Below, piece after piece: positions 1 through 64,000 of a stretch of DNA of 64,000 bases (position 1 is the first letter of the stretch; every line of letters begins with the position of its first letter). A program made the translations under genes and the position numbers. Where the stretch lies: NCBI RefSeq assembly GCF_024295805.1, contig NZ_JANCLX010000006.1, forward strand, positions 260,849 to 324,848. The letters run 5' to 3'. This DNA is from Streptomyces cucumeris (lineage in GTDB: Bacteria; Actinomycetota; Actinomycetes; Streptomycetales; Streptomycetaceae). The notes under the pieces were generated by a model. The model had not been told where the DNA came from. It searched no databases and was given only the letters and a program-made list of their open reading frames with translations.

Positions 1-16
1 GCTCTGCCTCACAAAA

Positions 17-31
17 GCCGACCCCGGATTC
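17..31. repeat. 15-bp direct repeat, left copy
   Basis: The sequence GCCGACCCCGGATTC occurs here and again, perfectly, at 30184-30198 inside the interrupted carbonic-anhydrase-like gene. A perfect 15-mer at both extremes of the phage-like DNA suggests an attachment core, but the flanks do not behave as attL should: bases 1-16 do not match the carbonic anhydrase gene. I record it as a repeat, not as a proven att site. Confidence 0.5.
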
Positions 32-241
32 AGCCACCGGGAGGTAGAGAAGCCCCGGAGGGGGCGTGACGGCATACCGAGTGACAGACAGACCGGGTGA
101 AGGCAGGCCCGGACCGGTGACCGTGCAGAACGGTCGGGCATGCGGCCCCTGGCTCTGATCACACATCCCGGCCCTGCGGCACAGATAATCCCTGTAATGC
201 CGGTTCTGATGGCGACGTACCGTGACGGGCGTACCGGAGAT

Positions 242-300
242 CCCCCTACGAAGTGAGCAACCACCATGACTGGGGGACCTATTGCTTTCTTCGTAGGGGG
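242..300. other. Long stem-loop, possible structured RNA or DNA element
   Basis: CCCCCTACGAAG (242-253) is perfectly complementary to CTTCGTAGGGGG (289-300). A 2x2 internal loop is followed by an inner 5-bp helix (AGCAA 256-260 with TTGCT 282-286) and a 21-nt apical loop. There is no T-tract on either side, so it is not a typical intrinsic terminator. It lies in the 450-bp stretch before the first small gene, where I see no supportable coding sequence. Its function is unknown. Confidence 0.55.
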
Positions 301-394
301 GTTCACAGACTCCACCCGACTCGGGGCACCCGGAGCATGGAGAAACGCAAAGACGAAAGACAACCGCAGCAACCACCCAGGCCGCTAGACAGGG

Positions 395-408
395 ATTCCA
401 AATACTAG
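395..408 (+). repeat. Family B motif ATTCCAAATACTAG, copy 1
   Basis: First of six copies of a 14-bp sequence scattered through the prophage. It lies about 45 bp upstream of the gene at 454, in the opposite orientation to most copies relative to transcription. Confidence 0.6.
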
Positions 409-421
409 TAACCTCGCTCTC

Positions 422-433
422 GTCAGTGAGGGA
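422..433 (+). promoter_or_regulatory. Leader repeat GTCAGTGAGGGA
   Basis: One of three related 12-mers (also 689-700 and 1456-1467, both GTCAGCGAGAGA), each placed 14-36 bp before a small rightward gene. The shared upstream element suggests common expression signals for these cassettes. The exact role is unknown. Confidence 0.4.
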
Positions 434-453
434 AGGTAAGGGAAGGGTGCGGC

Positions 454-651
454 ATGGCAAAGGTCAAGCGGACTCCGGAAGGTCTCGCAAAGGCAATCGA
501 GGCAGAAGGCTTCAGGGTCGAGCGGAGAACTCACGGTTGGCTTTGCTATCCGAAGAACCCCCAGGCTCCGACGGAATGGATAAGCCGCAACGTCGGGGGC
601 CGAGGGCAGCGCAACAATGAGGCCGTAGCGCGCAGATTCGGGATTCTGTAG
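454..651 (+). CDS. Small phage protein, unknown
   Basis: A 65-residue basic protein. The N-terminal third is Lys/Arg/Glu rich and helical (MAKVKRTPEGLAKAIEAEGF), followed by a WLCYPKNP segment and an NVGGRGQRNNE stretch. The compact shape vaguely resembles HicA-like RNA-binding folds, but I cannot claim homology. The ATG follows a purine-rich AAGGGAAGGG ribosome site. It is the first of three small genes sharing upstream motifs and ending in the same type of hairpin, so it looks like an independent phage cassette. Function unknown. Confidence 0.6.
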   Translation: MAKVKRTPEGLAKAIEAEGFRVERRTHGWLCYPKNPQAPTEWISRNVGGRGQRNNEAVARRFGIL

Positions 652-658
652 CCTCCAC

Positions 659-680
659 GGGGGCCGGGCAACCGGCCCCC
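659..680 (+). terminator. Intrinsic terminator-like hairpin
   Basis: Perfect 9-bp stem GGGGGCCGG / CCGGCCCCC with a GCAA tetraloop, 8 bp after the stop of the gene at 454-651. Near copies follow the next two units (1376-1395, 1698-1719). Confidence 0.7.
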
Positions 681-688
681 TTCACCGT

Positions 689-700
689 GTCAGCGAGAGA
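689..700 (+). promoter_or_regulatory. Leader repeat GTCAGCGAGAGA
   Basis: Identical to the copy at 1456-1467 and related to 422-433. It precedes the GTTTAAACG site and the gene starting at 714. Confidence 0.4.
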
Positions 701-704
701 GTTG

Positions 705-713
705 GTTTAAACG
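705..713. repeat. Family A variant GTTTAAACG
   Basis: This differs by one base from the CGTGTAAACG family and contains the palindrome GTTTAAAC. It ends exactly one base before the start codon at 714, so a protein bound here would cover the initiation region. Confidence 0.5.
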
Positions 714-1013
714 ATGCATGACTATCAGGCCGTGATCAGGGTGAGGCACCAGGGGCGCAACCTGGCCGAGTGCGCCGACGAACTCGACGCCGTAACCGGC
801 GAACTGGTCGACTACGGGGCCACGGCCCAGATGTGGGACGGCGTCACCGAGTGGACCATGACCGTGCGCGTACCCTCCCTGTGGGACGTGGCGGCCACGG
901 CCGGCCGAGCCGTGCGAGCCGCGTACCACAAGGCTGGCTGGACGGTGAGCGTTGTTCGCGCGGATGCGTGGCAGGTCGCCGAGTGGGAGAACGCGAAGGG
1001 CTTGAGCGAATGA
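714..1013 (+). CDS. Phage protein, unknown
   Basis: A 99-residue soluble protein without transmembrane segments. It is rich in beta-prone stretches (YQAVIRVRHQGRNLAECADE, WTMTVRVPSLWDVAATAGRA, GWTVSVVRADAW), suggesting a small alpha/beta fold. The ATG is directly preceded by the GTTTAAACG site and has only a weak GAGAGAG ribosome site further upstream. Its stop overlaps the next start (ATGA), so the two genes are co-translated. Function unknown. Confidence 0.65.
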   Translation: MHDYQAVIRVRHQGRNLAECADELDAVTGELVDYGATAQMWDGVTEWTMTVRVPSLWDVAATAGRAVRAAYHKAGWTVSVVRADAWQVAEWENAKGLSE

Positions 1014-1369
1014 CCGAGAAGACCATGACGGCCTACCAGTACCAGGCCTTGAAGGCGGCCAGCGTGCACCCGCACGGACGGCTACCTGATACGCATGAAC
1101 GCACCCTCGAAGCCATGGATGAGGCGTGGTACGGCTTCGCCACTCAAGGCGATTGGTGGGGCCACGTCATCACCGACGCCGGACGCGCGGCCGTGGCTGC
1201 CCATGAGGAGAATTGCCAGAAGAAGGGTAAGCCGATCCCGCCTGTCAGCGTGGCGGTGCCCCTTCACATCGAGGCCGGAGAGTGGGGGCGCTTCGTCGCT
1301 CGGGCCGAGCGTGAAGGACTCGACCCTTACGAGAAGTTGGCTCAGCTCATCACCGAGAACGCCAACTAG
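1010..1369 (+). CDS. Phage protein, unknown, coupled to upstream gene
   Basis: 119 residues, start ATG at 1010 overlapping the previous stop by 4 bp. The N-terminal part (TAYQYQALKAASVHPHGRLP, then a Trp-rich WYGFATQGDWWGH segment) is predicted helical. The C-terminal part (GEWGRFVARAEREGLDPYEK) resembles ribbon-helix-helix-like or dimerisation helices, but not clearly enough for a call. It ends before a GGGGCCGG hairpin. Function unknown. Confidence 0.65.
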   Translation: MTEKTMTAYQYQALKAASVHPHGRLPDTHERTLEAMDEAWYGFATQGDWWGHVITDAGRAAVAAHEENCQKKGKPIPPVSVAVPLHIEAGEWGRFVARAEREGLDPYEKLAQLITENAN

Positions 1370-1375
1370 TGATCA

Positions 1376-1395
1376 GGGGCCGGGTGACCGGCCCC
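1376..1395 (+). terminator. Intrinsic terminator
   Basis: GGGGCCGG-GTGA-CCGGCCCC perfect 8-bp stem followed by TTCTT, 6 bp after the stop at 1369. Confidence 0.75.
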
Positions 1396-1412
1396 TTCTT
1401 GCTGGCGCGAAG

Positions 1413-1426
1413 CTAGTATTTGGAAT
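1413..1426 (-). repeat. Family B motif, copy 2
   Basis: Reads CTAGTATTTGGAAT on the top strand, in the sense direction of the downstream gene at 1503. It is followed 4 bp later by GTTTAAAC. Confidence 0.6.
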
Positions 1427-1429
1427 CTC

Positions 1430-1438
1430 GTTTAAACG
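1430..1438. repeat. Family A variant GTTTAAACG
   Basis: Second palindromic variant, immediately after the family B copy. The two motif families are stacked here upstream of a cassette gene. Confidence 0.5.
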
Positions 1439-1455
1439 CTGCTACTGTCTTCCTT

Positions 1456-1467
1456 GTCAGCGAGAGA
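1456..1467 (+). promoter_or_regulatory. Leader repeat GTCAGCGAGAGA
   Basis: Identical to 689-700. It is followed by a small hairpin (CCCCCGG AAA CGGGGG type, about 1471-1485) and then the gene at 1503. Confidence 0.4.
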
Positions 1468-1502
1468 AGCCCCCGGAAACGGGGGTGATGAAGGGAAGAA
1501 CA

Positions 1503-1685
1503 ATGGCCGTCAATCTCCGCAAGGGAATCCATCGTTGGGTGCACTTCTACGAGGAGAGCGTGACCTTCTGCCGGATGTGCGGAACCGTCCTCGACGCGGG
1601 GGACACGCCCGCTAGTGAGTTCTGCACCGTCCTGCACGATGCGCATTGCGCTTGCGACCACTGCCGAGAACTGATCAACGGATAG
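1503..1685 (+). CDS. Small cysteine-rich phage protein
   Basis: 60 residues with CRMC near the middle and CACDHC near the end, plus nearby histidines (HRWVHF, HDAH). The paired CxxC-type motifs suggest a single zinc-binding knuckle. ATG at 1503 is chosen because AAGGGAAGAAC gives a good ribosome site; an in-frame ATG at 1488 would add five residues. It is followed by the third copy of the GGGGGCCGG hairpin. Function unknown. Confidence 0.6.
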   Translation: MAVNLRKGIHRWVHFYEESVTFCRMCGTVLDAGDTPASEFCTVLHDAHCACDHCRELING

Positions 1686-1697
1686 GGGAATGCCGAA

Positions 1698-1719
1698 GGG
1701 GGCCGGGATACCGGCCCCC
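1698..1719 (+). terminator. Intrinsic terminator
   Basis: GGGGGCCGG-GATA-CCGGCCCCC perfect 9-bp stem followed by TTT, just after the stop at 1685. Confidence 0.75.
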
Positions 1720-2070
1720 TTTCTCGTTGCCATGAGGCGGCCCCTGCCATCCGCCACGGGGGTTAACAGACAGCAGGGGCCTATATGGTGCACGACTCGA
1801 CCGACCGGCCAAGGTGGAAGCCGTGCACCAGCTTGAGGGCCCCGGTGGGGCGTCGAGAGGTCCCCGCCCGCCGGCCTCGGGGAAGAAGTCGGCGAGCAGG
1901 GCCTTCGGGGGCAATGCGGGCCTGTTCAGGGCCCTGCCCCCTCATCCTCTAAGGCTGACTCCCGATGGACGCCTAAGAGGGCCATGCACCCGCCCCGACC
2001 GTCTGAACCTCCAGGGTTCGCCGATCGGTTTGGGCGTCCGCGCCTGGCCCGACTGGGCTAGGCTCGCTCT
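1720..2070. other. Non-coding stretch with two inverted repeats
   Basis: No gene is supportable here. An 8-bp inverted repeat GGTGCACG / CGTGCACC lies near 1787-1830, and CCTCTAAGGC / GCCTAAGAGG (one mismatch) near 1946-1980. The segment just before 2071 (GACTGGGCTAGGCTCGCTCT then ATG) has a possible -10-like TAGGCT and no ribosome site, so the next gene may be leaderless. Confidence 0.4.
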
Positions 2071-2475
2071 ATGGCTGAACCCTTCGTCAACGGTGACGTT
2101 CTGCACCTTGCTTGCGGTGTTTGCCCCTCCCGTCGTTTCCCCGTTGGGGAGTTCGACGTTTTCGAGCGACCGACGAAAGAATGCCCGTTCAATCAGGCAG
2201 ACGGACACCGATACCTGAGTGACGGCACCCCGGTTTGCGTCCACCCGGAAAAGGTCGGGCTGCCCGCGGCCCGCTACAAGAGCGAAAACGTGCCGTTGAC
2301 CGCCGAAGTGCATTTGCCGCCCGACCCTTCCGCGCTGGTGCAGTACTTGCACGACGTGCTTTACGGCGCCGCACCGGTCCTACTCGACCAGCTCATTACG
2401 CAAGCGACAGCGGAAATCCGGCGACAGTTCCCGGACCTTGACCCGCTAGACGTGCTGCGCCGTGCGCTGAGCTGA
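2071..2475 (+). CDS. Phage protein, unknown, with N-terminal Cys/His residues
   Basis: 134 residues. The first half has scattered Cys/His (CGVC, ECPF, DGH, VCVH) that could form a zinc site. The second half is helical (SALVQYLHDVLYGAAPVLLD and an Arg-Arg-Gln-Phe segment). No ribosome site precedes the ATG, which fits a leaderless transcript. It converges with the leftward gene ending at 2479. Function unknown. Confidence 0.6.
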   Translation: MAEPFVNGDVLHLACGVCPSRRFPVGEFDVFERPTKECPFNQADGHRYLSDGTPVCVHPEKVGLPAARYKSENVPLTAEVHLPPDPSALVQYLHDVLYGAAPVLLDQLITQATAEIRRQFPDLDPLDVLRRALS

Positions 2476-2478
2476 CGA

Positions 2479-3051
2479 CTACGCCGCGGCGAAGTCGATG
2501 GAGTGCGCCTTGCCGGAACGCCGGAACCCCGCCGCCTCGTACTTGGCGTCAAGGATCTCCAGCCGGCGTTGCGCCTCGGTGTGGCTGACCCAGTACCGCG
2601 GGTTGGGCTCGCCCCACGCGGCCACGTACGCCTTGTGCGTGAAGTCGCCGGGCGCGTAGTCGTGGTGCTCCTTGTCGGTCTGGTGAATGACCGACACGCC
2701 GACCCGCTTTGCGATCCGGTCGAGAAGCTGAGGCTGCGCGATCATCGCGTGCATCATCTCGTCCACGGGAACGGCGACGGGGATTTCCGTCATGTCCTCG
2801 TCCTGGCCGCCCAGCTCGTACACGGCCGCCTTGAGGGAAAGGGCCCGAAGTCCCTCCGTGAGAAGCGGGCGCTTGTCAGCGTCCAAGTCCCAATTGGCGA
2901 TGACGGGAAAGCCCGTGAAGCAAGTCCACGCTTCGTCGTACTTGAGCGCGGCGGCACAGAACGCCCCGAACTCAGGGTCAGCCTCGAAGGCCGACATGAT
3001 CTCTCTCGCTCGCTCCGCTACCCTCTCGGGCGCGGGAAGGGTTGCACTCAT
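2479..3051 (-). CDS. Phage protein, unknown
   Basis: 190 residues from the ATG at 3051, chosen for its AAGGAGAACACGG ribosome site; a longer frame to 3108 lacks one. The protein is mostly helical (PERVAERAREIMSAFEADPE, LDRIAKRVGVSVIHQTDKEH) with an EHHDYAPGDFTHKAY segment rich in His. There are no transmembrane or signal segments. I do not recognise the family. Confidence 0.65.
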   Translation of the reverse strand: MSATLPAPERVAERAREIMSAFEADPEFGAFCAAALKYDEAWTCFTGFPVIANWDLDADKRPLLTEGLRALSLKAAVYELGGQDEDMTEIPVAVPVDEMMHAMIAQPQLLDRIAKRVGVSVIHQTDKEHHDYAPGDFTHKAYVAAWGEPNPRYWVSHTEAQRRLEILDAKYEAAGFRRSGKAHSIDFAAA

Positions 3052-3196
3052 TCCGTGTTCTCCTTCGGTTGCGTGCATCTGCTGACCCGCCCGACTGTCG
3101 CTGTCCATGAAGACAGCCGGGCGGGGGTCTTACCCGCCGCCGCCGAGGCTCAGTGGAGTTCGGCGGGGCGGAGTCTGATTGCGAATGGCCGCGCTG

Positions 3197-3358
3197 CTAC
3201 TTAGGCTTGTCGTCCTTCACGACATACTCCGAACCGCACTTGTACGTGCCTTCCGGTGCGCCGGACGCGCGAATCAATGTCGCGTCATGCGTCGTGCATT
3301 GCGGCTGTCCACCAGCGTCCTCGCCGTCAGCGTTGCACGGAAGTTCGTTCTTGGCCAT
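3197..3358 (-). CDS. Small phage protein with Cys residues
   Basis: 53 residues beginning MAKNELPCNADG and ending in a Lys-rich tail (VVKDDKPK). Three cysteines (LPC, PQC, YKC) and a TTHD motif suggest a small metal-binding or disulfide-free knot. The weak ribosome site (AGG) makes the start less certain. Bases 3359-3584 upstream hold only a GGCCGCC/GGGCGGCC inverted repeat and no gene. Confidence 0.5.
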   Translation of the reverse strand: MAKNELPCNADGEDAGGQPQCTTHDATLIRASGAPEGTYKCGSEYVVKDDKPK

Positions 3359-3584
3359 TTCGCCTAACTTCTCTGGTTGTTGGAACCCGTTCCCGAAATA
3401 CGAGAGTTCAGAAGCGGGGGGAATTTGAGGCCGCCCAAGACTGCTCCCGTGGCCTCGGGCGGCCTTCGCGCTCCCCTCTTCGTCTCCCAGACGACAGCGG
3501 GGAAGACTGGGGCCGGCGGGGATGGTTGGGCCCTCCGTGAGGAGCGCGCCCGGCGGACTCGATCGCCGGGGGCCTAGGTGGTAC

Positions 3585-3767
3585 TCAGGAAGGACCAGAG
3601 CAGAACCGGCACGGCTCTTTACCTGCCCGCTTGGCCCTTGCGAGAGAGACGACGTGAGCCTTGGGCGAGTTGCACCGACCAAGTACCACGCAGTCATGGT
3701 CCTTGTGATAACGGCGGCCAGTCGGAATGACGTATACCGATGTGGTCGTTGCCTTCTGTCCGCTCAT
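3585..3767 (-). CDS. Small putative zinc-binding phage protein
   Basis: 60 residues. The RYHKDHDC motif near residue 19, CN at residue 32 and a C-terminal CRFC give a plausible H/C zinc site. The H-x3-C ... C-x-x-C arrangement resembles Ada-like or 'Ada metal-binding' knuckles, but the protein is too short for a call. It is part of a leftward run of small genes. Confidence 0.55.
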   Translation of the reverse strand: MSGQKATTTSVYVIPTGRRYHKDHDCVVLGRCNSPKAHVVSLARAKRAGKEPCRFCSGPS

Positions 3768-3786
3768 GGATCTTCCCTACAGATGA

Positions 3787-3966
3787 CTACGGAAATTCGT
3801 AATTCAGATACGGCAGCTTTCCAACGATCTCTCGCCCGTCCCTGCGGAATACGATCAAGGGGAGGGCAGTGCTGGAGCTGAGCTTGAATCCGTACTGGTT
3901 GCACAGTCGCTCAAGGTCACCCTTGAACCTGTCAAAGGCTGCCCTGTCGGCGGACGTTGACGTCAT
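3787..3966 (-). CDS. Small phage protein, unknown
   Basis: 59 residues, starting MTSTSADRAAFDRFKGDLER, then a beta-rich C-terminal half (ALPLIVFRRDGREIVGKLPY). The alpha-then-beta layout and codon use match neighbouring phage genes. The ATG at 3966 is preceded by CTTA with a weak AAG-type site. Function unknown. Confidence 0.5.
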   Translation of the reverse strand: MTSTSADRAAFDRFKGDLERLCNQYGFKLSSSTALPLIVFRRDGREIVGKLPYLNYEFP

Positions 3967-3990
3967 TAAGTTCCTCTTGCCCGCTCCGGC

Positions 3991-4314
3991 CTAGGCGACC
4001 GGTTCGCGTTCGCCATCCAAGCAGTCCGAGCAATTCACGTTACGCGCCCACTCATAGACAGGCTCATTCGGTTCGCCGGCCCCGCACTTCGGCCTCAACG
4101 ACTCCTCGACCGTGACGAGTTCGTGAACCGTACGATCCGCCGTTCCGACCGTCCCGGCCTTCACGTAGGCGGCCCCCTCGATCTTGGCCCGCATGCGGGC
4201 GGCAAGCTCGGTCTTCTCCGTGAACTGCTTGTTCTTGTTCCGGTCGTGCTTGTCGCACTTCACGTCACATTTGGCGCTGATCTTCGGCTTTCCGAAGTGA
4301 AGCGGCCTGCTCAC
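3991..4314 (-). CDS. Phage protein with Cys pairs, unknown
   Basis: 107 residues from GTG 4314, which has a strong GGGGAGG ribosome site 7 bp upstream; upstream in-frame codons to 4401 run through the neighbouring gene. CDVKCDKH near the N-terminus and NCSDC near the C-terminus suggest two zinc-binding halves around a central helix (EKTELAARMRAKIEGAAYVK). Function unknown. Confidence 0.6.
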   Translation of the reverse strand: MSRPLHFGKPKISAKCDVKCDKHDRNKNKQFTEKTELAARMRAKIEGAAYVKAGTVGTADRTVHELVTVEESLRPKCGAGEPNEPVYEWARNVNCSDCLDGEREPVA

Positions 4315-4331
4315 TCCAACCTCCCCTTTCT

Positions 4332-4436
4332 CTACATTCTTCCCGCGATGCCCAGGGAAATGATCAAGCCGCAAGAGGCGGCTACCAGCAAGACGAAACA
4401 CAGCCAGAAAATGCGGCCGAGGAATCGCTTCACCAT
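4332..4436 (-). CDS. Single-pass small membrane protein
   Basis: 34 residues: MVKRFLGR followed by a continuous hydrophobic helix (IFWLCFVLLVAASCGLIISL) and a short tail. The start overlaps the end of the cysteine-rich gene upstream by 7 bp, indicating coupled translation. It is too short to assign; possibilities include a superinfection-exclusion or lysis accessory peptide. Confidence 0.5.
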   Translation of the reverse strand: MVKRFLGRIFWLCFVLLVAASCGLIISLGIAGRM

Positions 4437-4681
4437 TTGATCGGCTCCAGAGTTCCGCCCGAGCACTGAGGGCATGGAACCTTGTACGTGAATGCGCAGG
4501 TGTCGCACCCCGCGAATCCGCAGCAGTCCGGGCACCAAATGCGCTTGTGGTCCGTGCAGGTTCCGCAGTACGTCACCAGCTCGGGTATGGCAGGTTTCGT
4601 CGGGGCGCGCGTCGTACGGCTCGACCGCGGCTTGCGCTTCCGCTCGCGGGTGCGCTCGGCGGTGGTGGCCGGCGGAGTCAC
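4430..4681 (-). CDS. DnaJ-type cysteine-rich zinc protein
   Basis: 83 residues. A basic N-terminal 30 residues (ERTRERKRKPRSSRTTRAPT) precedes four CxxC-like pairs: YCGTC, WCPDC, GCDTC and PCPQCSGG. This spacing resembles the DnaJ central zinc finger, found alone in many small actinophage proteins. It could bind nucleic acid or a protein partner. There is no J domain. Confidence 0.6.
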   Translation of the reverse strand: MTPPATTAERTRERKRKPRSSRTTRAPTKPAIPELVTYCGTCTDHKRIWCPDCCGFAGCDTCAFTYKVPCPQCSGGTLEPIKW

Positions 4682-4748
4682 CGGCGCCTACTCAGCCGGT
4701 GCGAACGAAGCTCAGGCTTCGCGGCCTTGGCGAGTGCCGCCCGCCTGC

Positions 4749-5213
4749 TCATGCCGACCCCAGGCAAACGCCGCGTGTACCCACTAGCTCTCTCGCGATC
4801 ACATGCTCAGGGAGGCGCGGCACCGCCAGCGTGGCGAAGACCCACTTGCCACAACCCGCGGGCTTCGTGCCGCACCGACCGCCGCTCTCGGCCGTAAGGG
4901 CCTCGATCAGGGCCAGGCCGCGCCCGCTCTCCGAGTCGGCACCAACGGTCTTCCGGGCGGGGGTCTTGGGGCTCTCGTCGTAGACCTCGATGGCGAACAT
5001 CCCGCCGAGGACGGCGAATCGAACGATCACGCAGGTTGAAGCGGGGGCATGCCGTATCGCATTGGTCACCAGCTCAGAGGTGAGGAGTGCCGCCGTCTCG
5101 ATCACGTCGCCTTCGTACTCCCACGCGGATAGCGCGTTGCATACGGCACGACGCGCTAGACCGGGCGCCTTCTCGTTGTTCATGAGCGTCTTGTACCGCT
5201 CCACTCTGGACAC
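4749..5213 (-). CDS. Anti-sigma-factor-type ATP-binding protein (HATPase_c)
   Basis: 154 residues from GTG 5213, which has GGGAGG 7 bp upstream. It shows the GHKL ATPase signatures of SpoIIAB/RsbW-type proteins: N-box ELVTNAIRHA, a VYDESPKTP acidic loop, and the ESGRGLALIEAL glycine box. In Streptomyces such stand-alone ATPases usually accompany XRE and DUF397 proteins in whiJ/abaA-like clusters, and here the XRE gene lies divergently 225 bp away. The inferred role is regulatory partner switching rather than phage structure. Confidence 0.85.
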   Translation of the reverse strand: MSRVERYKTLMNNEKAPGLARRAVCNALSAWEYEGDVIETAALLTSELVTNAIRHAPASTCVIVRFAVLGGMFAIEVYDESPKTPARKTVGADSESGRGLALIEALTAESGGRCGTKPAGCGKWVFATLAVPRLPEHVIARELVGTRGVCLGSA

Positions 5214-5269
5214 GCGCCTACCTCCCAAACCCGCGTTGGGGCGCGACGAACTAGCGGCGGCAGACGTTA

Positions 5270-5281
5270 GTTTGACCAAAC
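5270..5281. promoter_or_regulatory. Possible operator GTTTG-AC-CAAAC
   Basis: A 5-bp inverted repeat with a 2-bp spacer in the divergent region between the ATPase and XRE genes. It is a candidate XRE binding site, by position only. Confidence 0.35.
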
Positions 5282-5343
5282 ATCAGATACCGCCAGCAAG
5301 CTGGTGCGCTGGCTTCGTCGGTAGCATGGAGCACACGCAGCCC

Positions 5344-5364
5344 AAGTTGCAAGCGGTACAACTT
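5344..5364. promoter_or_regulatory. Possible operator AAGTTG-N9-CAACTT
   Basis: A perfect 6-bp inverted repeat with a 9-bp spacer, 75 bp upstream of the XRE start. The following TACTTGTTCATC and GGCATATTCAGT could hold promoter elements. Autoregulation by the XRE protein is an inference. Confidence 0.4.
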
Positions 5365-5438
5365 ACTTGTTCATCAAGACGGGTGATTGGCATATTCAGT
5401 CGCATGCGATCACAACGGATCGAGAGGGAGGGCAACGC

Positions 5439-6305
5439 ATGGCTGTAGTGCAGCGACCCACCGTGCGGCGGCGCGTCCTGGCCGCGAATCTGCGCAGGCT
5501 GCGCGAGGCGCGCGAGCTTCAGCAGGAGGATGCCGCGAACGAGCTGAGCTGTGATCCTTCGAAGATCAGCCGGATCGAGAAGGCGGAGTCGGGCATCCGG
5601 CAAGTCGATCTGAAGCTCTTGCTTCAGCTGTACGGCGTCAAGAGCAAGAGCGATCAGGAAGGATGGCTTGCCCTGGCGCGCGAGAGCCGCAAGCGCCGGT
5701 GGTGGCGCGACCTCGAAGACCGGCTTCCGGACGACTTCCTCGATCAAGTCGGCCTCGAAGAAGACGTGTCACACTGCAGAGGCTTCGAGCCTGGAGTGGT
5801 GCACGGCTTGCTCCAGACGCAGCCCTACGCCGAGGCCGTCGTGGGGCGCGGGGAGCCCGGCCCCCTTGACGAAGAGCGGCAGGCGCGCGTTCAGGTCCGG
5901 ATGGAGCGACAGAAGGCCATCACCCGCGGCGAGTCACCGCTTGAGGCGTGGCTGATCCTCGGGGAGGCCGCCTTGCGGCAGGAGTACGGCGGGCCGGCCG
6001 TCCTCCAGGACCAGTTGCGACACCTGACGGAGATCTCCGAGCTTCCGAACGTAACGTTGCAGGTACTACCCTTTTCGGCAGGTGCCTACCGGGGTGGACC
6101 GTTCCCCTTCATGATCTACCGCTTTCCGGAGCCATCTGAAATGGAAGTGGTGGCCCTCGAAAACCATACTTCTCAGAGCTACTTGGAGACCCCGCGTGAT
6201 ACTGAATACTACGGAGATGTTTTCAACCATCTCCGCGCCGCAGCGCTGGGCCCGATCGAATCACAGTCCCTGATAAGGGAAATCGCTAGGCAACTTGGCC
6301 AATGA
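5439..6305 (+). CDS. XRE-family regulator with DUF5753 domain
   Basis: 288 residues from the ATG at 5439, with GGGAGGG upstream. Residues about 15-65 form an XRE helix-turn-helix (NLRRLREARELQQEDAANEL ... SKISRIEKAESG). The remainder matches the DUF5753/Scr1 effector region (WRDLEDRLPDDFLDQVGLEE, PGVVHGLLQTQPYAEAVV, NVTLQVLPFSAGAYRG, ENHTSQSYLE). The family is expanded in Streptomyces and usually paired with a DUF397 gene, as here 14 bp downstream. It is probably a developmental or antitoxin-like repressor. A role as phage immunity repressor is possible but unproven. Confidence 0.9.
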   Translation: MAVVQRPTVRRRVLAANLRRLREARELQQEDAANELSCDPSKISRIEKAESGIRQVDLKLLLQLYGVKSKSDQEGWLALARESRKRRWWRDLEDRLPDDFLDQVGLEEDVSHCRGFEPGVVHGLLQTQPYAEAVVGRGEPGPLDEERQARVQVRMERQKAITRGESPLEAWLILGEAALRQEYGGPAVLQDQLRHLTEISELPNVTLQVLPFSAGAYRGGPFPFMIYRFPEPSEMEVVALENHTSQSYLETPRDTEYYGDVFNHLRAAALGPIESQSLIREIARQLGQ

Positions 6306-6319
6306 GGGAAAGAACGTAA

Positions 6320-6523
6320 ATGCACGCAAACAGGTCCGAATGGTTTAAAAGCAGCTATAGCGCCGAAAATGGTGGCTGCGTAGAGGCGCGGTTCCGAGCC
6401 AACGGGGTGGGCTGCCGCGACTCGAAAGATCCCGAAGGCCCGGCGCTACTGCTCCAGCCGGAGCAGTGGCAAGCCTTCGTGGACGATGTGAAGGCAGGCC
6501 GGTATCCGGCCCTCGGAGCCTAG
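6320..6523 (+). CDS. DUF397 protein
   Basis: 67 residues with the full DUF397 signature: WFKSSYSAENGGCVEARF, then VGCRDSKDPEGPALLLQPEQ and WQAFVDDVKAG. These small proteins are encoded next to XRE/DUF5753 regulators and are proposed to modulate them (whiJ/abaA paralogue clusters). It lies 14 bp after the regulator in the same operon, with a terminator at 6590. Confidence 0.9.
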   Translation: MHANRSEWFKSSYSAENGGCVEARFRANGVGCRDSKDPEGPALLLQPEQWQAFVDDVKAGRYPALGA

Positions 6524-6543
6524 GAGCTTCACGCGCGCGGGAG

Positions 6544-6553
6544 CGTGTAAACG
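6544..6553 (+). repeat. Family A site CGTGTAAACG
   Basis: Intergenic copy just left of the lysis-operon terminator, in the same orientation relative to the leftward late operon as all other exact copies. Its context GAGCGTGTAAACG is identical to the copy at 8744. Confidence 0.65.
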
Positions 6554-6589
6554 CAACGACCGGCCAACCCCGCGTGCAGCAACGCGAAG

Positions 6590-6618
6590 AGCCCCCGACC
6601 CTGTGAGGGTCGGGGGCT
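6590..6618. terminator. Bidirectional intrinsic terminator
   Basis: AGCCCCCGACCC / GGGTCGGGGGCT, 12-bp perfect stem, TGTGA loop, followed by TCTTCG. It serves the XRE-DUF397 operon and, with the next hairpin, the converging late operon. The terminator at 28399 has nearly the same stem. Confidence 0.85.
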
Positions 6619-6659
6619 TCTTCGTCCGGTCGCGGTGAGTGGCTTACGAACGACGAAAG

Positions 6660-6688
6660 CCCCCGGTCGCCCGAGAGGGCGCCGGGGG
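6660..6688 (-). terminator. Terminator of the leftward late operon
   Basis: CCCCCGG(T)CGCCC / GGGCGCCGGGGG, a 12-bp stem with one bulge and a GAGA loop. On the minus strand it is followed by CTTTCG. It lies 8 bp after the holin-like stop. Confidence 0.8.
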
Positions 6689-6696
6689 TCCGGGCA

Positions 6697-6927
6697 TCAG
6701 CCTTCGTCCGCCAGGTCGACATGCCCAGGCGACGGGGTGAGGAGAGCGTCACGGGTCTTCGCGTCCTCGACGCGCTGAACCGCCTCACCAGAGATCAGGG
6801 CCAGGACGGCCGCGACCACACCGAGAACCTGCCCCTCGGGGACGTGCACGCCGAGGGCGGCCACCAGGCCGAGGACAGCAACCGCAAGCGCGTAGACGCG
6901 TGCCGGATGGGTCTGGAGAAACTTCAC
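6697..6927 (-). CDS. Holin-like membrane protein
   Basis: 76 residues from GTG 6927, with an AAGGA site. Two hydrophobic segments (ARVYALAVAVLGLVAALGVH and GQVLGVVAAVLALISGEAVQ) separated by a short turn, then a charged C-terminal tail, match small phage holins. It is the last gene of the late operon, directly after the amidase, the classic lysis position. The identification rests on size, topology and position rather than on a specific motif. Confidence 0.7.
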   Translation of the reverse strand: MKFLQTHPARVYALAVAVLGLVAALGVHVPEGQVLGVVAAVLALISGEAVQRVEDAKTRDALLTPSPGHVDLADEG

Positions 6928-6935
6928 GGTATTCC

Positions 6936-7766
6936 TTACTTGCCGTAGGCCAGGGTGAAGAGGTAGGCCCAACCCTTCGGGCCAATCGCTACGTCCCAGG
7001 TCGACCCCTGGGACGCGTACCGCGGGTACTTCCGCAGGAAGAGACCCACGCCTTCCTGAGTCTTCGGGCCGTAGTTGTCCGACTCAGGGACGCTCTTGTT
7101 CATGAAGCCCGCGGCCTTCAGCGCACGCTGAAGCGACTTCGCCGAGGGGGTCGAGCTGTTCGGCTTCAGCCCGGTCGGGAAGGCCGGCGGGGCGTACCGC
7201 GGCTTCGGCTTCGAGGGGGCCGGAGGAGCGGGCTTCTTCGGGTCCATGTACGCGCTCACGCGCGAAAGGAAGTAGTCCCAGGGGAAGCCGGGCCCGGGGT
7301 CCGAGTGGTCCGTCTGGCCGTAGGCCGCCGACACGTCACGGTGACCGACGATGCCGCGCTTGCCCGCGACCAGCTCGGCGACGGACAGCTTCCGGGCCGG
7401 GATGTCGTGCTTCTGGCACCAGCCGGCCACGACGCGCGCCGCCTGATCGAGCACGCCCTTCGAATACTGGTCGAGCCATTCCCCCCGAGACTGCCGCGCG
7501 TACCCGGCAAGCTCGATGCCCAGGCCATCACTGTTCGCGCCCGGCGCGTGCCAGGCCCGGTCACCATCGGCGACACAGCGAACTGCCGAGTTGCTGTCCA
7601 CGCAGACGTGCGCGGAAGCCTTCGAGGTCGCGCTCATAGTCGCGAACCAATGCGCAATGTTCTCCGCGGTAAGCGGCCCCTCGGGCGCCTCCATGTCGTG
7701 AATGACGATCACGCGGATAGGGACGGTACGGCCGGGGCCGTACCACTTAGCCTGTACGAAATCCAT
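6936..7766 (-). CDS. Endolysin: N-acetylmuramoyl-L-alanine amidase
   Basis: 276 residues. The N-terminal amidase_2/PGRP domain (about 10-180) shows RVIVIHDMEAPE with the first zinc His, AHVCVDSNSAVRCVADGDRA, WHAPGANSDGLGIELAG and GIVGHRDVS...DPGPGFPWD with the later ligands. A Pro/Lys-rich linker (KKPAPPAPSKPKPRYAPP) leads to a C-terminal peptidoglycan-binding-like domain (SAKSLQRALKAAGFMNKSVP ... GPKTQEGVGLFLRKYP). It cleaves the amide bond between muramic acid and the stem peptide at lysis. It abuts the holin gene and overlaps the upstream membrane gene by 1 bp. Confidence 0.92.
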   Translation of the reverse strand: MDFVQAKWYGPGRTVPIRVIVIHDMEAPEGPLTAENIAHWFATMSATSKASAHVCVDSNSAVRCVADGDRAWHAPGANSDGLGIELAGYARQSRGEWLDQYSKGVLDQAARVVAGWCQKHDIPARKLSVAELVAGKRGIVGHRDVSAAYGQTDHSDPGPGFPWDYFLSRVSAYMDPKKPAPPAPSKPKPRYAPPAFPTGLKPNSSTPSAKSLQRALKAAGFMNKSVPESDNYGPKTQEGVGLFLRKYPRYASQGSTWDVAIGPKGWAYLFTLAYGK

Positions 7767-8089
7767 CAGGGTGCCTCCGAACGGAATAGAGAAGTAAGTT
7801 CCTGGTGCTGAGCCACGACAAGGGACCGAAGCTCAGCTATGGCCGCCTGGCCGGTGACCAGCTCGGAAAGGTGCCGGTTCTCGGCTTCGAGTCGAGCAAC
7901 ACGGCCGCATAGCTCATCTAGTTGCGCTTCGAGCCGATCGGCTCGGGCCTTCTGCGCTTCCGCTTCGCCCTTCCAAATCTCCGCCGTCTGGTTATCGACG
8001 GAGGATCGGACGCGAACGTACGCGGCGGCCAGGGCGCCGACGGTGGCCAATGCACCGAACGCCCAACCGGCAAAGCCGATAAGTGTCAT
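7766..8089 (-). CDS. Membrane-anchored coiled-coil protein of the lysis cassette
   Basis: 107 residues. One N-terminal transmembrane helix (LIGFAGWAFGALATVGALAA) is followed by a long charged coiled coil (KARADRLEAQLDELCGRVAR LEAENRHL). Located immediately before the endolysin, it is probably a spanin- or holin-like lysis accessory, or a membrane adaptor. No catalytic motif is visible. Confidence 0.65.
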   Translation of the reverse strand: MTLIGFAGWAFGALATVGALAAAYVRVRSSVDNQTAEIWKGEAEAQKARADRLEAQLDELCGRVARLEAENRHLSELVTGQAAIAELRSLVVAQHQELTSLFRSEAP

Positions 8090-8113
8090 CGGGGTGTTCT
8101 TTCAAGTCGTGCA

Positions 8114-8680
8114 TCACGCGGTGTTGTTCGTGCCAACCCAACGGGCCATAATCCCGGTGACGCGTTCGCCGGAATCGAGTCCAAGGCTTGCGCCGCTCGA
8201 CTGAGTCACGAATAGCTCGACGTAATCGCCAGCGTTAGTGATCAGGAGATCGAAAGTCCTGCTGATAGACGTTGAAGTCGTAGGGCCGGCGGCCTGGGCG
8301 AAAGTCGTGAGCGTGCTCCCAAGACCGGGATCACCAGCACTGTTCAGGCGCAAGTTCATCTGTCGATAGCCGGTCGCGTTCACCTTGAACCGCGCAAAGA
8401 TGCTGATCTCATACAGGCCCGGGGTGTTGAAGACAACTCGACTCGGGTTGACCGCGGTCGAGTGCATGGAATCCGTATCCCAACCTTCAGTACCGAAGGG
8501 GATCAGCGTTGCGGTACTGGTCGCAATCATGTCCGAGGCAATGTCACTCGACTTGTAAGCGACGGAACACCGGGGCGGATTCATCAGGAAGTCAATCGGG
8601 GTCTTCGTCGCGGCCGTCAGCTTCGAGGCCGTGACCTTCTCCCCCGCGAGGAAAGGTTGAGTAGCCGGAATGGTAGCCAT
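8114..8680 (-). CDS. Tail-tip / receptor-binding-like protein
   Basis: 188 residues. The N-terminus (PATQPFLAGEKVTASKLTAA) has the linker typical of small tail-fibre proteins. The rest is beta-rich with a C1q/TNF-like jelly-roll pattern (PGLYEISIFARFKVNATGYR, NAGDYVELFVTQSSGASLGL, GIMARWVG at the end). Such proteins form trimeric host-recognition tips. It lies between the large tail protein and the lysis genes. Confidence 0.65.
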   Translation of the reverse strand: MATIPATQPFLAGEKVTASKLTAATKTPIDFLMNPPRCSVAYKSSDIASDMIATSTATLIPFGTEGWDTDSMHSTAVNPSRVVFNTPGLYEISIFARFKVNATGYRQMNLRLNSAGDPGLGSTLTTFAQAAGPTTSTSISRTFDLLITNAGDYVELFVTQSSGASLGLDSGERVTGIMARWVGTNNTA

Positions 8681-8709
8681 ACGGCCAGGACTCCAAGGGG
8701 GTAGGCATG

Positions 8710-8741
8710 CTGAGGGGGCGGCCGGTCGGCCGCCCCCTCAG
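8710..8741. terminator. Strong palindromic terminator between tail genes
   Basis: CTGAGGGGGCGGCCG and its exact reverse complement, a 15-bp stem with a 2-nt loop, between the large tail gene and the receptor-binding-like gene. A family A site follows 3 bp later. Confidence 0.75.
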
Positions 8742-8743
8742 AG

Positions 8744-8753
8744 CGTGTAAACG
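8744..8753 (+). repeat. Family A site CGTGTAAACG
   Basis: Intergenic, beside the 8710 hairpin and just after the stop of the large tail gene (8756) on the leftward transcript. Confidence 0.65.
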
Positions 8754-8755
8754 GG

Positions 8756-11572
8756 CTAGTAGGCCAGGACCGTTGTCCGGTCGAGCCGCCCTAGCGTGGG
8801 ATCTTCGAGAACCCACACGTCGGAATTTTCGGCAGGCGAGAGCGCAAGGGTGGTTACCCATTGCAGCGTGCCGCCGTCGACCGACACATCGGTTTCGATG
8901 GCTTCGACGTAGTAATCGAGGCTGGATTCCGGGGCTTGGGAGGGCAGATCGGAAAGGGTGATCCGGTCGCCGATCTCGACCCCTAGCGCGACCATGAACA
9001 GGCCCGGGGTGGCCGTAGCGTTCAGTGTCACCGAATCGCAGCGAACAACAGGTTCCGAGTAGTGGTTCAGCAGGGTATACGCCGCATCCTGAACCGCACT
9101 GTCCGAACTCAGCCGAAGTTCAATGCTCTTCGACTTCCGGCCGAACGCGTCGATGGAACCTTGGTCCTTAACGGCACCTTCGGTGCCGTTGGCCCGCTTG
9201 TACGAGACTTCATTGATGATGCGGTCTTCGTCCATCTCGAACTGAAGCCCAGGCTCGTAAGGCAAGCCCAAACTATCGCTCAGCTCATACCGGACTGCGG
9301 CGCCCTGGCGCCGATCGCGGTTGTGGTAGGTAAGCCTTCCATCACCATCCATGAAGAGGTATCCCGAAGCATCCTCGGCCGTCTGCTGAAGCTCATCAAG
9401 CGCGCTCGCACCCGCAGACCAATCCGGCCCCTGGAGCGTGCTCATACCGGTGTCATACGCCGTCTCGCCCCAGAAGTTCGCCATGGTGGCAATGCGAGCC
9501 AGGCGCGTTTGCTCATCCTCGGGGAAATCAGCCCCGCTGTTATCGCCCAGGCGCCAAATCTCATCCAACTCGGCAGACGTAAGGCACCTATCCCAGATAG
9601 CCAGATGAGCTATCCGCCCGTTGGCGTACTCCCCATAGACCGAACCAGCTTGCCGGCCAGCGAACGAAGCCCACCGAAGATCTCTGATGTCCTTATTCGT
9701 CGGCGTGGGCCCTAGGTCCAGCAGTCGATAGACCCCGTTCAGGTACGCCCGCGTGACGCCCTGTTCGATGGTGACAACCACGAAGGACGGGGTCGACGTA
9801 CTGAGAGCAGGCCACACAGAGAAAGTTGTCTGAGTGCCCTCGGCATACGTCGTGCTTACCTGAAGGTTCCCGTAGGAGTCGAGCCGAATCCAGAGGAAGT
9901 CAGCCGCCGTATCGGACCATCCGGAAAAGAGCGTCGTATAGAGGCCCGATGAGGGGCGGACGGGCAGGCACCAGAAGGCCACCGAGAAGTCAGTTCCGAG
10001 CGGATACCGCCTCTGCCCACCGTCGCAAATATCAACGACCGTGCCCTGATTGCTCGCCACGTTGGCCAAGCTGTAACAGGTATTCGCATCCTTCTTCACG
10101 ATCGAGTCCGCACCAAGAAGGGGAGTCCCCGCACCGTACTTCGAGGCGACCAACCGTGCCGGTTGCTGGTCATTGGCCAGATTCTCAAGCCGTGCTGAAC
10201 CGGCCGGATCACCTAGCGGCCAATACCCGAGGGGCCCCGTAGTCAGGATCTCCGCTTGCAGGGCGCCGCGGAGATCGGTGTTCGACAAGACGGAGAAGCC
10301 GTCAACGGCGGAAACCTCGACCGTGGCGGTAAGGCCCTCGGAAGTCACCGGCCACTTCTCAATGTAGCCGTGAAAGATGGAACCGCCAGGAGCCCACTCC
10401 GCCAGCGTCGGCCCTTGCTCGAACTGAATCTCGTCCATGAAGAAGTACCCGTGGCCCCCTCCATCTCCGCCGCTCGTACCGATGGAGAGGCCGGCCCAGG
10501 CGGCCCCAGCCGGGGCCGTCACGGTCGACAGGGTGACGGGCAGCCACTGGCCCGAGGTCAGCGCGACAGTTGGACTGTCGGCCGTGCTGGACAGGTAGGC
10601 CCCGTTCGCGTCGTACCAGCGGACGAGTTGCTTCACGCTGAGCTGAGGTGAAGCGTCCCCTTGCCGGACCTGGACGCGGGCGCTGTATGTCTGGCCGGGG
10701 GCAACCCGCGCCAGGCCCACGGGCTTGCCGTTGTCCACGTAGCCGCAGCGGATCGAGGATGCATAGTCAGCGGCTCCGTTGGAGCCACAGTTGAAGAGCA
10801 CACCACCCACCCCCGACTTATGGACTCTCGTCCAGGCGCTGGTAGCCCCTGGGCTGTGTGCCGTGGAGAACTGAGCCGATGTGTGGCTGATGTCCCCGCC
10901 CGTCGAAAGGTCCTTCGGGGAGAGGTTCGCGGTCCGCACCCGCACGCGCCGCCTGGGGACCACGTTCGGGTAGTAGGGCTGCGTCTTGTACCACTCGGCC
11001 TTCTCGCCGTACGCGGTAAGACCCGCGGTGCCCTCGGGGTACGTGTCCGCGTAGAGGTACACAACCGCCGTGGCGACCCCGGCCGGCGGAGTCTCTTCGT
11101 GCGTGTAAACGGCCGGAGAGGAGTCGGCGACGAACCGCGTACCCGCCACGAAGCGAAGGGTGTTCCCCGAGGCGTCGAGCCACTTCACGGCGAAGTACGC
11201 CGAGACGGGCGCCCCGGACGTGTAAACGGTTCGGGACATCACCCGCGGCTTCTGGTCATCGTCGACCTGGCCCACGTTGATGGAGGACATCACCGTGTTG
11301 TTCGCGCGGCCGGCGAGGTCCCAGGCATATTGGCCCTGGGCGCCGATGAGGATGTTTCCTCCGGCTTTCCGCTTCCCGGGAGTAAAGCGGCCATCCGAGT
11401 TGTCAAGCGTCACCGAAAGGGTTCCGGCCTCGATCCGGTCCAACTCGTTGTTCCGGCCCCGCCGGACCTGGAACCCCTTCACGTAGTCGCTGATGTCCGT
11501 CCACGTATACGCGGCGGAGAAGGGGCCACCGTCAAAGGCGACTTCGACAGTGACCTTCGGGATAGAAGCCAT
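8756..11572 (-). CDS. Large tail protein with LamG-like lectin domain
   Basis: 938 residues. The N-terminal about 90 residues resemble distal-tail proteins (TWTDISDYVKGFQVRRGRNN, LDRIEAGTLSVTLDNSDGRF). Two galactose-binding-like segments follow (about 95-210 and 225-400), with tandem RVRVRTANLSPKDLSTGGD and MDEIQFEQGPT motifs. A LamG/concanavalin-like domain covers about 490-680 (DFSVAFWCLPVRPSSG, RAYLNGVYRLL, GRIAHLAIWDRCLTSAELDE). The C-terminus is a baseplate-hub-like region (NEVSYKRANGTEGAVKDQGS). It probably binds cell-surface glycans during adsorption. It follows the tape measure gene directly and contains two family A sites. Confidence 0.85.
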   Translation of the reverse strand: MASIPKVTVEVAFDGGPFSAAYTWTDISDYVKGFQVRRGRNNELDRIEAGTLSVTLDNSDGRFTPGKRKAGGNILIGAQGQYAWDLAGRANNTVMSSINVGQVDDDQKPRVMSRTVYTSGAPVSAYFAVKWLDASGNTLRFVAGTRFVADSSPAVYTHEETPPAGVATAVVYLYADTYPEGTAGLTAYGEKAEWYKTQPYYPNVVPRRRVRVRTANLSPKDLSTGGDISHTSAQFSTAHSPGATSAWTRVHKSGVGGVLFNCGSNGAADYASSIRCGYVDNGKPVGLARVAPGQTYSARVQVRQGDASPQLSVKQLVRWYDANGAYLSSTADSPTVALTSGQWLPVTLSTVTAPAGAAWAGLSIGTSGGDGGGHGYFFMDEIQFEQGPTLAEWAPGGSIFHGYIEKWPVTSEGLTATVEVSAVDGFSVLSNTDLRGALQAEILTTGPLGYWPLGDPAGSARLENLANDQQPARLVASKYGAGTPLLGADSIVKKDANTCYSLANVASNQGTVVDICDGGQRRYPLGTDFSVAFWCLPVRPSSGLYTTLFSGWSDTAADFLWIRLDSYGNLQVSTTYAEGTQTTFSVWPALSTSTPSFVVVTIEQGVTRAYLNGVYRLLDLGPTPTNKDIRDLRWASFAGRQAGSVYGEYANGRIAHLAIWDRCLTSAELDEIWRLGDNSGADFPEDEQTRLARIATMANFWGETAYDTGMSTLQGPDWSAGASALDELQQTAEDASGYLFMDGDGRLTYHNRDRRQGAAVRYELSDSLGLPYEPGLQFEMDEDRIINEVSYKRANGTEGAVKDQGSIDAFGRKSKSIELRLSSDSAVQDAAYTLLNHYSEPVVRCDSVTLNATATPGLFMVALGVEIGDRITLSDLPSQAPESSLDYYVEAIETDVSVDGGTLQWVTTLALSPAENSDVWVLEDPTLGRLDRTTVLAY
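11102..11111 (+). repeat. Family A site within the large tail gene
   Basis: CGTGTAAACG; on the coding strand it specifies GTT TAC ACG (Val-Tyr-Thr), codons otherwise avoided in this G+C-rich gene. Confidence 0.65.
11219..11228 (+). repeat. Family A site within the large tail gene
   Basis: CGTGTAAACG, again coding Val-Tyr-Thr with GTT TAC ACG, 117 bp from the previous site. Confidence 0.65.
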
Positions 11573-11574
11573 GC

Positions 11575-14500
11575 TTAAAGTCCCGTCCTTCCCCCGTTGC
11601 GCTTTCCGTTGCGAACGATCTCGTCTCGAATGGTTGAAGCGATGGACTTCGCTAGGGCCTTCTCGGCCGTGACGTTGCCCTGAACGGTGACGTGAACCAC
11701 CGGAGCCACCGAAGCCGACTTGTCGGCCCGTGCATGGGCTATAGACCTGTTAGCCAGGCGCCCCGTGGGGCGCGTGCCTGCAAGCGAATTCACCGCGTCC
11801 TGCACGGCGTCCGCCTGGTCTTCAACGCCGAGGGCGAAGCCCTGGCCCGTGAAGTTGCCCTGAGCCCGGAATACCCGCGAAGGGGACCTGATGCCGAGCT
11901 TCTTCTTCAGGGTCTTCACCATGGACTTCGCCATGCGCTCGATAGCCTTCGTCAGGCTCTTTTCCTGGGCCTGAAGGCCCTTCACCAGTCCGCTCACGGC
12001 ATGAATGCCAGCGTCGTAGTAGTTGCCCGAAACGAACTTTCCGAGCTGGTCGGACTGCTTCCCGATCTGGGAATAGGTCGAGTTCAGATCCTTGATCTGA
12101 CTACCACCAGCGTTAAGAAGAGCCTGGGCCATCTGGCCGCCCTCGTCGGGGCCAGCCTGGGCAATCTGGTTGATGATGCCCTTACCGAGGCCACGCTTAG
12201 CGAGAGTCTGAAGGTTCTTCCGGAAATTGATGATCCCCCGGAGCTTCCCCTTCAGCCGGGCGAGGATCGAGTTCGCCGAGTTGTCTCCGTACTGCGACGT
12301 GTCGAGAGCCCCCATGAAAGACCCAAAATCCTTGGCCTTCGAAGAGACCGAAGACGCCATATCGGCCTTTGCCTTCTTCAGGTCTTCCAGCTTCTTTTGG
12401 GCGCTCTTCAGCCGGTCCGCAACCTTCTCGCGATTCTTCGCAAGCCGGTACAGCTTCGTGTCTTCCCGGTGAAGCCAAGCATGAATACTCTTGTTCCGGC
12501 CTCGGCTGATCTTCCCGGCCTTGAATGCCTTCGTGACGAGTTGGTGAAGCTTGGTCGCGGTCTTCTGGACGGACTTCGTGCCGCCCAGCATGCCCTTCAC
12601 AAGACCGGCAGTAATCCACTTTCCGATCTCGGCCATAACCCTTGAAGGCGAGTGGATTCCGAGCGCGGACCTAATGGGGCCGGGGATGTGATCAACGATG
12701 GAACGAGCGGCGCTCATGACCGCCCCGAGGGAATTCCGGATGCCTCGAACGAGGCCCTGAATTACGTTCTTTCCGATCGTGACCAAAGCCCCCGGGAGTC
12801 CGGATAGAACACCCTTCACCTTGCCGGGGATTTCCTGCACGGCCCCGACGACGCTCGACAGCTTTCCGCGCACACTCGTATAGAGCGACTGGAAGCCGTT
12901 CACGAAGAAGTTCTTCACGGCGCTTACACCGGAAGAGGCATAGCCCTTCAGTCGCCCTATGGCGCCAGAAAAGAATCCGGTTATTCCGCTCCAAATTCCG
13001 CGAAAAAAAGAACTCACGGCCTTCCAAGCGAGATTCCAGATTCCCTTTACAGCATCGACGCCAATGCGCAGGATGCTGGTTATGGTGTTCCAGACGGCCC
13101 GGAAAACGCCGACTATGACATTCCAGATTCCTGAAAAGATCTGCTTTACGCCTTGCCAGGCGCGCGACCAATTTCCGGTGAAAATTCCGATGAAGACGTT
13201 ATAGATGCCCTGGATAACAGAAAGGACGCCGCTTATGACCTGCCAGACGGCAGACCAGGCCGCTTTCACGTAACCGAGGATGGTGGCACCGAAAGTCTGC
13301 CAAAGCCACACGACAGCGGCCACGAAACCCTGAATTCCAAGCTTGATCAGATCAAGGTACGTCTTGAAAGTCGACCAGAGCTGAACTAGAACAGGCTGGG
13401 CTTTTGTCCAGAGTTCCTGAAAGACGGGCATTAGCTGCGTACGGAAGAACGAGACCAGGCCGCCGAGGGCCGGCCCCACAACCTGCCAGATACCCGAAAG
13501 CTTCTGCCCGAGCTGGTCGAGCGCCGTGCGGGCCGCGCCAGTCTCGAAGCTGGTCTTGATCTTCGAGCCGATCTGACCCAGGCCCCGCATGAAAGGGGCC
13601 GCGGCCTTCCCCACCTTGTCAAAGATGGGAGAAACGTTTCTGCTCAGACCCTGAAGGCCCGTGATCGCACCAGCGGCAGCAGTGGTGAAGCCATATTCAA
13701 GCTTCCGCTTGAACATGTCGACCTTCGCACCAGCATTGTTGTGCATGGTGTCCGACATCTGCTGAGCCGCACCCTTGACCTTCCCGAGGGAGCCAACGGC
13801 GCTCTTCGGATCAATCGAATAAAGGGCCTTACCGAGGTCTTCGCTCTGAGTTCCAAAAAGGGCAACGGCCGCTTGACTCTGCTTAACCGGGTCCTTCATG
13901 GCCCGAAGCTTGTCCATGGTTTCCTGAAGCGCACCGGAAGCGGACTTGCCGCCCTTGCCGATACGCTTCGCCATGTCTCCGGCATTCAGGCCAATGGCCT
14001 TGAACCCGTCGGCGGTAGTCGTACTACCGTCGATCGCGCGAATACCGAATTCCTTGATCGCGTCGGCGACCAGGTCAGCGTCTCGCGCGCCGCCCTTCAA
14101 TCCCTGAGAAAGGATGCCGGTAGCGGTGGCGCCATCGAGGCCCATCTTCCGAAATTGCGTTCCGTACTCATTAAGGGTGTCCAAGAAGTCTTCACTCTTG
14201 TCGACACCGTGAGTGAAGCCCGCGGCAACAATGTCGAGAGCTTCGTTCGCATTCCGGGCCAGGCCGTTTCGCATCAGGTTCGCGACGGCCCGGGTAGTGC
14301 CGCCAACGTCCTGATCCATGACCTTCGAAACGGTCGCGACCTTATCGGCGATCGGCTTGAAGTCGACCGAGTTAACCGACATGTTCAGATCGTCGTGAAC
14401 CCGCTTGACGATCTGGCCAGTCTCGGCGGTCGATTCGCCAAAGCCCGATACGTAAAGGTCGCCCGCAAGCGTGCCGGCCTTGGCCGCATCTGCTCCAGTG

Positions 14501-14763
14501 AGCCCCATGGAAGCCGCGGTCTTAGCGCGGTTCCCAATCTCGTCTAGGCCCTTCTGGAAGGCCATAAGACCGGCAAGGGGAAGGGCGGCCAGGACCGTAG
14601 CCCCGAGGCCGCCCAGCATGCCCTTGAACTTGCCGAACTTCCCGCCCATCGCGTCGACCTGGCCGCCCGCGTCCTCGGAAGTCTCGGCGAGCCCCTGAAT
14701 CGCGTTCTCGGCCGAATCAGCGTTGCCAACAATGACAACCCGAAGCGTTCTCTGATCGGCCAT
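11575..14763 (-). CDS. Tape measure protein
   Basis: 1,062 residues, the longest tail gene. It begins after the frameshifted chaperone (stop and start overlap as TAATG). The N-terminal 370 residues form the TP901-type minor-tail core (ANLMRNGLARNANEALDIVA, SQSAVALFGTQ-like segments). A hydrophobic stretch (about 480-600, with QGFVAAVVWLWQTFGATILG) and repeated 'GIWNVIVGVF/GIYNVFIGIF' motifs follow. The C-terminal third is helical and Lys-rich, with two IRSPSRV / IHSPSRV motifs typical of actinophage tape measures. It sets tail length and exits into the cell envelope on infection. Confidence 0.92.
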   Translation of the reverse strand: MADQRTLRVVIVGNADSAENAIQGLAETSEDAGGQVDAMGGKFGKFKGMLGGLGATVLAALPLAGLMAFQKGLDEIGNRAKTAASMGLTGADAAKAGTLAGDLYVSGFGESTAETGQIVKRVHDDLNMSVNSVDFKPIADKVATVSKVMDQDVGGTTRAVANLMRNGLARNANEALDIVAAGFTHGVDKSEDFLDTLNEYGTQFRKMGLDGATATGILSQGLKGGARDADLVADAIKEFGIRAIDGSTTTADGFKAIGLNAGDMAKRIGKGGKSASGALQETMDKLRAMKDPVKQSQAAVALFGTQSEDLGKALYSIDPKSAVGSLGKVKGAAQQMSDTMHNNAGAKVDMFKRKLEYGFTTAAAGAITGLQGLSRNVSPIFDKVGKAAAPFMRGLGQIGSKIKTSFETGAARTALDQLGQKLSGIWQVVGPALGGLVSFFRTQLMPVFQELWTKAQPVLVQLWSTFKTYLDLIKLGIQGFVAAVVWLWQTFGATILGYVKAAWSAVWQVISGVLSVIQGIYNVFIGIFTGNWSRAWQGVKQIFSGIWNVIVGVFRAVWNTITSILRIGVDAVKGIWNLAWKAVSSFFRGIWSGITGFFSGAIGRLKGYASSGVSAVKNFFVNGFQSLYTSVRGKLSSVVGAVQEIPGKVKGVLSGLPGALVTIGKNVIQGLVRGIRNSLGAVMSAARSIVDHIPGPIRSALGIHSPSRVMAEIGKWITAGLVKGMLGGTKSVQKTATKLHQLVTKAFKAGKISRGRNKSIHAWLHREDTKLYRLAKNREKVADRLKSAQKKLEDLKKAKADMASSVSSKAKDFGSFMGALDTSQYGDNSANSILARLKGKLRGIINFRKNLQTLAKRGLGKGIINQIAQAGPDEGGQMAQALLNAGGSQIKDLNSTYSQIGKQSDQLGKFVSGNYYDAGIHAVSGLVKGLQAQEKSLTKAIERMAKSMVKTLKKKLGIRSPSRVFRAQGNFTGQGFALGVEDQADAVQDAVNSLAGTRPTGRLANRSIAHARADKSASVAPVVHVTVQGNVTAEKALAKSIASTIRDEIVRNGKRNGGRTGL
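11738..11754 (+). repeat. Family C motif GCTATAGACCTGTTAGC
   Basis: 17-bp motif with terminal GCTA/TAGC complementarity, inside the tape measure gene. Related copies lie at 25883 and 26080. Confidence 0.5.
13630..13644. repeat. Family D motif AGAAACGTTTCTGCT
   Basis: Contains the perfect palindrome AGAAACGTTTCT, within the tape measure gene. A second identical 14-mer lies at 18407, and a shorter copy at 22297. Confidence 0.5.
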
Positions 14764-14917
14764 TAGAAGGACTCCCGACTAGCGTGGTATTCGTTCATGT
14801 ACGCGCAGAAGGCGCGATACTCGGCGGCCGAAAGGCCGCGCACTTCGACGGGAGTCATTCGGTAGAACCGGCAGAACGCCGCCCGTTCTTTCAGGCGTTC
14901 TGCGCGTTGTCGTTTCC
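14763..14917 (-). CDS. Tail assembly chaperone, frameshift extension (gpT-like)
   Basis: After the slippery site the -1 frame stays open to a TAA that overlaps the tape measure ATG. It adds about 50 residues beginning RQRAERLKERAAFCRFYRMT and ending YRAFCAYMNEYHASRESF. No independent ribosome site or start is evident, so it should be made only as the C-terminal extension of the upstream chaperone, by analogy with the lambda gpG/gpGT arrangement. The downstream helix with an 'MTPVEVRGLSAAEYRAF' core is typical of T-type extensions. Confidence 0.85.
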
Positions 14918-15232
14918 CGGGCCGTCCTCGGCGCCGACCAGCTCAAGCGCGGAGACACGCACATTCCGCGCGTCCTCAAGAGAGAAGCCCGGAGTATCGG
15001 CGCGCTGCGTTATCCAGATGAGGGCCTTAAGGGCCTTCGTCGGGATCTTCGTCTCAAGCTCGGGACGGCCCTTCTCGTCAAGGACCTTCTTTCCGTCCGG
15101 GCCGATAACGGGCCGGGGGGAGAGCACGTCATAGATGGCGGCACCCACAACGTCCTCGAAGTCTTCGAGATCGCCGATCGTCAGAACGTCCGGATCGATG
15201 CGAAGGGAAATGGTCTGCGGGGTCTCGCTCAT
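14891..15232 (-). CDS. Tail assembly chaperone (gpG-like)
   Basis: 113 residues, beginning MSETPQTISLRIDPDVLTIG with an alpha/beta core (EDFEDVVGAAIYDVLSPRP, TKALKALIWITQRADTPGFS). It sits between the tail completion and tape measure genes, the conserved place for the paired tail chaperones that coat the tape measure protein during tail assembly. Near its 3' end lies a perfect X-XXY-YYZ slippery site. The start overlaps the previous stop (15229) by 4 bp. Confidence 0.88.
   Translation of the reverse strand: MSETPQTISLRIDPDVLTIGDLEDFEDVVGAAIYDVLSPRPVIGPDGKKVLDEKGRPELETKIPTKALKALIWITQRADTPGFSLEDARNVRVSALELVGAEDGPGNDNAQNA
14912..14918 (-). promoter_or_regulatory. Programmed -1 frameshift site GGGAAAC
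   Basis: On the coding strand the zero-frame reads CCG GGA AAC, giving the heptamer G GGA AAC (X-XXY-YYZ). Lambda uses GGGAAAG in the same gene. The -1 frame continues for about 50 codons to the tape measure start. Confidence 0.9.
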
Positions 15233-15693
15233 TCGGGAAAAGCCTCCGACATTAGGCGGTCAATGTGATTCATGTATTCGCGGATCAGGGCAGGGCCCTT
15301 TTCGCGAATCGAGGGGTGAAGGAAGTAACCGGGGCCGCCGTTCCAGCCGTCGAATTGGTTTCCCCGCCAAGGGCGGAAGCCCCGGGCGATCTGGCCACTA
15401 CGCGTCTTCTTCTTGGCGCCGAACTCGGCACCCAGGGCGTACGGCTTTCGGGCCGAACCCATCCGGACCGATGCATAGTTCTGCGTTTTAGTGGCCCGGA
15501 GAGATTCGGCCGCGGCGCGCTGTTGGCGCGTGAGGCCAGCGGCCTTTTCCTTGGCGGCGCGGGTCAGCTTGTCGGCGACATCGAAGTTCGCCTGTTTCAC
15601 TTCCTGCTTCGTGCCGTCGACACCGGCACGCGAAAGGGCCCGGGTGAACTGGGCTAGTCCCTCGACATTCGCGTAAATGCCTTCCGTGGGCAT
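15229..15693 (-). CDS. HK97 gp10-like tail completion protein
   Basis: 154 residues from ATG 15693; an in-frame TTG at 15711 would add six residues but overlaps the family B motif. The protein starts MPTEGIYANVEGLAQFTRAL and continues with a helical, basic middle (DKLTRAAKEKAAGLTRQQRA) and a Gly/Trp-rich C-terminal half with FLHPSIREKGPALIREYMNH. That closing helix is characteristic of gp10-like neck/tail proteins. It lies between tail tube and tail chaperone genes. Confidence 0.7.
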   Translation of the reverse strand: MPTEGIYANVEGLAQFTRALSRAGVDGTKQEVKQANFDVADKLTRAAKEKAAGLTRQQRAAAESLRATKTQNYASVRMGSARKPYALGAEFGAKKKTRSGQIARGFRPWRGNQFDGWNGGPGYFLHPSIREKGPALIREYMNHIDRLMSEAFPE

Positions 15694-15704
15694 AACCCAG
15701 CACC

Positions 15705-15718
15705 ATTCCAAATACTAG
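15705..15718 (+). repeat. Family B motif, copy 3
   Basis: ATTCCAAATACTAG followed by CTTCAGGACAAAAAAAGGGG. The copy at 19613 has nearly the same 34-bp context, so these two form an extended repeat directly upstream of leftward structural genes. Confidence 0.7.
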
Positions 15719-15743
15719 CTTCAGGACAAAAAAAGGGGCTGCC

Positions 15744-16712
15744 TTACGAGATCGCCTTGTAGGTGATCGTGACCGGCGAAGCCGCGCCGTCCGTGAGGGC
15801 GATACCGGAAAGATCCTGGCCGACCACTTCGAGGCCGCCCACGTTCACGGGCCCCTCATCGAACCGGGCAAAGGGTAGGTCTACCTTGAACTGCGAACCG
15901 TCCGGCCCATCCCAAAGAACCGTTATCTGAGCGACTGCACCACTCGCCAGGGCCGAAGCGACACGCTGAATGTGCGTGGTGCCGTTGAACTCGCCCTTGA
16001 CACTCCACTCGAACTTACGAAGGTCCGACTCCAGCGGCTCGGACTTCTTGCCGCCCGACCGGATGAAGTACCGGTCATCCTTGAGGCCGTTGGAAGCCTT
16101 CAGCGAGAAGTCGTTGATCTCGAAGGCTGAACCGGCAACGGTGACCGTGCCGCCGCCGAAGCTGAACAACTTGGTGTTGGCAACATAAGAGGGCGTAGCC
16201 AGGGCGTATACCCCGGAGCCGACCCCGATGGTCTCCTTAGCGAAGTCGCACGTCACCGAGAGCTTCAGAAGCTCGTCAACGGCGTTCGTAAGCTCCCACT
16301 CCTTGACCTTGCCACCCTCGTAAGTGAACGGGGTCTTCGTGCCGGTGTTGTCGACCCGGCCAACCTGAGCCGTGAACGACTTACCGTTCAGGTCACCGAG
16401 GGTCGCCGTGTAGGTGGTGAAACCGCCGGAAGGGGCGCCGGCCGAGACGGAGCCAAGCATGTGCTTAAGCCAGAAGTCGAAGCCGCCCGAAAGGACTTCC
16501 ATCTTCACGTCACCCTCGGCACCCTTCGCGTTCGGCGCGAAGCGATCCGCCCTCAGAACCCGGGTACCGGCGCGGATCGCCTCGGAGTCAATCCGCTCGT
16601 ACTTACCCTCAATGCCCTCATCGGTGAACTCGAAGAACTTGCTGGGGGCAACTGCCGTGCCGTAGGTGGACTCATCCGCCACACCAAAGTAGGAATCGTG
16701 AATGGTGGCCAT
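15744..16712 (-). CDS. Major tail tube protein
   Basis: 322 residues. The N-terminus (MATIHDSYFGVADESTYGTA ... SKFFEFTDEGIEGKYERID) and the following RVLRADRFAPNAKGAEGDVK match actinophage tail-tube proteins. A beta-rich core (FTAQVGRVDNTG, DELLKLSVTCDF) and a terminal Ig-like segment (GLEVVGQDLSGIALTDGAAS) complete the usual length. It polymerises to form the tail tube. The start overlaps the small gene before it (TAAATG). Confidence 0.85.
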   Translation of the reverse strand: MATIHDSYFGVADESTYGTAVAPSKFFEFTDEGIEGKYERIDSEAIRAGTRVLRADRFAPNAKGAEGDVKMEVLSGGFDFWLKHMLGSVSAGAPSGGFTTYTATLGDLNGKSFTAQVGRVDNTGTKTPFTYEGGKVKEWELTNAVDELLKLSVTCDFAKETIGVGSGVYALATPSYVANTKLFSFGGGTVTVAGSAFEINDFSLKASNGLKDDRYFIRSGGKKSEPLESDLRKFEWSVKGEFNGTTHIQRVASALASGAVAQITVLWDGPDGSQFKVDLPFARFDEGPVNVGGLEVVGQDLSGIALTDGAASPVTITYKAIS

Positions 16713-16880
16713 TTACTTAGCCGTCTCCTTCTTCGCCTTGATCTCCTGCCAACCCTGGCGAATGAGAGCCTGGGCAACCTCTTCGGCAACCTCGATCGGG
16801 TTGCCCTTCGTAGCGGTGAGACCCAAAGAAGGGACCTCTACCGCCGAATAAGGCCCGTTGTACGCAACGGTGGTCTTCAC
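16713..16880 (-). CDS. Small tail-region protein
   Basis: 55 residues starting at GTG 16880, which overlaps the preceding stop as TAGTG. It has a beta-rich start (KTTVAYNGPYSAVEVPSLGL) and a helical end (EVAEEVAQALIRQGWQEIKA). Proteins of this size and layout are common just before the tail tube gene in actinophages. Function unknown. Confidence 0.65.
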   Translation of the reverse strand: MKTTVAYNGPYSAVEVPSLGLTATKGNPIEVAEEVAQALIRQGWQEIKAKKETAK

Positions 16881-17302
16881 TACAGCCTCGCCTTCACGCG
16901 AACAACGGCTTCGAACTGCCCTTCATAGACCTGATCCGAGGGGAAGCTAGAGAGCTTCTTAGGAACGAAGTCCGTAGTGACCACGGACTGAATGCCGAGA
17001 TTGGGACTGGCCTTCATGCCGTCCTCAATCCCCGCGGCCATGCGCTGAAGCTCCCGCTCGACCTCTTCGGCCGTACCGGCCGAGAGCTGACAATTCACAA
17101 TGACGCTGACCTCAAAGACCTCTTCCCGGCTTCGGTTCGTCACCCACTGCGAATCCGGCCACTGCACTTCACCGACGAACACCCAACGGCGTTCAGGGTT
17201 TCGGGCCGGATAGCCCCAGGTGACTTGATAGCCGGCCAGGGCCGGAAGGCCCCTGATCATGTCCCGAAGGGCGGCCTTCGCCTCGAAGGCGTGTGTACTC
17301 AC
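16880..17302 (-). CDS. Tail terminator / head-tail joining protein
   Basis: 140 residues. Helix-sheet pattern (AKAALRDMIRGLPALAGYQV, WGYPARNPERRWVFVGEVQW, VFEVSVIVNCQLSAGTAEEV, EGQFEAVVRVKARL) typical of the tail-terminator/tail-completion family that caps the tube and joins it to the connector. It overlaps its neighbours by 1-4 bp on both sides, showing tight translational coupling. Confidence 0.65.
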   Translation of the reverse strand: MSTHAFEAKAALRDMIRGLPALAGYQVTWGYPARNPERRWVFVGEVQWPDSQWVTNRSREEVFEVSVIVNCQLSAGTAEEVERELQRMAAGIEDGMKASPNLGIQSVVTTDFVPKKLSSFPSDQVYEGQFEAVVRVKARL

Positions 17303-18132
17303 CTGGCCACCCCGAACACGTCATAGAAAATCCCGTACTTGTACCGCTTCAGAACCGCGTCTACTTCGGGAAGACCTGTTTCCCACCCGTTCCGGCCCGC
17401 TGTCGCCAGCGTGAAATTTCCGCCCTCGGCGGCCACGAAGCTCGTAGCGCGATCCGGGATGCCGGACCGCTCGGCCGTGAGGAACGACCGAAGCCGCAGC
17501 AAGCCCGCGCGCTTCACGTCCTCGGGGGCCTGGCCGAAGCCGTACCCGAAGGTGACCGTGTACCGGTCGCCGTCCCGAAGCTCGAAGGGCGCCCTCAAGA
17601 AGCCCGAGGAGTCGACGGCCCAACCGGCCAGATCGAGCGGCCCAGATGGGCCTTCAACGGCCTTGACGGCCGTCACATCGAAGTACCCGAGGAAGAGGGT
17701 CGCCGACCCATCCGCCTCGACCTCGATTCGCGTCGTACGCGGTACGAACGAGCGGTCAGTGATGGCCTCGAATTCGTCCTCGACCACGGCCCGGTAGTGC
17801 TTCAGCTCGGCCGTGGGGAAGCGCACCGTGTCCGCTAGGTCCATGTCCGACTGTCGAGCCTCGGGAAGCGAGAACAGGAAGGCGCCGACCACCTCGAAGC
17901 CGCCCTTGTCGACGGCCAGGCCGGCCGCCGTCCAATCGACCGTGTAAACGCCCTCGGGTTGGGCCGGGAGCGTGGCCGCCCACTCGTCCCCCGAGCTGGT
18001 CGCGTCACCCGTGTAAACGGTCTGCCCGAGGGCATCCCGCACGGTCACCGACACGGCAGGGACAGTCAGGGGCGACTCGTCGTCTAGGAAGGTGTGCGTC
18101 AGCTTGACGCCCCTACCGCTCAGAAACCGCAC
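17299..18132 (-). CDS. Head-tail connector with N-terminal Ig-like domain
   Basis: 277 residues. The first about 90 form a beta domain (DALGQTVYTGDATSSGDEWA, EGVYTVDWTAAGLA) like Ig-type decorations. The rest (LADTVRFPTAELKHYRAVVE DEFEAITD... GYFDVTAVKAVEG, RYTVTFGYGFGQAPEDVKRA) matches gp6-type connector proteins, in which a helical bundle plugs the portal. Two family A sites lie in the Ig-like part, each encoding Val-Tyr-Thr. Confidence 0.75.
   Translation of the reverse strand: MRFLSGRGVKLTHTFLDDESPLTVPAVSVTVRDALGQTVYTGDATSSGDEWAATLPAQPEGVYTVDWTAAGLAVDKGGFEVVGAFLFSLPEARQSDMDLADTVRFPTAELKHYRAVVEDEFEAITDRSFVPRTTRIEVEADGSATLFLGYFDVTAVKAVEGPSGPLDLAGWAVDSSGFLRAPFELRDGDRYTVTFGYGFGQAPEDVKRAGLLRLRSFLTAERSGIPDRATSFVAAEGGNFTLATAGRNGWETGLPEVDAVLKRYKYGIFYDVFGVAR
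17941..17950 (+). repeat. Family A site within the connector gene
   Basis: CGTGTAAACG coding GTT TAC ACG (Val-Tyr-Thr). Confidence 0.65.
18010..18019 (+). repeat. Family A site within the connector gene
   Basis: CGTGTAAACG coding GTT TAC ACG, 69 bp from the previous copy, the closest pair in the window. Confidence 0.65.
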
Positions 18133-18141
18133 GATGCCCCC

Positions 18142-18360
18142 TTACGCGGCCTTCCGCTGCCTGCCGGGACCGCGCTTCTCGGGGGTCGCAGAAGCGGCCG
18201 TCTCGCGCGTCTCTGCGGCCGTCTCGGCCGTGGCTTCCGCGCGCTGGTCGTTGATCAGAGACACGGCCAGTCCCGCAGGAAGCTCGACCTCTTCCCCAAC
18301 CGAGGGGAACGGCTTGCCGTCGAGAAGCCCCGACCCGCTCTCAAGAATCCGGATTTTCAT
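18142..18360 (-). CDS. Small head-region protein
   Basis: 72 residues from ATG 18360, with GGAGG 7 bp upstream. It starts MKIRILESGSGLLDGKPFPS and continues into VGEEVELPAGLAVSLINDQR, a small beta domain seen after many HK97-type capsid genes. The C-terminal third is Ala/Glu/Thr-rich and disordered, ending in Arg/Lys. It is possibly a head-stabilising or joining factor. Confidence 0.65.
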   Translation of the reverse strand: MKIRILESGSGLLDGKPFPSVGEEVELPAGLAVSLINDQRAEATAETAAETRETAASATPEKRGPGRQRKAA

Positions 18361-18406
18361 CAATGCCTCCGCAAAGGTCCGGCCCGGCCCCGAAGGGCCA
18401 GGCCGG

Positions 18407-18420
18407 AGAAACGTTTCTGC
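18407..18420. repeat. Family D motif AGAAACGTTTCTGC
   Basis: Palindrome-containing copy in the 60-bp gap after the capsid gene stop. Identical to 13630-13643. Confidence 0.5.
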
Positions 18421-19608
18421 TTACGCGGTAACGGTCAGAGCCTTCACAGAAGCCAGGTCGAACAGATCGCCCGCCCCCCGCCAGGTCACCTTGAAGGCGA
18501 CCACGTCACGGTCAAAGCCGTACTCATCCGAGCGGACAACCCGGAGACTCTTCACCTGGCGAATCAGGTACTTCGACGGGTCGCCGTACACCAGCACCTT
18601 CGCGCCCGCGCCGGACGTGACGACGTTCGGGTCAGTCATGATCGGGGTGCCAAGGATGGTGTCCGGGGCACCCGCGGTAAGGGCCGGCTGCCAGATGTAG
18701 TTGCCCGTGGTGTCCTTCAGCTTTCGGAGCCCCTGAATGGCCGTGTCGCTGGTCATGAAGACCGCGTTCCGGCGGTACGGCTTGAGGATCGAGTGCTGAA
18801 GGTCGATCAGGTTGTCGGTCGTAACGCCAGCCATGTTCGCGGCGTTCACCGCGCCGGTAGCGCGAGTGATCCAGCCGAACGGCTTGCCGGAACCGTTCCC
18901 GACCAGAAGATCAGCCATGACCTTGTCCGCGACAGCCTCGCCCGCGTCCTCGGCGAGAATGCCGAGGATGTCAAGCTGCGAGTCATCGACGATTTCCTGA
19001 GTGGCCTCGACAATGACGCCGTACTTGTACGCGCCAATGTTCGTCTTGCTCCAAGAACCGTCGCTCTTGCTGTACGCCGAGTTCTCCGCGACCTGGGCGG
19101 CCGACGGACGCCCGTTCTTCACCGGGTACTCAAGCGTCTCGCCCGAACCGGTGGTCAGGGTGCGGGCCTTCGAGAAGAACTCGGATCGCACCCGCATGGC
19201 CTCGATGACCTGGGCGACGAACGAAGTCGAGAAGGTGTTGCCCGCGTTCGCGGCGGTGCCGCTGGTCGCGGTGCGAAGGTCGAAGTCGACGCCGGGCAGC
19301 TCACCGCGGGCAACCGCGCGAAGCTCGGCGGCCTCGTCGCGCTCGCCCTGGCGGGCCTCGGGGGCGCCGCCGGGCACCACCAGGCCGCCGGCCCGTGCGG
19401 CCAGGGACCGGACCTCGGCCTCTCGCTCACCGCGCTCAACGGCCTCTCGGGCCTCGACCTCCAGGGCGCGAAGGTCAGCGTCGATCCGCTCGACACGCTC
19501 GCGCTTCTCGGCGTCGGACAGGGAACCGTCAGCCTCGACAGAACGAAGGTCAGTAACCAGATTGGCCCGCTTCTCCAGCGCGGCCTTCGCCGTGGCAGCG
19601 AAATCCAT
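18421..19608 (-). CDS. Major capsid protein, HK97 type
   Basis: 395 residues. The N-terminal 100 are a charged coiled-coil delta/scaffold segment (DAEKRERVERIDADLRALEV ... ERGEREAEVRSLAARAGG) expected to be removed by the prohead protease. The HK97 core follows, with N-arm, E-loop (TTGSGETLEYPVKNGRPSAA), spine helix (LDILGILAEDAGEAVADKVM) and A/P domain (KPYRRNAVFMTSDTAIQGLR, LGTPIMTDPN). It forms the icosahedral shell. The ATG has TTTGGAGCACTC, an SD overlapping the family B motif. Confidence 0.95.
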   Translation of the reverse strand: MDFAATAKAALEKRANLVTDLRSVEADGSLSDAEKRERVERIDADLRALEVEAREAVERGEREAEVRSLAARAGGLVVPGGAPEARQGERDEAAELRAVARGELPGVDFDLRTATSGTAANAGNTFSTSFVAQVIEAMRVRSEFFSKARTLTTGSGETLEYPVKNGRPSAAQVAENSAYSKSDGSWSKTNIGAYKYGVIVEATQEIVDDSQLDILGILAEDAGEAVADKVMADLLVGNGSGKPFGWITRATGAVNAANMAGVTTDNLIDLQHSILKPYRRNAVFMTSDTAIQGLRKLKDTTGNYIWQPALTAGAPDTILGTPIMTDPNVVTSGAGAKVLVYGDPSKYLIRQVKSLRVVRSDEYGFDRDVVAFKVTWRGAGDLFDLASVKALTVTA

Positions 19609-19612
19609 GAGT

Positions 19613-19626
19613 GCTCCAAATACTAG
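19613..19626 (+). repeat. Family B motif, copy 4
   Basis: GCTCCAAATACTAG, followed by TATCAGGGCAAAAAAAGGGG. It lies immediately upstream of the capsid start; on the coding strand its GGAG is the ribosome site. Confidence 0.7.
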
Positions 19627-19652
19627 TATCAGGGCAAAAAAAGGGGAGCGAC

Positions 19653-20339
19653 CTAGAGCCGCGCCGCACGAAGGCTCAGGGTCACGGCTTCGTGATCCCT
19701 GATGTGCAGATCAAAGGGGCGAGTCCGCGCTTCTGCCAGCGCCGGAGCGTCGCTGTCCCCTCGAATTGCGGCCCGGATCGCTTCCGGCGAATCCAGCCGC
19801 GCTACAGAAAGACCGCGCTTCTCCGCGAAGAGCTGAAGTGCGCGGGAACCGACTCCCGAAGTGGAGTCGGCATATGCCGGGTAGGTGACCGGCGAAACGT
19901 CAAAGAGGTTGACCTTCTGAAGAGTCCGAAGCGGGAAACCGTCGTCGTCCTCGGCCCAGGAATCGCCCTCGGGGCCAGAAGTCTTGAAGCCGAAGCTCGA
20001 CTGTGAAACATCCCCCCGTTCCATGGCCGTGGCCAGGTCGCGGGCGTAAGTCGTGTCGGGCATGTCGACTTCGTAATGAAGCCCCGTGCTGTCCTCGGAA
20101 AGGCGAAGCGTGCCGCTTCGGTTCCTGCCGAGGATCAGGTTCGGGTCGTGATTGAAAAGAGCGCGAATGTCATCGCGGCCGATGCTCTCTGCCGTCGCCC
20201 CCTGGGCGACACGTTCACGAAAGCCGCCGAGGTTCGAGGAACGGGCGTCCCACTTCAGCGCATAGCCGTAGAAGTTGAACGTCCCGCCCTCGGATCGAAC
20301 CTCGAATTCGGTAGGGACTGCCCTACGCTCCATCTGCAT
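19653..20339 (-). CDS. Prohead protease, HK97 family
   Basis: 228 residues from ATG 20339 (AAGGA site); an upstream frame to 20411 encodes a low-complexity Arg/Thr repeat and overlaps the portal gene. Family motifs are visible: FNFYGYALKWDARSSNLGGF, RDDIRALFNHDPNLILGRN with the catalytic His, and ERGDVSQSSFGFKTSG with the catalytic Ser, followed by LFDVSPVTYPAYADS. It processes the capsid N-terminus during maturation and sits between portal and capsid genes as usual. Confidence 0.92.
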   Translation of the reverse strand: MQMERRAVPTEFEVRSEGGTFNFYGYALKWDARSSNLGGFRERVAQGATAESIGRDDIRALFNHDPNLILGRNRSGTLRLSEDSTGLHYEVDMPDTTYARDLATAMERGDVSQSSFGFKTSGPEGDSWAEDDDGFPLRTLQKVNLFDVSPVTYPAYADSTSGVGSRALQLFAEKRGLSVARLDSPEAIRAAIRGDSDAPALAEARTRPFDLHIRDHEAVTLSLRAARL

Positions 20340-21666
20340 TCTGTTGGTCCTTCTGATCCGTAGCGTTCGGGTCCTGGTTTGCGTTCGGGTCCGCGTTTGG
20401 ATCAGGGACAACGGGGGGCACCGGAAGGGCTGGTGGAGTCTGGCCGGCCTCGGCCTTCTTCTCTTCCTTGCCGTCGTCCCCGACTACGCCAAGGTTCAAG
20501 GGCCGGTAGAACTTCTGCCCGAGCTTCTTCGGGAGCGGCGGAAGGTCTTCCATTGCGCGAATCTCATCCGCGTTCAAGAAGCCGTTGTTCAGGGCGACTT
20601 GATACGCCTCGTATCGGTCCTTCGTCTTCGCTCGAAGTCGAGCGTCCACGTTGAAGCGGATGTACTGAAGGCCGGGAAGGAGGAAGGTGCTTACCGCTTG
20701 CTCAATGCGAACGATCCAGGGCATCAGCGTCTGGTCTACGAAGAACTTGTTCTGTTCCTCGATACCGGTTCCCCAGGTCGAGCTAACGGAAGAGTCGACC
20801 AGGTAAGCGGGAACGCGATAGAGAAGAGCGATCTCCGTCTTCTGGAACCTTCGCGTTTCGAGGAATTGAGCCTGCTCCGGGCTAAGCGTGATCGGCTTGA
20901 AGGAAGCCCCACCGGTAAGCACACCGACGCTGTGACTGTTCTTCACGCCCGCGTGCGTCTTCCGGAACATGTCTCGGAGAAGTCGCGCTTCATCAGGCCG
21001 CGGGCTACCCGGGTGCTCGATGACGCCGGCCATCGTGGTGCCCTGTTCGAAGAACCGGGAACCGAACTCCTCGGCAACCAGCCCCAGGCCGATAGCCTCT
21101 CGGGCAACGTCAATCGGGGACAGACCCCGGCTTGCGCCCGGAACCGTGAAGGCCGGAATGTGGAGAAGCTGAGACCGGTCTAGGACGCCCTGAACGGCGC
21201 CCTGGTCGTCGCTCACCTCAAAGCGGTTGTCCCCTAGGGGGCCGTCGAGAATGCTCACGTACTGCGGGTGAAGGCAGTACAGAGCGGCAACTTCGCCCCT
21301 GTCGTTCCGCAGCGTGTAGATGAACGCGTTGCCATCAGTCAGAAGACTGATGATGACGCGGAACCAAAACTCGTAGCTCGTCTGAAAGGGGTTCGGCTGT
21401 CGAATCCAGCGCGGCGACCGAACGGGATCGAAGGTTTCCTTCTGTCCGTTGATCTTCGTGTAGTGGTCGACCGGAAGGGACGCGACCGCATCCCCAATGA
21501 GGGACTGGCAGGCGTAAACCGCAATCATCTGAATCGAGTTGCGACGCGACACCTTGCGCCCCGAAGAGGTGCGAACCATGCCGACCGACTCAATGTCGCG
21601 CGCCCAATCCGAGGCCGCGCCAGACACCGCCGAGCGAAGTTCGCCAATGCGTGTAAACAGGCTCAC
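20323..21666 (-). CDS. Portal protein, HK97 family
   Basis: 447 residues from GTG 21666, overlapping the preceding stop by 4 bp. Signatures: VYACQSLIGDAVASLPVDHY, FWFRVIISLLTDGNAFIYTL, SPIDVAREAIGLGLVAEEFG, ETRRFQKTEIALLYRVPAYL and the C-terminal NNGFLNADEIRAMEDLPPLP. The last 45 residues are Pro/Asp/Asn-rich repeats (DPNADPNANQDPNATDQ). It forms the dodecameric DNA entry ring. A family A-like site covers codons 3-6. Confidence 0.95.
   Translation of the reverse strand: MSLFTRIGELRSAVSGAASDWARDIESVGMVRTSSGRKVSRRNSIQMIAVYACQSLIGDAVASLPVDHYTKINGQKETFDPVRSPRWIRQPNPFQTSYEFWFRVIISLLTDGNAFIYTLRNDRGEVAALYCLHPQYVSILDGPLGDNRFEVSDDQGAVQGVLDRSQLLHIPAFTVPGASRGLSPIDVAREAIGLGLVAEEFGSRFFEQGTTMAGVIEHPGSPRPDEARLLRDMFRKTHAGVKNSHSVGVLTGGASFKPITLSPEQAQFLETRRFQKTEIALLYRVPAYLVDSSVSSTWGTGIEEQNKFFVDQTLMPWIVRIEQAVSTFLLPGLQYIRFNVDARLRAKTKDRYEAYQVALNNGFLNADEIRAMEDLPPLPKKLGQKFYRPLNLGVVGDDGKEEKKAEAGQTPPALPVPPVVPDPNADPNANQDPNATDQKDQQNADGA
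21650..21659 (+). repeat. Family A site at the portal start
   Basis: CGTGTAAACA; on the coding strand CTG TTT ACA CGC (Leu-Phe-Thr-Arg), right after the GTG start. The same four codons surround the site at 28145. Confidence 0.6.
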
Positions 21667-21854
21667 TGCCGCTTACCCCCGTCCGTCGCGTACCCGAGAA
21701 GCCCGAGGCACACGGCCACCGCGAAATGCCCGAGAGGGCGCGCAACGTCGTAGGCAGCCACAGCGGCGAAGCCGAGGCTGCCCACCTGAAAGACGTTCGG
21801 GACAAACGAATTGGCGACCGACCGGAGCGAGCGGCCCAGCTTGGGCCGATCCAT
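21663..21854 (-). CDS. Small membrane-associated phage protein
   Basis: 63 residues from ATG 21854 (AGGAG site). It has a hydrophobic C-terminal two-thirds (VFQVGSLGFAAVAAYDVARP and HFAVAVCLGLLGYATD) that could form two short membrane helices. It lies between the large terminase and portal genes and overlaps the portal start. Function unknown. Confidence 0.6.
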   Translation of the reverse strand: MDRPKLGRSLRSVANSFVPNVFQVGSLGFAAVAAYDVARPLGHFAVAVCLGLLGYATDGGKRQ

Positions 21855-21861
21855 GAATCTC

Positions 21862-23601
21862 CTAATCGTCGTCGTCAAGGAAGTAATCCCTCTGCCGTGA
21901 GGCAGGAGTAAGGAGGGCTTCCAAGTCGGAATCTGAGTACTCTTCGTTGAAGTTCACGAAGGTCACATGAACCTCTTCGTCCGCTGGAAGGGCGGTAAGG
22001 AAGAAGGCGTTAGCCAAAGCGGCGATACCGTCGATCTTCTCGCCGGACTTCGCCTTAGAAGGCTTGACGAGGCCATCCCCGGTAACGTCGAGTTCGACGT
22101 TATCCGCCATCCAACGAAGCACCGGATGCCCGCCGTGGTGCAGCTCCCGAGCCGCTAGCGCGCTCTCAATGGCCTTGCTCGGGTCATTGAGTCGAGCCGC
22201 ACTCTGCGGAACCTTCACGGCCGTAAGGCCCTGTTCCTCAAGCTCGTTCACAAGCTGAGTGGCATTCCACGGGTCATAGCCAAAGCACCGAAGGCGGAAC
22301 GTTTCTGCGTCCCGCGCGATGTGCCGGAAGATGGCCTTGAAGTCCGTAGTCGGACCCTCGGTCACCGTCAAATAGCCTTCGCGCTCCCAGACTTCGAAGC
22401 TCGACTTCATAGCGCTTCGCTTCGCGACCGCCGGCCTGGGAACCCAGAAGTGCGGGACAACCGTCCAGCCGTCCGCGTCCGGGTCACTCGGGCTACCGGG
22501 GAACAGGAGAACCCACGCGTTGAAGTCGCCCGTTGCGGCCAGGTCGATACCCGCATAGCAGGGACGGCCCTTCAGCCGTTCGCGGTCGACCTTCAGTGAT
22601 CCGTTCTCGTCCCACAGGTGCATGTCGAGCCACCGGTTAGCCTGGCTAACCCACTGATTCAAGCGGAAGACCCTGAAGCTGTTTTGAGCTGTTGGCTTCT
22701 CGGCCGCTTCCATGGCTTCGGCGCGAAGGTTGTTGATGTTCAGGAAGGAACCGAGGGCCGGATTCGCCAGGTACCAACCCGTCCCCCTCGGATGCTCCTC
22801 CGAGGGCGGCCGGCCTTCGTCCTTCCAATCCCAGTCATCCGGCACGTTCCGCGCGAACACGAATCGCGCCGGGTCTAGGTTCTGGTCTTCACGAACACGA
22901 AGGGAGTGTTCGTGTTCCTCAAGCGCGAAGGCCGCGGTTCGGTATGCAGCCGTTGTCGCCGCGATCATGATCGGCTGTCGACGGGTACCGAAACCCTGCC
23001 GCATGGCATCCCAGAGATGCCGATCCCGCTGGGTCAGAACCTCATCAAACAGAACCATCGAAGGGTTCGTTCCGAGGGCGCCCGCGGCGTCACCGGGCAA
23101 GACCTGATAGAACGAATTCGTCTTGCGGTCGATGATCCGCTTCTTCGAATCGATGATCTCAAGCCGGTTCGAGAGAATAGGATTCAGCTCAACCATTCGC
23201 TTCGCAGTGTTGTAGACCAAACCGGCCTGATCGCGGTCAGCCGCAACCGAGTACACTTCGGCGGACTCTTCGAAGTCGCCGACCAAACCGAGTAGCGCGA
23301 ATGCCGAAAGAAGTTCGGACTTCCCATTCTTGCGCGCCATTTCGAGCCACGCAATACGGTACTGGCGTACATACTCGTTGTACTGGTCGTCATACATGAC
23401 CGTTCCGAAGAGCGGCTTGACGATCTCTTCCTTCTGCCAAGGATCGAGAAGGAACGGGGCGCCCGCATGGCGCCCCTTCGTGTGCACAATCAGCTTCTCC
23501 ACGAAGTTGATTGCGTGCGCGGCCTTCTTCTCGTCGTAGTAGAAGAAGCCTTCTCGCGCATCCACCGGGCCGAAAGGTGAAGGAACGATACCGTCGTTCA
23601 C
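21862..23601 (-). CDS. Terminase large subunit
   Basis: 579 residues, usual TerL length. The ATPase domain carries a variant Walker A ARKNGKS (about 89-95) and Walker B SMVLFDE (about 181-187). The RNase-H-like nuclease domain has AGIDLAATGDFNAW with its first Asp, a central FGYDPWNATQLVNELEEQGL, and the C-terminal KIDGIAALANAF. It cuts concatemeric DNA and pumps it into the prohead through the portal. A family D copy lies within the gene. Confidence 0.95.
   Translation of the reverse strand: MNDGIVPSPFGPVDAREGFFYYDEKKAAHAINFVEKLIVHTKGRHAGAPFLLDPWQKEEIVKPLFGTVMYDDQYNEYVRQYRIAWLEMARKNGKSELLSAFALLGLVGDFEESAEVYSVAADRDQAGLVYNTAKRMVELNPILSNRLEIIDSKKRIIDRKTNSFYQVLPGDAAGALGTNPSMVLFDEVLTQRDRHLWDAMRQGFGTRRQPIMIAATTAAYRTAAFALEEHEHSLRVREDQNLDPARFVFARNVPDDWDWKDEGRPPSEEHPRGTGWYLANPALGSFLNINNLRAEAMEAAEKPTAQNSFRVFRLNQWVSQANRWLDMHLWDENGSLKVDRERLKGRPCYAGIDLAATGDFNAWVLLFPGSPSDPDADGWTVVPHFWVPRPAVAKRSAMKSSFEVWEREGYLTVTEGPTTDFKAIFRHIARDAETFRLRCFGYDPWNATQLVNELEEQGLTAVKVPQSAARLNDPSKAIESALAARELHHGGHPVLRWMADNVELDVTGDGLVKPSKAKSGEKIDGIAALANAFFLTALPADEEVHVTFVNFNEEYSDSDLEALLTPASRQRDYFLDDDD
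22297..22308. repeat. Family D motif, partial
   Basis: GAACGTTTCTGC within the terminase gene, a truncated version of the palindromic 14-mer at 13630 and 18407. Confidence 0.35.
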
Positions 23602-23663
23602 TGGTCACCCCCTGCCCGTATCGTCTTTGCATAGTCCAAAGACCGGTTAAGGGGCGGAATCAC

Positions 23664-23990
23664 TCACACCCGATTGCCCTTCGAAGAATTGCAACCGAGG
23701 TGTGCCGCCTGACAATTGCTTTCGACGTGCCCCGGAGTGCCGGGGCCGTGCGACAGGGGAACGATGTGGTCGAGCGACTTACTGAGCGGCTTCGGGAACC
23801 GAATCACCTTGTCGATTGGCTCGCCGCAAAGCTGACAGACCCAGCCATCGCGATTGAAGACCCGCGTCCGACTCACCTTCGAGTACGGAACACCCCATCC
23901 TTCACACCGAAGCTTTAGCGCGTACTCGCGACGCGACAGCCACCCCGCCGGCCTACGCCTACGGCGCTTCTTCTTCAGGGCCTCGGCCAT
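23664..23990 (-). CDS. HNH endonuclease
   Basis: 108 residues. A very basic N-terminus (KKKRRRRRPAG) precedes the HNH core: VCQLCGEPID, then SLDHIVPLSHGPGTPGHVES with the catalytic His, and NCQAAHLGCNSSKGNRV. CxxC and HxxC supply structural zinc. HNH proteins encoded beside terminases assist DNA packaging in HK97-type phages. Confidence 0.9.
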   Translation of the reverse strand: MAEALKKKRRRRRPAGWLSRREYALKLRCEGWGVPYSKVSRTRVFNRDGWVCQLCGEPIDKVIRFPKPLSKSLDHIVPLSHGPGTPGHVESNCQAAHLGCNSSKGNRV

Positions 23991-24008
23991 CGGGCGGGTA
24001 CTCCTCTG

Positions 24009-24272
24009 CTAGGGGGCGATCGGGAAAAGGTGGGCGCTCTCCGAAGTCGTCTCGCTGACCACCGTGGTGCCGTAGAAGTCGAGAGAGCGTGTGTTCATCA
24101 CTCGCCCGGGGTTCACGGCCGCATAGAGCGCAAGCTTCGCGCTCATGTAGTCCATGGCGATCTGATCAAGCTCGGGAGTGCGCTCTACGTCCGGCGAGAA
24201 GGGGAAACCTTCGCTCGGGATGTCCTCGGCGAAAGAGAACCGGTATTCGCGGTTCGCGGAAGTGGTAGCCAT
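24009..24272 (-). CDS. Phage protein, unknown
   Basis: 87 residues starting MATTSANREYRFSFAEDIPS. Acidic, without membrane segments or recognisable motifs; a central helix (LDQIAMDYMSAKLALYAAVN) is the clearest element. Located between the tRNA genes and the terminase-side HNH gene. Function unknown. Confidence 0.6.
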   Translation of the reverse strand: MATTSANREYRFSFAEDIPSEGFPFSPDVERTPELDQIAMDYMSAKLALYAAVNPGRVMNTRSLDFYGTTVVSETTSESAHLFPIAP

Positions 24273-24295
24273 TGCGGAGCCTCGATCCGGGAAGG

Positions 24296-24305
24296 CGTGT
24301 AAACG
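24296..24305 (+). repeat. Family A site CGTGTAAACG
   Basis: Intergenic copy between tRNA-Asp and the gene starting at 24272, on the late transcript. Confidence 0.65.
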
Positions 24306-24310
24306 TGTTA

Positions 24311-24381
24311 GGCGCGCTACGGGATTCGAACCCGCGTTGCCCCCGGACAGGGGGAGTTCTAGGCCGCTGAACTAAGCGCGC
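24311..24381 (-). tRNA. tRNA-Asp (GTC)
   Basis: The acceptor stem GCGCGCT/AGCGCGC pairs perfectly. The D arm is GTTC/GAAC, the anticodon loop CTGTCCG places GTC after U33, and the T arm is CGGG-TTCGAAT-CCCG. The 71-nt length is slightly short: the base between D and anticodon stems and part of the variable loop are missing, and one anticodon-stem pair is T/C. No CCA is encoded. It could be a degenerate phage tRNA. Confidence 0.75.
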
Positions 24382-24437
24382 GTTCCCTCCGTCAGGTGAT
24401 CAGCCCGAGTTTCAGGAACAGGGGAGCTACCCCATCG

Positions 24438-24509
24438 CTGGTGTGGAAGGAATCGAACCCTCGACGTGCGGGTTTGGAAGCCGCCGCTCTACCACTGAGC
24501 TACACACCA
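24438..24509 (-). tRNA. tRNA-Trp (CCA)
   Basis: 72 nt. The acceptor TGGTGTG/CACACCA is fully paired with discriminator G73 (as in tRNA-Trp). The D arm is GCTC/GAGC, the T arm GAGGG-TTCGATT-CCTTC, and the variable loop 5 nt. The anticodon loop TTCCAAA gives CCA by numbering; the innermost anticodon-stem pair is C/C. A TCC (Gly) reading would require a shifted stem and is less likely. Confidence 0.7.
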
Positions 24510-24558
24510 CCGGGCGCCAGCGCTTCACTGAGAGGCTGCCTGGCGCAAGACAAGAAGG

Positions 24559-24606
24559 GAGCCCCCACGGAGCGCGACCGCCCTTCGCGGGTCGACGTGG
24601 GGGCTC
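24559..24606. terminator. Terminator-like hairpin between small terminase and tRNAs
   Basis: GAGCCCCCACG / CGTGGGGGCTC, 11-bp perfect stem enclosing an inner GC-rich hairpin. It may separate tRNA transcription from the terminase transcript or act as a processing structure. Confidence 0.6.
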
Positions 24607-24642
24607 AACCCCGGCGCCTGGGAGGGCGCCTGAGTGCCCCTG

Positions 24643-25104
24643 TCAGCTCAGGAGAGACAGAACCTGAGCGTCGGGGCCGTCCTCGGCCGCAGACGGCACA
24701 GAGAGCCGCGTACGGTCCGAGGGAGACAGGCCGAAGCGGCTACCGAACTTCAGCATCAAGTCGGCCGCGTCGCGCATCACTTGAGCCGCCGGGTTTTTGA
24801 CAAGGCCGCCGTCTCGGCCGGCCACAAGCGGGCCGTACTCGGCCATGGCTTCCCGGGCCGCGTTGAACGTAGCCCAGGCTTCGCAGTAGGCCACCAGATA
24901 CGCGCGGTCGACCCGCGCCAGAAGGCCCAGGCCGTCAAGCTCGGGCACGATCCGGCCCCACTCGGCCAGGGCTTCGCCCTTGAGGTCCGCGGGCGGCCTG
25001 GGGGCGCCCCTCGTCGGCTCCGGCTCGGTGCCGTTCAGCCGCTTCTTCGACGGGTTCCCCTTCAGCTCGACCAGCTTGGAAGGGGTCGGGGGCGGTCCGG
25101 GCAC
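24643..25104 (-). CDS. Terminase small subunit, P27 family
   Basis: 153 residues from GTG 25104, chosen for GAGAGAGG 8 bp upstream; an in-frame GTG at 25203 would add 33 residues. The family hallmark PPPTPSKLVELKGNPSKKRL and NGTEPEPTRGAPRPP opens the protein. Helical segments follow (LAEWGRIVPELDGLGLLARV, AYLVAYCEAWATFNAAREAM), ending with the SRFGLSPSDRTRLSV motif. It recognises packaging-initiation DNA and delivers it to TerL. Confidence 0.9.
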   Translation of the reverse strand: MPGPPPTPSKLVELKGNPSKKRLNGTEPEPTRGAPRPPADLKGEALAEWGRIVPELDGLGLLARVDRAYLVAYCEAWATFNAAREAMAEYGPLVAGRDGGLVKNPAAQVMRDAADLMLKFGSRFGLSPSDRTRLSVPSAAEDGPDAQVLSLLS

Positions 25105-25492
25105 GGCTGCAACCTCTCTCGGGTCTGAATTCCCCTTTCTGGGAAACACTTCTGTCAATTGCGCGGAGTCATCCGCGCTGGTCAACGGCCTAGGCGGTTG
25201 CACGCTCCGCTAACCGGAGCCATCCGGATTCCCACGAACTCAGGCGAACCCCCGCGCGCTCGCAGAGAGGGAAGGCGGCGGGTGCGGGGAAGGGGCCCCA
25301 GATCGTTTCGACCTCCCCCTACCGGCCTCGAAGGGCCGAGACTCTGAACCAGGATGCTCGTCAGTGCGTGATCTGGTGTGGTCTCGGCCTGGCCGTAAGC
25401 AGAGCGGTCGACTCCCCGGGCGCGCCGGTCGCATCGAATGCCCTGCCGTCTTCACGGCGAGCCTTTCGGCTCATCGCGGGGATTGTGCGGGG
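25105..25492. other. Non-coding region between HNH and small terminase
   Basis: About 390 bp without a gene I can support. In cos-type HK97-like phages the packaging site often lies between the terminal HNH gene and the small terminase, so this is the natural place to look for cos. I see no definite cos end from sequence alone. Confidence 0.35.
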
Positions 25493-25816
25493 TTAGTACC
25501 GCTTCCCTTTTCGGTAGTCGTTCTCTCGTCGTGTATTGCATGAGCGACAGAGAACACGAACGTTGTCGATCACGTTCGTCCCACCTTCCTTCAATGGAAG
25601 GATGTGGTCCCCGGTTAGGTCATTGCCTGTTCCGCAGAAAGAACAGTAGGGCTGAAGCCTGATGGCTTCGGCTCTTACCTTCTGCCATTGATAGTCATAG
25701 CGTCCACGCGTGCGCGTGTTCTTGCTCTTGTGCTTGCGTGGTGCGTTAGCGCATAGGGCACATGATGTGCCCAGGGCATAGAGCTTCTTATGCCTACTGC
25801 ACATGCTGTATGGCAT
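25493..25816 (-). CDS. HNH endonuclease
   Basis: 107 residues. An N-terminal CSRHKKLYALGTSCALC knuckle is followed by a basic stretch (RKHKSKNTRTRGRYDYQWQK). The HNH core is YCSFCGTGNDLTGDHILPLK with catalytic His, and NVRVLCRSCNTRRENDYRKG. It is the first gene of the leftward late operon, directly before the small terminase, the usual position of a packaging-associated HNH nuclease. Confidence 0.9.
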   Translation of the reverse strand: MPYSMCSRHKKLYALGTSCALCANAPRKHKSKNTRTRGRYDYQWQKVRAEAIRLQPYCSFCGTGNDLTGDHILPLKEGGTNVIDNVRVLCRSCNTRRENDYRKGKRY

Positions 25817-25882
25817 GGGGATAGCACCCCCTTCCGGGGGTGCCCCCTGTATTGGGGCGGCCTGTTGGCCGCTTCTTCATTA

Positions 25883-25898
25883 GCTATAGACCTGTTGC
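25883..25898 (+). repeat. Family C motif GCTATAGACCTGTTGC
   Basis: Matches the tape-measure copy at 11738 except for one missing base near the end. Located among the hairpins. Confidence 0.5.
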
Positions 25899-26079
25899 TA
25901 TGCCCAGGCTCTTACGGCCTGGGCTGAAGAAGTTCCTTCTATAGGGGCGCCCTCGGGAGGGGCGCCCTTCTGCTACTGCTCTCTGTCGTTCGCAGTAGCT
26001 CTATAGCTCTGGCCCCCGATCCCCCCGGTCTTCGCTCGCTCCGCTCACTCAGCCCGACCCCCTTACCCCCTGCGGGGCC

Positions 26080-26094
26080 TGTAGACCTGTTAGC
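26080..26094 (+). repeat. Family C motif TGTAGACCTGTTAGC
   Basis: Third copy, sharing TAGACCTGTTAGC with the copy at 11738. Confidence 0.5.
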
Positions 26095-26260
26095 TCGGCC
26101 AGGGCCTCACCGAGGGCCGCTGACCTGGGCAGCGTTGATTCCGCCAGGGCAGCGAAGCTAGGTTTTGGAGGACCAGAAGGGGCGGCGCCGAGGGGTGCCG
26201 TTCCGCTCACCCCATCGACCGCCCGGAGCCACCCCGGCCCGGTTTTCATGCGGTCGGTAA

Positions 26261-26274
26261 CTAGTATTTGGAAT
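26261..26274 (-). repeat. Family B motif, copy 5
   Basis: CTAGTATTTGGAAT on the top strand, 9 bp before the GTG at 26284, in the sense orientation of that gene. The following GGTGG may serve as ribosome site. Confidence 0.65.
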
Positions 26275-26283
26275 GGTGGCCCC

Positions 26284-26472
26284 GTGACGCTGGTCAAGGC
26301 TGTCGAGATGATCCGGCCCTTCGAGGGCCTGCCCCACCACGAAACGGCCGTGGCGCAACTTCACGTCGCGGCCGGCCGCGGGAAGAGGGAGCTTCACCAG
26401 GCCGCCTATCGAATGCGAAACGCCTTCGTCGCCTACGACTACGCCGTCAGCTACGGAAAGGCCGAATCGTGA
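26284..26472 (+). CDS. Small phage early protein, unknown
   Basis: 62 residues from GTG 26284. Predicted helical (VKAVEMIRPFEGLPHHETAV, GRGKRELHQAAYRMRNAFVA) with several His and Arg residues; possibly a small nucleic-acid-binding protein. It is the first gene of the rightward operon and overlaps the next gene by 4 bp (GTGA). Family B motif lies just upstream. Confidence 0.6.
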   Translation: MTLVKAVEMIRPFEGLPHHETAVAQLHVAAGRGKRELHQAAYRMRNAFVAYDYAVSYGKAES

Positions 26473-26600
26473 GCGATGAATCCGTATCCCTGCTGTTCGG
26501 CCTGGCCATCCTCGGAGTCTTCAATCTGGCTCTGTTCGTGGTCCTGACCCTGAATGAACTTCGCGAAGAACGGCCTAAGAGGGGGAAGCACCGTGGATAG
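26469..26600 (+). CDS. Small single-pass membrane protein
   Basis: 43 residues from GTG 26469. An N-terminal SDESVS leads into one hydrophobic helix (LLFGLAILGVFNLALFVVLT) and a charged tail (NELREERPKRGKHRG). Orientation would place the basic tail in the cytoplasm. It overlaps both neighbours. A superinfection-exclusion role is conceivable but not shown. Confidence 0.55.
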   Translation: MSDESVSLLFGLAILGVFNLALFVVLTLNELREERPKRGKHRG

Positions 26601-26691
26601 CGAAGTGATCGAGCTGGACAGCCTTCCGGCCGAGGAGAGAGAGCGAATTCTGAAGGATCTCTTCGAAGGGGTCGAGAACGACTGTGAGTAG
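26593..26691 (+). CDS. Very small acidic phage protein
   Basis: 32 residues from GTG 26593, with GGGGGAAG upstream. Strongly acidic and helical (SEVIELDSLPAEERERILKD LFEGVENDCE). It is held in place by overlaps with both neighbouring genes. Function unknown; acidic peptides of this size can be DNA-mimic inhibitors, which is speculation. Confidence 0.5.
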   Translation: MDSEVIELDSLPAEERERILKDLFEGVENDCE

Positions 26692-27211
26692 CGGGGCCTC
26701 GACGGTCCCCCGCATCTTGGAACTGTGCGCCGGTTACGGCGGGGTCGGGATGGCTGTAGAGGCACTAACGGGGGGTCGGGTTGCATGGGTCGCGGACAAC
26801 GATCCGAGTAAGGCCCTGATTCTGGCGCGACGGTTCCCCGGAGTGCCGAATCTCGGGGACATTACTGAAATTGACTGGTCGACGCTCTCCGAACACGGCG
26901 TAGACATCATCACGGCCGGTTTTCCGTGCCAGGACATCAGCAATGCGGGGAAACGGGTTGGTATCGAAGGGTCGCGCTCGGGAATCTGGGCGAACGTATC
27001 GGACGCCGTTCGCATTCTTCAGCCGAGACTCGTCTTCCTGGAAAACGTCTCCGCCATCCGAAGCCGAGGACTCTCCCGAGTACTCGGGGACCTGGCCGCG
27101 TGCGGGTATGACGCGGTCTGGACGTGCTACCGAGCTTCCGCCGCTGGTGCCCCCCACCACCGCGATAGGTGGTTTCTCGTTGCCGCTCCTGCCGACCCCA
27201 ACGGCCGCTGA
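26684..27211 (+). CDS. C5-cytosine DNA methyltransferase, N-terminal part
   Basis: 175 residues from GTG 26684. Contains the AdoMet motif I (LELCAGYGGVGMAVEAL), catalytic motif IV with Pro-Cys (GFPCQDISNAGKRVGIEGSR), motif VI (FLENV) and motif VIII (GAPHHRDRWFLVA), then stops. The target-recognition region and motifs IX-X are encoded in the next frame (27180-27773). Either a +1 frameshift (mutation, sequencing error or programmed) has split one gene, or it is the large subunit of a two-chain enzyme like M.AquI. It methylates cytosine C5 if complemented. Confidence 0.85.
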   Translation: MSSGASTVPRILELCAGYGGVGMAVEALTGGRVAWVADNDPSKALILARRFPGVPNLGDITEIDWSTLSEHGVDIITAGFPCQDISNAGKRVGIEGSRSGIWANVSDAVRILQPRLVFLENVSAIRSRGLSRVLGDLAACGYDAVWTCYRASAAGAPHHRDRWFLVAAPADPNGR

Positions 27212-27773
27212 CGGCCGCCGAGGACCGGACTACGCGAAGGCCGCTCGGCCTGGGGCTGGTGGCGACGATCTCGTAACCGCCATGGCCCGACTGTGGCCCC
27301 GGGACAAGACCGAGAAGCTACTGAAGACCCCCACGGCGAATCTGTCGCGCAACGGCGCCCCGCAGCACCCCGACAAGCGGAAAGAGGGCGGCCACGGCCC
27401 GACCCTCGAAGACGAAGTGTGCTTCCTACTGAACGTCGAGCCTGGGGCCGACTACGGAGGGGACTTCAGCCCCTCGGGCTGGTGGGGCGACTTCGCGCCC
27501 GCCGTCCGCCGATGGGAAGTCCTCACGGGGCAACCGGCGCCCGTGCCGGTCGAGTACGGGCCGCGCGGCGGCCTTCGCCTGGCCCCCCGCTTCGCTGAGT
27601 GGCTGATGGGGATCGTGCCCGGCTGGATCACGAAGGTCGACGGCCTCGACCGCGGCCAACAGTTGAAGGCCGTCGGTGACGGGGTTGTTCCTCAGCAAGC
27701 CTTCGCCGCGTTCGCTCACCTACTCGGGGAGCTGGAGAGGAGAGACGGTGCAAGCGTCGGCGACGTTGCCTAG
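27180..27773 (+). CDS. C5-cytosine DNA methyltransferase, C-terminal part
   Basis: The downstream frame encodes LPLLPTPTAADGRRGPDY, the variable recognition segment (LKTPTANLSRNGAPQHPDKR, VCFLLNVEPGADYGGDFSPS), a motif IX-like PRFAEWLMGIVPGW and motif X (QQLKAVGDGVVPQQAFAAFA). These are the usual second half of phage Dcm-type enzymes. A TTG at 27180 has AGGTGG 7 bp upstream, so independent translation is possible; an ATG at 27282 would drop the first conserved segment. It overlaps the first part by 32 bp and the next gene by 26 bp. Confidence 0.75.
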   Translation: MPLLPTPTAADGRRGPDYAKAARPGAGGDDLVTAMARLWPRDKTEKLLKTPTANLSRNGAPQHPDKRKEGGHGPTLEDEVCFLLNVEPGADYGGDFSPSGWWGDFAPAVRRWEVLTGQPAPVPVEYGPRGGLRLAPRFAEWLMGIVPGWITKVDGLDRGQQLKAVGDGVVPQQAFAAFAHLLGELERRDGASVGDVA

Positions 27774-28395
27774 CGAAGAGATGGCCAGGGCCGTATACAA
27801 CGCCCTGTGCTTCCTTCCGGCGCGAGCGATGGTGAAGACCGCGCGGATTCAACTCGGCCCCGCCGGCCTCACGGTGACGGGTACGGACGGGTACGCAATT
27901 GGCCAGGACGCGGCGCCGGTTGAGGACTACGAAGGGCCCGCGGATGGCGTGACGCTGCACGTCGACCGGACCGCCCTGGCGGACCTCGACACGGGCGGCA
28001 GGAAGGATAAGAAGGGCTTCGGCAGGCTCGAAGTGAAGCCCGGTGACGGCCTGATTTTCCGGCCGGGCAACAACGACACCCCCACGGCGGCTCAGGACGC
28101 TTCGGCCCAGGCCGATGAACGGCTCTGGGGGATGCTCGACAGCCTGTTTACACGCCTCGACGGGCGGCCCCTGGCCGTGCCCGAGCTGGTCGCCTTCGAC
28201 CCCGCCCTTCTGGCGCGGTTCTCCAAGGTGAAGGCCCCGAAGGGGAAAGACGGCCTCGGCCGCGCGCTCGACATGTGCGTCTACGACTCGAAGGAACCGA
28301 TCCTGTGCAAGATCGGCCCTACCTTCCGGGGCGTGATCATGCCGATTGATCGGGAAGTGCACGAAGAGAACGTTGGCCAGGACGGCCTTTGGTAG
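27748..28395 (+). CDS. DnaN-like (sliding-clamp-like) phage protein
   Basis: 215 residues from GTG 27748, with GGAGAGGAGAGAC upstream. Segments resemble beta-clamp domains: SEEMARAVYNALCFLPARAM, LGPAGLTVTGTDGYAIGQDA (compare DnaN ATDGYRLA), and a C-terminal KIGPTFRGVIMPIDREVH like the clamp's last strand. It is shorter than DnaN (about 375), so it may be a two-domain remnant or a clamp mimic. A family A site lies within it. Confidence 0.55.
   Translation: MQASATLPSEEMARAVYNALCFLPARAMVKTARIQLGPAGLTVTGTDGYAIGQDAAPVEDYEGPADGVTLHVDRTALADLDTGGRKDKKGFGRLEVKPGDGLIFRPGNNDTPTAAQDASAQADERLWGMLDSLFTRLDGRPLAVPELVAFDPALLARFSKVKAPKGKDGLGRALDMCVYDSKEPILCKIGPTFRGVIMPIDREVHEENVGQDGLW
28145..28154 (-). repeat. 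Family A site within the DnaN-like gene
   Basis: CGTGTAAACA on the minus strand. The gene runs rightward, so the site keeps the same orientation relative to transcription as in the leftward operon. It codes CTG TTT ACA CGC. Confidence 0.65.
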
Positions 28396-28398
28396 CAA

Positions 28399-28430
28399 GA
28401 AGCCCCCGACCCTGAACGGTCGGGGGCTTC
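28399..28430. terminator. Bidirectional terminator of early and integrase operons
   Basis: GAAGCCCCCGACC / GGTCGGGGGCTTC, 13-bp perfect stem with a 6-nt loop, followed by TTG on the right and preceded by CAA on the left. It separates the converging early (rightward) and integrase (leftward) operons. Confidence 0.85.
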
Positions 28431-28448
28431 TTGCATTCCGTCACCGGA

Positions 28449-29000
28449 CTACTCGGCGCCTCGGTGCGACCCCTGGTAGGCGGCCAGGGCTTCACGGAAG
28501 CGCTGGCCCTGTTCACCCTTCGGGGCCTTGATTCGCGTCGGGTTCAGGTCCAGCACGGGCCGTCGGGCGTCCGTGACCGGCTTGCCGTTCTCGACAGCGC
28601 GGACAAAGGGAGCCAGGGCCAAGACCACCTTCTCTGAAAGAAGCGTGGTCCCGATCAGGGGGCGAGCCGCTTCGACCAGCTCGGCGGTAGCGGCTTCCTC
28701 CGGAACGGGGGTCTCCTCCGCTGCCGGAGCATCATCCGGGGGCGACGACTGCATGGGCGCGCCGAGTGAAGGGGCCCAATCCTCGATCGCTACGACCGCG
28801 TGACCGGTACGCGCGCTCTTCTTGGTCCGCGGTGCCGCCTGTTCGACGCCGAGGCCGTACAGCTCGACCAGCGGCCCCCTGTGCTCGCCGCAAAGGTCTA
28901 CGTCCTTCGGCTTTCCGCCCCTGATGATCGTGAAGCCCTCCACGTCATCGTCAGTGCCGCACACGTCGCACCTGACTAGCTCGATGACCTCTTTAGCCAC
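28449..29000 (-). CDS. Zinc-knuckle phage protein downstream of integrase
   Basis: 183 residues from GTG 29000, overlapping the integrase stop. The N-terminal 45 residues hold RCDVCGTDDDVEGFTII...VDLCGEHRGPLVELYG, a CxxC...CxxH zinc finger seen in Lsr2-associated and regulatory actinobacterial proteins. The middle is Pro/Glu-rich and disordered. The C-terminus has LLSEKVVLALAPFVRAVENG and a PKGEQGQRFREALAAYQGSH motif. It may be a DNA-binding partner of the integrase (excisionase-like or nucleoid-type), based on position only. Confidence 0.55.
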   Translation of the reverse strand: MAKEVIELVRCDVCGTDDDVEGFTIIRGGKPKDVDLCGEHRGPLVELYGLGVEQAAPRTKKSARTGHAVVAIEDWAPSLGAPMQSSPPDDAPAAEETPVPEEAATAELVEAARPLIGTTLLSEKVVLALAPFVRAVENGKPVTDARRPVLDLNPTRIKAPKGEQGQRFREALAAYQGSHRGAE

Positions 29001-30069
29001 GGCTTCCCCTCCTCTCGTCCAGCACGACGAGCTTACCGCCGTCGAGATCGGCCATAAGGAACGGCTTGCCCTTGATCATGTCGGCGTAACGCTGCCGTTC
29101 GATGTCAAGACCTAGGTACCGCTCGGTCGTACTCACTTCCTTGTGGTTCAACGCCGCCTGCACGATCCGAAGCGCGTTGTCGTGCCCGTGCGCTCGGGCA
29201 TCTTCGTAGAGGATGCGGGCGAAGGAACGGCGCAAGGTGTGCCAGGCATCCCCGGGGTCAAGCTCAATCCCCGCGGCTTCGGCGACATCCTTGATGATCA
29301 CATGCGGATGACTGATCATCCCTTCGGGATTCAGGACTCGATCCCGGTTCGGCTCCTGGGCGTGGCCGGCCTTGAAGAAGGGCCGAAGGCAGACCGGAAA
29401 CAGGTAGTGGTTCCGCTTCAGCGTTCCCGCGGCTTCCGTGTAGGTGGTCAGCCAGGACCGAAGCTCTTGTTCCAGGTCGAGAGAGAGCGGAAGAGTCACC
29501 TCTTCCTTCGTCTTCGGGAGGTAGACGTACAGCTCCCCCTTCTGGAAGGACACGTCTCGGACGCGCATCCGCACGGCCTCGGAGATGCGAAGACCCGTGT
29601 TGGCTACGAAGGCGATCAAGGCTCGGTCCCGCGGGAAGGCCGCCGCGTTGAGGAGTAGTCGAAGCTCGGCGCGCGTCATCCGATAGCGGCTCCGGTTGCT
29701 CTGAGTGGACTTCTCCCGAAGGCCCTCGGTGAGCTGTTCCATCGTTCGGAGGGTCCATTCCCGCCGCTCACACCACCGCAGGAAACTGCGGATGCTCATC
29801 CGGTAGTTCGCCAAGGTCGTATCCCCCGCGTTCTCATGCAGGCCGCCGGGCCCATAGAAGAAATCTTCGACGTGGTGACTCCGCAGTGAACTTACGTGGC
29901 AGTCATCGACCCGCGCGACGAAGCGCCGGAACAGGCTCCGCAGGTAGTACATCGGCCGATCCTCGGTCGGATTGCCAGACCGAGACCGGCTCTTCTTCCC
30001 CTGGGCTTCTCGCTGAGCGACATACTCGTTCGTCGCGATACTAAGTTTTGGAGTAACAGACCTGGCCAT
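28993..30069 (-). CDS. Phage integrase, tyrosine recombinase
   Basis: 358 residues from ATG 30069; a GTG at 30096 would add nine. The N-terminal SAM-like core-binding domain covers about 20-145 (RSHHVEDFFYGPGGLHENAG, TTLANYRMSIRSFLRWCERR). The catalytic domain shows TGLRISEA (Arg I), the beta2-3 Lys region (LPKTKEEVTLPL), HTLRRSF (His/Arg II), LNHKEVSTTERYL (His III and nucleophile Tyr). It catalyses integration and excision. It reads away from the right junction, the normal int-attP layout. Confidence 0.95.
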   Translation of the reverse strand: MARSVTPKLSIATNEYVAQREAQGKKSRSRSGNPTEDRPMYYLRSLFRRFVARVDDCHVSSLRSHHVEDFFYGPGGLHENAGDTTLANYRMSIRSFLRWCERREWTLRTMEQLTEGLREKSTQSNRSRYRMTRAELRLLLNAAAFPRDRALIAFVANTGLRISEAVRMRVRDVSFQKGELYVYLPKTKEEVTLPLSLDLEQELRSWLTTYTEAAGTLKRNHYLFPVCLRPFFKAGHAQEPNRDRVLNPEGMISHPHVIIKDVAEAAGIELDPGDAWHTLRRSFARILYEDARAHGHDNALRIVQAALNHKEVSTTERYLGLDIERQRYADMIKGKPFLMADLDGGKLVVLDERRGSRG

Positions 30070-30140
30070 CCCAAACCTACCCTTCGGCGCGTCCACTCGA
30101 CCGCCGCGCGGCAGGTCTGATCAGCGACTTCCAGGGAATC

Positions 30141-30154
30141 CTAGCATTTGGAAA
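30141..30154 (-). repeat. Family B motif, degenerate copy at the right junction
   Basis: CTAGCATTTGGAAA on the top strand (two mismatches), followed by CTAGACTTCAGGACAA, which recalls the context of the copy at 15705. It lies between the integrase start and host DNA. Confidence 0.4.
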
Positions 30155-30534
30155 CTAGACTTCAGGACAACTGCACCGTGCACGCCGACCCCGGATTCCC
30201 GGCCAGCGTCGGCGAGCGGGTGTCGGTGGGCCACAACGCGGTGCTGCACGGCTGCACCGTCGAGGACGATGTGCTGATCGGCATGGGCGCGACCGTCCTC
30301 AACGGTGCGCATATCGGGGCGGGCTCGCTGGTGGCCGCCCAGGCGCTGGTGCCGCAGGGGATGCAGGTGCCGCCGAACTCACTGGTGGCCGGGGTCCCGG
30401 CGAAGGTCAGGCGCGAGCTCACCGAGGAGGAGCGCGAGTCGATCCGGTTCAACGCCACGGGCTATGTCGAGCTGGCCCGCCAGCACCGCGCGGCCGCGGA
30501 GGAGCGGGCGCGGCAGGAGGGCCTGCCCAGCTGA
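30148..30534 (+). pseudogene. Gamma-carbonic-anhydrase-like protein, 5'-truncated by prophage
   Basis: The readable part has about 125 residues: QDNCTVHADPGFPASVGERV, SVGHNAVLHGCTVEDDVLIG MGATVLNGAHIG, then SLVAAQALVPQGMQVPPNSL and a C-terminal helix (EEERESIRFNATGYVELARQ). These are the left-handed beta-helix hexapeptide repeats with the two zinc His (VSVGHNAVLH) of gamma-CA/PaaY-type proteins, normally about 175 residues. About 55 N-terminal residues, including the first repeat, are lost. A TTG at 30148 could restart translation but lacks a good ribosome site. The intact gene would be the attB. Confidence 0.8.
30155..30198. other. Right prophage-host junction (attR)
   Basis: Carbonic-anhydrase-like coding sequence resumes abruptly near 30160 (LQDNCTVHADPGFPASVGE), preceded by A+T-richer phage sequence. 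The junction therefore lies near 30155-30165, about 90 bp from the integrase start. The 15-mer GCCGACCCCGGATTC at 30184-30198 recurs at 17-31. The true core cannot be fixed without attL or attB. Confidence 0.65.
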
Positions 30535-30544
30535 GCGGAACCGC

Positions 30545-31213
30545 TCAGTCGGCGGCCGGGACGGGCTCCGGCTCGGCCGCCTCGGTTCCGGCCTTGGCGG
30601 CCGCCGCCGCATTGGCCTTCTTCGAGCGCCGCTTCATGATGAGCATCGAGCCGAGGCCGAAGAGCAGGGCGATGACCAGACCGAGCCAGGAGAAGCGCTT
30701 GAGCCAGTCCTCGGCGACCTTGCCGACCGAGTAGATGACCGCCGTGGTGCCGCCCGCCCAGATGATGCCGCCGAGCACATTGGCGATGAAGAACTTCCAG
30801 TACGGCATGCGCAGCACACCGGCGAGCGGGCCCGCGAAGATCCGCAGCAGGGCGATGAAACGGCCGAAGAAAACCGCCCACATGCCCCACTTCTGGAAGG
30901 AGCGCTCAGCGGTGGCCACATGCTCGGCGCTGAAGTGCCGGGGGAACTTGCGCCCCAGCCACTCCAGGAGTGGTTCGCCGCCCTTCCGGCCGATCAGATA
31001 GCCGATGGAGTCGCCGATCACCGCGCCCGCGATGGCGCACGACCCCAGGATGTAGGGGTTGATGTGGTCCTGCGAGGCCGCCAGCAGCGTCGCGCTGACG
31101 AGGATGATCTCTCCTGGAAGCGGGATACCCAGGCTCTCCAGGCCGATGACGAGGCCCACGAGAAGATAGACGCTGACCGCGGGTACGCTCTCGAGCCATT
31201 CCTCGATGTGCAA
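30545..31213 (-). CDS. DedA family membrane protein
   Basis: 222 residues from TTG 31213, which follows GGGGAGGAACCGGCG; an in-frame ATG at 31309 is possible but lacks this site. DedA/VTT motifs are clear: GLESLGIPLPGEIILVSATL with the conserved Glu, IGDSIGYLIGRKGGEPLLEW, and the signature FFGRFIALLRIFAGPLAGVL RMPYWKFF. Four to five membrane segments and a basic, Ala-rich cytoplasmic tail. DedA proteins act in envelope homeostasis, some as undecaprenyl-phosphate translocases. Confidence 0.9.
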   Translation of the reverse strand: MHIEEWLESVPAVSVYLLVGLVIGLESLGIPLPGEIILVSATLLAASQDHINPYILGSCAIAGAVIGDSIGYLIGRKGGEPLLEWLGRKFPRHFSAEHVATAERSFQKWGMWAVFFGRFIALLRIFAGPLAGVLRMPYWKFFIANVLGGIIWAGGTTAVIYSVGKVAEDWLKRFSWLGLVIALLFGLGSMLIMKRRSKKANAAAAAKAGTEAAEPEPVPAAD

Positions 31214-31358
31214 CGCCGGTTCCTCCCCGTGTGCCGATCCCTGCCGGGCGCGCACCGCTTTCGGCGCACGCCCGGGAAGCCTACTCAATCGGCGAGCCGT
31301 CGCCATCATCCCCAGGTCGTGCTCCGGGGCGCGTCGGCGTACTGCGGAAGGGGCGGCT

Positions 31359-31811
31359 TCAGGACTGCGGCCTCAGGGTCCATGTGATCGACATCTCGCC
31401 GGTCACCGCCCCGTCCTCACGGGTGATCTCGACGTTCACCGGGAATTCCGGACGCTCCCCCGCGTCCAGCTCGGCGATCACATCGGCGACCGGGCGGCCG
31501 AGCCGGGCCGTCGCGGTGACGGGGCCCATGGCCAGCTTCTTGAAGGCGATCTCGGAGCGCACGGCCAGCGGTACGGCACGGCCGAGCTGGTCGCCGAAGG
31601 CGGCGATCACGATCGCGCCGCTCGCGGACTCGGCGAGGGTGAACATCGCGCCCGCGTGCGGCCCACCGACGTGGTTGTGGAAGTCGGGCTGGTCCGGCAG
31701 GCGCAGGACGGCGCTCTCGGCCGTCGCCTCGACGATCTCCAGGTTCAGGGTGCGCACCATGGGAACGGTGGCAGCGAGCATCTCGCCGATGGACGGCATG
31801 GTCTGTGACAT
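31359..31811 (-). CDS. Hot-dog-fold thioesterase-like protein (DUF4442)
   Basis: 150 residues from ATG 31811; ATG 31799 is an alternative. Hot-dog features: MVRTLNLEIVEATAESAVLR LPDQPDFHNHVGGPHAGAMF TLAESASGAIVI with the central helix and HNHVGGPHAG turn, then LGRPVADVIAELDAGERPEF. Members hydrolyse acyl-CoA thioesters or bind acyl groups; the substrate cannot be predicted. It reads leftward, divergent from the next gene. Confidence 0.75.
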   Translation of the reverse strand: MSQTMPSIGEMLAATVPMVRTLNLEIVEATAESAVLRLPDQPDFHNHVGGPHAGAMFTLAESASGAIVIAAFGDQLGRAVPLAVRSEIAFKKLAMGPVTATARLGRPVADVIAELDAGERPEFPVNVEITREDGAVTGEMSITWTLRPQS

Positions 31812-31895
31812 GCCCCGGAAGTTACCACCCGGTAGCAAAGCGGGGAAAGGGGCAGCCGTAGCCGCGGTCAGCACCCACCCTTAGGGTTGCTGGCC

Positions 31896-33011
31896 ATGTG
31901 GCCAGGACAGCAGCCGCCCGGGGGCGAGCAGAACCCGCACGAGCAGAACCCCTATCAGCAGCCGGGGTACCACCAGCCCAACCCGTATCAGCAGCCGGGC
32001 TATCAACAGCCGAATCCCTATCAGCAGCCGCCGCAGCAACAGCAGCCCCAGCAGCAGCCGCAGCCGGGCCAGCCCGCCTATCCCGGTCAGCCGCAGCAGC
32101 AGCCGGGGTACGCCGGACCGCATCAGCAGCCGCACCCGCAGCAGCCGCCGCAGGGATGGGGTGGCCCCTCCGCGCCGCCCGGGGCACCGCAGCCTCCGCA
32201 CAAGAAGCGCACGGCCACCATCGCGGTCGTCACGGCGGTGGCGGTGGTGGCGGCCGCCGCGGTGGCCGCGGTGTTCGTCCTGGGCAAGGACGACGGCGAG
32301 AACGACGAGTCGAACGGCAAGAAGCCCAGCGGCTCCTCCGCCCCCGCCTCCTCCGAGGCCCCTTCCGGTAGTGACCGGGGGGACGACAACCCGCGGGACG
32401 GGGAGGACGAGGAGGACGTCAAGCCCGTCATACCCGGCTGGAAGACGGTGGTCAGCGCCAAGCGGCACAACGCCTTCGACGTGCCCGCGAACTGGGGGGT
32501 CGAGTCCTCCGGTCTGAGCATCGGCTTCGAGGACGACAACGGCAAGCCGCTCGTCGTCATGTCCGCCCCCGGGATCTACAAGAAGGACTACTGCACGGTC
32601 AAGGACGAGGACGGCTACGAGAACAAGAGCGACGCCGCCGGGGCGGGCTCCAAGGGCGCCCAGGGAGCCAAGAGCGAGGCGTCCGCCGCCCGGATCGAGG
32701 CGGGCAACTGGGCCTTCGCCGCCTTCGACCAGGACAAGACCGGCAAGCTCAAGGTCGGCCAGTCCAAGAAGTTCACCAGCGACCACGGGCTCAAGGGCTA
32801 CACCGCCTCCGCCACCGTCACCGGGGTCAAGAAGACCGACAAGTGCACCACGGACGGGAAGTCGGTGGCCGTCTCCTACACCGACACCAACGGCGACTTC
32901 GCGACATGGGTGCTCTACTCCGAGAAGGGGACCAAGAACGAGGTCCCGGACGCGACCATCAAGAAGATCATGAGCAGTCTGCGTCCGCTGAAGTCCGAGA
33001 CCGGCTTCTGA
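31896..33011 (+). CDS. Membrane-anchored extracellular protein with Pro/Gln/Tyr-rich N-terminus
   Basis: 371 residues from ATG 31896. Residues 1-100 are a low-complexity repeat of NPYQQPGYQQP-like units, presumably cytoplasmic. One transmembrane helix (TIAVVTAVAVVAAAAVAAVF) follows after KKR. The extracellular part begins with a Ser/Asp/Glu-rich linker and ends in a folded domain (about 180-371) with WKTVVSAKRHNAFDVPANWG and YCTVKDEDGYEN. The architecture is common in streptomycetes; function unknown. The start appears nearly leaderless. Confidence 0.75.
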   Translation: MWPGQQPPGGEQNPHEQNPYQQPGYHQPNPYQQPGYQQPNPYQQPPQQQQPQQQPQPGQPAYPGQPQQQPGYAGPHQQPHPQQPPQGWGGPSAPPGAPQPPHKKRTATIAVVTAVAVVAAAAVAAVFVLGKDDGENDESNGKKPSGSSAPASSEAPSGSDRGDDNPRDGEDEEDVKPVIPGWKTVVSAKRHNAFDVPANWGVESSGLSIGFEDDNGKPLVVMSAPGIYKKDYCTVKDEDGYENKSDAAGAGSKGAQGAKSEASAARIEAGNWAFAAFDQDKTGKLKVGQSKKFTSDHGLKGYTASATVTGVKKTDKCTTDGKSVAVSYTDTNGDFATWVLYSEKGTKNEVPDATIKKIMSSLRPLKSETGF

Positions 33012-33068
33012 CCGCCGTGGCCGGATTCCGGTTGGACGCCGGGCCCCGCTCCCGGGGATAGTCCGCTG

Positions 33069-34424
33069 GTGACCACTCCCCGGGCCCCGCGCTCCCGACC
33101 CCGCCGCCCCTCGTGGGCCGGACGCAACTACACACTGCTGACCGCCGCCGCCGTGGCGACGGGCCTCGGAAACGCCGGGGCCCTCATCGCCGCGGCGTTC
33201 GCGGTGCTCGACGCGGGCGGGGACAGCGGTGACGTCGGTCTGGTGGCCGCGGCCCGCACCGTGCCGCTCGTGGTGTTCCTGCTGATCGGCGGAGCCCTGG
33301 CGGACCGGCTGCCGCGGCATCGGGTGATGGTCGCGGCCAACGCCGTGAACTGCCTGTCGCAGGCGGCCTTCGCGGCCCTGGTGCTCTCCGGTGAGGCACA
33401 GCTGTGGCAGATGGCCCTGCTCTCCGCGATCGGCGGCACCGGACACGCCTTCTTCTCCCCCGCCGCCGAGGGCATGCTGCTGTCCACCGTCACCAGCGAA
33501 CAGGCGGGCCGCGCCTTCGCGTTCTTCCGGATCGGGGTGAACGGCTCGCAGATCGGCGGCGCCGCACTCGGCGGCGCGCTCATCGCGGTCGTGGGCCCCG
33601 GGTGGATGCTGGCCGTGGACGCCGTCGCCTTCGCCGTCGCGGGCTCCCTGCGCGCTTTTCTCGACGTCAGTGAGGTGGCCCCGCGCGAGCCGGGCGGCGG
33701 GATGCTGGCCGATCTGCGCGATGGATGGCGGGAGTTCGCCACCCGGCCCTGGCTGTGGAGCATCGTGCTGCAGTTCTCCGTGGTCAACGCCGTGGTGGGC
33801 GCGGCCGAGGCGGTCTACGGTCCGCTGGTCGCCGAGGAGCATCTGGGCGGGGCCCGGCCGTGGGGCTTGGCCCTGGCCGCGTTCGGCGCCGGAACCGTCC
33901 TCGGCGGAGTGCTGATGACGCGCTGGCGGCCGCAGAGAATGCTGCTCGCGGGCACGCTGTGCGTCCTGCCCCTGACCATGCCGTCGGCCGCGCTCGCCGT
34001 CCCGCTCCCGGTGCCGCTGCTGGCCGTGGTGATGTTCCTCAGCGGGACCGCCATCGAGGTGTTCGGAGTGTCCTGGATGACCGCGCTGCACCAGGAGATT
34101 CCGGAGAACAAGCTGTCGCGGGTCGCGGCCTACGACATGTTCGGCTCGATCGCCTTCCTCCCCGTGGCCATGTCCCTCGCGGGCCCGGCCGAGGGCGCCT
34201 TCGGCCGGACGGCCTCGCTGTGGGGCTGTTCGGCGCTGATCCTGCTGCTGACCCTGGCCGTGCTGACCGTGCCGGACGTCCGCCGACTGCGGCGGCGGGA
34301 ATCGGAACCCGTCGTCAAGGGGCCGGTCGCGGAGGGGATGCCCGCCGCCGAGAGACCGCTCCGTGTGGAGTCCATCCTCCCCGACCCGACGACGGACGAG
34401 GGTCAGCACCGCGCCCTGCCGTAG
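33069..34424 (+). CDS. MFS transporter, enterobactin/macrolide-exporter-like
   Basis: 451 residues with about 12 membrane helices. The cytoplasmic loop motif GGALADRLPRHRVMVAANAV between helices 2 and 3 is the MFS motif A. Others include FFRIGVNGSQIGGAALGGAL and EVFGVSWMTALHQEIPENKL SRVAAYDMFGS, typical of the MFS_3 (EntS/MefA) subfamily that exports siderophores and drugs. The C-terminal 45 residues are a charged cytoplasmic tail. It overlaps the convergent gene at 34403 by 22 bp. Confidence 0.88.
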   Translation: MTTPRAPRSRPRRPSWAGRNYTLLTAAAVATGLGNAGALIAAAFAVLDAGGDSGDVGLVAAARTVPLVVFLLIGGALADRLPRHRVMVAANAVNCLSQAAFAALVLSGEAQLWQMALLSAIGGTGHAFFSPAAEGMLLSTVTSEQAGRAFAFFRIGVNGSQIGGAALGGALIAVVGPGWMLAVDAVAFAVAGSLRAFLDVSEVAPREPGGGMLADLRDGWREFATRPWLWSIVLQFSVVNAVVGAAEAVYGPLVAEEHLGGARPWGLALAAFGAGTVLGGVLMTRWRPQRMLLAGTLCVLPLTMPSAALAVPLPVPLLAVVMFLSGTAIEVFGVSWMTALHQEIPENKLSRVAAYDMFGSIAFLPVAMSLAGPAEGAFGRTASLWGCSALILLLTLAVLTVPDVRRLRRRESEPVVKGPVAEGMPAAERPLRVESILPDPTTDEGQHRALP

Positions 34425-35563
34425 TGCCGTGCCAGTGCGTGGAACGCCTCCTTCGGCTCCCAGTGCCAGTGGGCCGTGGGCTCCTCGGGCGTCTTCCAGA
34501 TCGCCTTCACCAGGCTGTAGCCGGCCATGTCGAGGTCGTAGCGCGGCTGGTGCCGGTGCGGGGCGTCAGGGGTGACGAACTGATACACCAGGGCCGCGTA
34601 GAGGCCCATTGACTCGAACACATCGACCAGATCGGTGAGATAGGCGGCCTGGGTACGCTCACTGCGGACCAGGTCGCCGATGATCTCGGGAGGCTCCTTG
34701 TCGTAGTCGACGGTGTCCCAGCCCATCCCGCCCCGCTCCGGGGCTCCCCGGTAGGTGCAGGTGCCGAACTCGGAGATGACCACCGGCTTGCCCCACCGCT
34801 GGTACGGCGCCAGCTCACGGACATGGTCGGCCCGGCGGGGGCGGGACGCGTAATAATTGACGCCGACCAGGTCGAAGAGGCTCCAGTCCACTTCCTCGTC
34901 CTGTGCCGCGCCGTAGGTCATCCGGCCCCGGAAGACGGATCTGCCGACCTTCGCGGCCTGCGCGGTGAACGAGCGCAGCTCCCGCACCAGCGTCCGCGGG
35001 TCGTAGTTCCCGCTCGTCAGGTTCCTGATGCGCTCCACCGCGTCGGCACCGGGCACGATGCCGGGCACGAAGAGCATGAACTCGGCGCCGACGCTGAGGT
35101 GGACCTCGGCCCCCTGACGCCGCATCTGCTCGGCATGGCGCCCCGTTTCGGCCAGGTGCTCGAGGATCTCCGCCCGAGGAACATTGGCCAGCCGTGGCTG
35201 GAGCCATACGTGCAGCCCGCGCTCGGCCGCCTCCGACGAGGTGGCCGCCAGCCGCTCGACACCGGTGCCGAAGACCGAGACCGAGCTCGCGTGCAGCTCG
35301 TCCTTGATCACTCGGATGTCCCGTCGCATCCGGGTGGCGTCCCAGCCGGTGAACGGTGTCTCTCCGTCGATGACCTCGTAGGACACCCCGCGGTGGGTCA
35401 GCCCCCGCCGACCGCCCGGTGTGTGCAGCGTCCCGGTCTCCTTGGGCACCCCTCCGGCCCCCGCCGGGCCCGCTGTCAGCAACGGTCCCATCGCCCCCGC
35501 AACACCGACCGCCCCCGCCCTGGCCAGAAATCCGGCCCGGCTGATCCCCCTGCTGTGCGCCAT
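34403..35563 (-). CDS. Tat-exported glycoside-hydrolase-like TIM barrel
   Basis: 386 residues from ATG 35563 with GGGGGAG upstream. A twin-arginine-type signal (SRGISRAGFLARAGAVGVAG AMGPLL...AGPAGA) leads to a barrel: RRGLTHRGVSYEVIDGETPF, AERGLHVWLQPRLANV, VHLSVGAEFMLFVPGIV with a probable acid/base Glu, DLVGVNYYASR, and KPVVISEFGTCTYRGAPERG with the probable nucleophile Glu. The layout resembles clan GH-A glycosidases. Substrate unknown. Some homologues carry an 'abortive infection' label that the sequence does not support. Confidence 0.75.
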   Translation of the reverse strand: MAHSRGISRAGFLARAGAVGVAGAMGPLLTAGPAGAGGVPKETGTLHTPGGRRGLTHRGVSYEVIDGETPFTGWDATRMRRDIRVIKDELHASSVSVFGTGVERLAATSSEAAERGLHVWLQPRLANVPRAEILEHLAETGRHAEQMRRQGAEVHLSVGAEFMLFVPGIVPGADAVERIRNLTSGNYDPRTLVRELRSFTAQAAKVGRSVFRGRMTYGAAQDEEVDWSLFDLVGVNYYASRPRRADHVRELAPYQRWGKPVVISEFGTCTYRGAPERGGMGWDTVDYDKEPPEIIGDLVRSERTQAAYLTDLVDVFESMGLYAALVYQFVTPDAPHRHQPRYDLDMAGYSLVKAIWKTPEEPTAHWHWEPKEAFHALARHYGRARC

Positions 35564-35771
35564 GTCTCCCCCGCTGTGCCCTGCGTATCGTCCGTCCGCC
35601 ACGGCGTCCTCGGTGCCGCGGTACGACTCCACTCTGGCAAGCGGTGGTACGCGCTGTCGTCGGCCGAAGGTCTGCGCCCCGGCGACCGAAGGAGGAACCC
35701 GTCCGCGCGGAAAGCGACATGAGTAGCGTCGGACAGCGACTTCGGTCATGTCGCCTCGGCCGAACGGCACT

Positions 35772-36617
35772 TCAGCCCACGCTGAACGCACCTCCGGGCG
35801 GTTCGGGCGAGGGCACCGCGTCGGCGTCCGCCACCGGCGCCGCCCCACCCATGAAGCGCTCCAGCGCCTCGCCGTGCTCGACGCGGGCCGGGAAGGCGTC
35901 GGCCGCGGCGCGGCGGGCCAGCGCGGCGACGGGCAGCTCGCTGTGCGAGGCCACCAGCACGGCGTTGCCGAACCGTCGGCCGCGCAGCACCGCCGGCTCG
36001 GCGATCAGACACAGATGCGCGAAGACCGCCCGCAGCGAGGCGAGCTGGGAGCGGAGGAACGTGAAGGGTGCCCCGTCGGCGAGATTGGCGGCGTAGCGGC
36101 CGTGCGGCCGCAGCACCCGCTCGGCGGCGCGCGCGTACTCCACCGAGGTGAGATGGGCGGGTACCCGGGAGCCGCCGAAGACATCGGCGATGACGATGTC
36201 GGCGGACGCTTCGGGCGCGGCTTCCAGGGCCTTCCGCGCGTCCGCGCGGCGTACCGTGATCCCCGAGCCGGGCGGCAGCGGCAGATGTTCGCCGACGAGT
36301 TCCAGCAACCCGCGGTCGGCTTCGATCACCTCTTGACGCGATCCGGGCCGGGTCGCGGCCACGTACCGCGGCAGGGTGAGCGCCCCGCCGCCGAGGTGCA
36401 GGACGTCGAGCGGGGTGCCGGGCCCACCGGTCTCGTCGAGGACGTGCGCGAGCCGTTGCGCGTACTCGAACTCGAGGTGGTTGGGGTCGTTCAGGTCGAC
36501 GTACGACTGCGGGGCGTCGTCCACCGTGAGCAGCCAGGAGTGCGGCCGGTCGAGGTCCGGCATCAGCTTGGCGGTGCCGCCGTCCACGGCGCGGGTCACG
36601 GGTATGGGCTCGTCCAC
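35772..36617 (-). CDS. Spermidine-synthase-like AdoMet-fold protein
   Basis: 281 residues. Begins with a beta-hairpin domain (LMPDLDRPHSWLLTVDDAPQ SYVDLNDPNHLEFEY), then a Rossmann core: DVLHLGGGALTLPRYVAATR (motif I), QEVIEADRGLLELV, ADARKALEAAPEASADIVIA DVFGG (motif II/post II). Polyamine-synthase folds use decarboxylated AdoMet, but the usual substrate Asp pairs are not evident. Many actinobacterial members are of unknown function. Confidence 0.8.
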   Translation of the reverse strand: MDEPIPVTRAVDGGTAKLMPDLDRPHSWLLTVDDAPQSYVDLNDPNHLEFEYAQRLAHVLDETGGPGTPLDVLHLGGGALTLPRYVAATRPGSRQEVIEADRGLLELVGEHLPLPPGSGITVRRADARKALEAAPEASADIVIADVFGGSRVPAHLTSVEYARAAERVLRPHGRYAANLADGAPFTFLRSQLASLRAVFAHLCLIAEPAVLRGRRFGNAVLVASHSELPVAALARRAAADAFPARVEHGEALERFMGGAAPVADADAVPSPEPPGGAFSVG

Positions 36618-36785
36618 GCTCTCATTCTGCCGGGCCGGACGCCCTGCCGCGGCCCGGCCCGGGGCACGACGGCTCCCTCGCTCTTTCCTGACCGTTCTCT
36701 TTCCTTCCTGTCCGGCTCTGCCCAGCGTTGATCTGTCCGCGCCCCATAAGGCGCATGGGACGCGGACAGATCGTTCAGCGAGGTG

Positions 36786-37967
36786 TCACAGCCGGTCGGA
36801 AACGGTGGTCACCGTTCCCGCACCCACCGTGCGGCCTCCCTCCCGGATCGCGAAACCGAGCCCCGGCTCCAGCGGCAGCGCGCGGCCCAGCTCGACCGCC
36901 ATGGTGACGGTGTCCCCGGGGCGCGCCACCCCCGTGAGCCCGAGGTCGACGGCACCGACCACATCCGCCGTACGGAGGTGGAACTGCGGCCGGTAGCCGG
37001 TGGAGACCGGTGTGCGCCGCCCGCCCTCGTCCGCGGACAGGACGTGGACCCGCGCGGTGAAGTGCCGCCGGGGCACCACGCTGCCGGGCTCGGCGAGCAC
37101 ATGGCCACGGCGCACCGCGTCACGCGGCACACCGCGCAACAGCAGGGCGACGTTGTCGCCCGCCTCGGCGATCTCCATCGGTTTGCCGAAGGTCTCGACC
37201 CCCGTGACGACGGTCGCCACATCGGCGCCGGGCACCTCGACCCGGTCGCCGACGCGTACCGTGCCGCGCTCGATGGCTCCCGTGACCACCGTGCCGCGCC
37301 CGGTGATGGTCAGCACGTTCTCCACCGGGAGCAGGAACGGGGCGTCGGTGTAGCGCACCGGCGTCGGCACGTAGAAGTCCACGGCGTCCAGGAGCGCCTC
37401 GATGGCACCGGTCCAGCGTGGATCACCCTCCAGCGCCCGCAGCCCGGAGACGCGTACGACGGGCGTGCTCTCACCGGGGTAGCCGTGCGCCGACAGCAGG
37501 TCCCGCACCTCCAGCTCGACCAGGTCGGTGAGCTCGGGGTCGCCCGCGTCGGCCTTGTTGAGGGCGACCACGACGTGGTCGACCCCGACCTGACGGGCGA
37601 GGAGCACATGCTCGGCGGTCTGCGGCATGACGCCGTCGAGCGCGGAGACCACGAGGATCGCGCCGTCGAGCTGGGCCGCACCGGTCACCATGTTCTTGAT
37701 GAAGTCGGCGTGACCGGGCATGTCGACATGGGCGTAGTGCCGGGTGTCGGTCTCGTACTCGACATGGGCGATGTTGATCGTGATACCGCGCGCGGCCTCC
37801 TCCGGCGCCCGGTCGATGCGGTCGAAGGGCACATAGGTGCCGCCGCTGCCGCGCTCGCTGAGCACCTTGGTGATGGCGGCGGTCAGGGTGGTCTTGCCGT
37901 GGTCGACGTGGCCCATGGTGCCGATGTTCAGATGCGGCTTGGTGCGCACGTACGTCTGCTTGGACAT
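36786..37967 (-). CDS. tuf3: Elongation factor Tu, divergent paralogue (EF-Tu3)
   Basis: 393 residues. G motifs: GHVDHGKT (G1), ARGITIN (G2), DMPGHADF (G3), NKAD (G4, usually NKCD) and a VSGLRAL segment at G5. Domains 2 and 3 are intact ([54 protein letters not shown]). It delivers aminoacyl-tRNA to the ribosome. The many deviations from canonical EF-Tu1 and the monocistronic leftward setting (not the str operon) fit the Streptomyces tuf3 gene, which is normally poorly expressed and stress-inducible. Upstream 37968-38063 holds its leader without obvious structure. Confidence 0.9.
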
Positions 37968-38063
37968 GCTGCGGTTCCTCCTCGGAACGGCGAAGGGAAG
38001 CGCGGACCCCAGGGCCCCTCCGACCCTCCCCTTGCGGGATCCGTCGGAGTTGTCCGAGGAGGG

Positions 38064-38225
38064 TCAGCTTCGGGCGCCGTCGAGGCAGGCGGGATCGGTG
38101 ACGACGCCAAGGGCCTTCGCGGCGGTGGCCGTGGTCACGGTCCGGGGAACGGCGGCAGCCTTCGGCGCGTCCGCGAAGGCGGACGCCGGCGGGAGGAAGG
38201 CGTACCGGAACATGTCGTTGATCAT
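38064..38225 (-). CDS. Possible small protein upstream of tuf3
   Basis: A 53-residue reading frame (MINDMFRYAFLPPASAFADA ... ALGVVTDPACLDGARS). It has G+C-biased third positions but no convincing ribosome site. The remaining gap of 38226-38428 has no other gene. A leader peptide or small conserved Streptomyces protein is possible; it could also be spurious. Confidence 0.3.
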   Translation of the reverse strand: MINDMFRYAFLPPASAFADAPKAAAVPRTVTTATAAKALGVVTDPACLDGARS

Positions 38226-38428
38226 TGCGCACCGTACGATCCGCGTCGAATGGTTTTCGGGGCGGCTGGGTTCAGTGTGCCGGGAACGAACCCGTGGTGC
38301 GGGAGGGGTCGTTATGGCGTCCTCACCCATGACGGAAGTCCGACGGTCACCCGACGATCGGCCGACGATCCCGCGACGAAAGGACGACGTCACAGCGGCG
38401 ATCACGGCCGGTCGGTTACGCTCCACCG

Positions 38429-39235
38429 ATGCTCGATATCGCCGCCCCCTCCCCGAAACCGGCCGTGCGCCGCGCCCGTGCGGTGCTGCTGTCGCCGTGG
38501 TCGCGGCTGGGGCTGCTCGCCGCACTGCTGGTGGGCTCGGCGACATCGGTCTGGATGTGGCAGCCGCACCGGCTGCTGTCCCACGGCTGGCCGCCTCAGC
38601 TGTCCGGTCCGGCCGCCGTCGTGCTGTTCACCGTCGCGTACGGGCTGTGCACCGCGGCGCTGGTGCCGCGGCCGCTGCTGAACCTGGCGGCGGGTGCGCT
38701 CTTCGGCTGGCAGGCAGGACTGGCCGCGGCGGCCGCCGGTACGGTGATCGGCGCCGGAATCTCCTTCGGTCTGGGCCGGCTGCTGGGCCAGGACGCCCTG
38801 CGCCCGCTGCTCCGGGGCCGCTGGCTGACCTCGGCCGACCGGCTCCTGAGCCGTCATGGCTTCCGTTCGATGCTCGCGATCCGGCTCTTCCCCGGCGTAC
38901 CGTTCGCGGCCGCCAACTACTGTGCCGCGGTCTCCCGGATGGGCTGGCCGTCGTTCCTGCTGGCGACCGGTGTCGGCTGTGTGCCCAACACCGCCGCGTA
39001 CGTCGTGGCGGGCAGCCACGCGACCACGCCCACCTCGCCCGTGTTCCTCATCGCGATGGCGTGCATCGCCGTTCCCGCACTGGCCGGGGTGGTCGTGGCC
39101 TGGCGCAAACGCGGTGGACTGCGCGCCGCGGAGACTGCCGGGGGCGCCGCCGCCGAAGTCCCGGTGGCCGCCGCGGATGTCGCCGCACCGGAGAACTCCG
39201 TGCCCCAGGTCTGCTCCGTACCCGGGCGGCGCTAG
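38429..39235 (+). CDS. TVP38/TMEM64 family membrane protein
   Basis: 268 residues with about six membrane helices. VTT-domain features: VPRPLLNLAAGALFGWQAGL with a Gly-rich re-entrant loop, GTVIGAGISFGLGRLLGQDA, and RLFPGVPFAAANYCAAVSRM GWPSFLLATGVGCVPNTAAY. Related to DedA and likely involved in lipid or undecaprenyl-phosphate handling. The start ATG at 38429 has no strong ribosome site. The C-terminal 45 residues are Ala/Val-rich and cytoplasmic. Confidence 0.85.
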   Translation: MLDIAAPSPKPAVRRARAVLLSPWSRLGLLAALLVGSATSVWMWQPHRLLSHGWPPQLSGPAAVVLFTVAYGLCTAALVPRPLLNLAAGALFGWQAGLAAAAAGTVIGAGISFGLGRLLGQDALRPLLRGRWLTSADRLLSRHGFRSMLAIRLFPGVPFAAANYCAAVSRMGWPSFLLATGVGCVPNTAAYVVAGSHATTPTSPVFLIAMACIAVPALAGVVVAWRKRGGLRAAETAGGAAAEVPVAAADVAAPENSVPQVCSVPGRR

Positions 39236-39245
39236 GCCGGAACGG

Positions 39246-40799
39246 TCAGGTGGCGCCCGCCTCCGGAGCCGGGCCCGCGCCGGGTGCCGGTCGCGCGCCG
39301 GACGCCGGGGACGCCGCCGCGGCACGGGCGGACAGCGGCTCGGCGATGTCCTCGAGGGAACGGCGCTCCGCCGGTACCGCCAGGAACGCGGCGATCAGTC
39401 CGGCCACCACCATCAGCGACGCCCCGATGCAGAAGGCCAGCACCGTGTCGGCGACCACACCGCTCGCGGTCAGTTCCGCGAAGATCAGTGGGCCGGTGAT
39501 CCCTCCGGCCGCCGTACCGATCGCGTAGAAGAAGGCGATGGCCAGCGCCCGCGTCTCCATGGGGAAGATCTCGCTCACCGTCAGATAGGCGGAGCTGGCG
39601 CCGGCCGAGGCGAAGAACAGCACCACGCACCAGCACGCGGTCATCGTCGTCGCGGTGAGCCAGCCCTGCCCGAAGAACCAGGCGGTGACGTACAGCAGCA
39701 GACCGGAGAGGACATAGGTGCCCGCGATCATCGGCCGCCGTCCCACCGTGTCGAAGAGCTTGCCGAGGAGCAGCGGACCGAGGAAGTTGCCCAGTGCGAT
39801 CACCGCGAAGAAGTAGCCGGTGGTGCCGCTGGACACGGAGAAGAACTTCACCAGGATCGAGCCGAAGCCGAAGGTGATGGCGTTGTAGAGGAATGCCTGC
39901 CCGATGAAGAGGGCCAGGCCCAGCACGGCACGCCGGGGGTAGGAGCGGAAGAGGGTCTGGCCGATGTCGATGAAGCCGGTGCTCTTGCGGGTCCGGATGG
40001 TGATCGACCGGGCCGGTGCGGGGAGCGGACGGCCGGTCTCGTCCTCGACGCTCCGTTCGACGTCCGCGACCAGTTGCTCGGCCCCCTCCGACCTGCCGTG
40101 GATGAACATCCAGCGCGGGCTCTCCGGGACGTGGCGGCGCACCAGGAGGATCACCAGCCCCAGGACCACTCCGAGGGCGAAGGTCAGCCGCCATCCGATG
40201 TCCTGCGGGAAGATGCTGGTGTTCAGCATCAGGACGGACAGCAGTGAGCCGCCCATCGCGCCCAGCCAGAAGCTGCCGTTGATGATCAGGTCCACCCGGC
40301 CCCGGTAGCGGCTGGGGATCAGCTCGTCGATCGCGGAGTTGATCGCCGCGTACTCGCCGCCGATGCCCAGACCGGTGATGAAACGGCAGAGGAAGAACCA
40401 CCAGACGGAGAAGGAGACGGCGGTCAGGGCCGTCGCCACGAGATAGACCACCAGCGTGATCATGAACAGTCTTTTACGGCCGTACCGGTCGGTGAGCCAG
40501 CCGAAGAACAGCGCCCCGCAGCACGCACCGGCGACGTAGAGGGCCGCGGCCATACCGGTGACCTGCGCATCGGTGATGGGCAGCCCACTGCCGGGCTCGG
40601 AGAGGCGGCTGGCGATATTGCCGACGACGGTCACTTCCAGACCGTCGAGGATCCACACCGTGCCGAGTCCGATGACGATCATCCAGTGCCAGCGGGACCA
40701 GGGCAGCCGGTCCAGCCGGGCCGGGACCTCGGTCGTGACCGTACCGGCCTGCGCGCGGCCGTTCCCGCCGCCTGACGCTGCGTGCCCGGTCGCGGTCAT
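39246..40799 (-). CDS. MFS transporter, sugar/metabolite-proton symporter type
   Basis: 517 residues from ATG 40799 (GAGGAG 8 bp upstream; ATG 40805 too close to it). Twelve helices with sugar-porter motifs: [20 protein letters not shown] (motif A), [53 protein letters not shown]-like [20 protein letters not shown], and [15 protein letters not shown]. Closest in style to PcaK/ShiA-like symporters for organic acids or sugars. Cytoplasmic Ala/Pro-rich tail of about 40 residues. Confidence 0.85.
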
Positions 40800-41058
40800 A
40801 GGCATGGCTCCTCGGCAGGTCCTCGGCATCGCGGACGCGGTGTGCCGAGCGGCCGGGTACCCCATGATCCATGCGATTAACGGGTGAGCGGACCGGGCCC
40901 TTGGTGGGCGGTCACCCGGGGGCGCTACGCTGCCTCACGGACCCGGAGGTTGATCGTCGACCCCCGGCTTCCTCCCGTCGGCCACCCCCGCCTGACCCGG
41001 TCATGCCCTGCCATGCCCCGGGACAGCGCATGATCAGCCTTTGGATAGCGTAGACGCG

Positions 41059-41931
41059 ATGTCGTGGTTTGAATCTTTCATTCTTGGACTTGTCCAGGGG
41101 CTGACCGAGTTCCTTCCGATTTCCTCCAGTGCGCATCTGCGGCTCACGGCCGCCTTCGCGGGCTGGAACGACCCGGGGCCCGCCTTCACCGCGATCACCC
41201 AGATCGGGACCGAGCTCGCGGTGCTCATCTACTTCCGCAAGGACATCGTCCGGATCGTCTCGGCCTGGTTCCGCTCGCTCTTCAGCAAGGAGTGGCGGTC
41301 CGACCACGACGCGCAGATGGGCTGGCTGGTGATCGTCGGCTCCATACCCATCGGCGTGCTCGGCCTCACGCTCCAGGACCAGATCGAGGGTCCGTTCCGT
41401 GATCTGCGGCTGATCGCCACCACCCTGGTGGTCATGGGTCTGGTGCTGGGCTTCGCGGACCGGCAGGCGGCACGCGATGAAACGGGCGGGAAGCACCGGG
41501 TCGCCAAGCAGCGCAAGACGCTCAAGGAGCTCGGGGTCAAGGACGGGCTGATCTTCGGTGTCTGCCAGGCGATGGCCCTGGTCCCGGGCGTCTCCCGGTC
41601 GGGAGCGACCATCAGCGGCGGTCTGCTGATGGGCTACACCCGTGAGGCCGCCGCCCGCTACTCCTTCCTCCTCGCCGTCCCGGCGGTGCTGGCGTCCGGG
41701 CTCTTCGAGCTCAAGGACGCGTCCGAGGGGCACACCTCCTGGGGCCCCACCATCTTCGCGACGGTGATCGCCTTCGTCGTCGGATACGCGGTCATCGCCT
41801 GGTTCATGAAATTCATTTCCACCAAGAGCTTCATGCCGTTCGTGATCTACCGGATCGTGCTGGGCCTGGTCCTCTTCGCCCTGATCGGCTTCGGCGTGCT
41901 GAGCGCCCACGCGGCCGAGTCGGCCGGCTGA
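41059..41931 (+). CDS. uppP: Undecaprenyl-diphosphatase
   Basis: 290 residues from ATG 41059. BacA/UppP signatures are complete: ILGLVQGLTEFLPISSSAHL with the catalytic Glu region, and GVCQAMALVPGVSRSGATIS with the essential Arg-Ser, followed by YSFLLAVPAVLASGLFEL. About eight membrane helices. It dephosphorylates undecaprenyl diphosphate for cell-wall lipid carrier recycling and can confer bacitracin resistance. A terminator lies about 75 bp downstream. Confidence 0.95.
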   Translation: MSWFESFILGLVQGLTEFLPISSSAHLRLTAAFAGWNDPGPAFTAITQIGTELAVLIYFRKDIVRIVSAWFRSLFSKEWRSDHDAQMGWLVIVGSIPIGVLGLTLQDQIEGPFRDLRLIATTLVVMGLVLGFADRQAARDETGGKHRVAKQRKTLKELGVKDGLIFGVCQAMALVPGVSRSGATISGGLLMGYTREAAARYSFLLAVPAVLASGLFELKDASEGHTSWGPTIFATVIAFVVGYAVIAWFMKFISTKSFMPFVIYRIVLGLVLFALIGFGVLSAHAAESAG

Positions 41932-42007
41932 CACGCCTGACCGGCACCGCGAGCGGGCGCTGATCCGCACCGCGGACAGCCGCGGACAGCCGTGTACGGA
42001 AGGAGAT

Positions 42008-42043
42008 GGGCCGCCGGCCGAGGAGGGAGGAGTCCGGCGGCCC
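42008..42043 (+). terminator. Terminator after uppP
   Basis: GGGCCGCCGG / CCGGCGGCCC, 10-bp perfect stem with a 16-nt loop, followed by CTTCGCT. The 41932-42253 gap otherwise holds no gene. Confidence 0.65.
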
Positions 42044-42147
42044 CTTCGCTCAGGTCTGGCGCCCCCTGAGCGGCATGGGAAGAGTCAATCGCCCCGTGGT
42101 ACGGACCGGGAAGGGTGTGCGGTAGATATATGCAAGCGCTCTGGTCA

Positions 42148-42176
42148 CACGGGGTGTGAATAGCTCACACACCGTG
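42148..42176. promoter_or_regulatory. Inverted repeat, possible operator
   Basis: CACGGGGTGTGA / TCACACACCGTG, 12-bp arms with one mismatch around a 5-bp spacer, in the otherwise gene-free gap after uppP. Just upstream is AGATATATGCAAGCG, an unusually A+T-rich patch. No adjacent start codon identifies a regulated gene. Confidence 0.4.
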
Positions 42177-42253
42177 AAACCCTGCCCTGAGCTGCGCCCT
42201 TCTGTCGACTCCCCGGCCCCCGCCCGGCTTCACCCTGCTTCACCCCGCCCGCT

Positions 42254-42889
42254 TCACCCGGCGGCGGTGCCGATCAGTTCGTCCAGGGCGTCGATCCGCC
42301 AGTCCGCGAGGGCGGCGTCCGGGGTCCCGGACCACAGATGTCCCCACGGTCCGCGCCGGATATGCGCGGCCCGCAGCCCGGCGGCCTTCGCCGGACGGAT
42401 ATCGAGCGCCGGATGGTCGCCCACGTAGACGGTGCGGTCGGGCGCGCTGCCCGCGAGCTCCCGCACCCGGTGGAAGAATCCGGCCTCGGGCTTGGCGACA
42501 CCCCATCCGCCGGATGTCCCGACGGCGTCGACCGGCAGCTCCAGCGTCCGCAGCAGCTCGCCCATCCGGACGGTCTGGTTCCCGGCGACGACGATCCGCG
42601 CCCCGGTCCCGCGCAGCCGGCCGAGCGCGGTCCGGACGTCCGGATACAGATCCGCCTCGTCCAGCCGTTCACCGTGTCCGGCCGCCTCGCGCGCCCGCCA
42701 CTCGGCGGCGAGGTCCATCCCCGGCTTCACCAGCCGGAGCGCGTCGGTGTCCGCGCGCCCCTGCGCGACCACGGCGCCCACCAGGGCGGAGAGGGTGTGC
42801 CGCGGAACACCGAACCAGTCGGCCCACGCGGCCCAGTGGCGGTCCTCGCGGATGAGGGTCGAGCCGACGTCGAACACGAAGGTCTCCAT
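42254..42889 (-). CDS. HAD-superfamily hydrolase
   Basis: 211 residues from ATG 42889. Motif I is FDVGSTL (nucleophile Asp, with Gly instead of the usual second Asp), as in the HDHD3-like 'DAGGTL' subgroup. Motif II is ARIVVAGNQT, motif III lies in GVAKPEAGFF with Lys, and motif IV is TVYVGDHPALDI. It probably acts as a phosphatase on a small metabolite. The altered motif I may affect turnover. Confidence 0.85.
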   Translation of the reverse strand: METFVFDVGSTLIREDRHWAAWADWFGVPRHTLSALVGAVVAQGRADTDALRLVKPGMDLAAEWRAREAAGHGERLDEADLYPDVRTALGRLRGTGARIVVAGNQTVRMGELLRTLELPVDAVGTSGGWGVAKPEAGFFHRVRELAGSAPDRTVYVGDHPALDIRPAKAAGLRAAHIRRGPWGHLWSGTPDAALADWRIDALDELIGTAAG

Positions 42890-42941
42890 CACCGGCAGCA
42901 CCCTACGGGCCGACCGCCCTCCCGCCCCGGGGGCGCTCCGT

Positions 42942-43565
42942 TCAGCCCCGGGGCTCGCTCCGGCCGGCCTCCCAGTCCGCGTAACGGATCCGGGCGCGGT
43001 CCAGCACCTCGCCGGTGGTCCCCCACTCGTTCTTGCCCAGCCGGGCCAGCGGCTTGAGCCGCTCGATCTCGGGGTGGCCGTCGCTCAGCACGGCATCGTC
43101 GACGGCGGCGTGCACCACCCGGCCGAAGACCACCGTGGAGTCGCCCAGCCCCAGCGTGCTGTGCAGCACGCACTCGAGCGCCACCGGCGAGGCGGCCACC
43201 CGCGGCGGCTTCACCCGCAGGCTCGTCTCCTGCTCGATCCCCACCTTCTCGAATTCGCTCACCCCGTGCGGAAAGTCCGTCGCCGTGGCATTGATCTGCT
43301 CAAAGAGCCGCTCGGGGGCGAAGTTCACCACGAACTCCCCGGTCTCCTCGACATTGCGCAGCGAGTCCTTCCGCCCCACGGAGGTGAACTGCACGATCGG
43401 CGGTGAGACACAGGAGACGGAGTAGAAGGAGTGCGGGGCCAGGTTGGCCGTCCCGTCGGCCGACATCGTCGACACCCAGGCGATCGGCCGGGGCACGACG
43501 ACCGAGGTCAGCAGCTTGTAGAAGGGGTACCGGTCCATGGCCTCGGGATCAAAGTCGATACGCAT
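42942..43565 (-). CDS. Flavin reductase-like FMN-binding protein
   Basis: 207 residues from ATG 43565. Split-barrel fold of the DIM6/NTAB family: YKLLTSVVVPRPIAWVSTMS, ADGTANLAPHSFYSVSCVSP, DSLRNVEETGEFVVNFAPER and the C-terminal HPEIERLKPLARLGKNEWGT. Members bind FMN and reduce flavins or carry out oxidoreductions. Substrate unknown. Confidence 0.85.
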   Translation of the reverse strand: MRIDFDPEAMDRYPFYKLLTSVVVPRPIAWVSTMSADGTANLAPHSFYSVSCVSPPIVQFTSVGRKDSLRNVEETGEFVVNFAPERLFEQINATATDFPHGVSEFEKVGIEQETSLRVKPPRVAASPVALECVLHSTLGLGDSTVVFGRVVHAAVDDAVLSDGHPEIERLKPLARLGKNEWGTTGEVLDRARIRYADWEAGRSEPRG

Positions 43566-43711
43566 GCCGCCCAGTATCCGCGCCCGTGCCGCGGACCCCA
43601 ACCGTGGGCCGCTCCGGCGCTCTCCCACCCCGCCGCCACGGCACACCCGCGCCCGGCCGGTGTCCGGACGGGCGCGGGCGCCCGGCGAGCAGGGACCTGG
43701 CGGCAGGGCCG

Positions 43712-44164
43712 TCAGTCCTGGCCGCGGCGGGGTTCACCGGGGTAGGTGCCGAAGGACCAGGTGTTGCCTTCCGGGTCCGCGATGGCGAACTCCCGGCTGC
43801 CGTAGGGCTGGTCCTCGATGGGGCGGACGATCCTCGCCCCGGCCGCGGTCAGCCGCTCGTGGAGCGCGTCGACATGGGCGGTGACGATGTACGCGCCGGA
43901 GCTCCCGGGCTGGAGGCAGCCCTTCTCCCCGGACGGGTCGTAGGAGCCGAGCATGATGCCGCCGCCCTCGGGCCAGTCGAGCTGGGCATGGGCGACCCGG
44001 TCGCCGTCCTGGTACACGGCCGTGCGCTCGAAGCCGACCGTGCCGGTCAGGAAGTCGATCAAGGCGGGGGCGTCGTGCGCCTGGAAGGTGGGCCAGACGT
44101 CGGGGGCGCGGAGCCGCCGCTCCCCGGGGGCCTGTGTGCTGTCCGTGGTACGCGTGGTGTTCAT
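43712..44164 (-). CDS. VOC-superfamily (glyoxalase/bleomycin-resistance-like) protein
   Basis: 150 residues from ATG 44164. Two beta-alpha-beta-beta-beta modules: PTFQAHDAPALIDFLTGTVG FERTAVY ... HAQLDWPEGGGIMLGS, and GAYIVTAHVDALHERLTAAG ARIVRPIEDQPYGSREFAIA DPEGNTW. The closing DPEGN is typical of the PhnB/glyoxalase group. The start overlaps the end of the AraC gene (ATGA), so the two are co-expressed. Confidence 0.88.
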   Translation of the reverse strand: MNTTRTTDSTQAPGERRLRAPDVWPTFQAHDAPALIDFLTGTVGFERTAVYQDGDRVAHAQLDWPEGGGIMLGSYDPSGEKGCLQPGSSGAYIVTAHVDALHERLTAAGARIVRPIEDQPYGSREFAIADPEGNTWSFGTYPGEPRRGQD

Positions 44165-45027
44165 GGCTCCCACTCTTCGCCGTCGCCGTGCGCCCCGGCT
44201 TGGATATTCCGGCACTCCTCGGCGAGCCAGCCGCTCGGGCTGAGCCCGGTGTACTGGCGGAAGTCACGGACGAGGTGGGAGTGGTCGTAGTAGCCGCATC
44301 CGGCGGCGATACGGGACAGCTCCGGCGGGCGGTTCCCGGCGGCCGCGCGGGCCACCGCCGACCTGGCGCGCTGGAAGCGCATCAGCCGGGCGGCCTGTTT
44401 GGGGGCGAGTCCGGTCTCGGCGCGGAACAGGGTGGTCAGCCGGCGCGGGCTGAGGGCCACGTGGTCCGCGAGTCCGGAGAGCGTGCCGGTGCCGCGGTGG
44501 CGCGCCAGCCAGGCCCATGCCCCGGCCACCTCCGGGCGCACCGTGGTGTGCCGGGCCGACGCGACGCGCCGCCGCAGATAGCCGGTGAGGGTGGCGAAGC
44601 GCTCGTCCCAGGTGTCCTGGGCGCACATCCGCTCGCGCACCTCGGCGGCCTCCGCGCCGAGGACGTCCGTGCCGGACACGACCAGCTGGGAGGTGAGTTC
44701 GGCGGCGGGCAGCCCGAGGAGCGCACGGGCGGCCAGCGGGTGCAGCGCGAGCTGGACCCCTGCCTCGTGGCTCTCCTGAGCCACGTACGCGGGGGCCTGG
44801 TGCAGCCCGGCGACCACGATGTCGGTCCGCGCGGCGCCGGCGCCGTACACCTGCTCGGGGCTGCTGCCGGTGATCACCGGTACCTCGAGGGAGAAGATCA
44901 GCGTCAGCGAGGGCGAGGGCAGTCCGCGGTGCAGGGCCGGGGTGACCCCGGCGGAGCGGTAACCGACCGCGGACACGACCATGCCGTCGAGTCCGGGAGT
45001 GGCCCGCACGAACTCGCGGGTGCTCAT
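44161..45027 (-). CDS. AraC-family transcriptional regulator
   Basis: 288 residues from ATG 45027. N-terminal sensing region (DIVVAGLHQAPAYVAQESHE), then two C-terminal helix-turn-helices: GTLSGLADHVALSPRRLTTL FRAETGLAPKQAARLMRFQR and LSRIAAGCGYYDHSHLVRDF RQYTGLSPS. It is coupled to the VOC gene by a 4-bp overlap and may regulate it. Overall form resembles GlxA-unrelated AraC proteins with DUF6597-like N-termini. Confidence 0.9.
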   Translation of the reverse strand: MSTREFVRATPGLDGMVVSAVGYRSAGVTPALHRGLPSPSLTLIFSLEVPVITGSSPEQVYGAGAARTDIVVAGLHQAPAYVAQESHEAGVQLALHPLAARALLGLPAAELTSQLVVSGTDVLGAEAAEVRERMCAQDTWDERFATLTGYLRRRVASARHTTVRPEVAGAWAWLARHRGTGTLSGLADHVALSPRRLTTLFRAETGLAPKQAARLMRFQRARSAVARAAAGNRPPELSRIAAGCGYYDHSHLVRDFRQYTGLSPSGWLAEECRNIQAGAHGDGEEWEP

Positions 45028-45088
45028 GGGTCCAGTATGGGCCACCGCCGCGCCGGGGATGCCGGTCCCGGCGCGGCGGCGGGACCGG

Positions 45089-45397
45089 TCACCCCCCGGG
45101 CCCCCCCCCCGCCCGCAGGGCGGCGTGTGCCGCCGCCGTCAGCACCACCGCGCCGAGCACCCACGGGATCCAGTCGCCCGGGTTGGGCAGCCAGGTGCGG
45201 CCCAGCGCGATGGGGTAGATCAGGGCCGCGTACACCGCGGGGACGGCCGGGCGGACGACACCTTTCCGGGCGGCGGCGAGGAACAGTACCGGCCCGAGCA
45301 ACCCGGCGGAGAACACCACCCCCAGCACCCACAGCGTCCGGCTCCGGCCGGTGGCGTAGAAGGTGGTGGTGGTCGCGCGGGTGGGGACATCGGTCAT
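45089..45397 (-). CDS. Small membrane protein
   Basis: 102 residues with about three helices (TLWVLGVVFSAGLLGPVLFL, VPAVYAALIYPIALGRTW, WIPWVLGAVVLTAAAHAAL). Function unknown. The last codons lie in a ten-cytosine run (45101-45110, G-run in the message), which could shift the C-terminus if its length varies or is misread. Confidence 0.65.
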   Translation of the reverse strand: MTDVPTRATTTTFYATGRSRTLWVLGVVFSAGLLGPVLFLAAARKGVVRPAVPAVYAALIYPIALGRTWLPNPGDWIPWVLGAVVLTAAAHAALRAGGGPGG

Positions 45398-45435
45398 GGG
45401 TCACCTCTCGGCCGTGGGCGTGGTCGTCGAACGGC

Positions 45436-45855
45436 TCAACCCGTGGTGTCCCGTTCCGGTTCGGGACGCAGCCGGCTGAGCGCGTGGTGGGCCCCGGCGG
45501 TGCCGATCCCCTCCAGACTGAGGAGCTGGCGCGCCGATAAACTGCACAGGAGTTCGAGGTTGTCGACGCCCGCCCGCAGCAGGGTGTTGGCGAGCCGGTG
45601 CCCGATCCTGTCGTGGCCGAGCGCGTCGAAGAGTTCACCGCCCTCGCATGAGCAGCGGGGTTTCCCACCGGGGTTGTCCGGTGTGTTCCGCAGGGTGGTG
45701 CACGCTGAGCACACATCGATCATCCGGCCGTCCTGTCGCGCTACCGCCCAGCCCATGAGGGCCATGGCCTCCCGTACCGCGCTGACGCTCTCGGCCGCGT
45801 GGGATGAATGAGTGGCGCCACAGAGGTCACATCGAATGATGATCCAATGGCTCAT
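45436..45855 (-). CDS. Zinc-knuckle plus helix-hairpin-helix-like small protein
   Basis: 139 residues from ATG 45855. The N-terminus MSHWIIIRCDLCGATHSSHA and a second VCSACTTLRNTP give a CxxC...CxxC zinc ribbon. The C-terminal NTLLRAGVDNLELLCSLSAR QLLSLEGIGTAGAHHALSRL resembles the helix-hairpin-helix of the RNA polymerase alpha CTD ('GIG' turn). It could be a DNA-binding or RNA-polymerase-associated factor, which is an inference. Confidence 0.65.
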   Translation of the reverse strand: MSHWIIIRCDLCGATHSSHAAESVSAVREAMALMGWAVARQDGRMIDVCSACTTLRNTPDNPGGKPRCSCEGGELFDALGHDRIGHRLANTLLRAGVDNLELLCSLSARQLLSLEGIGTAGAHHALSRLRPEPERDTTG

Positions 45856-46157
45856 GAGCGCATGATGGCAGACGGGTTGCGGGCGGGCTTGCTCCGTAGT
45901 CGCTTTGAAGTCTCCCCCGTCCCCAGCGGATTCCGGCCAGAACATGCGTTTCTCACAGTCGCTTGATTACAAAAGCAACTGTTACGCCGCCCGGAGTGGT
46001 GAAAACGTGAGCCGACAGTGGACAGCGATGCGCCTCGGAGGTGTCCGGGCGAGCCGTCGGAAGCGTCTCGAATCGCGCTGGTGGGACGGCGATCGCCGTG
46101 CTGTCCTCCCCGAGCCCCACCCGGGCTCGACTGACCGACGACCGGAACGGCTGGGTG

Positions 46158-46961
46158 ATGAGAAGCAACGCCACTCACAACGGTGCGGCCGATGCGAAGG
46201 GCGGCCGCACACGACGATGGCGAATACCCGTGGCCCTGGGCCTGACGGCCCTGCTGGCCGCCGGGGGCACGGCGGTCCTGAAGGCGACCGGATCCGCACC
46301 CGGCACCTCCCCCGCACCCGCCGCCGTGATCGCCTCCCACAACGGTCCGCTGACCTCGGAGGAGGCCGGCAAGGCCGCCCGGATCGCCCTCGATCACACC
46401 GCCTCCCGCCGGGGAGGAAAGGGCACCGGCCGGGAACGGAACGCCGCGGGTGCGGCCGGGGCCGAACTGCTGGACACCCACCGTCCACCACGGGCCAAGT
46501 CCGCGTCCGCGGCCCCCGACGGTGAGGCCGAGGTCCAGCTCTACGACTACGCCTCGGATAGCCTGATCACCCGCCGGGTCGATCTGCGCTCCGGGAAGGT
46601 GCTGGCCTCCGACCGGCGCCGTGGTGTGCAGCCGCCGCCCAGCCTCGCGGAGGTCCGGCAGGCGGTGCGGATCCTGCTCGCCGACCGCCGGCTCGGTCCG
46701 GGGATGCGCGCGTCGTACGCGTCCGTGACGCATGAGAAGCTCACCTCGCCCGCCCAGCTCAAGCTCCAGGGCCTTGCGTTCCTGGCCGCCCGCGCCGACG
46801 GCGTCAAGGGGGCCCGCCAGGTGTCCCGGTGCGGTACGCACCGATGTGTGCAGCTCTTCGTACGCGTCCCGGGTGAGCGGGGCCGCGGCGGCAAGTGGAT
46901 CGACACCAGCCGCATCGTCATCGATCTGTCGGCCCGGCGCGCCGCCGTCATCGGCCTCTGA
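46158..46961 (+). CDS. Secreted or membrane-anchored protein of unknown function
   Basis: 267 residues from ATG 46158. A basic N-terminus is followed by one hydrophobic segment (RIPVALGLTALLAAGGTAVL), which would act as signal anchor. The exported region has DGEAEVQLYDYASDSLITRR VDLRSGKVLASD and a Cys pair (VSRCGTHRCVQL). It directly precedes the amine-oxidase-like gene by 14 bp, and the two probably form an operon. Similar pairs are conserved in streptomycetes; this protein may be an accessory to its neighbour. The 46000-46157 stretch upstream holds no gene. Confidence 0.7.
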   Translation: MRSNATHNGAADAKGGRTRRWRIPVALGLTALLAAGGTAVLKATGSAPGTSPAPAAVIASHNGPLTSEEAGKAARIALDHTASRRGGKGTGRERNAAGAAGAELLDTHRPPRAKSASAAPDGEAEVQLYDYASDSLITRRVDLRSGKVLASDRRRGVQPPPSLAEVRQAVRILLADRRLGPGMRASYASVTHEKLTSPAQLKLQGLAFLAARADGVKGARQVSRCGTHRCVQLFVRVPGERGRGGKWIDTSRIVIDLSARRAAVIGL

Positions 46962-46975
46962 GGGGAGCCCCGTTC

Positions 46976-48196
46976 GTGTTCCGTGTCCTTCGGCGTGCCC
47001 GTGTACTGGTGGCAGCGGCGGTCCTGCTGGGCCTGGGGCTGCCGGTCCCGGCCTCGGCGGCGCCCCGGGAGCGCTCGGCGGCGGCCGGGTGTCCCGCGGC
47101 CGGCCGCATCGACAAGACCCTGAAGAACGGCGCCCGTTGGCAGATGTGCTGGGACGTCGACCGCAACACCGGTGTGGTGCTGAGCGATGTGACGTACACC
47201 CCGCTGCGCGGCACCCCCACCCGGGTGCTGAAGAGCGCGTCGCTGGCCGAGGTGCATGTGCCCTACGACAGCGGTCAGCCGCGCTTCTACGACGTGTCCG
47301 CCATCGGTTTCGGCGACCTGGAACAGGGCACTCTCACCGAGCTCGGCAAGAAGGACTGCCCCACCGGGCGGCTCGGCAGCTTCCGGGACACCGCCGTGCT
47401 GTGCAGCGAGGAGCAGCCCAGGCCCTTCGCCTACAAGAGCGCGGTGGAGAAGGGGGTGTTGCACGGCAGCGATCTGACCGTGTTCTCGGTCTCGGAGATC
47501 GGCTGGTACGACTACATCATCGAGTGGCGCTTCGCCGACGACGGCTCGATCTCCCCCCGGGCGGGCGCCACCGGGTCCCTGTCGCCGTTCCAGTTCTCCG
47601 ACGCGAGCCGTGGCTGGCCGACCGGGGTGGGCTCCACCCGGTTCAGCGAGAACCACACGCACAACGTGTTCTGGCGGATGGACTTCGATGTCGACGGGGA
47701 GAAGAAGAACGCCGTCGAGCAGTACGACTTCCCCGGCAGCGGTACCGCGAAGCGCACCACCAAACGCTCCGTGCTCTCCCGTGAGACGGCGGCGGACATC
47801 GCCCCCAGCCGCTTCTGGCGGGTGCTGAACCCGACCGCCGAGAACGCCGACGGCCACCCGAAGTCGTGGGAGATCGACAACCACGAGAGCGATCAGTACC
47901 GGGGGCCGGACCACACCGAGGACTTCACCCACCACGACATGTACTTCACGCAGTACCGGACGTGCGAACGGCTGGCCTACGGCAACACCGCCAACGCCAA
48001 CGGCACCGGCGCGTCCGGGTGTGCCGCCTCGGTGGACAAGTACGTCAACGGCGAGAAGCTGACCGACCCGGTGGCCTGGGTCAGTGTCGACTTCCACCAC
48101 GTCCCCCGGGACGAGGACGAGGACCCCATGCCCACCCACTGGCAGGGCTTCCGGATCGTCCCCCGCGATGTGACCGCCACCAGCCGGCTGCCGTGA
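46976..48196 (+). CDS. Small secreted copper-amine-oxidase-like protein
   Basis: 406 residues from GTG 46976 (GGGGAG 8 bp upstream). Sec-type signal peptide (VLVAAAVLLGLGLPVPASAA). The body resembles the C-terminal catalytic domain of copper amine oxidases: SEIGWYDYIIEWRFADDGSI, where the TPQ Tyr context NYDY reads WYDY; NHTHNVFWRMDFDVDG with the His-x-His copper ligands; and DEDPMPTHWQGFRIVPRD with the third His. About half the usual 640-760 residues, lacking the N-terminal domains. It could be a secreted oxidase or an inactive relative. Confidence 0.75.
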   Translation: MFRVLRRARVLVAAAVLLGLGLPVPASAAPRERSAAAGCPAAGRIDKTLKNGARWQMCWDVDRNTGVVLSDVTYTPLRGTPTRVLKSASLAEVHVPYDSGQPRFYDVSAIGFGDLEQGTLTELGKKDCPTGRLGSFRDTAVLCSEEQPRPFAYKSAVEKGVLHGSDLTVFSVSEIGWYDYIIEWRFADDGSISPRAGATGSLSPFQFSDASRGWPTGVGSTRFSENHTHNVFWRMDFDVDGEKKNAVEQYDFPGSGTAKRTTKRSVLSRETAADIAPSRFWRVLNPTAENADGHPKSWEIDNHESDQYRGPDHTEDFTHHDMYFTQYRTCERLAYGNTANANGTGASGCAASVDKYVNGEKLTDPVAWVSVDFHHVPRDEDEDPMPTHWQGFRIVPRDVTATSRLP

Positions 48197-48240
48197 CGCC
48201 CGGTACGCCGACCGTCCCCTCGTGCGTCAAGGAGTACACC

Positions 48241-49605
48241 GTGTTCCACCGGTCCGAGACCGCCTCCAGAGAGGAGCGGCGTCCCAAAGACCGCCGCCTC
48301 CTCGAAGACCGTCTGACCGCCCTGGCCCGCGCCCACCGGGTGCCGGGCGCCCAACTGGCCGTGCACACCGGGGGATCCACGATCGCCGTGGAGACCGGAG
48401 TGCTGGACGCCGGCACGGCGGAGCCGTTCACCGCCGACACGGCCGTGCCCATCGGCTCGATCACCAAGTGCTACACCGCGACGGTGGTGATGCTGCTGGT
48501 GGCCGACGGGGACCTGGAACTCGACGACCAGCTCGGCGACCACGTACCGGAGCTGCGCCGGGCCGGACCGCCGTGCACGGTGGGCCAGGTGCTCAGCCAC
48601 ACCGCCGGGCTGCCGTCCGGTCCCGACTCCGACCAGGTGGCCGCGCTCACCGCCTCGCGCTATCTGCTGGACCACTGCACCGACCGCAGCCTGGTGATGG
48701 CGCCCGGCACCGACTTCTCCTACTCCAACGCCGGTTATGTGGCGGCGGGCCGGCTGATCGAGACGGTCACCGGGATGAGCTGGGCGGAGGCCGTGCGCTC
48801 GGTGCTGCTGGAACCGCTGGGCACGGTGCCGTGCTTCATCGGCGCCACCGGCACCGCGCGCCGCCCGCTGGCACACGGCCACGCGGGAAACACCGCCACC
48901 GGCAGGATCCGCCCGGTGCGCCAGAACCTCGCCGCGGCGGAGGCCGCCGCCGGGGCGCTGGCGGCCAGTGCGCTCGATCTGGTGGCGCTGGCCCGGGTGC
49001 ACACCGGCGACGGTCCCCCGGGGCTGCTGCCGCCCGAGCTCGCGACATATGCGCGCCGCCCGGTGTCCGGCGCCGACCCCGGGGTGCTCGCCGACGGCTG
49101 GGGGCTGGGCCTCGCGCTCTTCCGGCGGGACGACACCCTGTGGTTCGGCCACGACGGCAACGCCCAGGGAACCTCCTGCCATCTGCGGGCGGATCCGGCC
49201 AGTGGCGCCGTGGTCGCGTTCACCAGCAACGCCAGCGGCGGCACCGAGCTGTGGCACGAACTGGCCGACGGGCTCGAGGACATCACCGGCATCCGGGTGC
49301 CCGCGACACCCGCCCGGCCGGCCGCGGCCACCCCGATGGCCGCGACGGCCCAGTGCACCGGGACCTATCTGAACGGTGACGTCGAGTACCAGGTGACGAT
49401 GAACGACAGCGGCAGTCTGGCCCTGTCCGTGGACGGCGATCTGCCCGCGCCCCTGGTCTGTCACGAGGACCTCACCTGTGACCTGGTGGACCCGCACTCG
49501 GGACGCCGGATGCCCGGTGGCCGTTTCGTGCGCGATCCGCGGACCGGCGCGGTCGACCGCATCCAGCTCTCGGGCCGGATGGCCCGCAAGAGCGCCCTGG
49601 TCTGA
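48241..49605 (+). CDS. PBP-type thioesterase-like serine hydrolase (beta-lactamase fold)
   Basis: 454 residues from GTG 48241, with AAGGAG 6 bp upstream. The N-terminal 340 residues carry the serine-beta-lactamase/PBP triad: SITK (Ser73/Lys76), YSN (Tyr161) and HDG (His304). The last about 110 ([20 protein letters not shown] ... [15 protein letters not shown]) look like a lipocalin-type beta-barrel. SurE-class enzymes, which release and cyclise NRPS peptides in trans, have this layout and are encoded beside their NRPS. The NRPS start is 143 bp downstream. Alternative: a D-aminopeptidase or esterase. Confidence 0.85.
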
Positions 49606-49748
49606 CGGCCGCGTCCGGTCCTCCCCGCACCGGACCGCATCACCCCCAGCGCACCGCCACGGCGCACTCCCCCACGCCCACCGCCGGGCCGCGCGGCACC
49701 ACGTCCCCCGTCCCCGCCCGAACACCCGCTCCGAAGGGCCGCCCCATC

Positions 49749-52700
49749 ATGATGGACCGCCACGAGACATCATCCGGTCAGGCAACCGCCGGTCCGGCCA
49801 CCGCGTCCCCGGGGGCCCCGGGCCTGCCTCCGGCGGAGTGGAACGCCACCGGCCGGGACGCCTCCCGCGCCCCGCTGGACGCGCTCTTCGCGGTGTGGGC
49901 GGCGCGCACCCCGGACGCCGCGGCGCTGGTGGCACAGGACCGCACCTGGTCCTTCGGCGAGGTCGAGGAGTGGGCGAACCGGCTGGCCCACCGGCTGATC
50001 GGGCAGGGGGTGGGGCCCGAGGGGGTGGTGGCCCTGGTGCTGCCGCGCTCGGCCGAACTGGTCGTGGCGGAACTGGCGGTGGCCAAGGCCGGGGGCGCGT
50101 TCCTCCCGGTGGACCCGGCCCATCCCGAGGAGCGCCGGGCCATGATGCTGGCCGACGCCCGGCCCGTCGCGGTCCTGGACGACCCGGCGGCCATCCGCGC
50201 GGTGACCGGCCCCGGCCATGCACCGGGCGATACGGACCGGCTGGCGCCGCTGCTGCCCGAGCACCCGGCGTATGTCATCTACACCTCGGGGTCCACCGGT
50301 GTGCCCAAGGGGGTGGTGGTGGCCCACGGCGGACTGGGCAACTTCTCGGCCGCGACCGCCGAGCACTACGCCGTCACGCCGGGCGACCGGGTGCTCCAGT
50401 TCTCCTCGCCCAGCTTCGACGCCTCGGTGCTGGAGCTGTGCTCCTCGCTGCTCGCGGGCGCGGCGCTGGTGGTCCCCCCGGAAGGGCCGCTGCTGGGGGC
50501 GGAGCTGGCCGCCGTGCTGCGGGACCACGAGGTGACACACGCGCTGGTCCCCCCGGCGGCGCTGGCGACGGTGCCCGCCGAGGAGGTGCGCCGGGGGCTG
50601 CCGTCCCTGCGCACGCTGATCGTGGGCGCCGAGGCGTGCCCGGCCGGTCTGGTGGACCTGTGGGCACCGGACCGCAGACTGGTCAACTCCTACGGTCCGA
50701 CCGAGGCCACCGTCGTGGCCACCTGGACCGGTGCGCTGCGCGCGGGCTCCGGCACCCCGGCGATCGGCCGTCCGCTGCCCAACACCCGGGTGTACGTACT
50801 GGACGGGGCGATGCGGGAGGTGCCCGTCGGCACCGCCGGTGAGCTGTACATCACCGGTGCGGGGGTGGCCCGTGGCTATCTGGACCGGCCCGGGCTGACC
50901 GCGGACCGCTTCGTCGCCGCACCCTCCGGTCCGCCCGGCGCCCGGATGTACCGCACCGGCGACCTGGCGCGCTGGACGGCCGACGGTGAGCTGGAGTTCC
51001 TCGGCCGGACCGACCACCAGGTGAAGGTGCGCGGGTTCCGTATCGAGCTGGGCGAGGTGGAGGCGGCGCTCGCCCGCCACCCGGAGGTGGGGGCCGCGGT
51101 CGTCACCGTCCGGGAGGACGAGCCGGGCATGCGCCGGCTGGTCGGGTACGTGGTGCCCGCCGGCGGGGGCACCCCGCCCTCCGCCGCCGGACTGCGGGCG
51201 GCGGTGAGCCGGTCGCTGCCCGCCCATATGGTGCCGTCCGCCTATGTCGTCCTCGACGCCTTCCCGCTCACCCCGCACCGCAAGATCGACCGTGCGGCGC
51301 TGCCCGCGCCGCGCTCCGCGCCCGGCGGGGACGCCCGTCACATCGCCCCGCGCACCGCGGCCGAGGCCGCCCTGGCCCGGATCTGGGCCGAGGTGCTGCC
51401 GGTGGACACCGTGGGCGTGGAGGACGACTTCCTCGGGCTCGGCGGCGATTCGATCCTGGGCGTGCGGCTGCTGTCCCGGGTCCGGGCCGAACTGGGCGTG
51501 GACCTGAGCTTGCGGGAGCTGCTGGACGCCCGGACGGTGGCGCGGCTGGCGCGGGCGCTGCCCGCCGAACCCCCGGCCGCGGACCCGCCGATCCCGGCCG
51601 TACCGCGGGACCGCCCGCTGCCGCTGTCCGCCGCCCAGCGGCGGCTGTGGTTCCTGGACGACCTGACCTCCGGCGGCACCGAGTACAACACCGGGGCCGG
51701 GCTGCGGCTGAGCGGCCCGCTGGACGAGGAGGCGCTGTCCCGGGCGCTGGACGCGCTGGCCGCCCGCCATGACGCGCTGCGCACCACCTTCGCCACCGTG
51801 GACGGCCACGGGGTGCAGCGGGTGGCCGAGCGGAGCGCCTTACCGCTGGAGTGCACCGATCTGGCCGGGCTGCCCGCCACCGAGCGGGACGGCGCCGTCG
51901 AGCGGCTGCTCACCGACGAGTTGAACCGCCCCTACGACCTGGAACACGGGCCGCTGACCCGGGCCTCGCTGTTCCGGCTCGCCGACGAGGACCATGTCCT
52001 GCTGCTGGCCCAGCACCACATCGTCACCGACGGCTGGTCGGTCGGGGTGCTGGTGCGCGAACTGGCCGCGCTCTACGGGGCGCAGGTGGCGGGTACGGAC
52101 GCCGGACTGCCGCCGCTGCCGCTCCAGTACCCGGACTACGCGGTGTGGGAGCGGGACCGTCCGGCCCCGCCGTGGCAGGAGACCGATCTGAAGTACTGGC
52201 GCAGCAAGCTGGCCGGGATGCAGATGCTGGAGCTGCCCACCGACCGGCCCCGGCCGCCGGTGCGCACCACCGCGGGCGCGGTCCACCGGCACGAGCTGCC
52301 CGCCGATCTGGTGGCGGATCTGGTCCGGCTGGGCCGGGAGCGCTCCACCACGCTGTTCACCCTGCTCGCGGCGGCCGTCTCGGTGCTGTTCGCGCGGTAT
52401 TCGGGACAGCGGGACATCTCCTTCGGCACCGTCACCAACGGACGCCACCGCAGCGAACTGGAGTCCGTCGCCGGGTTCTTCGTCAACACCCTGGTGCTGC
52501 GCTCCGAGGTGGACGGGGACACCACCGTCGAGCAGTTCCTCGACACCATGCGGGAAACGGTGCTGGACGCGTTCGGCCATGACGGGCTGCCGTTCGAGCG
52601 GGTCGTGGAGGAGCTGGCCCCGCAGCGCGACCCCAGCCGCAACCCGCTGGTGCAGGCGCTGGTGGTGCAGCAGGGCGCGATGGTGCCGACCCGGGACGCC

Positions 52701-55700
52701 GGGGAGCTGCGGATCACCGAGCATGCGCTGCCGCGCCCCGCCGCCCGGTTCGACCTGGTGCTGGAGTTCCTGCCGCGGGAGAGCGGTTCGCTGGGGCTCA
52801 CCGTGGAGTACAACTCCGATCTGTTCGACGCCGGGACGATGGAGCGGATGGCCACCCATCTGCACCGGCTGCTGACCGGGATGGCGGCGGCGCCGGAAAC
52901 ACCCCTGATCGAGCTCCAGATGCTCACCGACGCCGAGTGGCACACCCTGCTCGACTCCTGGAACGGCCGGGGCCGTCCGGCCCCGGACACCACCCTGCCC
53001 GAGCTGTTCGAGGCCCAGGCGGCCCGCCGTCCCTCGGCCCCCGCGGTGGCCCACGGGGACGTCCGGCTCACCTACGGCGAGGTGAACCGGCGCGCCAACC
53101 GGCTGGCCCGGCTGCTGATCGACCGCGGGATCGGTCCGGAGCGCCTGGTGGCGCTGGCGCTGCCGCGCTCCGCCGATCTGGTCGTGGTGGTGCTGGCGGT
53201 GCTCAAGGCGGGCGCGGGCTATCTGCCGGTGGACCCCGGCTATCCGGCCCAGCGGATCGCGCTGATGCTGGACGACGCGGCGCCCGCGGTGGTGCTGACC
53301 ACCGGTGAGGCGGCCGGAAGTCTGCCCCCGGGCACGGAGATCCTGGTCCTGGACGACCCCGCGGTCCACGCCGACCTGGGCTCGCGCGCGGACGGCGACA
53401 TCACCGACGGTGAGCGGATACGGCCGCTGGATCCGTCGCACCCGGCGTATGTCATCTACACCTCAGGATCCACCGGCAGGCCCAAGGGTGTGGTGGTAAC
53501 CCACCGCAGTGTGGCGGGGCTCGCGGCGTGGGCCGAGGCGGAGCTGGGGCGGGAGCGGCTGACCGATGTGGTGGCCTCCACCTCGCTCAACTTCGATGTG
53601 TCGGTCTTCGAGATCCTCTGCCCGCTGCTGGCCGGGGGCAGCGTCGAGGTGGTCCGGGACCTGCCCGCGCTGGTCGATCCGCGGGAGCGGCCGCGTACCC
53701 CCGGGCTGATCAGCGGGGTGCCGTCGGTGTTCGCCCGGATCCTGGGCGCGGACGCGGCGGCCTGGGCGGAAGGGGCCGCCGGGACGGTGGTGCTGGCGGG
53801 AGAGGCGCTGCCCGCCCAGACCGTACGGGACGTCCGCGCGGCCCTGCCGTCCAGCCGGATCGCCAATCTGTACGGGCCGACCGAGGCCACGGTGTACGCC
53901 ACCGCCTGGTTCTGCGACGGCGAGGCGCCCGAGCAGGCCCCGCCGATCGGACGTCCGGTGGCGGACACCCGCGCCTATGTCCTGGACCCCACCCTGCGGC
54001 TGGTGCCGCAGGGGGTGACCGGGGAGCTCTACCTCGGTGGCCGGGGGCTGGCGCGCGGCTACCTCAACCGGCCCGAGCTGACCGCCCGTCGCTTCGTGGC
54101 GGACCCCTTCGGCCCGCCCGGCAGCCGGATGTACCGCACCGGGGACCTGGTGCGGTGGAACGGCGACGGCCAGCTGGAATACATGGGCCGGGCCGACGAC
54201 CAGGTCAAGATCCGCGGTTTCCGCATCGAGCTGGGTGAGGTCGAGACGGCGCTGATGCGCCATCCCGACGTGGCCGGGGCGGCCGCCGTGGCCAAGGAGT
54301 CCGGCGACGTCAAACGGCTGATCGCCTATGTGGTGGCCGCGCCGGGCGCCGCACCGGACCCGGCCGGGCTGCGCCGCTTCCTGCGGCGCGGGCTGCCCGA
54401 CTACATGGTGCCCGCCACCGTGCTGGTGCTGGACCGGATGCCGCTCAGCCCCAACGGCAAACTGGACCGCGGCCGGTTGCCCGACCCGGACTGGAGCGCC
54501 ACCGCGGCCGGCGGCTACGTGGCGCCGAGGACGGCGACCGAGCGCACCCTCGCGGGGGTGTGGGCGGCGATCCTGCGGGTCGAGCGGGTCGGCGTGGAGG
54601 ACAACTTCTTCTCCCTGGGCGGCGATTCGATCCTCAGCATCCAGGTGGTGTCCCAGGCACGGCAGGCCGGGCTTCCGCTCACCTCGCGCGATGTCTACCG
54701 CCACCAGACGATCGCCGCGCTCGCGCTGCACCTGGACACCGCCGCCCCGGCCGGGCGGCCCGCCGCGGGCGCCGACCAGGAGGCCACCGGGGAACTGCCG
54801 CTGACGCCCATCCAGCAGTGGCTGTTCGAGCATGACGCCGAGCGGGCCGGACACTTCAACCAGACGGTGTCCCTGGAGCTGGCGGAGGACGTGGACGAGG
54901 AGGCGCTGCGCGGCGCCCTGGCGGAGCTGCTGGCCCACCATGACGCGCTGCGCTCCCGGTTCCCGCTGCGCGACGGCGGTCCGGACCGCGCCCAGTGGAT
55001 CGACCGTGTCGGGTCCACCGAGGTACTGCGCCGCGCCACCGCGGACAGCGGCCGCCACCTCGGCGGCTTCGACCTGGCGGAGGAACCGCCGCTGCGCGCG
55101 GTGTTCGAGGCGGGCGGCGACGGGCGGCGGCCGGTGCTCCACCTCACCGTGCACCACGCGGTGGTGGACGGGGTGTCCTGGCGCGTCCTGCTGGAGGATC
55201 TGGACACCGCCTACCGCGCCCTGGCCCGGGGCGGCACGGTCCGGCTGCCCGCGAAGTCGTCGGCGCTGCGCCACTGGGCGCTGCGACTGACCCGGCACGC
55301 GGAGACCGGCGGGTTCGACGACGAGACGGCGTACTGGAACGGGGTGGTCGCCGGATGCGATCCGGCGCTGCCGACGGACCGTCAGGGCGAGAACACCTAC
55401 GCCTCGGCCCGCTCGGTCACCGTCCGGCTGGGCGAGGACGAGACCGCCGCCCTGCTCCAGACCCTCCCCGAGGTGTACCGGACGCAGGTCAACGATGTGC
55501 TGCTGAGTGCGCTGGCGCGGGTGCTGACCGGGTGGACCGGCCGGTCCCGGGTGCCGGTGGACCTGGAGGGGCACGGCCGCGAGGAGCTCTTCGAGGACGT
55601 GGACCTGTCGCGTACGGTCGGCTGGTTCACCACCCGCTTCCCCGTCGCGCTGGAACTGCCCGACGGTGACTGGGGCGCGGTGCTCAAGTCCGTCAAGGAG

Positions 55701-58700
55701 CAGCTGCGGGCGGTGCCGCGGCGCGGTCTCGGCTACGGGGTGCGCCGCCACCGCTTGCGTCCCGACGGGTTCCCGGACGGACCGACGGCGGGGATCAGCT
55801 TCAACTACCTGGGCCAGTTCGAGCTGCCGGGCGGTGGCGACGGGCTGTTCCGGGACACCCACCGCGAACTGTCCCTGGACGCCGACCCCGGCAGCCCGCG
55901 GCCGCATCCGCTGGAGGTGGTCGGCCGGGTCGAGGGGCGGACGCTGGAGTTCACCTGGTTCTACTCGGCCGGGCTGCACCACGAGGAGACCGTGGCCGGG
56001 CTGGCCGAGGAGTTCCGCCGGGCGCTGGTGGAGATCGCCCGGCACGGCACCTCACCCGGCGCCGGCGGCCGCACCCCGTCGGACTTCCCGCTCGCCACGC
56101 TCGACCAGGCCACCGTGGACCGGCTGGCGGGCGACGGCTCCGGGGTGGAGGACATCTATCCGCTCACCCCCACCCAGGCGGGCATGCTGTTCCACCGGCT
56201 GTCCCAGGACGACCGGCGCGTCTACTTCCAGCAGTTGGCGTTCGTACTCGACGGGGTGCCGGACCCGCAGGCGCTGGCCGCGGCCTGGCAGCGGGTCACC
56301 GACCGCACCCCGGTGCTGCGCAGCCGCGCGGTGTGGGACGGGGTGGCCGAACCGCTCCAGGTGGTGGAGCGCGCGGTACGGGTGCCGGTCACCCATCTCG
56401 ACTGGCGGGGGCTGGCCGGGGACGGCCGCCGGGAGGAGCTGCGGCGCTTCCTGGCCGAGGACCGGGAGCGCGGTCTCGACCCGGGCACCGCACCGCTGTC
56501 GCGGCTGGCGCTGGCCCGGCTGTCGGCCACCCAGGTCCAGCTCGTGTGGACCTTCGACCATCTGATCCTGGACGGCTGGAGCCTGTTCCAGGTGCTGTCG
56601 GACGTCTTCCACTGCCATGCGCGGGCCCGTGAGGGCGCGGCCGGGGCGGCGATGGCCGACGGACTGCCCAGCCGTCGTCCGTTCAGCGACTATGTGGCGT
56701 GGCTGCGGGAGCGCGACGGGGAGCGGGCCGAGCACCACTGGCGGTCCCGGCTCGCCGGGCTGTCGGAACCCACCGCGCTGCCGTTCGACCGGGAGCCCAC
56801 CGAGACCCATCACGCGGAGTCCACCGAGGCGGTGCGGACGACCCTGTCCGCCGACACCTCACGGCGGCTGGCCGGCCTGGCGCGGGACGAGGGGCTGACG
56901 GTGAACACGCTCCTCCAGGGGGCGTGGGCGCTGCTGCTGTCCCGGCAGACCGGCCGGGCGGACGTGGTGTTCGGCACGACGGTGTCCGGCCGCCCCGCCG
57001 AACTCCCGGGCGCGCCGGATATGAACGGGCTGTTCATCGCCACCCTGCCCACCCGGGTGCGGGTGCCCTCCGGTGCCACCGTGCTGAGCTGGCTGCGCGA
57101 GCTGCAGTCGGCGCAGACCGAGGACCGGCGGTTCGACTTCGTCGGCCTGCCCCGGCTGCGGTCGTGGACCGGGCTGGCCGAGCGGGTCAACCTGTTCGAC
57201 AGCATCGTGGTGTTCGAGAACTATCCGGTGGGCGGTGACCTGGCCGCAGCCCACGGTCTTGAGCTGCGGGAGCTCGACGGTGTCGAGACCACCAACTACC
57301 CGCTGAGCCTGGTGGTCTACCCGGGTGAGGAGCTGACGCTGCGGCTCGGCTACGACCCGGCGCTGTTCGACGCGGTCACCGTGGAGCGGATGGCGGAGTA
57401 CCTGTCGGTGCTGCTCTCCGCCATGGCCGAGAGCCCGGACCGGGCACCTGCCCGGCTGCCGATGCTCACCCCGGAGCGGCTGCGGGTGCTCCAGGAGTGG
57501 AACGACACCGCGGTCCCGGTGACCGGGGGCACCCTGCCGCAGCTCTTCGCCGACCGGGTCCGCGAGACCCCCGGCGCCATCGCGCTGGACGGCGCGTCCG
57601 GTCCGGTGACCTACCGGGAGCTGGACCTGCGCGCCAACCGGCTGGCCCACCGGCTGACCGGACTCGGGGTGCGTCCCGAGCACCCGGTGGCGGTGCTCAT
57701 GGACCGTTCTGCGGAGCTGATCGTGGCGCAGCTCGCGGTCGTGAAGGCGGGCGGGGTGTACGTCCCGCTGGATGTGCGCGCGCCCGAGGACCGGCTGCGC
57801 ACGGTGCTGGCCGAGGCGTCGGCGCAGGTGCTGCTCACCGACCGCGCCTGGGAGCGCACGGCCGACGGGATCCCGCACGGCGGACGGACCGTGGTGGTGG
57901 CGCCCGGGCAGGACGGCGCGGAGGACGACGGTCCGTCGGATCCGCCGCGGGTGGCGGTCTTCCCCGACTCCGCCGCGTATCTGATGTTCACCTCCGGGTC
58001 CACCGGGCGGCCCAAGGGGGTCGCGGTGCGCCACCGCGACGTGGCCGCGCTCGCCGCCGACCGCGCCTTCGCCGGGCACGACCGGGTGCTGGTGCACTCC
58101 CCGCAGGCGTTCGACGCCTCCACCTACGAGGTGTGGGTGCCGCTGCTGCGCGGCGGCACCGCGGTCCTCGCGCCCGAGGGGGACGTGGACGCGGACACCG
58201 TGCGCCGGGCGATCGACGACCACGGGGTGAGCTGTCTGTGGCTGACCGCCGGGCTGTTCCGGCTGCTCGCGCAGGACGCGCCGGAGTGTCTGCGCGGTGC
58301 CCGGGAGGTGTGGACGGGCGGTGACGTGGTGCCCGCCGCGGCGGTGCGCCGGGTGCTGGACGCCTGCCCGGAGCTGACGGTCGTCGACGGCTACGGACCC
58401 ACCGAGACCACCACCTTCGCCACCCGGCGGGCCTTCCGCGCCGGGGAGGAGCTGCCGCGCACGCTGCCCATCGGACGGCCGCTGGACAACACCCGGGTGC
58501 ATGTCCTGGACACCGCGCTCCAGCCCCAGCCGCCGGGTATCCCGGGCGAGTTGTACATCGCGGGGGCCGGTCTCGCGCGCGGCTACCGCAACCGCCCGGG
58601 GGCCACGGCCGAGCGGTACGTGGCCGATCCGTTCGGTCCGCCGGGGTCCCGGATGTACCGCACCGGGGACATCGTGGCGTGGACCGACGACGGTGAACTG

Positions 58701-61700
58701 ACCTTCGTGGGGCGGGCCGACGACCAGCTGAAGATCCGGGGCTTCCGGATCGAACCGGGCGAGATCGAGGCCGCGCTCGTCCGCCACGAGGCCGTGGCGG
58801 AGGCTGTGGTGAACCTCGCCCGGGACGGTGAACGGGCCCTGCTGGTGGCCTACGCGGTCCCGGTCCGCGGCGGTGTGCTGCCCGGCGCCGAGGAGCTGCG
58901 GGCGTTCCTGGGCGCCGCCCTGCCGGACTACATGGTGCCCGCGGTCTTCACGGCCCTGGACGAACTGCCGCTCACCGGCAACGGCAAGGTGGACCGGCGG
59001 CGGCTGCCCGCACCGGACTGGACCGCGGCGGCCGGCGCCGGATACGTGGCGCCCCGCACCGACGCCGAACGCGTGCTCGCGGAGATCTGGGCCACCCTGC
59101 TGGGCCGGGAGCGGATCGGGGTCGAGGACAACTTCTTCATGCTGGGCGGGGATTCGATCCTCAGCATCCAGGTGGCGTCCCGGGCCCGGCAGGCGGGGCT
59201 CTCGCTGACGCCCCGGGAGCTGTTCCGGCACCCCACGATCGCCTCGCTGGCGGCCGTGGCGCGCAGCGACACCCGTCCCGCGGCCGACACCGGGCCGGTC
59301 TCCGGGGAGCTTCCGCTCACCCCGATCCAGCACTGGTTCTTCGCCACCCAGACCGCCCGGCCCGACCACTTCAACCAGTCCGTGGTGGCCGAACTCACCC
59401 CGGACACCGATGTGCCGGCGCTGCGTACGGCCCTGGCCGCGCTGACCGTTCACCACGACGCGCTGCGGATGCGTTTCGAACGGCGGGCGGACGGCGGCGT
59501 ACGGCAGTACTGCCCGCTCCCGGACCCGGCGGCCGAGGTACCGCTGCGCGAGGTGGACCTGTCCGGCCTGGACGTGGCGGAGCGAAAGGCCGCGCGGGAC
59601 GCGGCCATGGCCGCGGCAAACGCCGGACTCGCCCTGGAGCAGGGGCCGTTGCTGGCCGCGCTGCTGCTGCGCGGCGCCCCCGGTGAGCCCCTCTCGCTCT
59701 TCCTGACCGTGCACCACCTGGTGGTGGACGGGGTCTCCTGGCGGGTGCTGCTGGAGGACCTGGACACCGCCTACCGCCGGACCGTCCGGGGGGAGCCGGT
59801 CGCCCTCGGCGCGCGGACCACCTCGCTGCGGGACTGGTCCCGGCGGCTGGCCGAGCACACCGCCGCGGGCGGCTTCGACAGCGAACTGCCCCACTGGGCG
59901 GCGGTGGCGGCGGAGTGCGCCACCGAACTCCCGGTGGACGGCGCCGGGGAGAACACGGTGGCCGCCATGGGGACGGTCACCGTGCGGCTGGACCGTGAGC
60001 TGACCACCGCGCTGCTCCAGCGGGTGCCCGGGGTCTACCGCACCCGGATCGACGACGTCCTGCTGGCGGCGCTGGGCCGGGTGCTGGCCGACTGGACCGG
60101 GCGCCGCCGGGTCGCCGTCGACCTGGAGGGCCACGGCCGGGAGGAGCACCTGCTCGACGGGGCGGACCTGTCCCGCACCGTCGGCTGGTTCACCACCATC
60201 TTCCCGGTGGCCCTGGACGTTCCGGCGGGCGGCTGGGGCGAGACGCTGAAGTCCGTCAAGGAGCAGTTGCGGGCGGTGCCCGCGCGCGGTATCGGCTACG
60301 GGGCGCTGCGCCACCTCGCCCCGGCGGACCATCCCGCGGCCGGGGTGCTCCGGGACGCCCCGGCGCCCCGGATCAGCTTCAACTACCTCGGGCAGTTCGA
60401 CTGGTCGGACGCCGGGGAGGACAGCACGTCCCTGGTGCGCGGCGTACGGGGCGGGCTGGGCGGCGACGCCGCGCCTCAGTCCGCGCGCGCCCATCTGCTG
60501 GACGTGGTGGGCCGGGTGGAACAGCGGCGGCTGGAACTCACCTGGTACTACGGCACGGCCACGCACACCGAGGAGACGGTCTCCCGGCTGGCCCGGGAGA
60601 CCCTCCGCGCGCTGGAGGAGATCGTCGGCCACTGCGCAGGACCCGGCGCCGGGGGGCGCACCCCGTCGGACTTCCCGCTGGCCCGGCTGGACCAGGGCGC
60701 GGTGGACCGGATCGCCGCCGACGGCCGGGAGGTGGCGGACATCTACCCGCTGACCCCGATGCAGGCGGGCATGCTCTTCCACCACCTGGTGGACCCGGCC
60801 TCGGACGCCTACGTCAACCAGGTGCAGCTCACGATGACCGGGGTGACCGACCCCGGTGCACTGGCCACCGCCTGGCAGCGGACCGCCGACGCCAACCCGA
60901 TCCTGCGCACCCATCTGGTGTGGGCGGACACCCCCGAACCGCTCCAGGTCGTCCGGCGGCGGGCCGCGCTGCGGATCGTCCACCACGACTGGACCGAGCG
61001 GCCGGAGCGGTGGCGGGACGCCGAACTGGACCGGCTGCTCGCCGAGGACCGGGCCGAGGGGATCGACCTGGGGACCGCCCCGCTGATGCGGCTGGCCCTG
61101 ATCCGGCTGTCCCCCGACGAGGTGCGGCTGATCTGGACCTTCCACCATGTCCTGCTGGACGGGTGGAGTGCGGCGCAGGTCTTCGACGAGATCTGCGAGC
61201 GGTACACCGAACTCACCACCGGACGCGCCGCGGTGGTCCCGTCCCGGCAGCCCTTCCGGGCCTATCTGGGCTGGCTGGCCGAACAGGACACCGCGGAGGC
61301 CGAGCGGTTCTGGCGGGAGGCGCTGGCGGGCTTCACCTCGCCCACCGGACTGCCCCGCGACCGGCCCGCGGTGGAGGCGCACCGCACGGCCTCCTCGGGC
61401 ACCCACAAGGTCACCCTCGGGGCCGAGGAGTCGGCCCGGCTGCGGACCGCGGCCCAGCGCAACGGGCTGACCATGAACACGGTGGTGCAGGGGGCCTGGG
61501 CGCTGCTGCTGGCGCGCTACAGCGGCACCGACGACGTGGTGTTCGGCACCACGGTCTCCGGGCGTCCGGCGGCGCTGGCGGGTGTGGAGTCGATGGTCGG
61601 GGTGTTCATCAACACGGTGCCCACCCGGGTCCGGGTGGACGGCGGCACACCGCTGCTGGCCTGGCTGCGGGAGCTCCAGACCGCCCAGTCGGAGTCCCGC

Positions 61701-64000
61701 CGCTTCGACTTCGTGTCCCTGGCGCAGCTTCGGAGCTGGAGCGATGTGCCCGGCGGGAGCAACCTCTTCGACAGCATCGTGGTGTTCGAGAACTACCCCT
61801 TCGACAGCGAGGCCATCGCCGCGCACGGTCTGGGCATCCGGCAGGAACGGGATCTGGAGCCGACGAACTACGCGCTCAGTGTGGTGGTGGCGCCCGAGGA
61901 GCGGCTGTCGGTATCGCTGGACTACGACCCGGCCGCGTTCGACGCGCCGACGGTCCAGCGGCTGGGCGCCACGCTGCGCGGACTGCTGGCGGAGATGGCG
62001 GCCGATCCGGCGCGCCGGGTGGCGGAGCTGCCGCCGGCGGACGCGGAGGAGACCCGGCGGATCCTGGAGGAGTTCAGCGGACCGGTGGCCCCGGCGCCGC
62101 ACGCGGTGCTGCCGGAGCTGTTCCAGGCGCGGGCGGCCCTGACGCCGGAGGCGGTGGCCGTCCGCGGGGAGGGCGGATCCCTCACCTACCGGGAGCTGAA
62201 CGAGCGCGCCAACCGGCTGGCCCGGCTGCTGATCGCGCGGGGCGCGGGACCCGAGCGCTTCGTGGCGCTCTCCCTGCCGCGCACCCCGGACCTGGTGGTG
62301 GCGGTGCTGGCGGTGCTGAAGTCGGGGGCCGGATACCTCCCGGTGGATCCGGCGTACCCGGCGGAGCGCATCGCCTTCATGCTCGGGGACATCGCCCCCG
62401 ACATCGTGCTCACCACCGGGGAGCAGGCGGCGCGGATCCCGGCCGGGAGCGCCGCGCTCCTCCTGCTGGACGGCCCGGAGTGCGCGCAGCGGATGGCCGC
62501 GGAGGACGCCCACGACCTCACCGACGCCGCGCGGCACCGCCCGCTGGACCCCGCCCACCCCGCCTACGTCATCCACACCTCGGGCTCGACCGGCACCCCC
62601 AAGGGCGTGGTGGTCACGCACGCCAGTGTGGCGGCCCTGGCGGCCTGGGCGGCGGCGGAGTTCGGCGCGGAGGGGCTCTCCCATGTGGTGGCCTCCACCT
62701 CGCTCAACTTCGATGTGTCGGTGTTCGAGATCCTCTGTCCGCTGCTGGCCGGGGGCTCCCTGGAGATCGTCCGCGACCTGCTCACCCTCACCGAGCGGAC
62801 CGGCCCGTGGTCGGCGAGTCTGCTGAGCGCGGTGCCGTCCGCGCTGGGCCAGGTGCTCGGCAGGGGCGCGGTGTCGGTGTCCGCCGACACCGTGGTGCTG
62901 GCGGGCGAGGGGCTCGCCGCCCGCACCGTCCAGGAGGTGCGCGCGGCCATCCCGGGCTGCCGGGTGGCCAATATCTACGGGCCCACCGAGGCCACCGTCT
63001 ACGCCACCGCGTGGACCTGTGACCCGGCGGACCCCGGCCGCACCCCGCCCATCGGGTCGCCGGTCGCCGCCACCCGGGCGTACGTCCTGGACGCGCGGCT
63101 GCGGCCGGTGCCGGTCGGCGTACCCGGGGAGCTGTACCTGGCCGGGGCCGGACTGGCCCGCGGCTACGCCGGACGGCCAGGGCTGACCGCGGACCGGTTC
63201 ACCGCCGACCCCTTCGGCCCCGCGGGGGGCCGGATGTACCGCACCGGCGATCTGGTGCGCTGGGACACCGAAGGGCAGCTCGAGTATCTGGGCCGGACCG
63301 ACGACCAGGTCAAGGTGCGGGGGTTCCGCATCGAACTGGGCGAGGTCGAGGCGGCGCTGGCGCGCCACCCGGACGTGGCGGAGGCGGCCGCGTCGGTGGT
63401 GGACACCGCGGGCCACAAGCGGCTGGCCGGCTATGTGGTCCCGGCCCCGGGCGCGTCGGTGGACCCGGCGGCGCTGCGGGCGTTCCTCGCCCGTACGCTG
63501 CCCGACCACATGGTCCCGGCGGCCATGGTCCCGCTGGAGCGGCTGCCGCTGGGGCCGAGCGGCAAACTCGACCGACGGGCACTGCCCGCGCCGGACTGGG
63601 CCGCCCCCGCGGCGGGACACGTGGCGCCGCGCACGGAGACCGAGAAGGCGCTGGCCGGGATCTGGGCCGAGGTGCTGGGGCTGGAGTCGGTCGGGGCCGA
63701 GGACAACTACTTCGCCCTCGGCGGCGATTCCATCCTCAGCATCCAGATCGTGTCCTCGGCCCGCCGTGCCGGGATCGAGCTGACACCGCGCCATCTCTTC
63801 GTCCACCAGACCGTGGCGGCGCTGGCCGCCGCCACGGAGGGCGCGGTGTCCTCCGCGGCCACCGCGGAACAGGGGCCGGTCCTCGGCGAGGTGCCGCTCA
63901 CCCCCATCCAGCACTGGCTGTTCGAGAGCCTGCCGGAGAGCCCCTGGCACTTCACCCAGTCGCTCTCCGCCGAGCTGGCCGGGCCGGTGGACACCACCGC
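49749..64000 (+). CDS. Multimodular NRPS, 3' end beyond the window
   Basis: At least 4,750 residues from ATG 49749 (ATG 49752 alternative), open to the edge. Domains (approximate residues): A1 43-527, T1 (Ser568), C1 624-1060 (HHIVTDG 756), A2 1086-1578, T2 (Ser1627), E1 1683-2098 ([10 protein letters not shown] 1802), C2 2133-2575 (DHLILDG, first His replaced by Asp), A3 2596-3091, T3 (Ser3136), E2 3188-3621, C3 3664-4094 (HHVLLDG), A4 4119-4614, T4 (Ser4661), E3 from 4713, cut. All T domains have LGGDS. Pocket residues read from motif spacing: A1 D-A-L-L-I-G-S-V-V, A2 D-V-F-S-V-A-L-V-Y, A3 D-A-Y-W-W-G-G-T-F (Val type), A4 D-V-F-S-V-A-I-V-Y. No upstream C domain, so A1 loads. Predicted configuration L-D-D-D. 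Confidence 0.95.

What the first reader, a model, noticed from the sequence alone, without database searches (positions are those of the whole stretch)
6544..28154. Dispersed CGTGTAAACG sites with fixed polarity: a possible stoperator-type immunity system
Nine copies of CGTGTAAAC[G/A] (6544, 8744, 11102, 11219, 17941, 18010, 21650, 24296, 28145) plus two GTTTAAACG variants (705, 1430) occur in the prophage; I saw none in the host half. All nine keep the same orientation relative to transcription: eight on the plus strand where genes run left, and the one in a rightward gene (28145) on the minus strand. Six lie inside genes and force GTT, TTT or ACA codons that a G+C-rich genome avoids, so selection appears to act on the DNA. 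Mycobacteriophage L5 stoperators and phiC31 CIR sites are known precedents with different sequences. The binding protein is not identified here; the XRE protein or a repressor left of the window are candidates.
Basis: partly seen in the sequence, partly recalled or inferred. Interest (0 to 1): 0.78.

Follow-up and report, generated by a model that had tools for sequence, protein, structure and literature searches.

The report
Stoperator-type sites in an actinomycete prophage
A resting virus in a soil-type bacterium carries a dozen copies of one ten-letter DNA word, most facing the same way relative to its genes, together with the gene for a repressor of the kind that keeps such viruses silent by blocking RNA polymerase at many points; a mirror-symmetric version of the word sits inside some of the virus's promoters.

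Summary
CGTGTAAACR occurs 9 times in the window (0.05 expected) and 13 times in the 9.5-Mb genome, 12 of them in this prophage. The unidentified repressor lies 11 kb left of the window: a 161-aa homologue of the L5/TipsytheTRex immunity repressor. All six relatives found by repressor at 63-70% identity carry the word; five sister records with related head and tail genes but no such repressor carry none. The XRE protein is not conserved with the sites. Inside genes the sites are kept codon by codon (17 of 22 columns against 205 of 901). Polarity is strong, not absolute (58 to 18 over seven contigs). A second class appeared: the palindrome CGTTTAAACG lies in the -35/-10 spacer of sigma70-like promoters in 20 of 32 cases, against 1 of 158 for the asymmetric word; R4, Diane and JSwag showed no such counterpart. 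Best reading: palindromes are operators that stop initiation, asymmetric sites are stoperators that stop elongation. Binding and blocking are inferred. New variant of a known kind: same repressor family, new word, mostly intragenic sites, two-class grammar.

The parts
705..713 (.). GTTTAAACG, palindromic-core variant directly in front of the gene call at 714
   Evidence: gene; a GTTTAAAC 2 nt before a gene call also in G296
1420..1448 (+). Predicted sigma70-like promoter: -35 TTGGAA 1420-1425, 17-nt spacer, -10 TACTGT 1443-1448
   Evidence: same layout, often with TTGACA, in relatives
1429..1438 (.). CGTTTAAACG, perfect palindrome inside the promoter spacer; predicted operator
6544..6553 (+). 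CGTGTAAACG, intergenic, between convergent gene calls (polarity ambiguous)
8744..8753 (+). CGTGTAAACG stoperator-type site just after the stop of the leftward gene 8756-11572
11102..11111 (+). CGTGTAAACG inside tail-region gene 8756-11572 (Laminin_G_3 domain); coding strand GTT TAC ACG
11219..11228 (+). CGTGTAAACG inside the same gene; the 117-nt spacing to the previous site is kept in G296 and G307
17941..17950 (+). CGTGTAAACG inside head-tail adaptor gene 17299-18132
18010..18019 (+). CGTGTAAACG inside the same gene; the 69-nt spacing is kept in G295, G296, G299, G300 and G307
21650..21659 (+). CGTGTAAACA at the start of portal gene 20323-21666 (CTG TTT ACA CGC, from codon 3)
24296..24305 (+). 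CGTGTAAACG between tRNA-Asp (24311-24381) and the gene call 24009-24272
28145..28154 (-). CGTGTAAACA inside RusA-like gene 27748-28395 (rightward)

Best explanation
This is a repressor-stoperator immunity system of an integrated phage whose named relatives sit in Streptomyces. A 161-aa repressor of the L5 gp71 family, encoded beside the left attachment site 11 kb left of the window, is expressed in the lysogen and binds two kinds of site. At the palindrome CGTTTAAACG, placed between the -35 and -10 boxes of early promoters, it blocks initiation (operators). At the asymmetric CGTGTAAACR, scattered through early and late genes mostly with the written strand opposite to transcription, it blocks elongation by host RNA polymerase that reads in (stoperators). 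The same sites would silence a superinfecting phage of the same specificity. Shown: the repressor homologue, the sites, their polarity bias, codon-level conservation, co-occurrence with the repressor, and promoter placement of most palindromes. Inferred: binding, blocking, immunity.
For: Repressor: PHROG 357 'transcriptional repressor' E 8.5e-19; 388 phage records match by tblastn, and nearly all of those listed are annotated as repressors; PDB 7r6r, the cluster A2 repressor-DNA complex, is the best sequence match, E 1.7e-10, and the only fold match below 0.001 for a model of a relative. Co-occurrence: 6 of 6 records found by repressor at 63-70% identity carry the word; the seventh, at 28%, has none in 4.9 kb. 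S. antimicrobicus, found by its portal protein, has a 74% repressor and 12 copies, all on the one prophage contig. Five sister records have neither repressor nor word, 0 of 5 and 0 of 5. Selection on DNA: 17 of 22 conserved-residue columns in sites keep one codon in all sequences against 205 of 901 elsewhere, Fisher p 1.5e-7; in three sister records the residues themselves differ at these places. Specificity: of 30 single-base variants only changes at positions 1, 4 and 10, and one copy at 2, occur. Polarity 58:18 in seven contigs and 48:14 in six further records. Two classes: CGTTTAAACG in promoter spacers 12 of 19 and, in the second set, 8 of 13; GTGTAAAC 0 of 90 and 1 of 68; random positions 55 of 10,500 and 26 of 9,000.
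Against: No binding or transcription data. About a quarter of placed sites run against the rule (18 of 76; 14 of 62), two of them in this prophage. The sister group lacks every early gene I tested, not the repressor alone, so the WhiB-like and sigma-K-like proteins, present in 7 of 7 site-bearing relatives, are not excluded as binders. G312 and G313 carry sites but no repressor was found; they are 29- and 27-kb records that may be fragments. Only one of the four GTTTAAAC sites of this prophage lies in a promoter spacer. The structure model is weak, mean pLDDT 61. R4-type phages, with the same repressor family, show TGTGCAAGT reading with the genes, so the polarity rule is not simply shared across the family.
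Confidence: 0.86

Rival explanations
1. The two words are read by two different proteins: the gp71-like repressor binds only one class, and another conserved early protein (WhiB-like, or the sigma-K-like helix-turn-helix protein) binds the other.
For: Both proteins are present in 7 of 7 site-bearing relatives; the two classes differ sharply in placement.
Against: The words differ at one position and share the half AAACG; other single-base variants are nearly absent, as expected of one binding mode. At the 3' end of the repressor gene the site is CGTGTAAACG in this prophage and G300 but GTTTAAAC in G295, G296, G298 and G299, so the two words replace each other.
Confidence: 0.08
2. The asymmetric word acts in RNA (coding strand CGUUUACACG), as an antitermination or processing site, which would also give polarity and genic placement.
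For: Polarity relative to transcription in most sites.
Against: The near-identical palindrome sits between -35 and -10 boxes, which those promoters do not transcribe; reversed sites kept in relatives exist; a DNA-binding repressor travels with the sites.
Confidence: 0.03
3. The word is a packaging, recombination or partition signal unrelated to gene silencing.
For: Dispersed, polar, phage-specific words can serve such roles (general knowledge, no call).
Against: Promoter-spacer placement of the sister word; absence from sister phages with related portal and terminase genes; orientation that follows gene direction in both early and late regions.
Confidence: 0.03

Closest known systems
Mycobacteriophage L5 / TipsytheTRex gp71 repressor and stoperators (cluster A)
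   Same: Homologous repressor, aligned over residues 1-142 of 161; many dispersed asymmetric sites; written strand opposite to transcription, as I also count for GGGGATTGTCAAG in Gordonia phage JSwag (15 of 17 sites with up to 2 mismatches, judged by genome arm).
   Different: Core of 10 bp CGTGTAAACR instead of 13-14 bp ending TGTCAAG; most sites inside gene calls; a separate palindromic class; the DNA-contact residues named in PMC9283540 (R45, Q46, K81, R108) read K, G, R, M here by the alignment; terminase closest, among the 15 records listed, to phages of Firmicutes at about 41%.
Streptomyces phage R4 and relatives (Arquatrovirinae) repressor-stoperator system
   Same: Same repressor family, same host group, similar early genes; stoperators reported for R4-like phages (PMC10276819, passages).
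   Different: R4 and Diane (first 50 kb of each) have 0 copies of CGTGTAAAC and carry TGTGCAAGT reading with the genes; no palindromic counterpart and 0 of 19 and 0 of 21 TGTGYAAG in promoter spacers; repressors 31% identical.
Rhodococcus cluster CA stoperators
   Different: Consensus TGTCTATTGTCAAG; sites described as intergenic or overlapping gene ends.
phiC31 CIR sites
   Different: Not compared here; no phiC31-type repressor was looked for.

Membership tests
L5 gp71-type repressor-stoperator immunity (cluster A type) | Repressor homologous to L5/TipsytheTRex gp71 | tested here: met
L5 gp71-type repressor-stoperator immunity (cluster A type) | Two DNA-binding domains in one chain (helix-turn-helix plus Stoperator domain) | tested here: inconclusive
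   Sequence alignment spans both; the model of the L012 relative has helices 10-18, 23-30, 34-43, 70-81, 88-103 and then strands, but mean pLDDT is 61
L5 gp71-type repressor-stoperator immunity (cluster A type) | Many dispersed asymmetric sites of one consensus (20-30 per genome in cluster A, PMC6550527) | tested here: met
   12 asymmetric copies in this prophage; 11, 13, 15 and 19 in four relatives of 40-44 kb; fewer than cluster A
L5 gp71-type repressor-stoperator immunity (cluster A type) | Predominantly one orientation relative to transcription | tested here: met
   58:18 with 4 ambiguous of 80; 48:14 with 6 ambiguous of 68
L5 gp71-type repressor-stoperator immunity (cluster A type) | Sites intergenic or overlapping gene ends | tested here: not met
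   49 of 80 inside gene calls, 6 overlapping an end, 25 intergenic; 39, 1 and 28 of 68 in the second set
L5 gp71-type repressor-stoperator immunity (cluster A type) | Consensus ending TGTCAAG | tested here: not met
   Core is CGTGTAAACR; published consensus words vary between groups
L5 gp71-type repressor-stoperator immunity (cluster A type) | Repressor binds the sites and blocks elongation; lysogen immune | not testable with these tools
   needs gel shift, reporter and superinfection assays
Operators of the XRE protein (window 5439-6305) | XRE protein co-occurs with the sites | tested here: not met
   no match in 6 of 7 site-bearing relatives (two of the six are short records), 28% match in the seventh

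The most novel reading that the evidence does not exclude
One repressor reads two words that differ by one base: a palindrome favoured where orientation need not matter (promoter spacers, initiation block) and an asymmetric word used where it does (gene bodies, elongation block). The phage thus writes 'operator' and 'stoperator' as distinct sequences, and the stoperator class is imposed on protein-coding DNA strongly enough to fix codons and residues.
Probability: 0.5. Interest if true: 0.72.

Novelty: new variant of a known kind. Interest (0 to 1): 0.56.

Why it matters
How a stoperator halts RNA polymerase, and why its orientation matters, is open (PMC9283540 weighs a steric block against contact with polymerase; passages read). 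A phage family that writes orientation-neutral operators and oriented stoperators as two sequences, for what is probably one repressor, separates the two jobs by nature: swapping one base between the classes would test whether asymmetry is what makes an elongation block. It also places stoperator-type sites inside genes of phages of Streptomyces, where they fix uncommon codons and even residues.

Tried and rejected
XRE protein as binder: set aside, not conserved with the sites. Known words: CGTGTAAAC is absent from the first 50 kb of R4 and of Diane. Chance or codon bias: rejected. Selection on the peptide VYT instead of DNA: rejected, because intergenic and reversed copies exist, two reading frames are used by the opposed genic copies (GTT TAC ACG 31, xTTT ACA CGx 9, none in the frame with a TTA codon), and sister phages change the residues. 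A single uniform polarity: rejected. Counting k-mers around distant repressors (32-38%) of the same genus, six genomes out of 295 searched: 0 copies of CGTGTAAAC in 7 of 7 stretches of 32-40 kb, which may not hold whole prophages; one stretch (G057) has a polar GTGTGATAG word, not followed. The gap after the Lsr2-like gene, which holds a reversed site, was read for a leftward gene; none was convincing, and Rfam gave nothing on L002. A script for shared stretches of 14 or more at the prophage ends found none; the 10-base core was read by eye. The repressor scan of genome contigs found no relative although that collection holds S. antimicrobicus, which has one at 74%, so that scan misses relatives. 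Literature: searches (19 papers; 5; 4; 2) showed no report of this word or of palindromic operators paired with stoperators; I opened passages of five of these papers and saw the others as listings only. (raw sequence words) matched 216 papers, of which I saw the 15 listed. PMC5311408 (phage phiJoe) does not use the words repressor, operator or stoperator. Smith et al. 2013 (PMC3807479), cited as the source for R4 stoperators, is not held, so the R4 word here is my own count.
Full report
What is there. CGTGTAAACR occurs nine times in the window, 0.05 expected. In the whole genome it occurs 13 times, 12 of them between C56:249774 and 289002. The window begins inside this prophage. Its left end lies about 11.9 kb further left, in an interrupted gene that I read as a gamma-carbonic-anhydrase-type protein (from the translated sequence, no family search); the core shared by both ends, CAGGACAACT, was read by eye. 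Early genes run right (repressor, WhiB-like, exonuclease, DnaB-like helicase, primase, phosphoesterase, sigma-K-like, Lsr2-like), late genes run left (terminase, portal, capsid, tail, lysin), and the integrase is at the right end. Gene calls are from my own script and are approximate.

The repressor. The gene at C56:249285-249770 encodes 161 aa. It matches PHROG 357, transcriptional repressor, E 8.5e-19, and by tblastn 388 phage records (260 Mycobacterium, 103 Streptomyces, 25 Gordonia), all below 60% identity, nearly all of the listed ones annotated as repressors. Its best PDB match is 7r6r, the cluster A2 immunity repressor bound to DNA (E 1.7e-10, residues 1-142). A model of a 70%-identical relative is of low confidence (pLDDT 61), yet Foldseek's only match below 0.001 is 7r6r_A (E 4.6e-7, TM-scores about 0.4). 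By the alignment the contact residues that PMC9283540 names (R45, Q46, K81, R108; passages read) are K, G, R and M here, which fits a different target word; the numbering offset of 20 between chain and paper is mine.

The sites follow the repressor. A scan of viral contigs for the repressor gave six close relatives (63-70%) and one distant one (28%). The six carry 11, 13, 3, 4, 15 and 19 copies, the distant one (4.9 kb) none; the reversed-letter control is 0 in all seven. That is the unbiased count: 6 of 6, or 7 of 7 with this prophage. S. antimicrobicus (G307), found by its portal, has a 74% repressor and 12 copies, all on one contig of a 6.5-Mb genome. Five further portal relatives that I chose because they carry sites gave a 71-74% repressor in three (G310, G311, G314) and none in two (G312, G313, records of 29 and 27 kb). 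Portal relatives in all: of 53 loci (3 named Streptomyces genomes and 50 viral contigs, some of them the same records as above and several near-duplicates), 42 carry at least one copy of CGTGTAAAC or GTGTAAACG in the DNA held and 11 none. Ten of the 11 form one sister group (portal 72-74%); five of its records, searched whole, have neither repressor nor word but 5-17 copies of the palindrome CCAAATTTGG. Limits: in the three sister records compared gene by gene every early gene tested is missing, not the repressor alone. G308 and G309, with no repressor match at E 0.001, have 1 and 6 scattered copies in whole genomes. Seven stretches around distant repressors of the same genus have none.

Selection on the DNA. 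Codon alignments of five site-bearing genes (this prophage and four to six relatives, 57-90% identical proteins) show that in columns where every sequence keeps the residue, one codon is kept by all in 17 of 22 site columns and 205 of 901 others. GTT is fixed in three of the four conserved site valines and in 1 of 64 other conserved valines. Where relatives have VWT instead of VYT the site is gone (G295 and G300, one tail site); where G300 has IYT in the sigma-like gene or has lost LFTR in the RusA-like gene the site is gone too. In three sister records the residues at these places are IYS, VFT, AYT, IFSR and, in the tail gene, VSG and SYT.

Polarity. Over seven contigs, 58 copies of CGTGTAAAC lie with the written strand opposite to the gene, 18 with it, 4 undecided; in six further records 48, 14 and 6 of GTGTAAAC. 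In 44 portal-region loci, mostly late operon and overlapping the first set, the count by strand relative to the portal gene is 135 to 15. In this prophage it is 9, 2 and 1. Gordonia JSwag stoperators show the same sense (15 of 17 by genome arm), R4 and Diane words the opposite one; the words are near-palindromic, so the alignment between families is uncertain. Records may be related, so the counts are not independent.

Two classes. Of 19 CGTTTAAACG in seven contigs, 12 lie wholly between a TTGnnn and a TAnnnT box 16-19 nt apart, against 0 of 90 GTGTAAAC and 55 of 10,500 random positions. I then applied the same test to six further records: 8 of 13, 1 of 68, and 26 of 9,000. For all GTTTAAAC, whatever the outer bases, the counts are 13 of 44 and 11 of 33. 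The typical promoter reads ATTTGACA or ATTTGGAA, spacer with CGTTTAAACG, TAnnnT, then a leader with TGTCA (in the window TGTCAGCGAGA). The window example is 1420-1448; it is the only one of this prophage's four GTTTAAAC sites in such a spacer. R4, Diane and JSwag have no palindromic counterpart by the words I tried (0 copies each of CTTGCAAG and of CTTGAC-GTCAAG). A site also sits at the 3' end of the repressor gene: a few bases after it here, and at or within a few bases of its end in G295, G296, G298, G299 and G300 (positions); I saw none at G297.

How it likely works. In the lysogen the repressor occupies the palindromes and keeps host RNA polymerase from early promoters; at the asymmetric sites it stops polymerase that reads into early or late genes. 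Orientation is needed only for the second task, which would explain why the first can use a symmetric word. By analogy with the model in PMC9283540, where polymerase meets the helix-turn-helix domain first, that domain would hold the invariant AAACG half and the second domain the CGTGT half; this is inference. The word is very strict: of 30 single-base variants only T or G at position 1, T at 4, A or C at 10, and one A at 2 occur.

Comparison. PMC6550527, PMC5559632 and PMC13313380 (passages read) describe cluster A-type stoperators between them as 13-14 bp, asymmetric, oriented, 20-30 per genome, and intergenic or at gene ends. PMC10276819 (passages and reference list) reports R4-type stoperators in Streptomyces phages. 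Here the repressor family and the logic are the same; the word, its place inside genes and the operator-like class differ. I therefore file it as a variant that works like the L5 system rather than as a plain member.

The co-occurrence count was restated by how each record was found (6 of 6 by repressor instead of a pooled 11 of 11), the XRE result now says that two relatives are short records, and the GTTTAAAC totals were added.

Noticed in passing
L081-L087, L089, L090, L092 (records G302-G306 searched whole): A sister phage group with related head and tail genes but different early genes carries 5-17 copies per record of the perfect palindrome CCAAATTTGG, often followed by GAG; possibly another dispersed-site regulatory system with an unidentified protein.
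   Followed up: partly
window 24311-24381 and 24437-24509 (-): Prophage-borne tRNA-Asp(gtc) and tRNA-Trp(cca) genes next to the site at 24296; the Trp gene region is 92% identical over 72 bases to a tRNA-Trp of Mycobacterium phage StAugustine.
   Followed up: no
this prophage, e.g. window 1413-1424, and relatives: Repeated promoter-like element TAGTATTTG (8 copies in this prophage) and a common leader word (51 copies of CTCGCTGACA on either strand in seven contigs).
   Followed up: partly
C56:260619 (left of window) and counterparts in G295, G296, G299: A site or near-site of opposite polarity is kept at a similar place after the Lsr2-like gene, in a gap with no convincing gene; meaning unknown.
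   Followed up: partly
L044-L045 (G057): A region with a distant gp71-like repressor carries a polar word GTGTGATAG (9 of 9 copies on one strand); it could be a promoter or its own stoperator.
   Followed up: no
window 5439-6305 (+): XRE/DUF5753 regulator gene, rightward beside leftward late genes, without a match in six of seven relatives; perhaps a recently gained cargo gene.
   Followed up: partly
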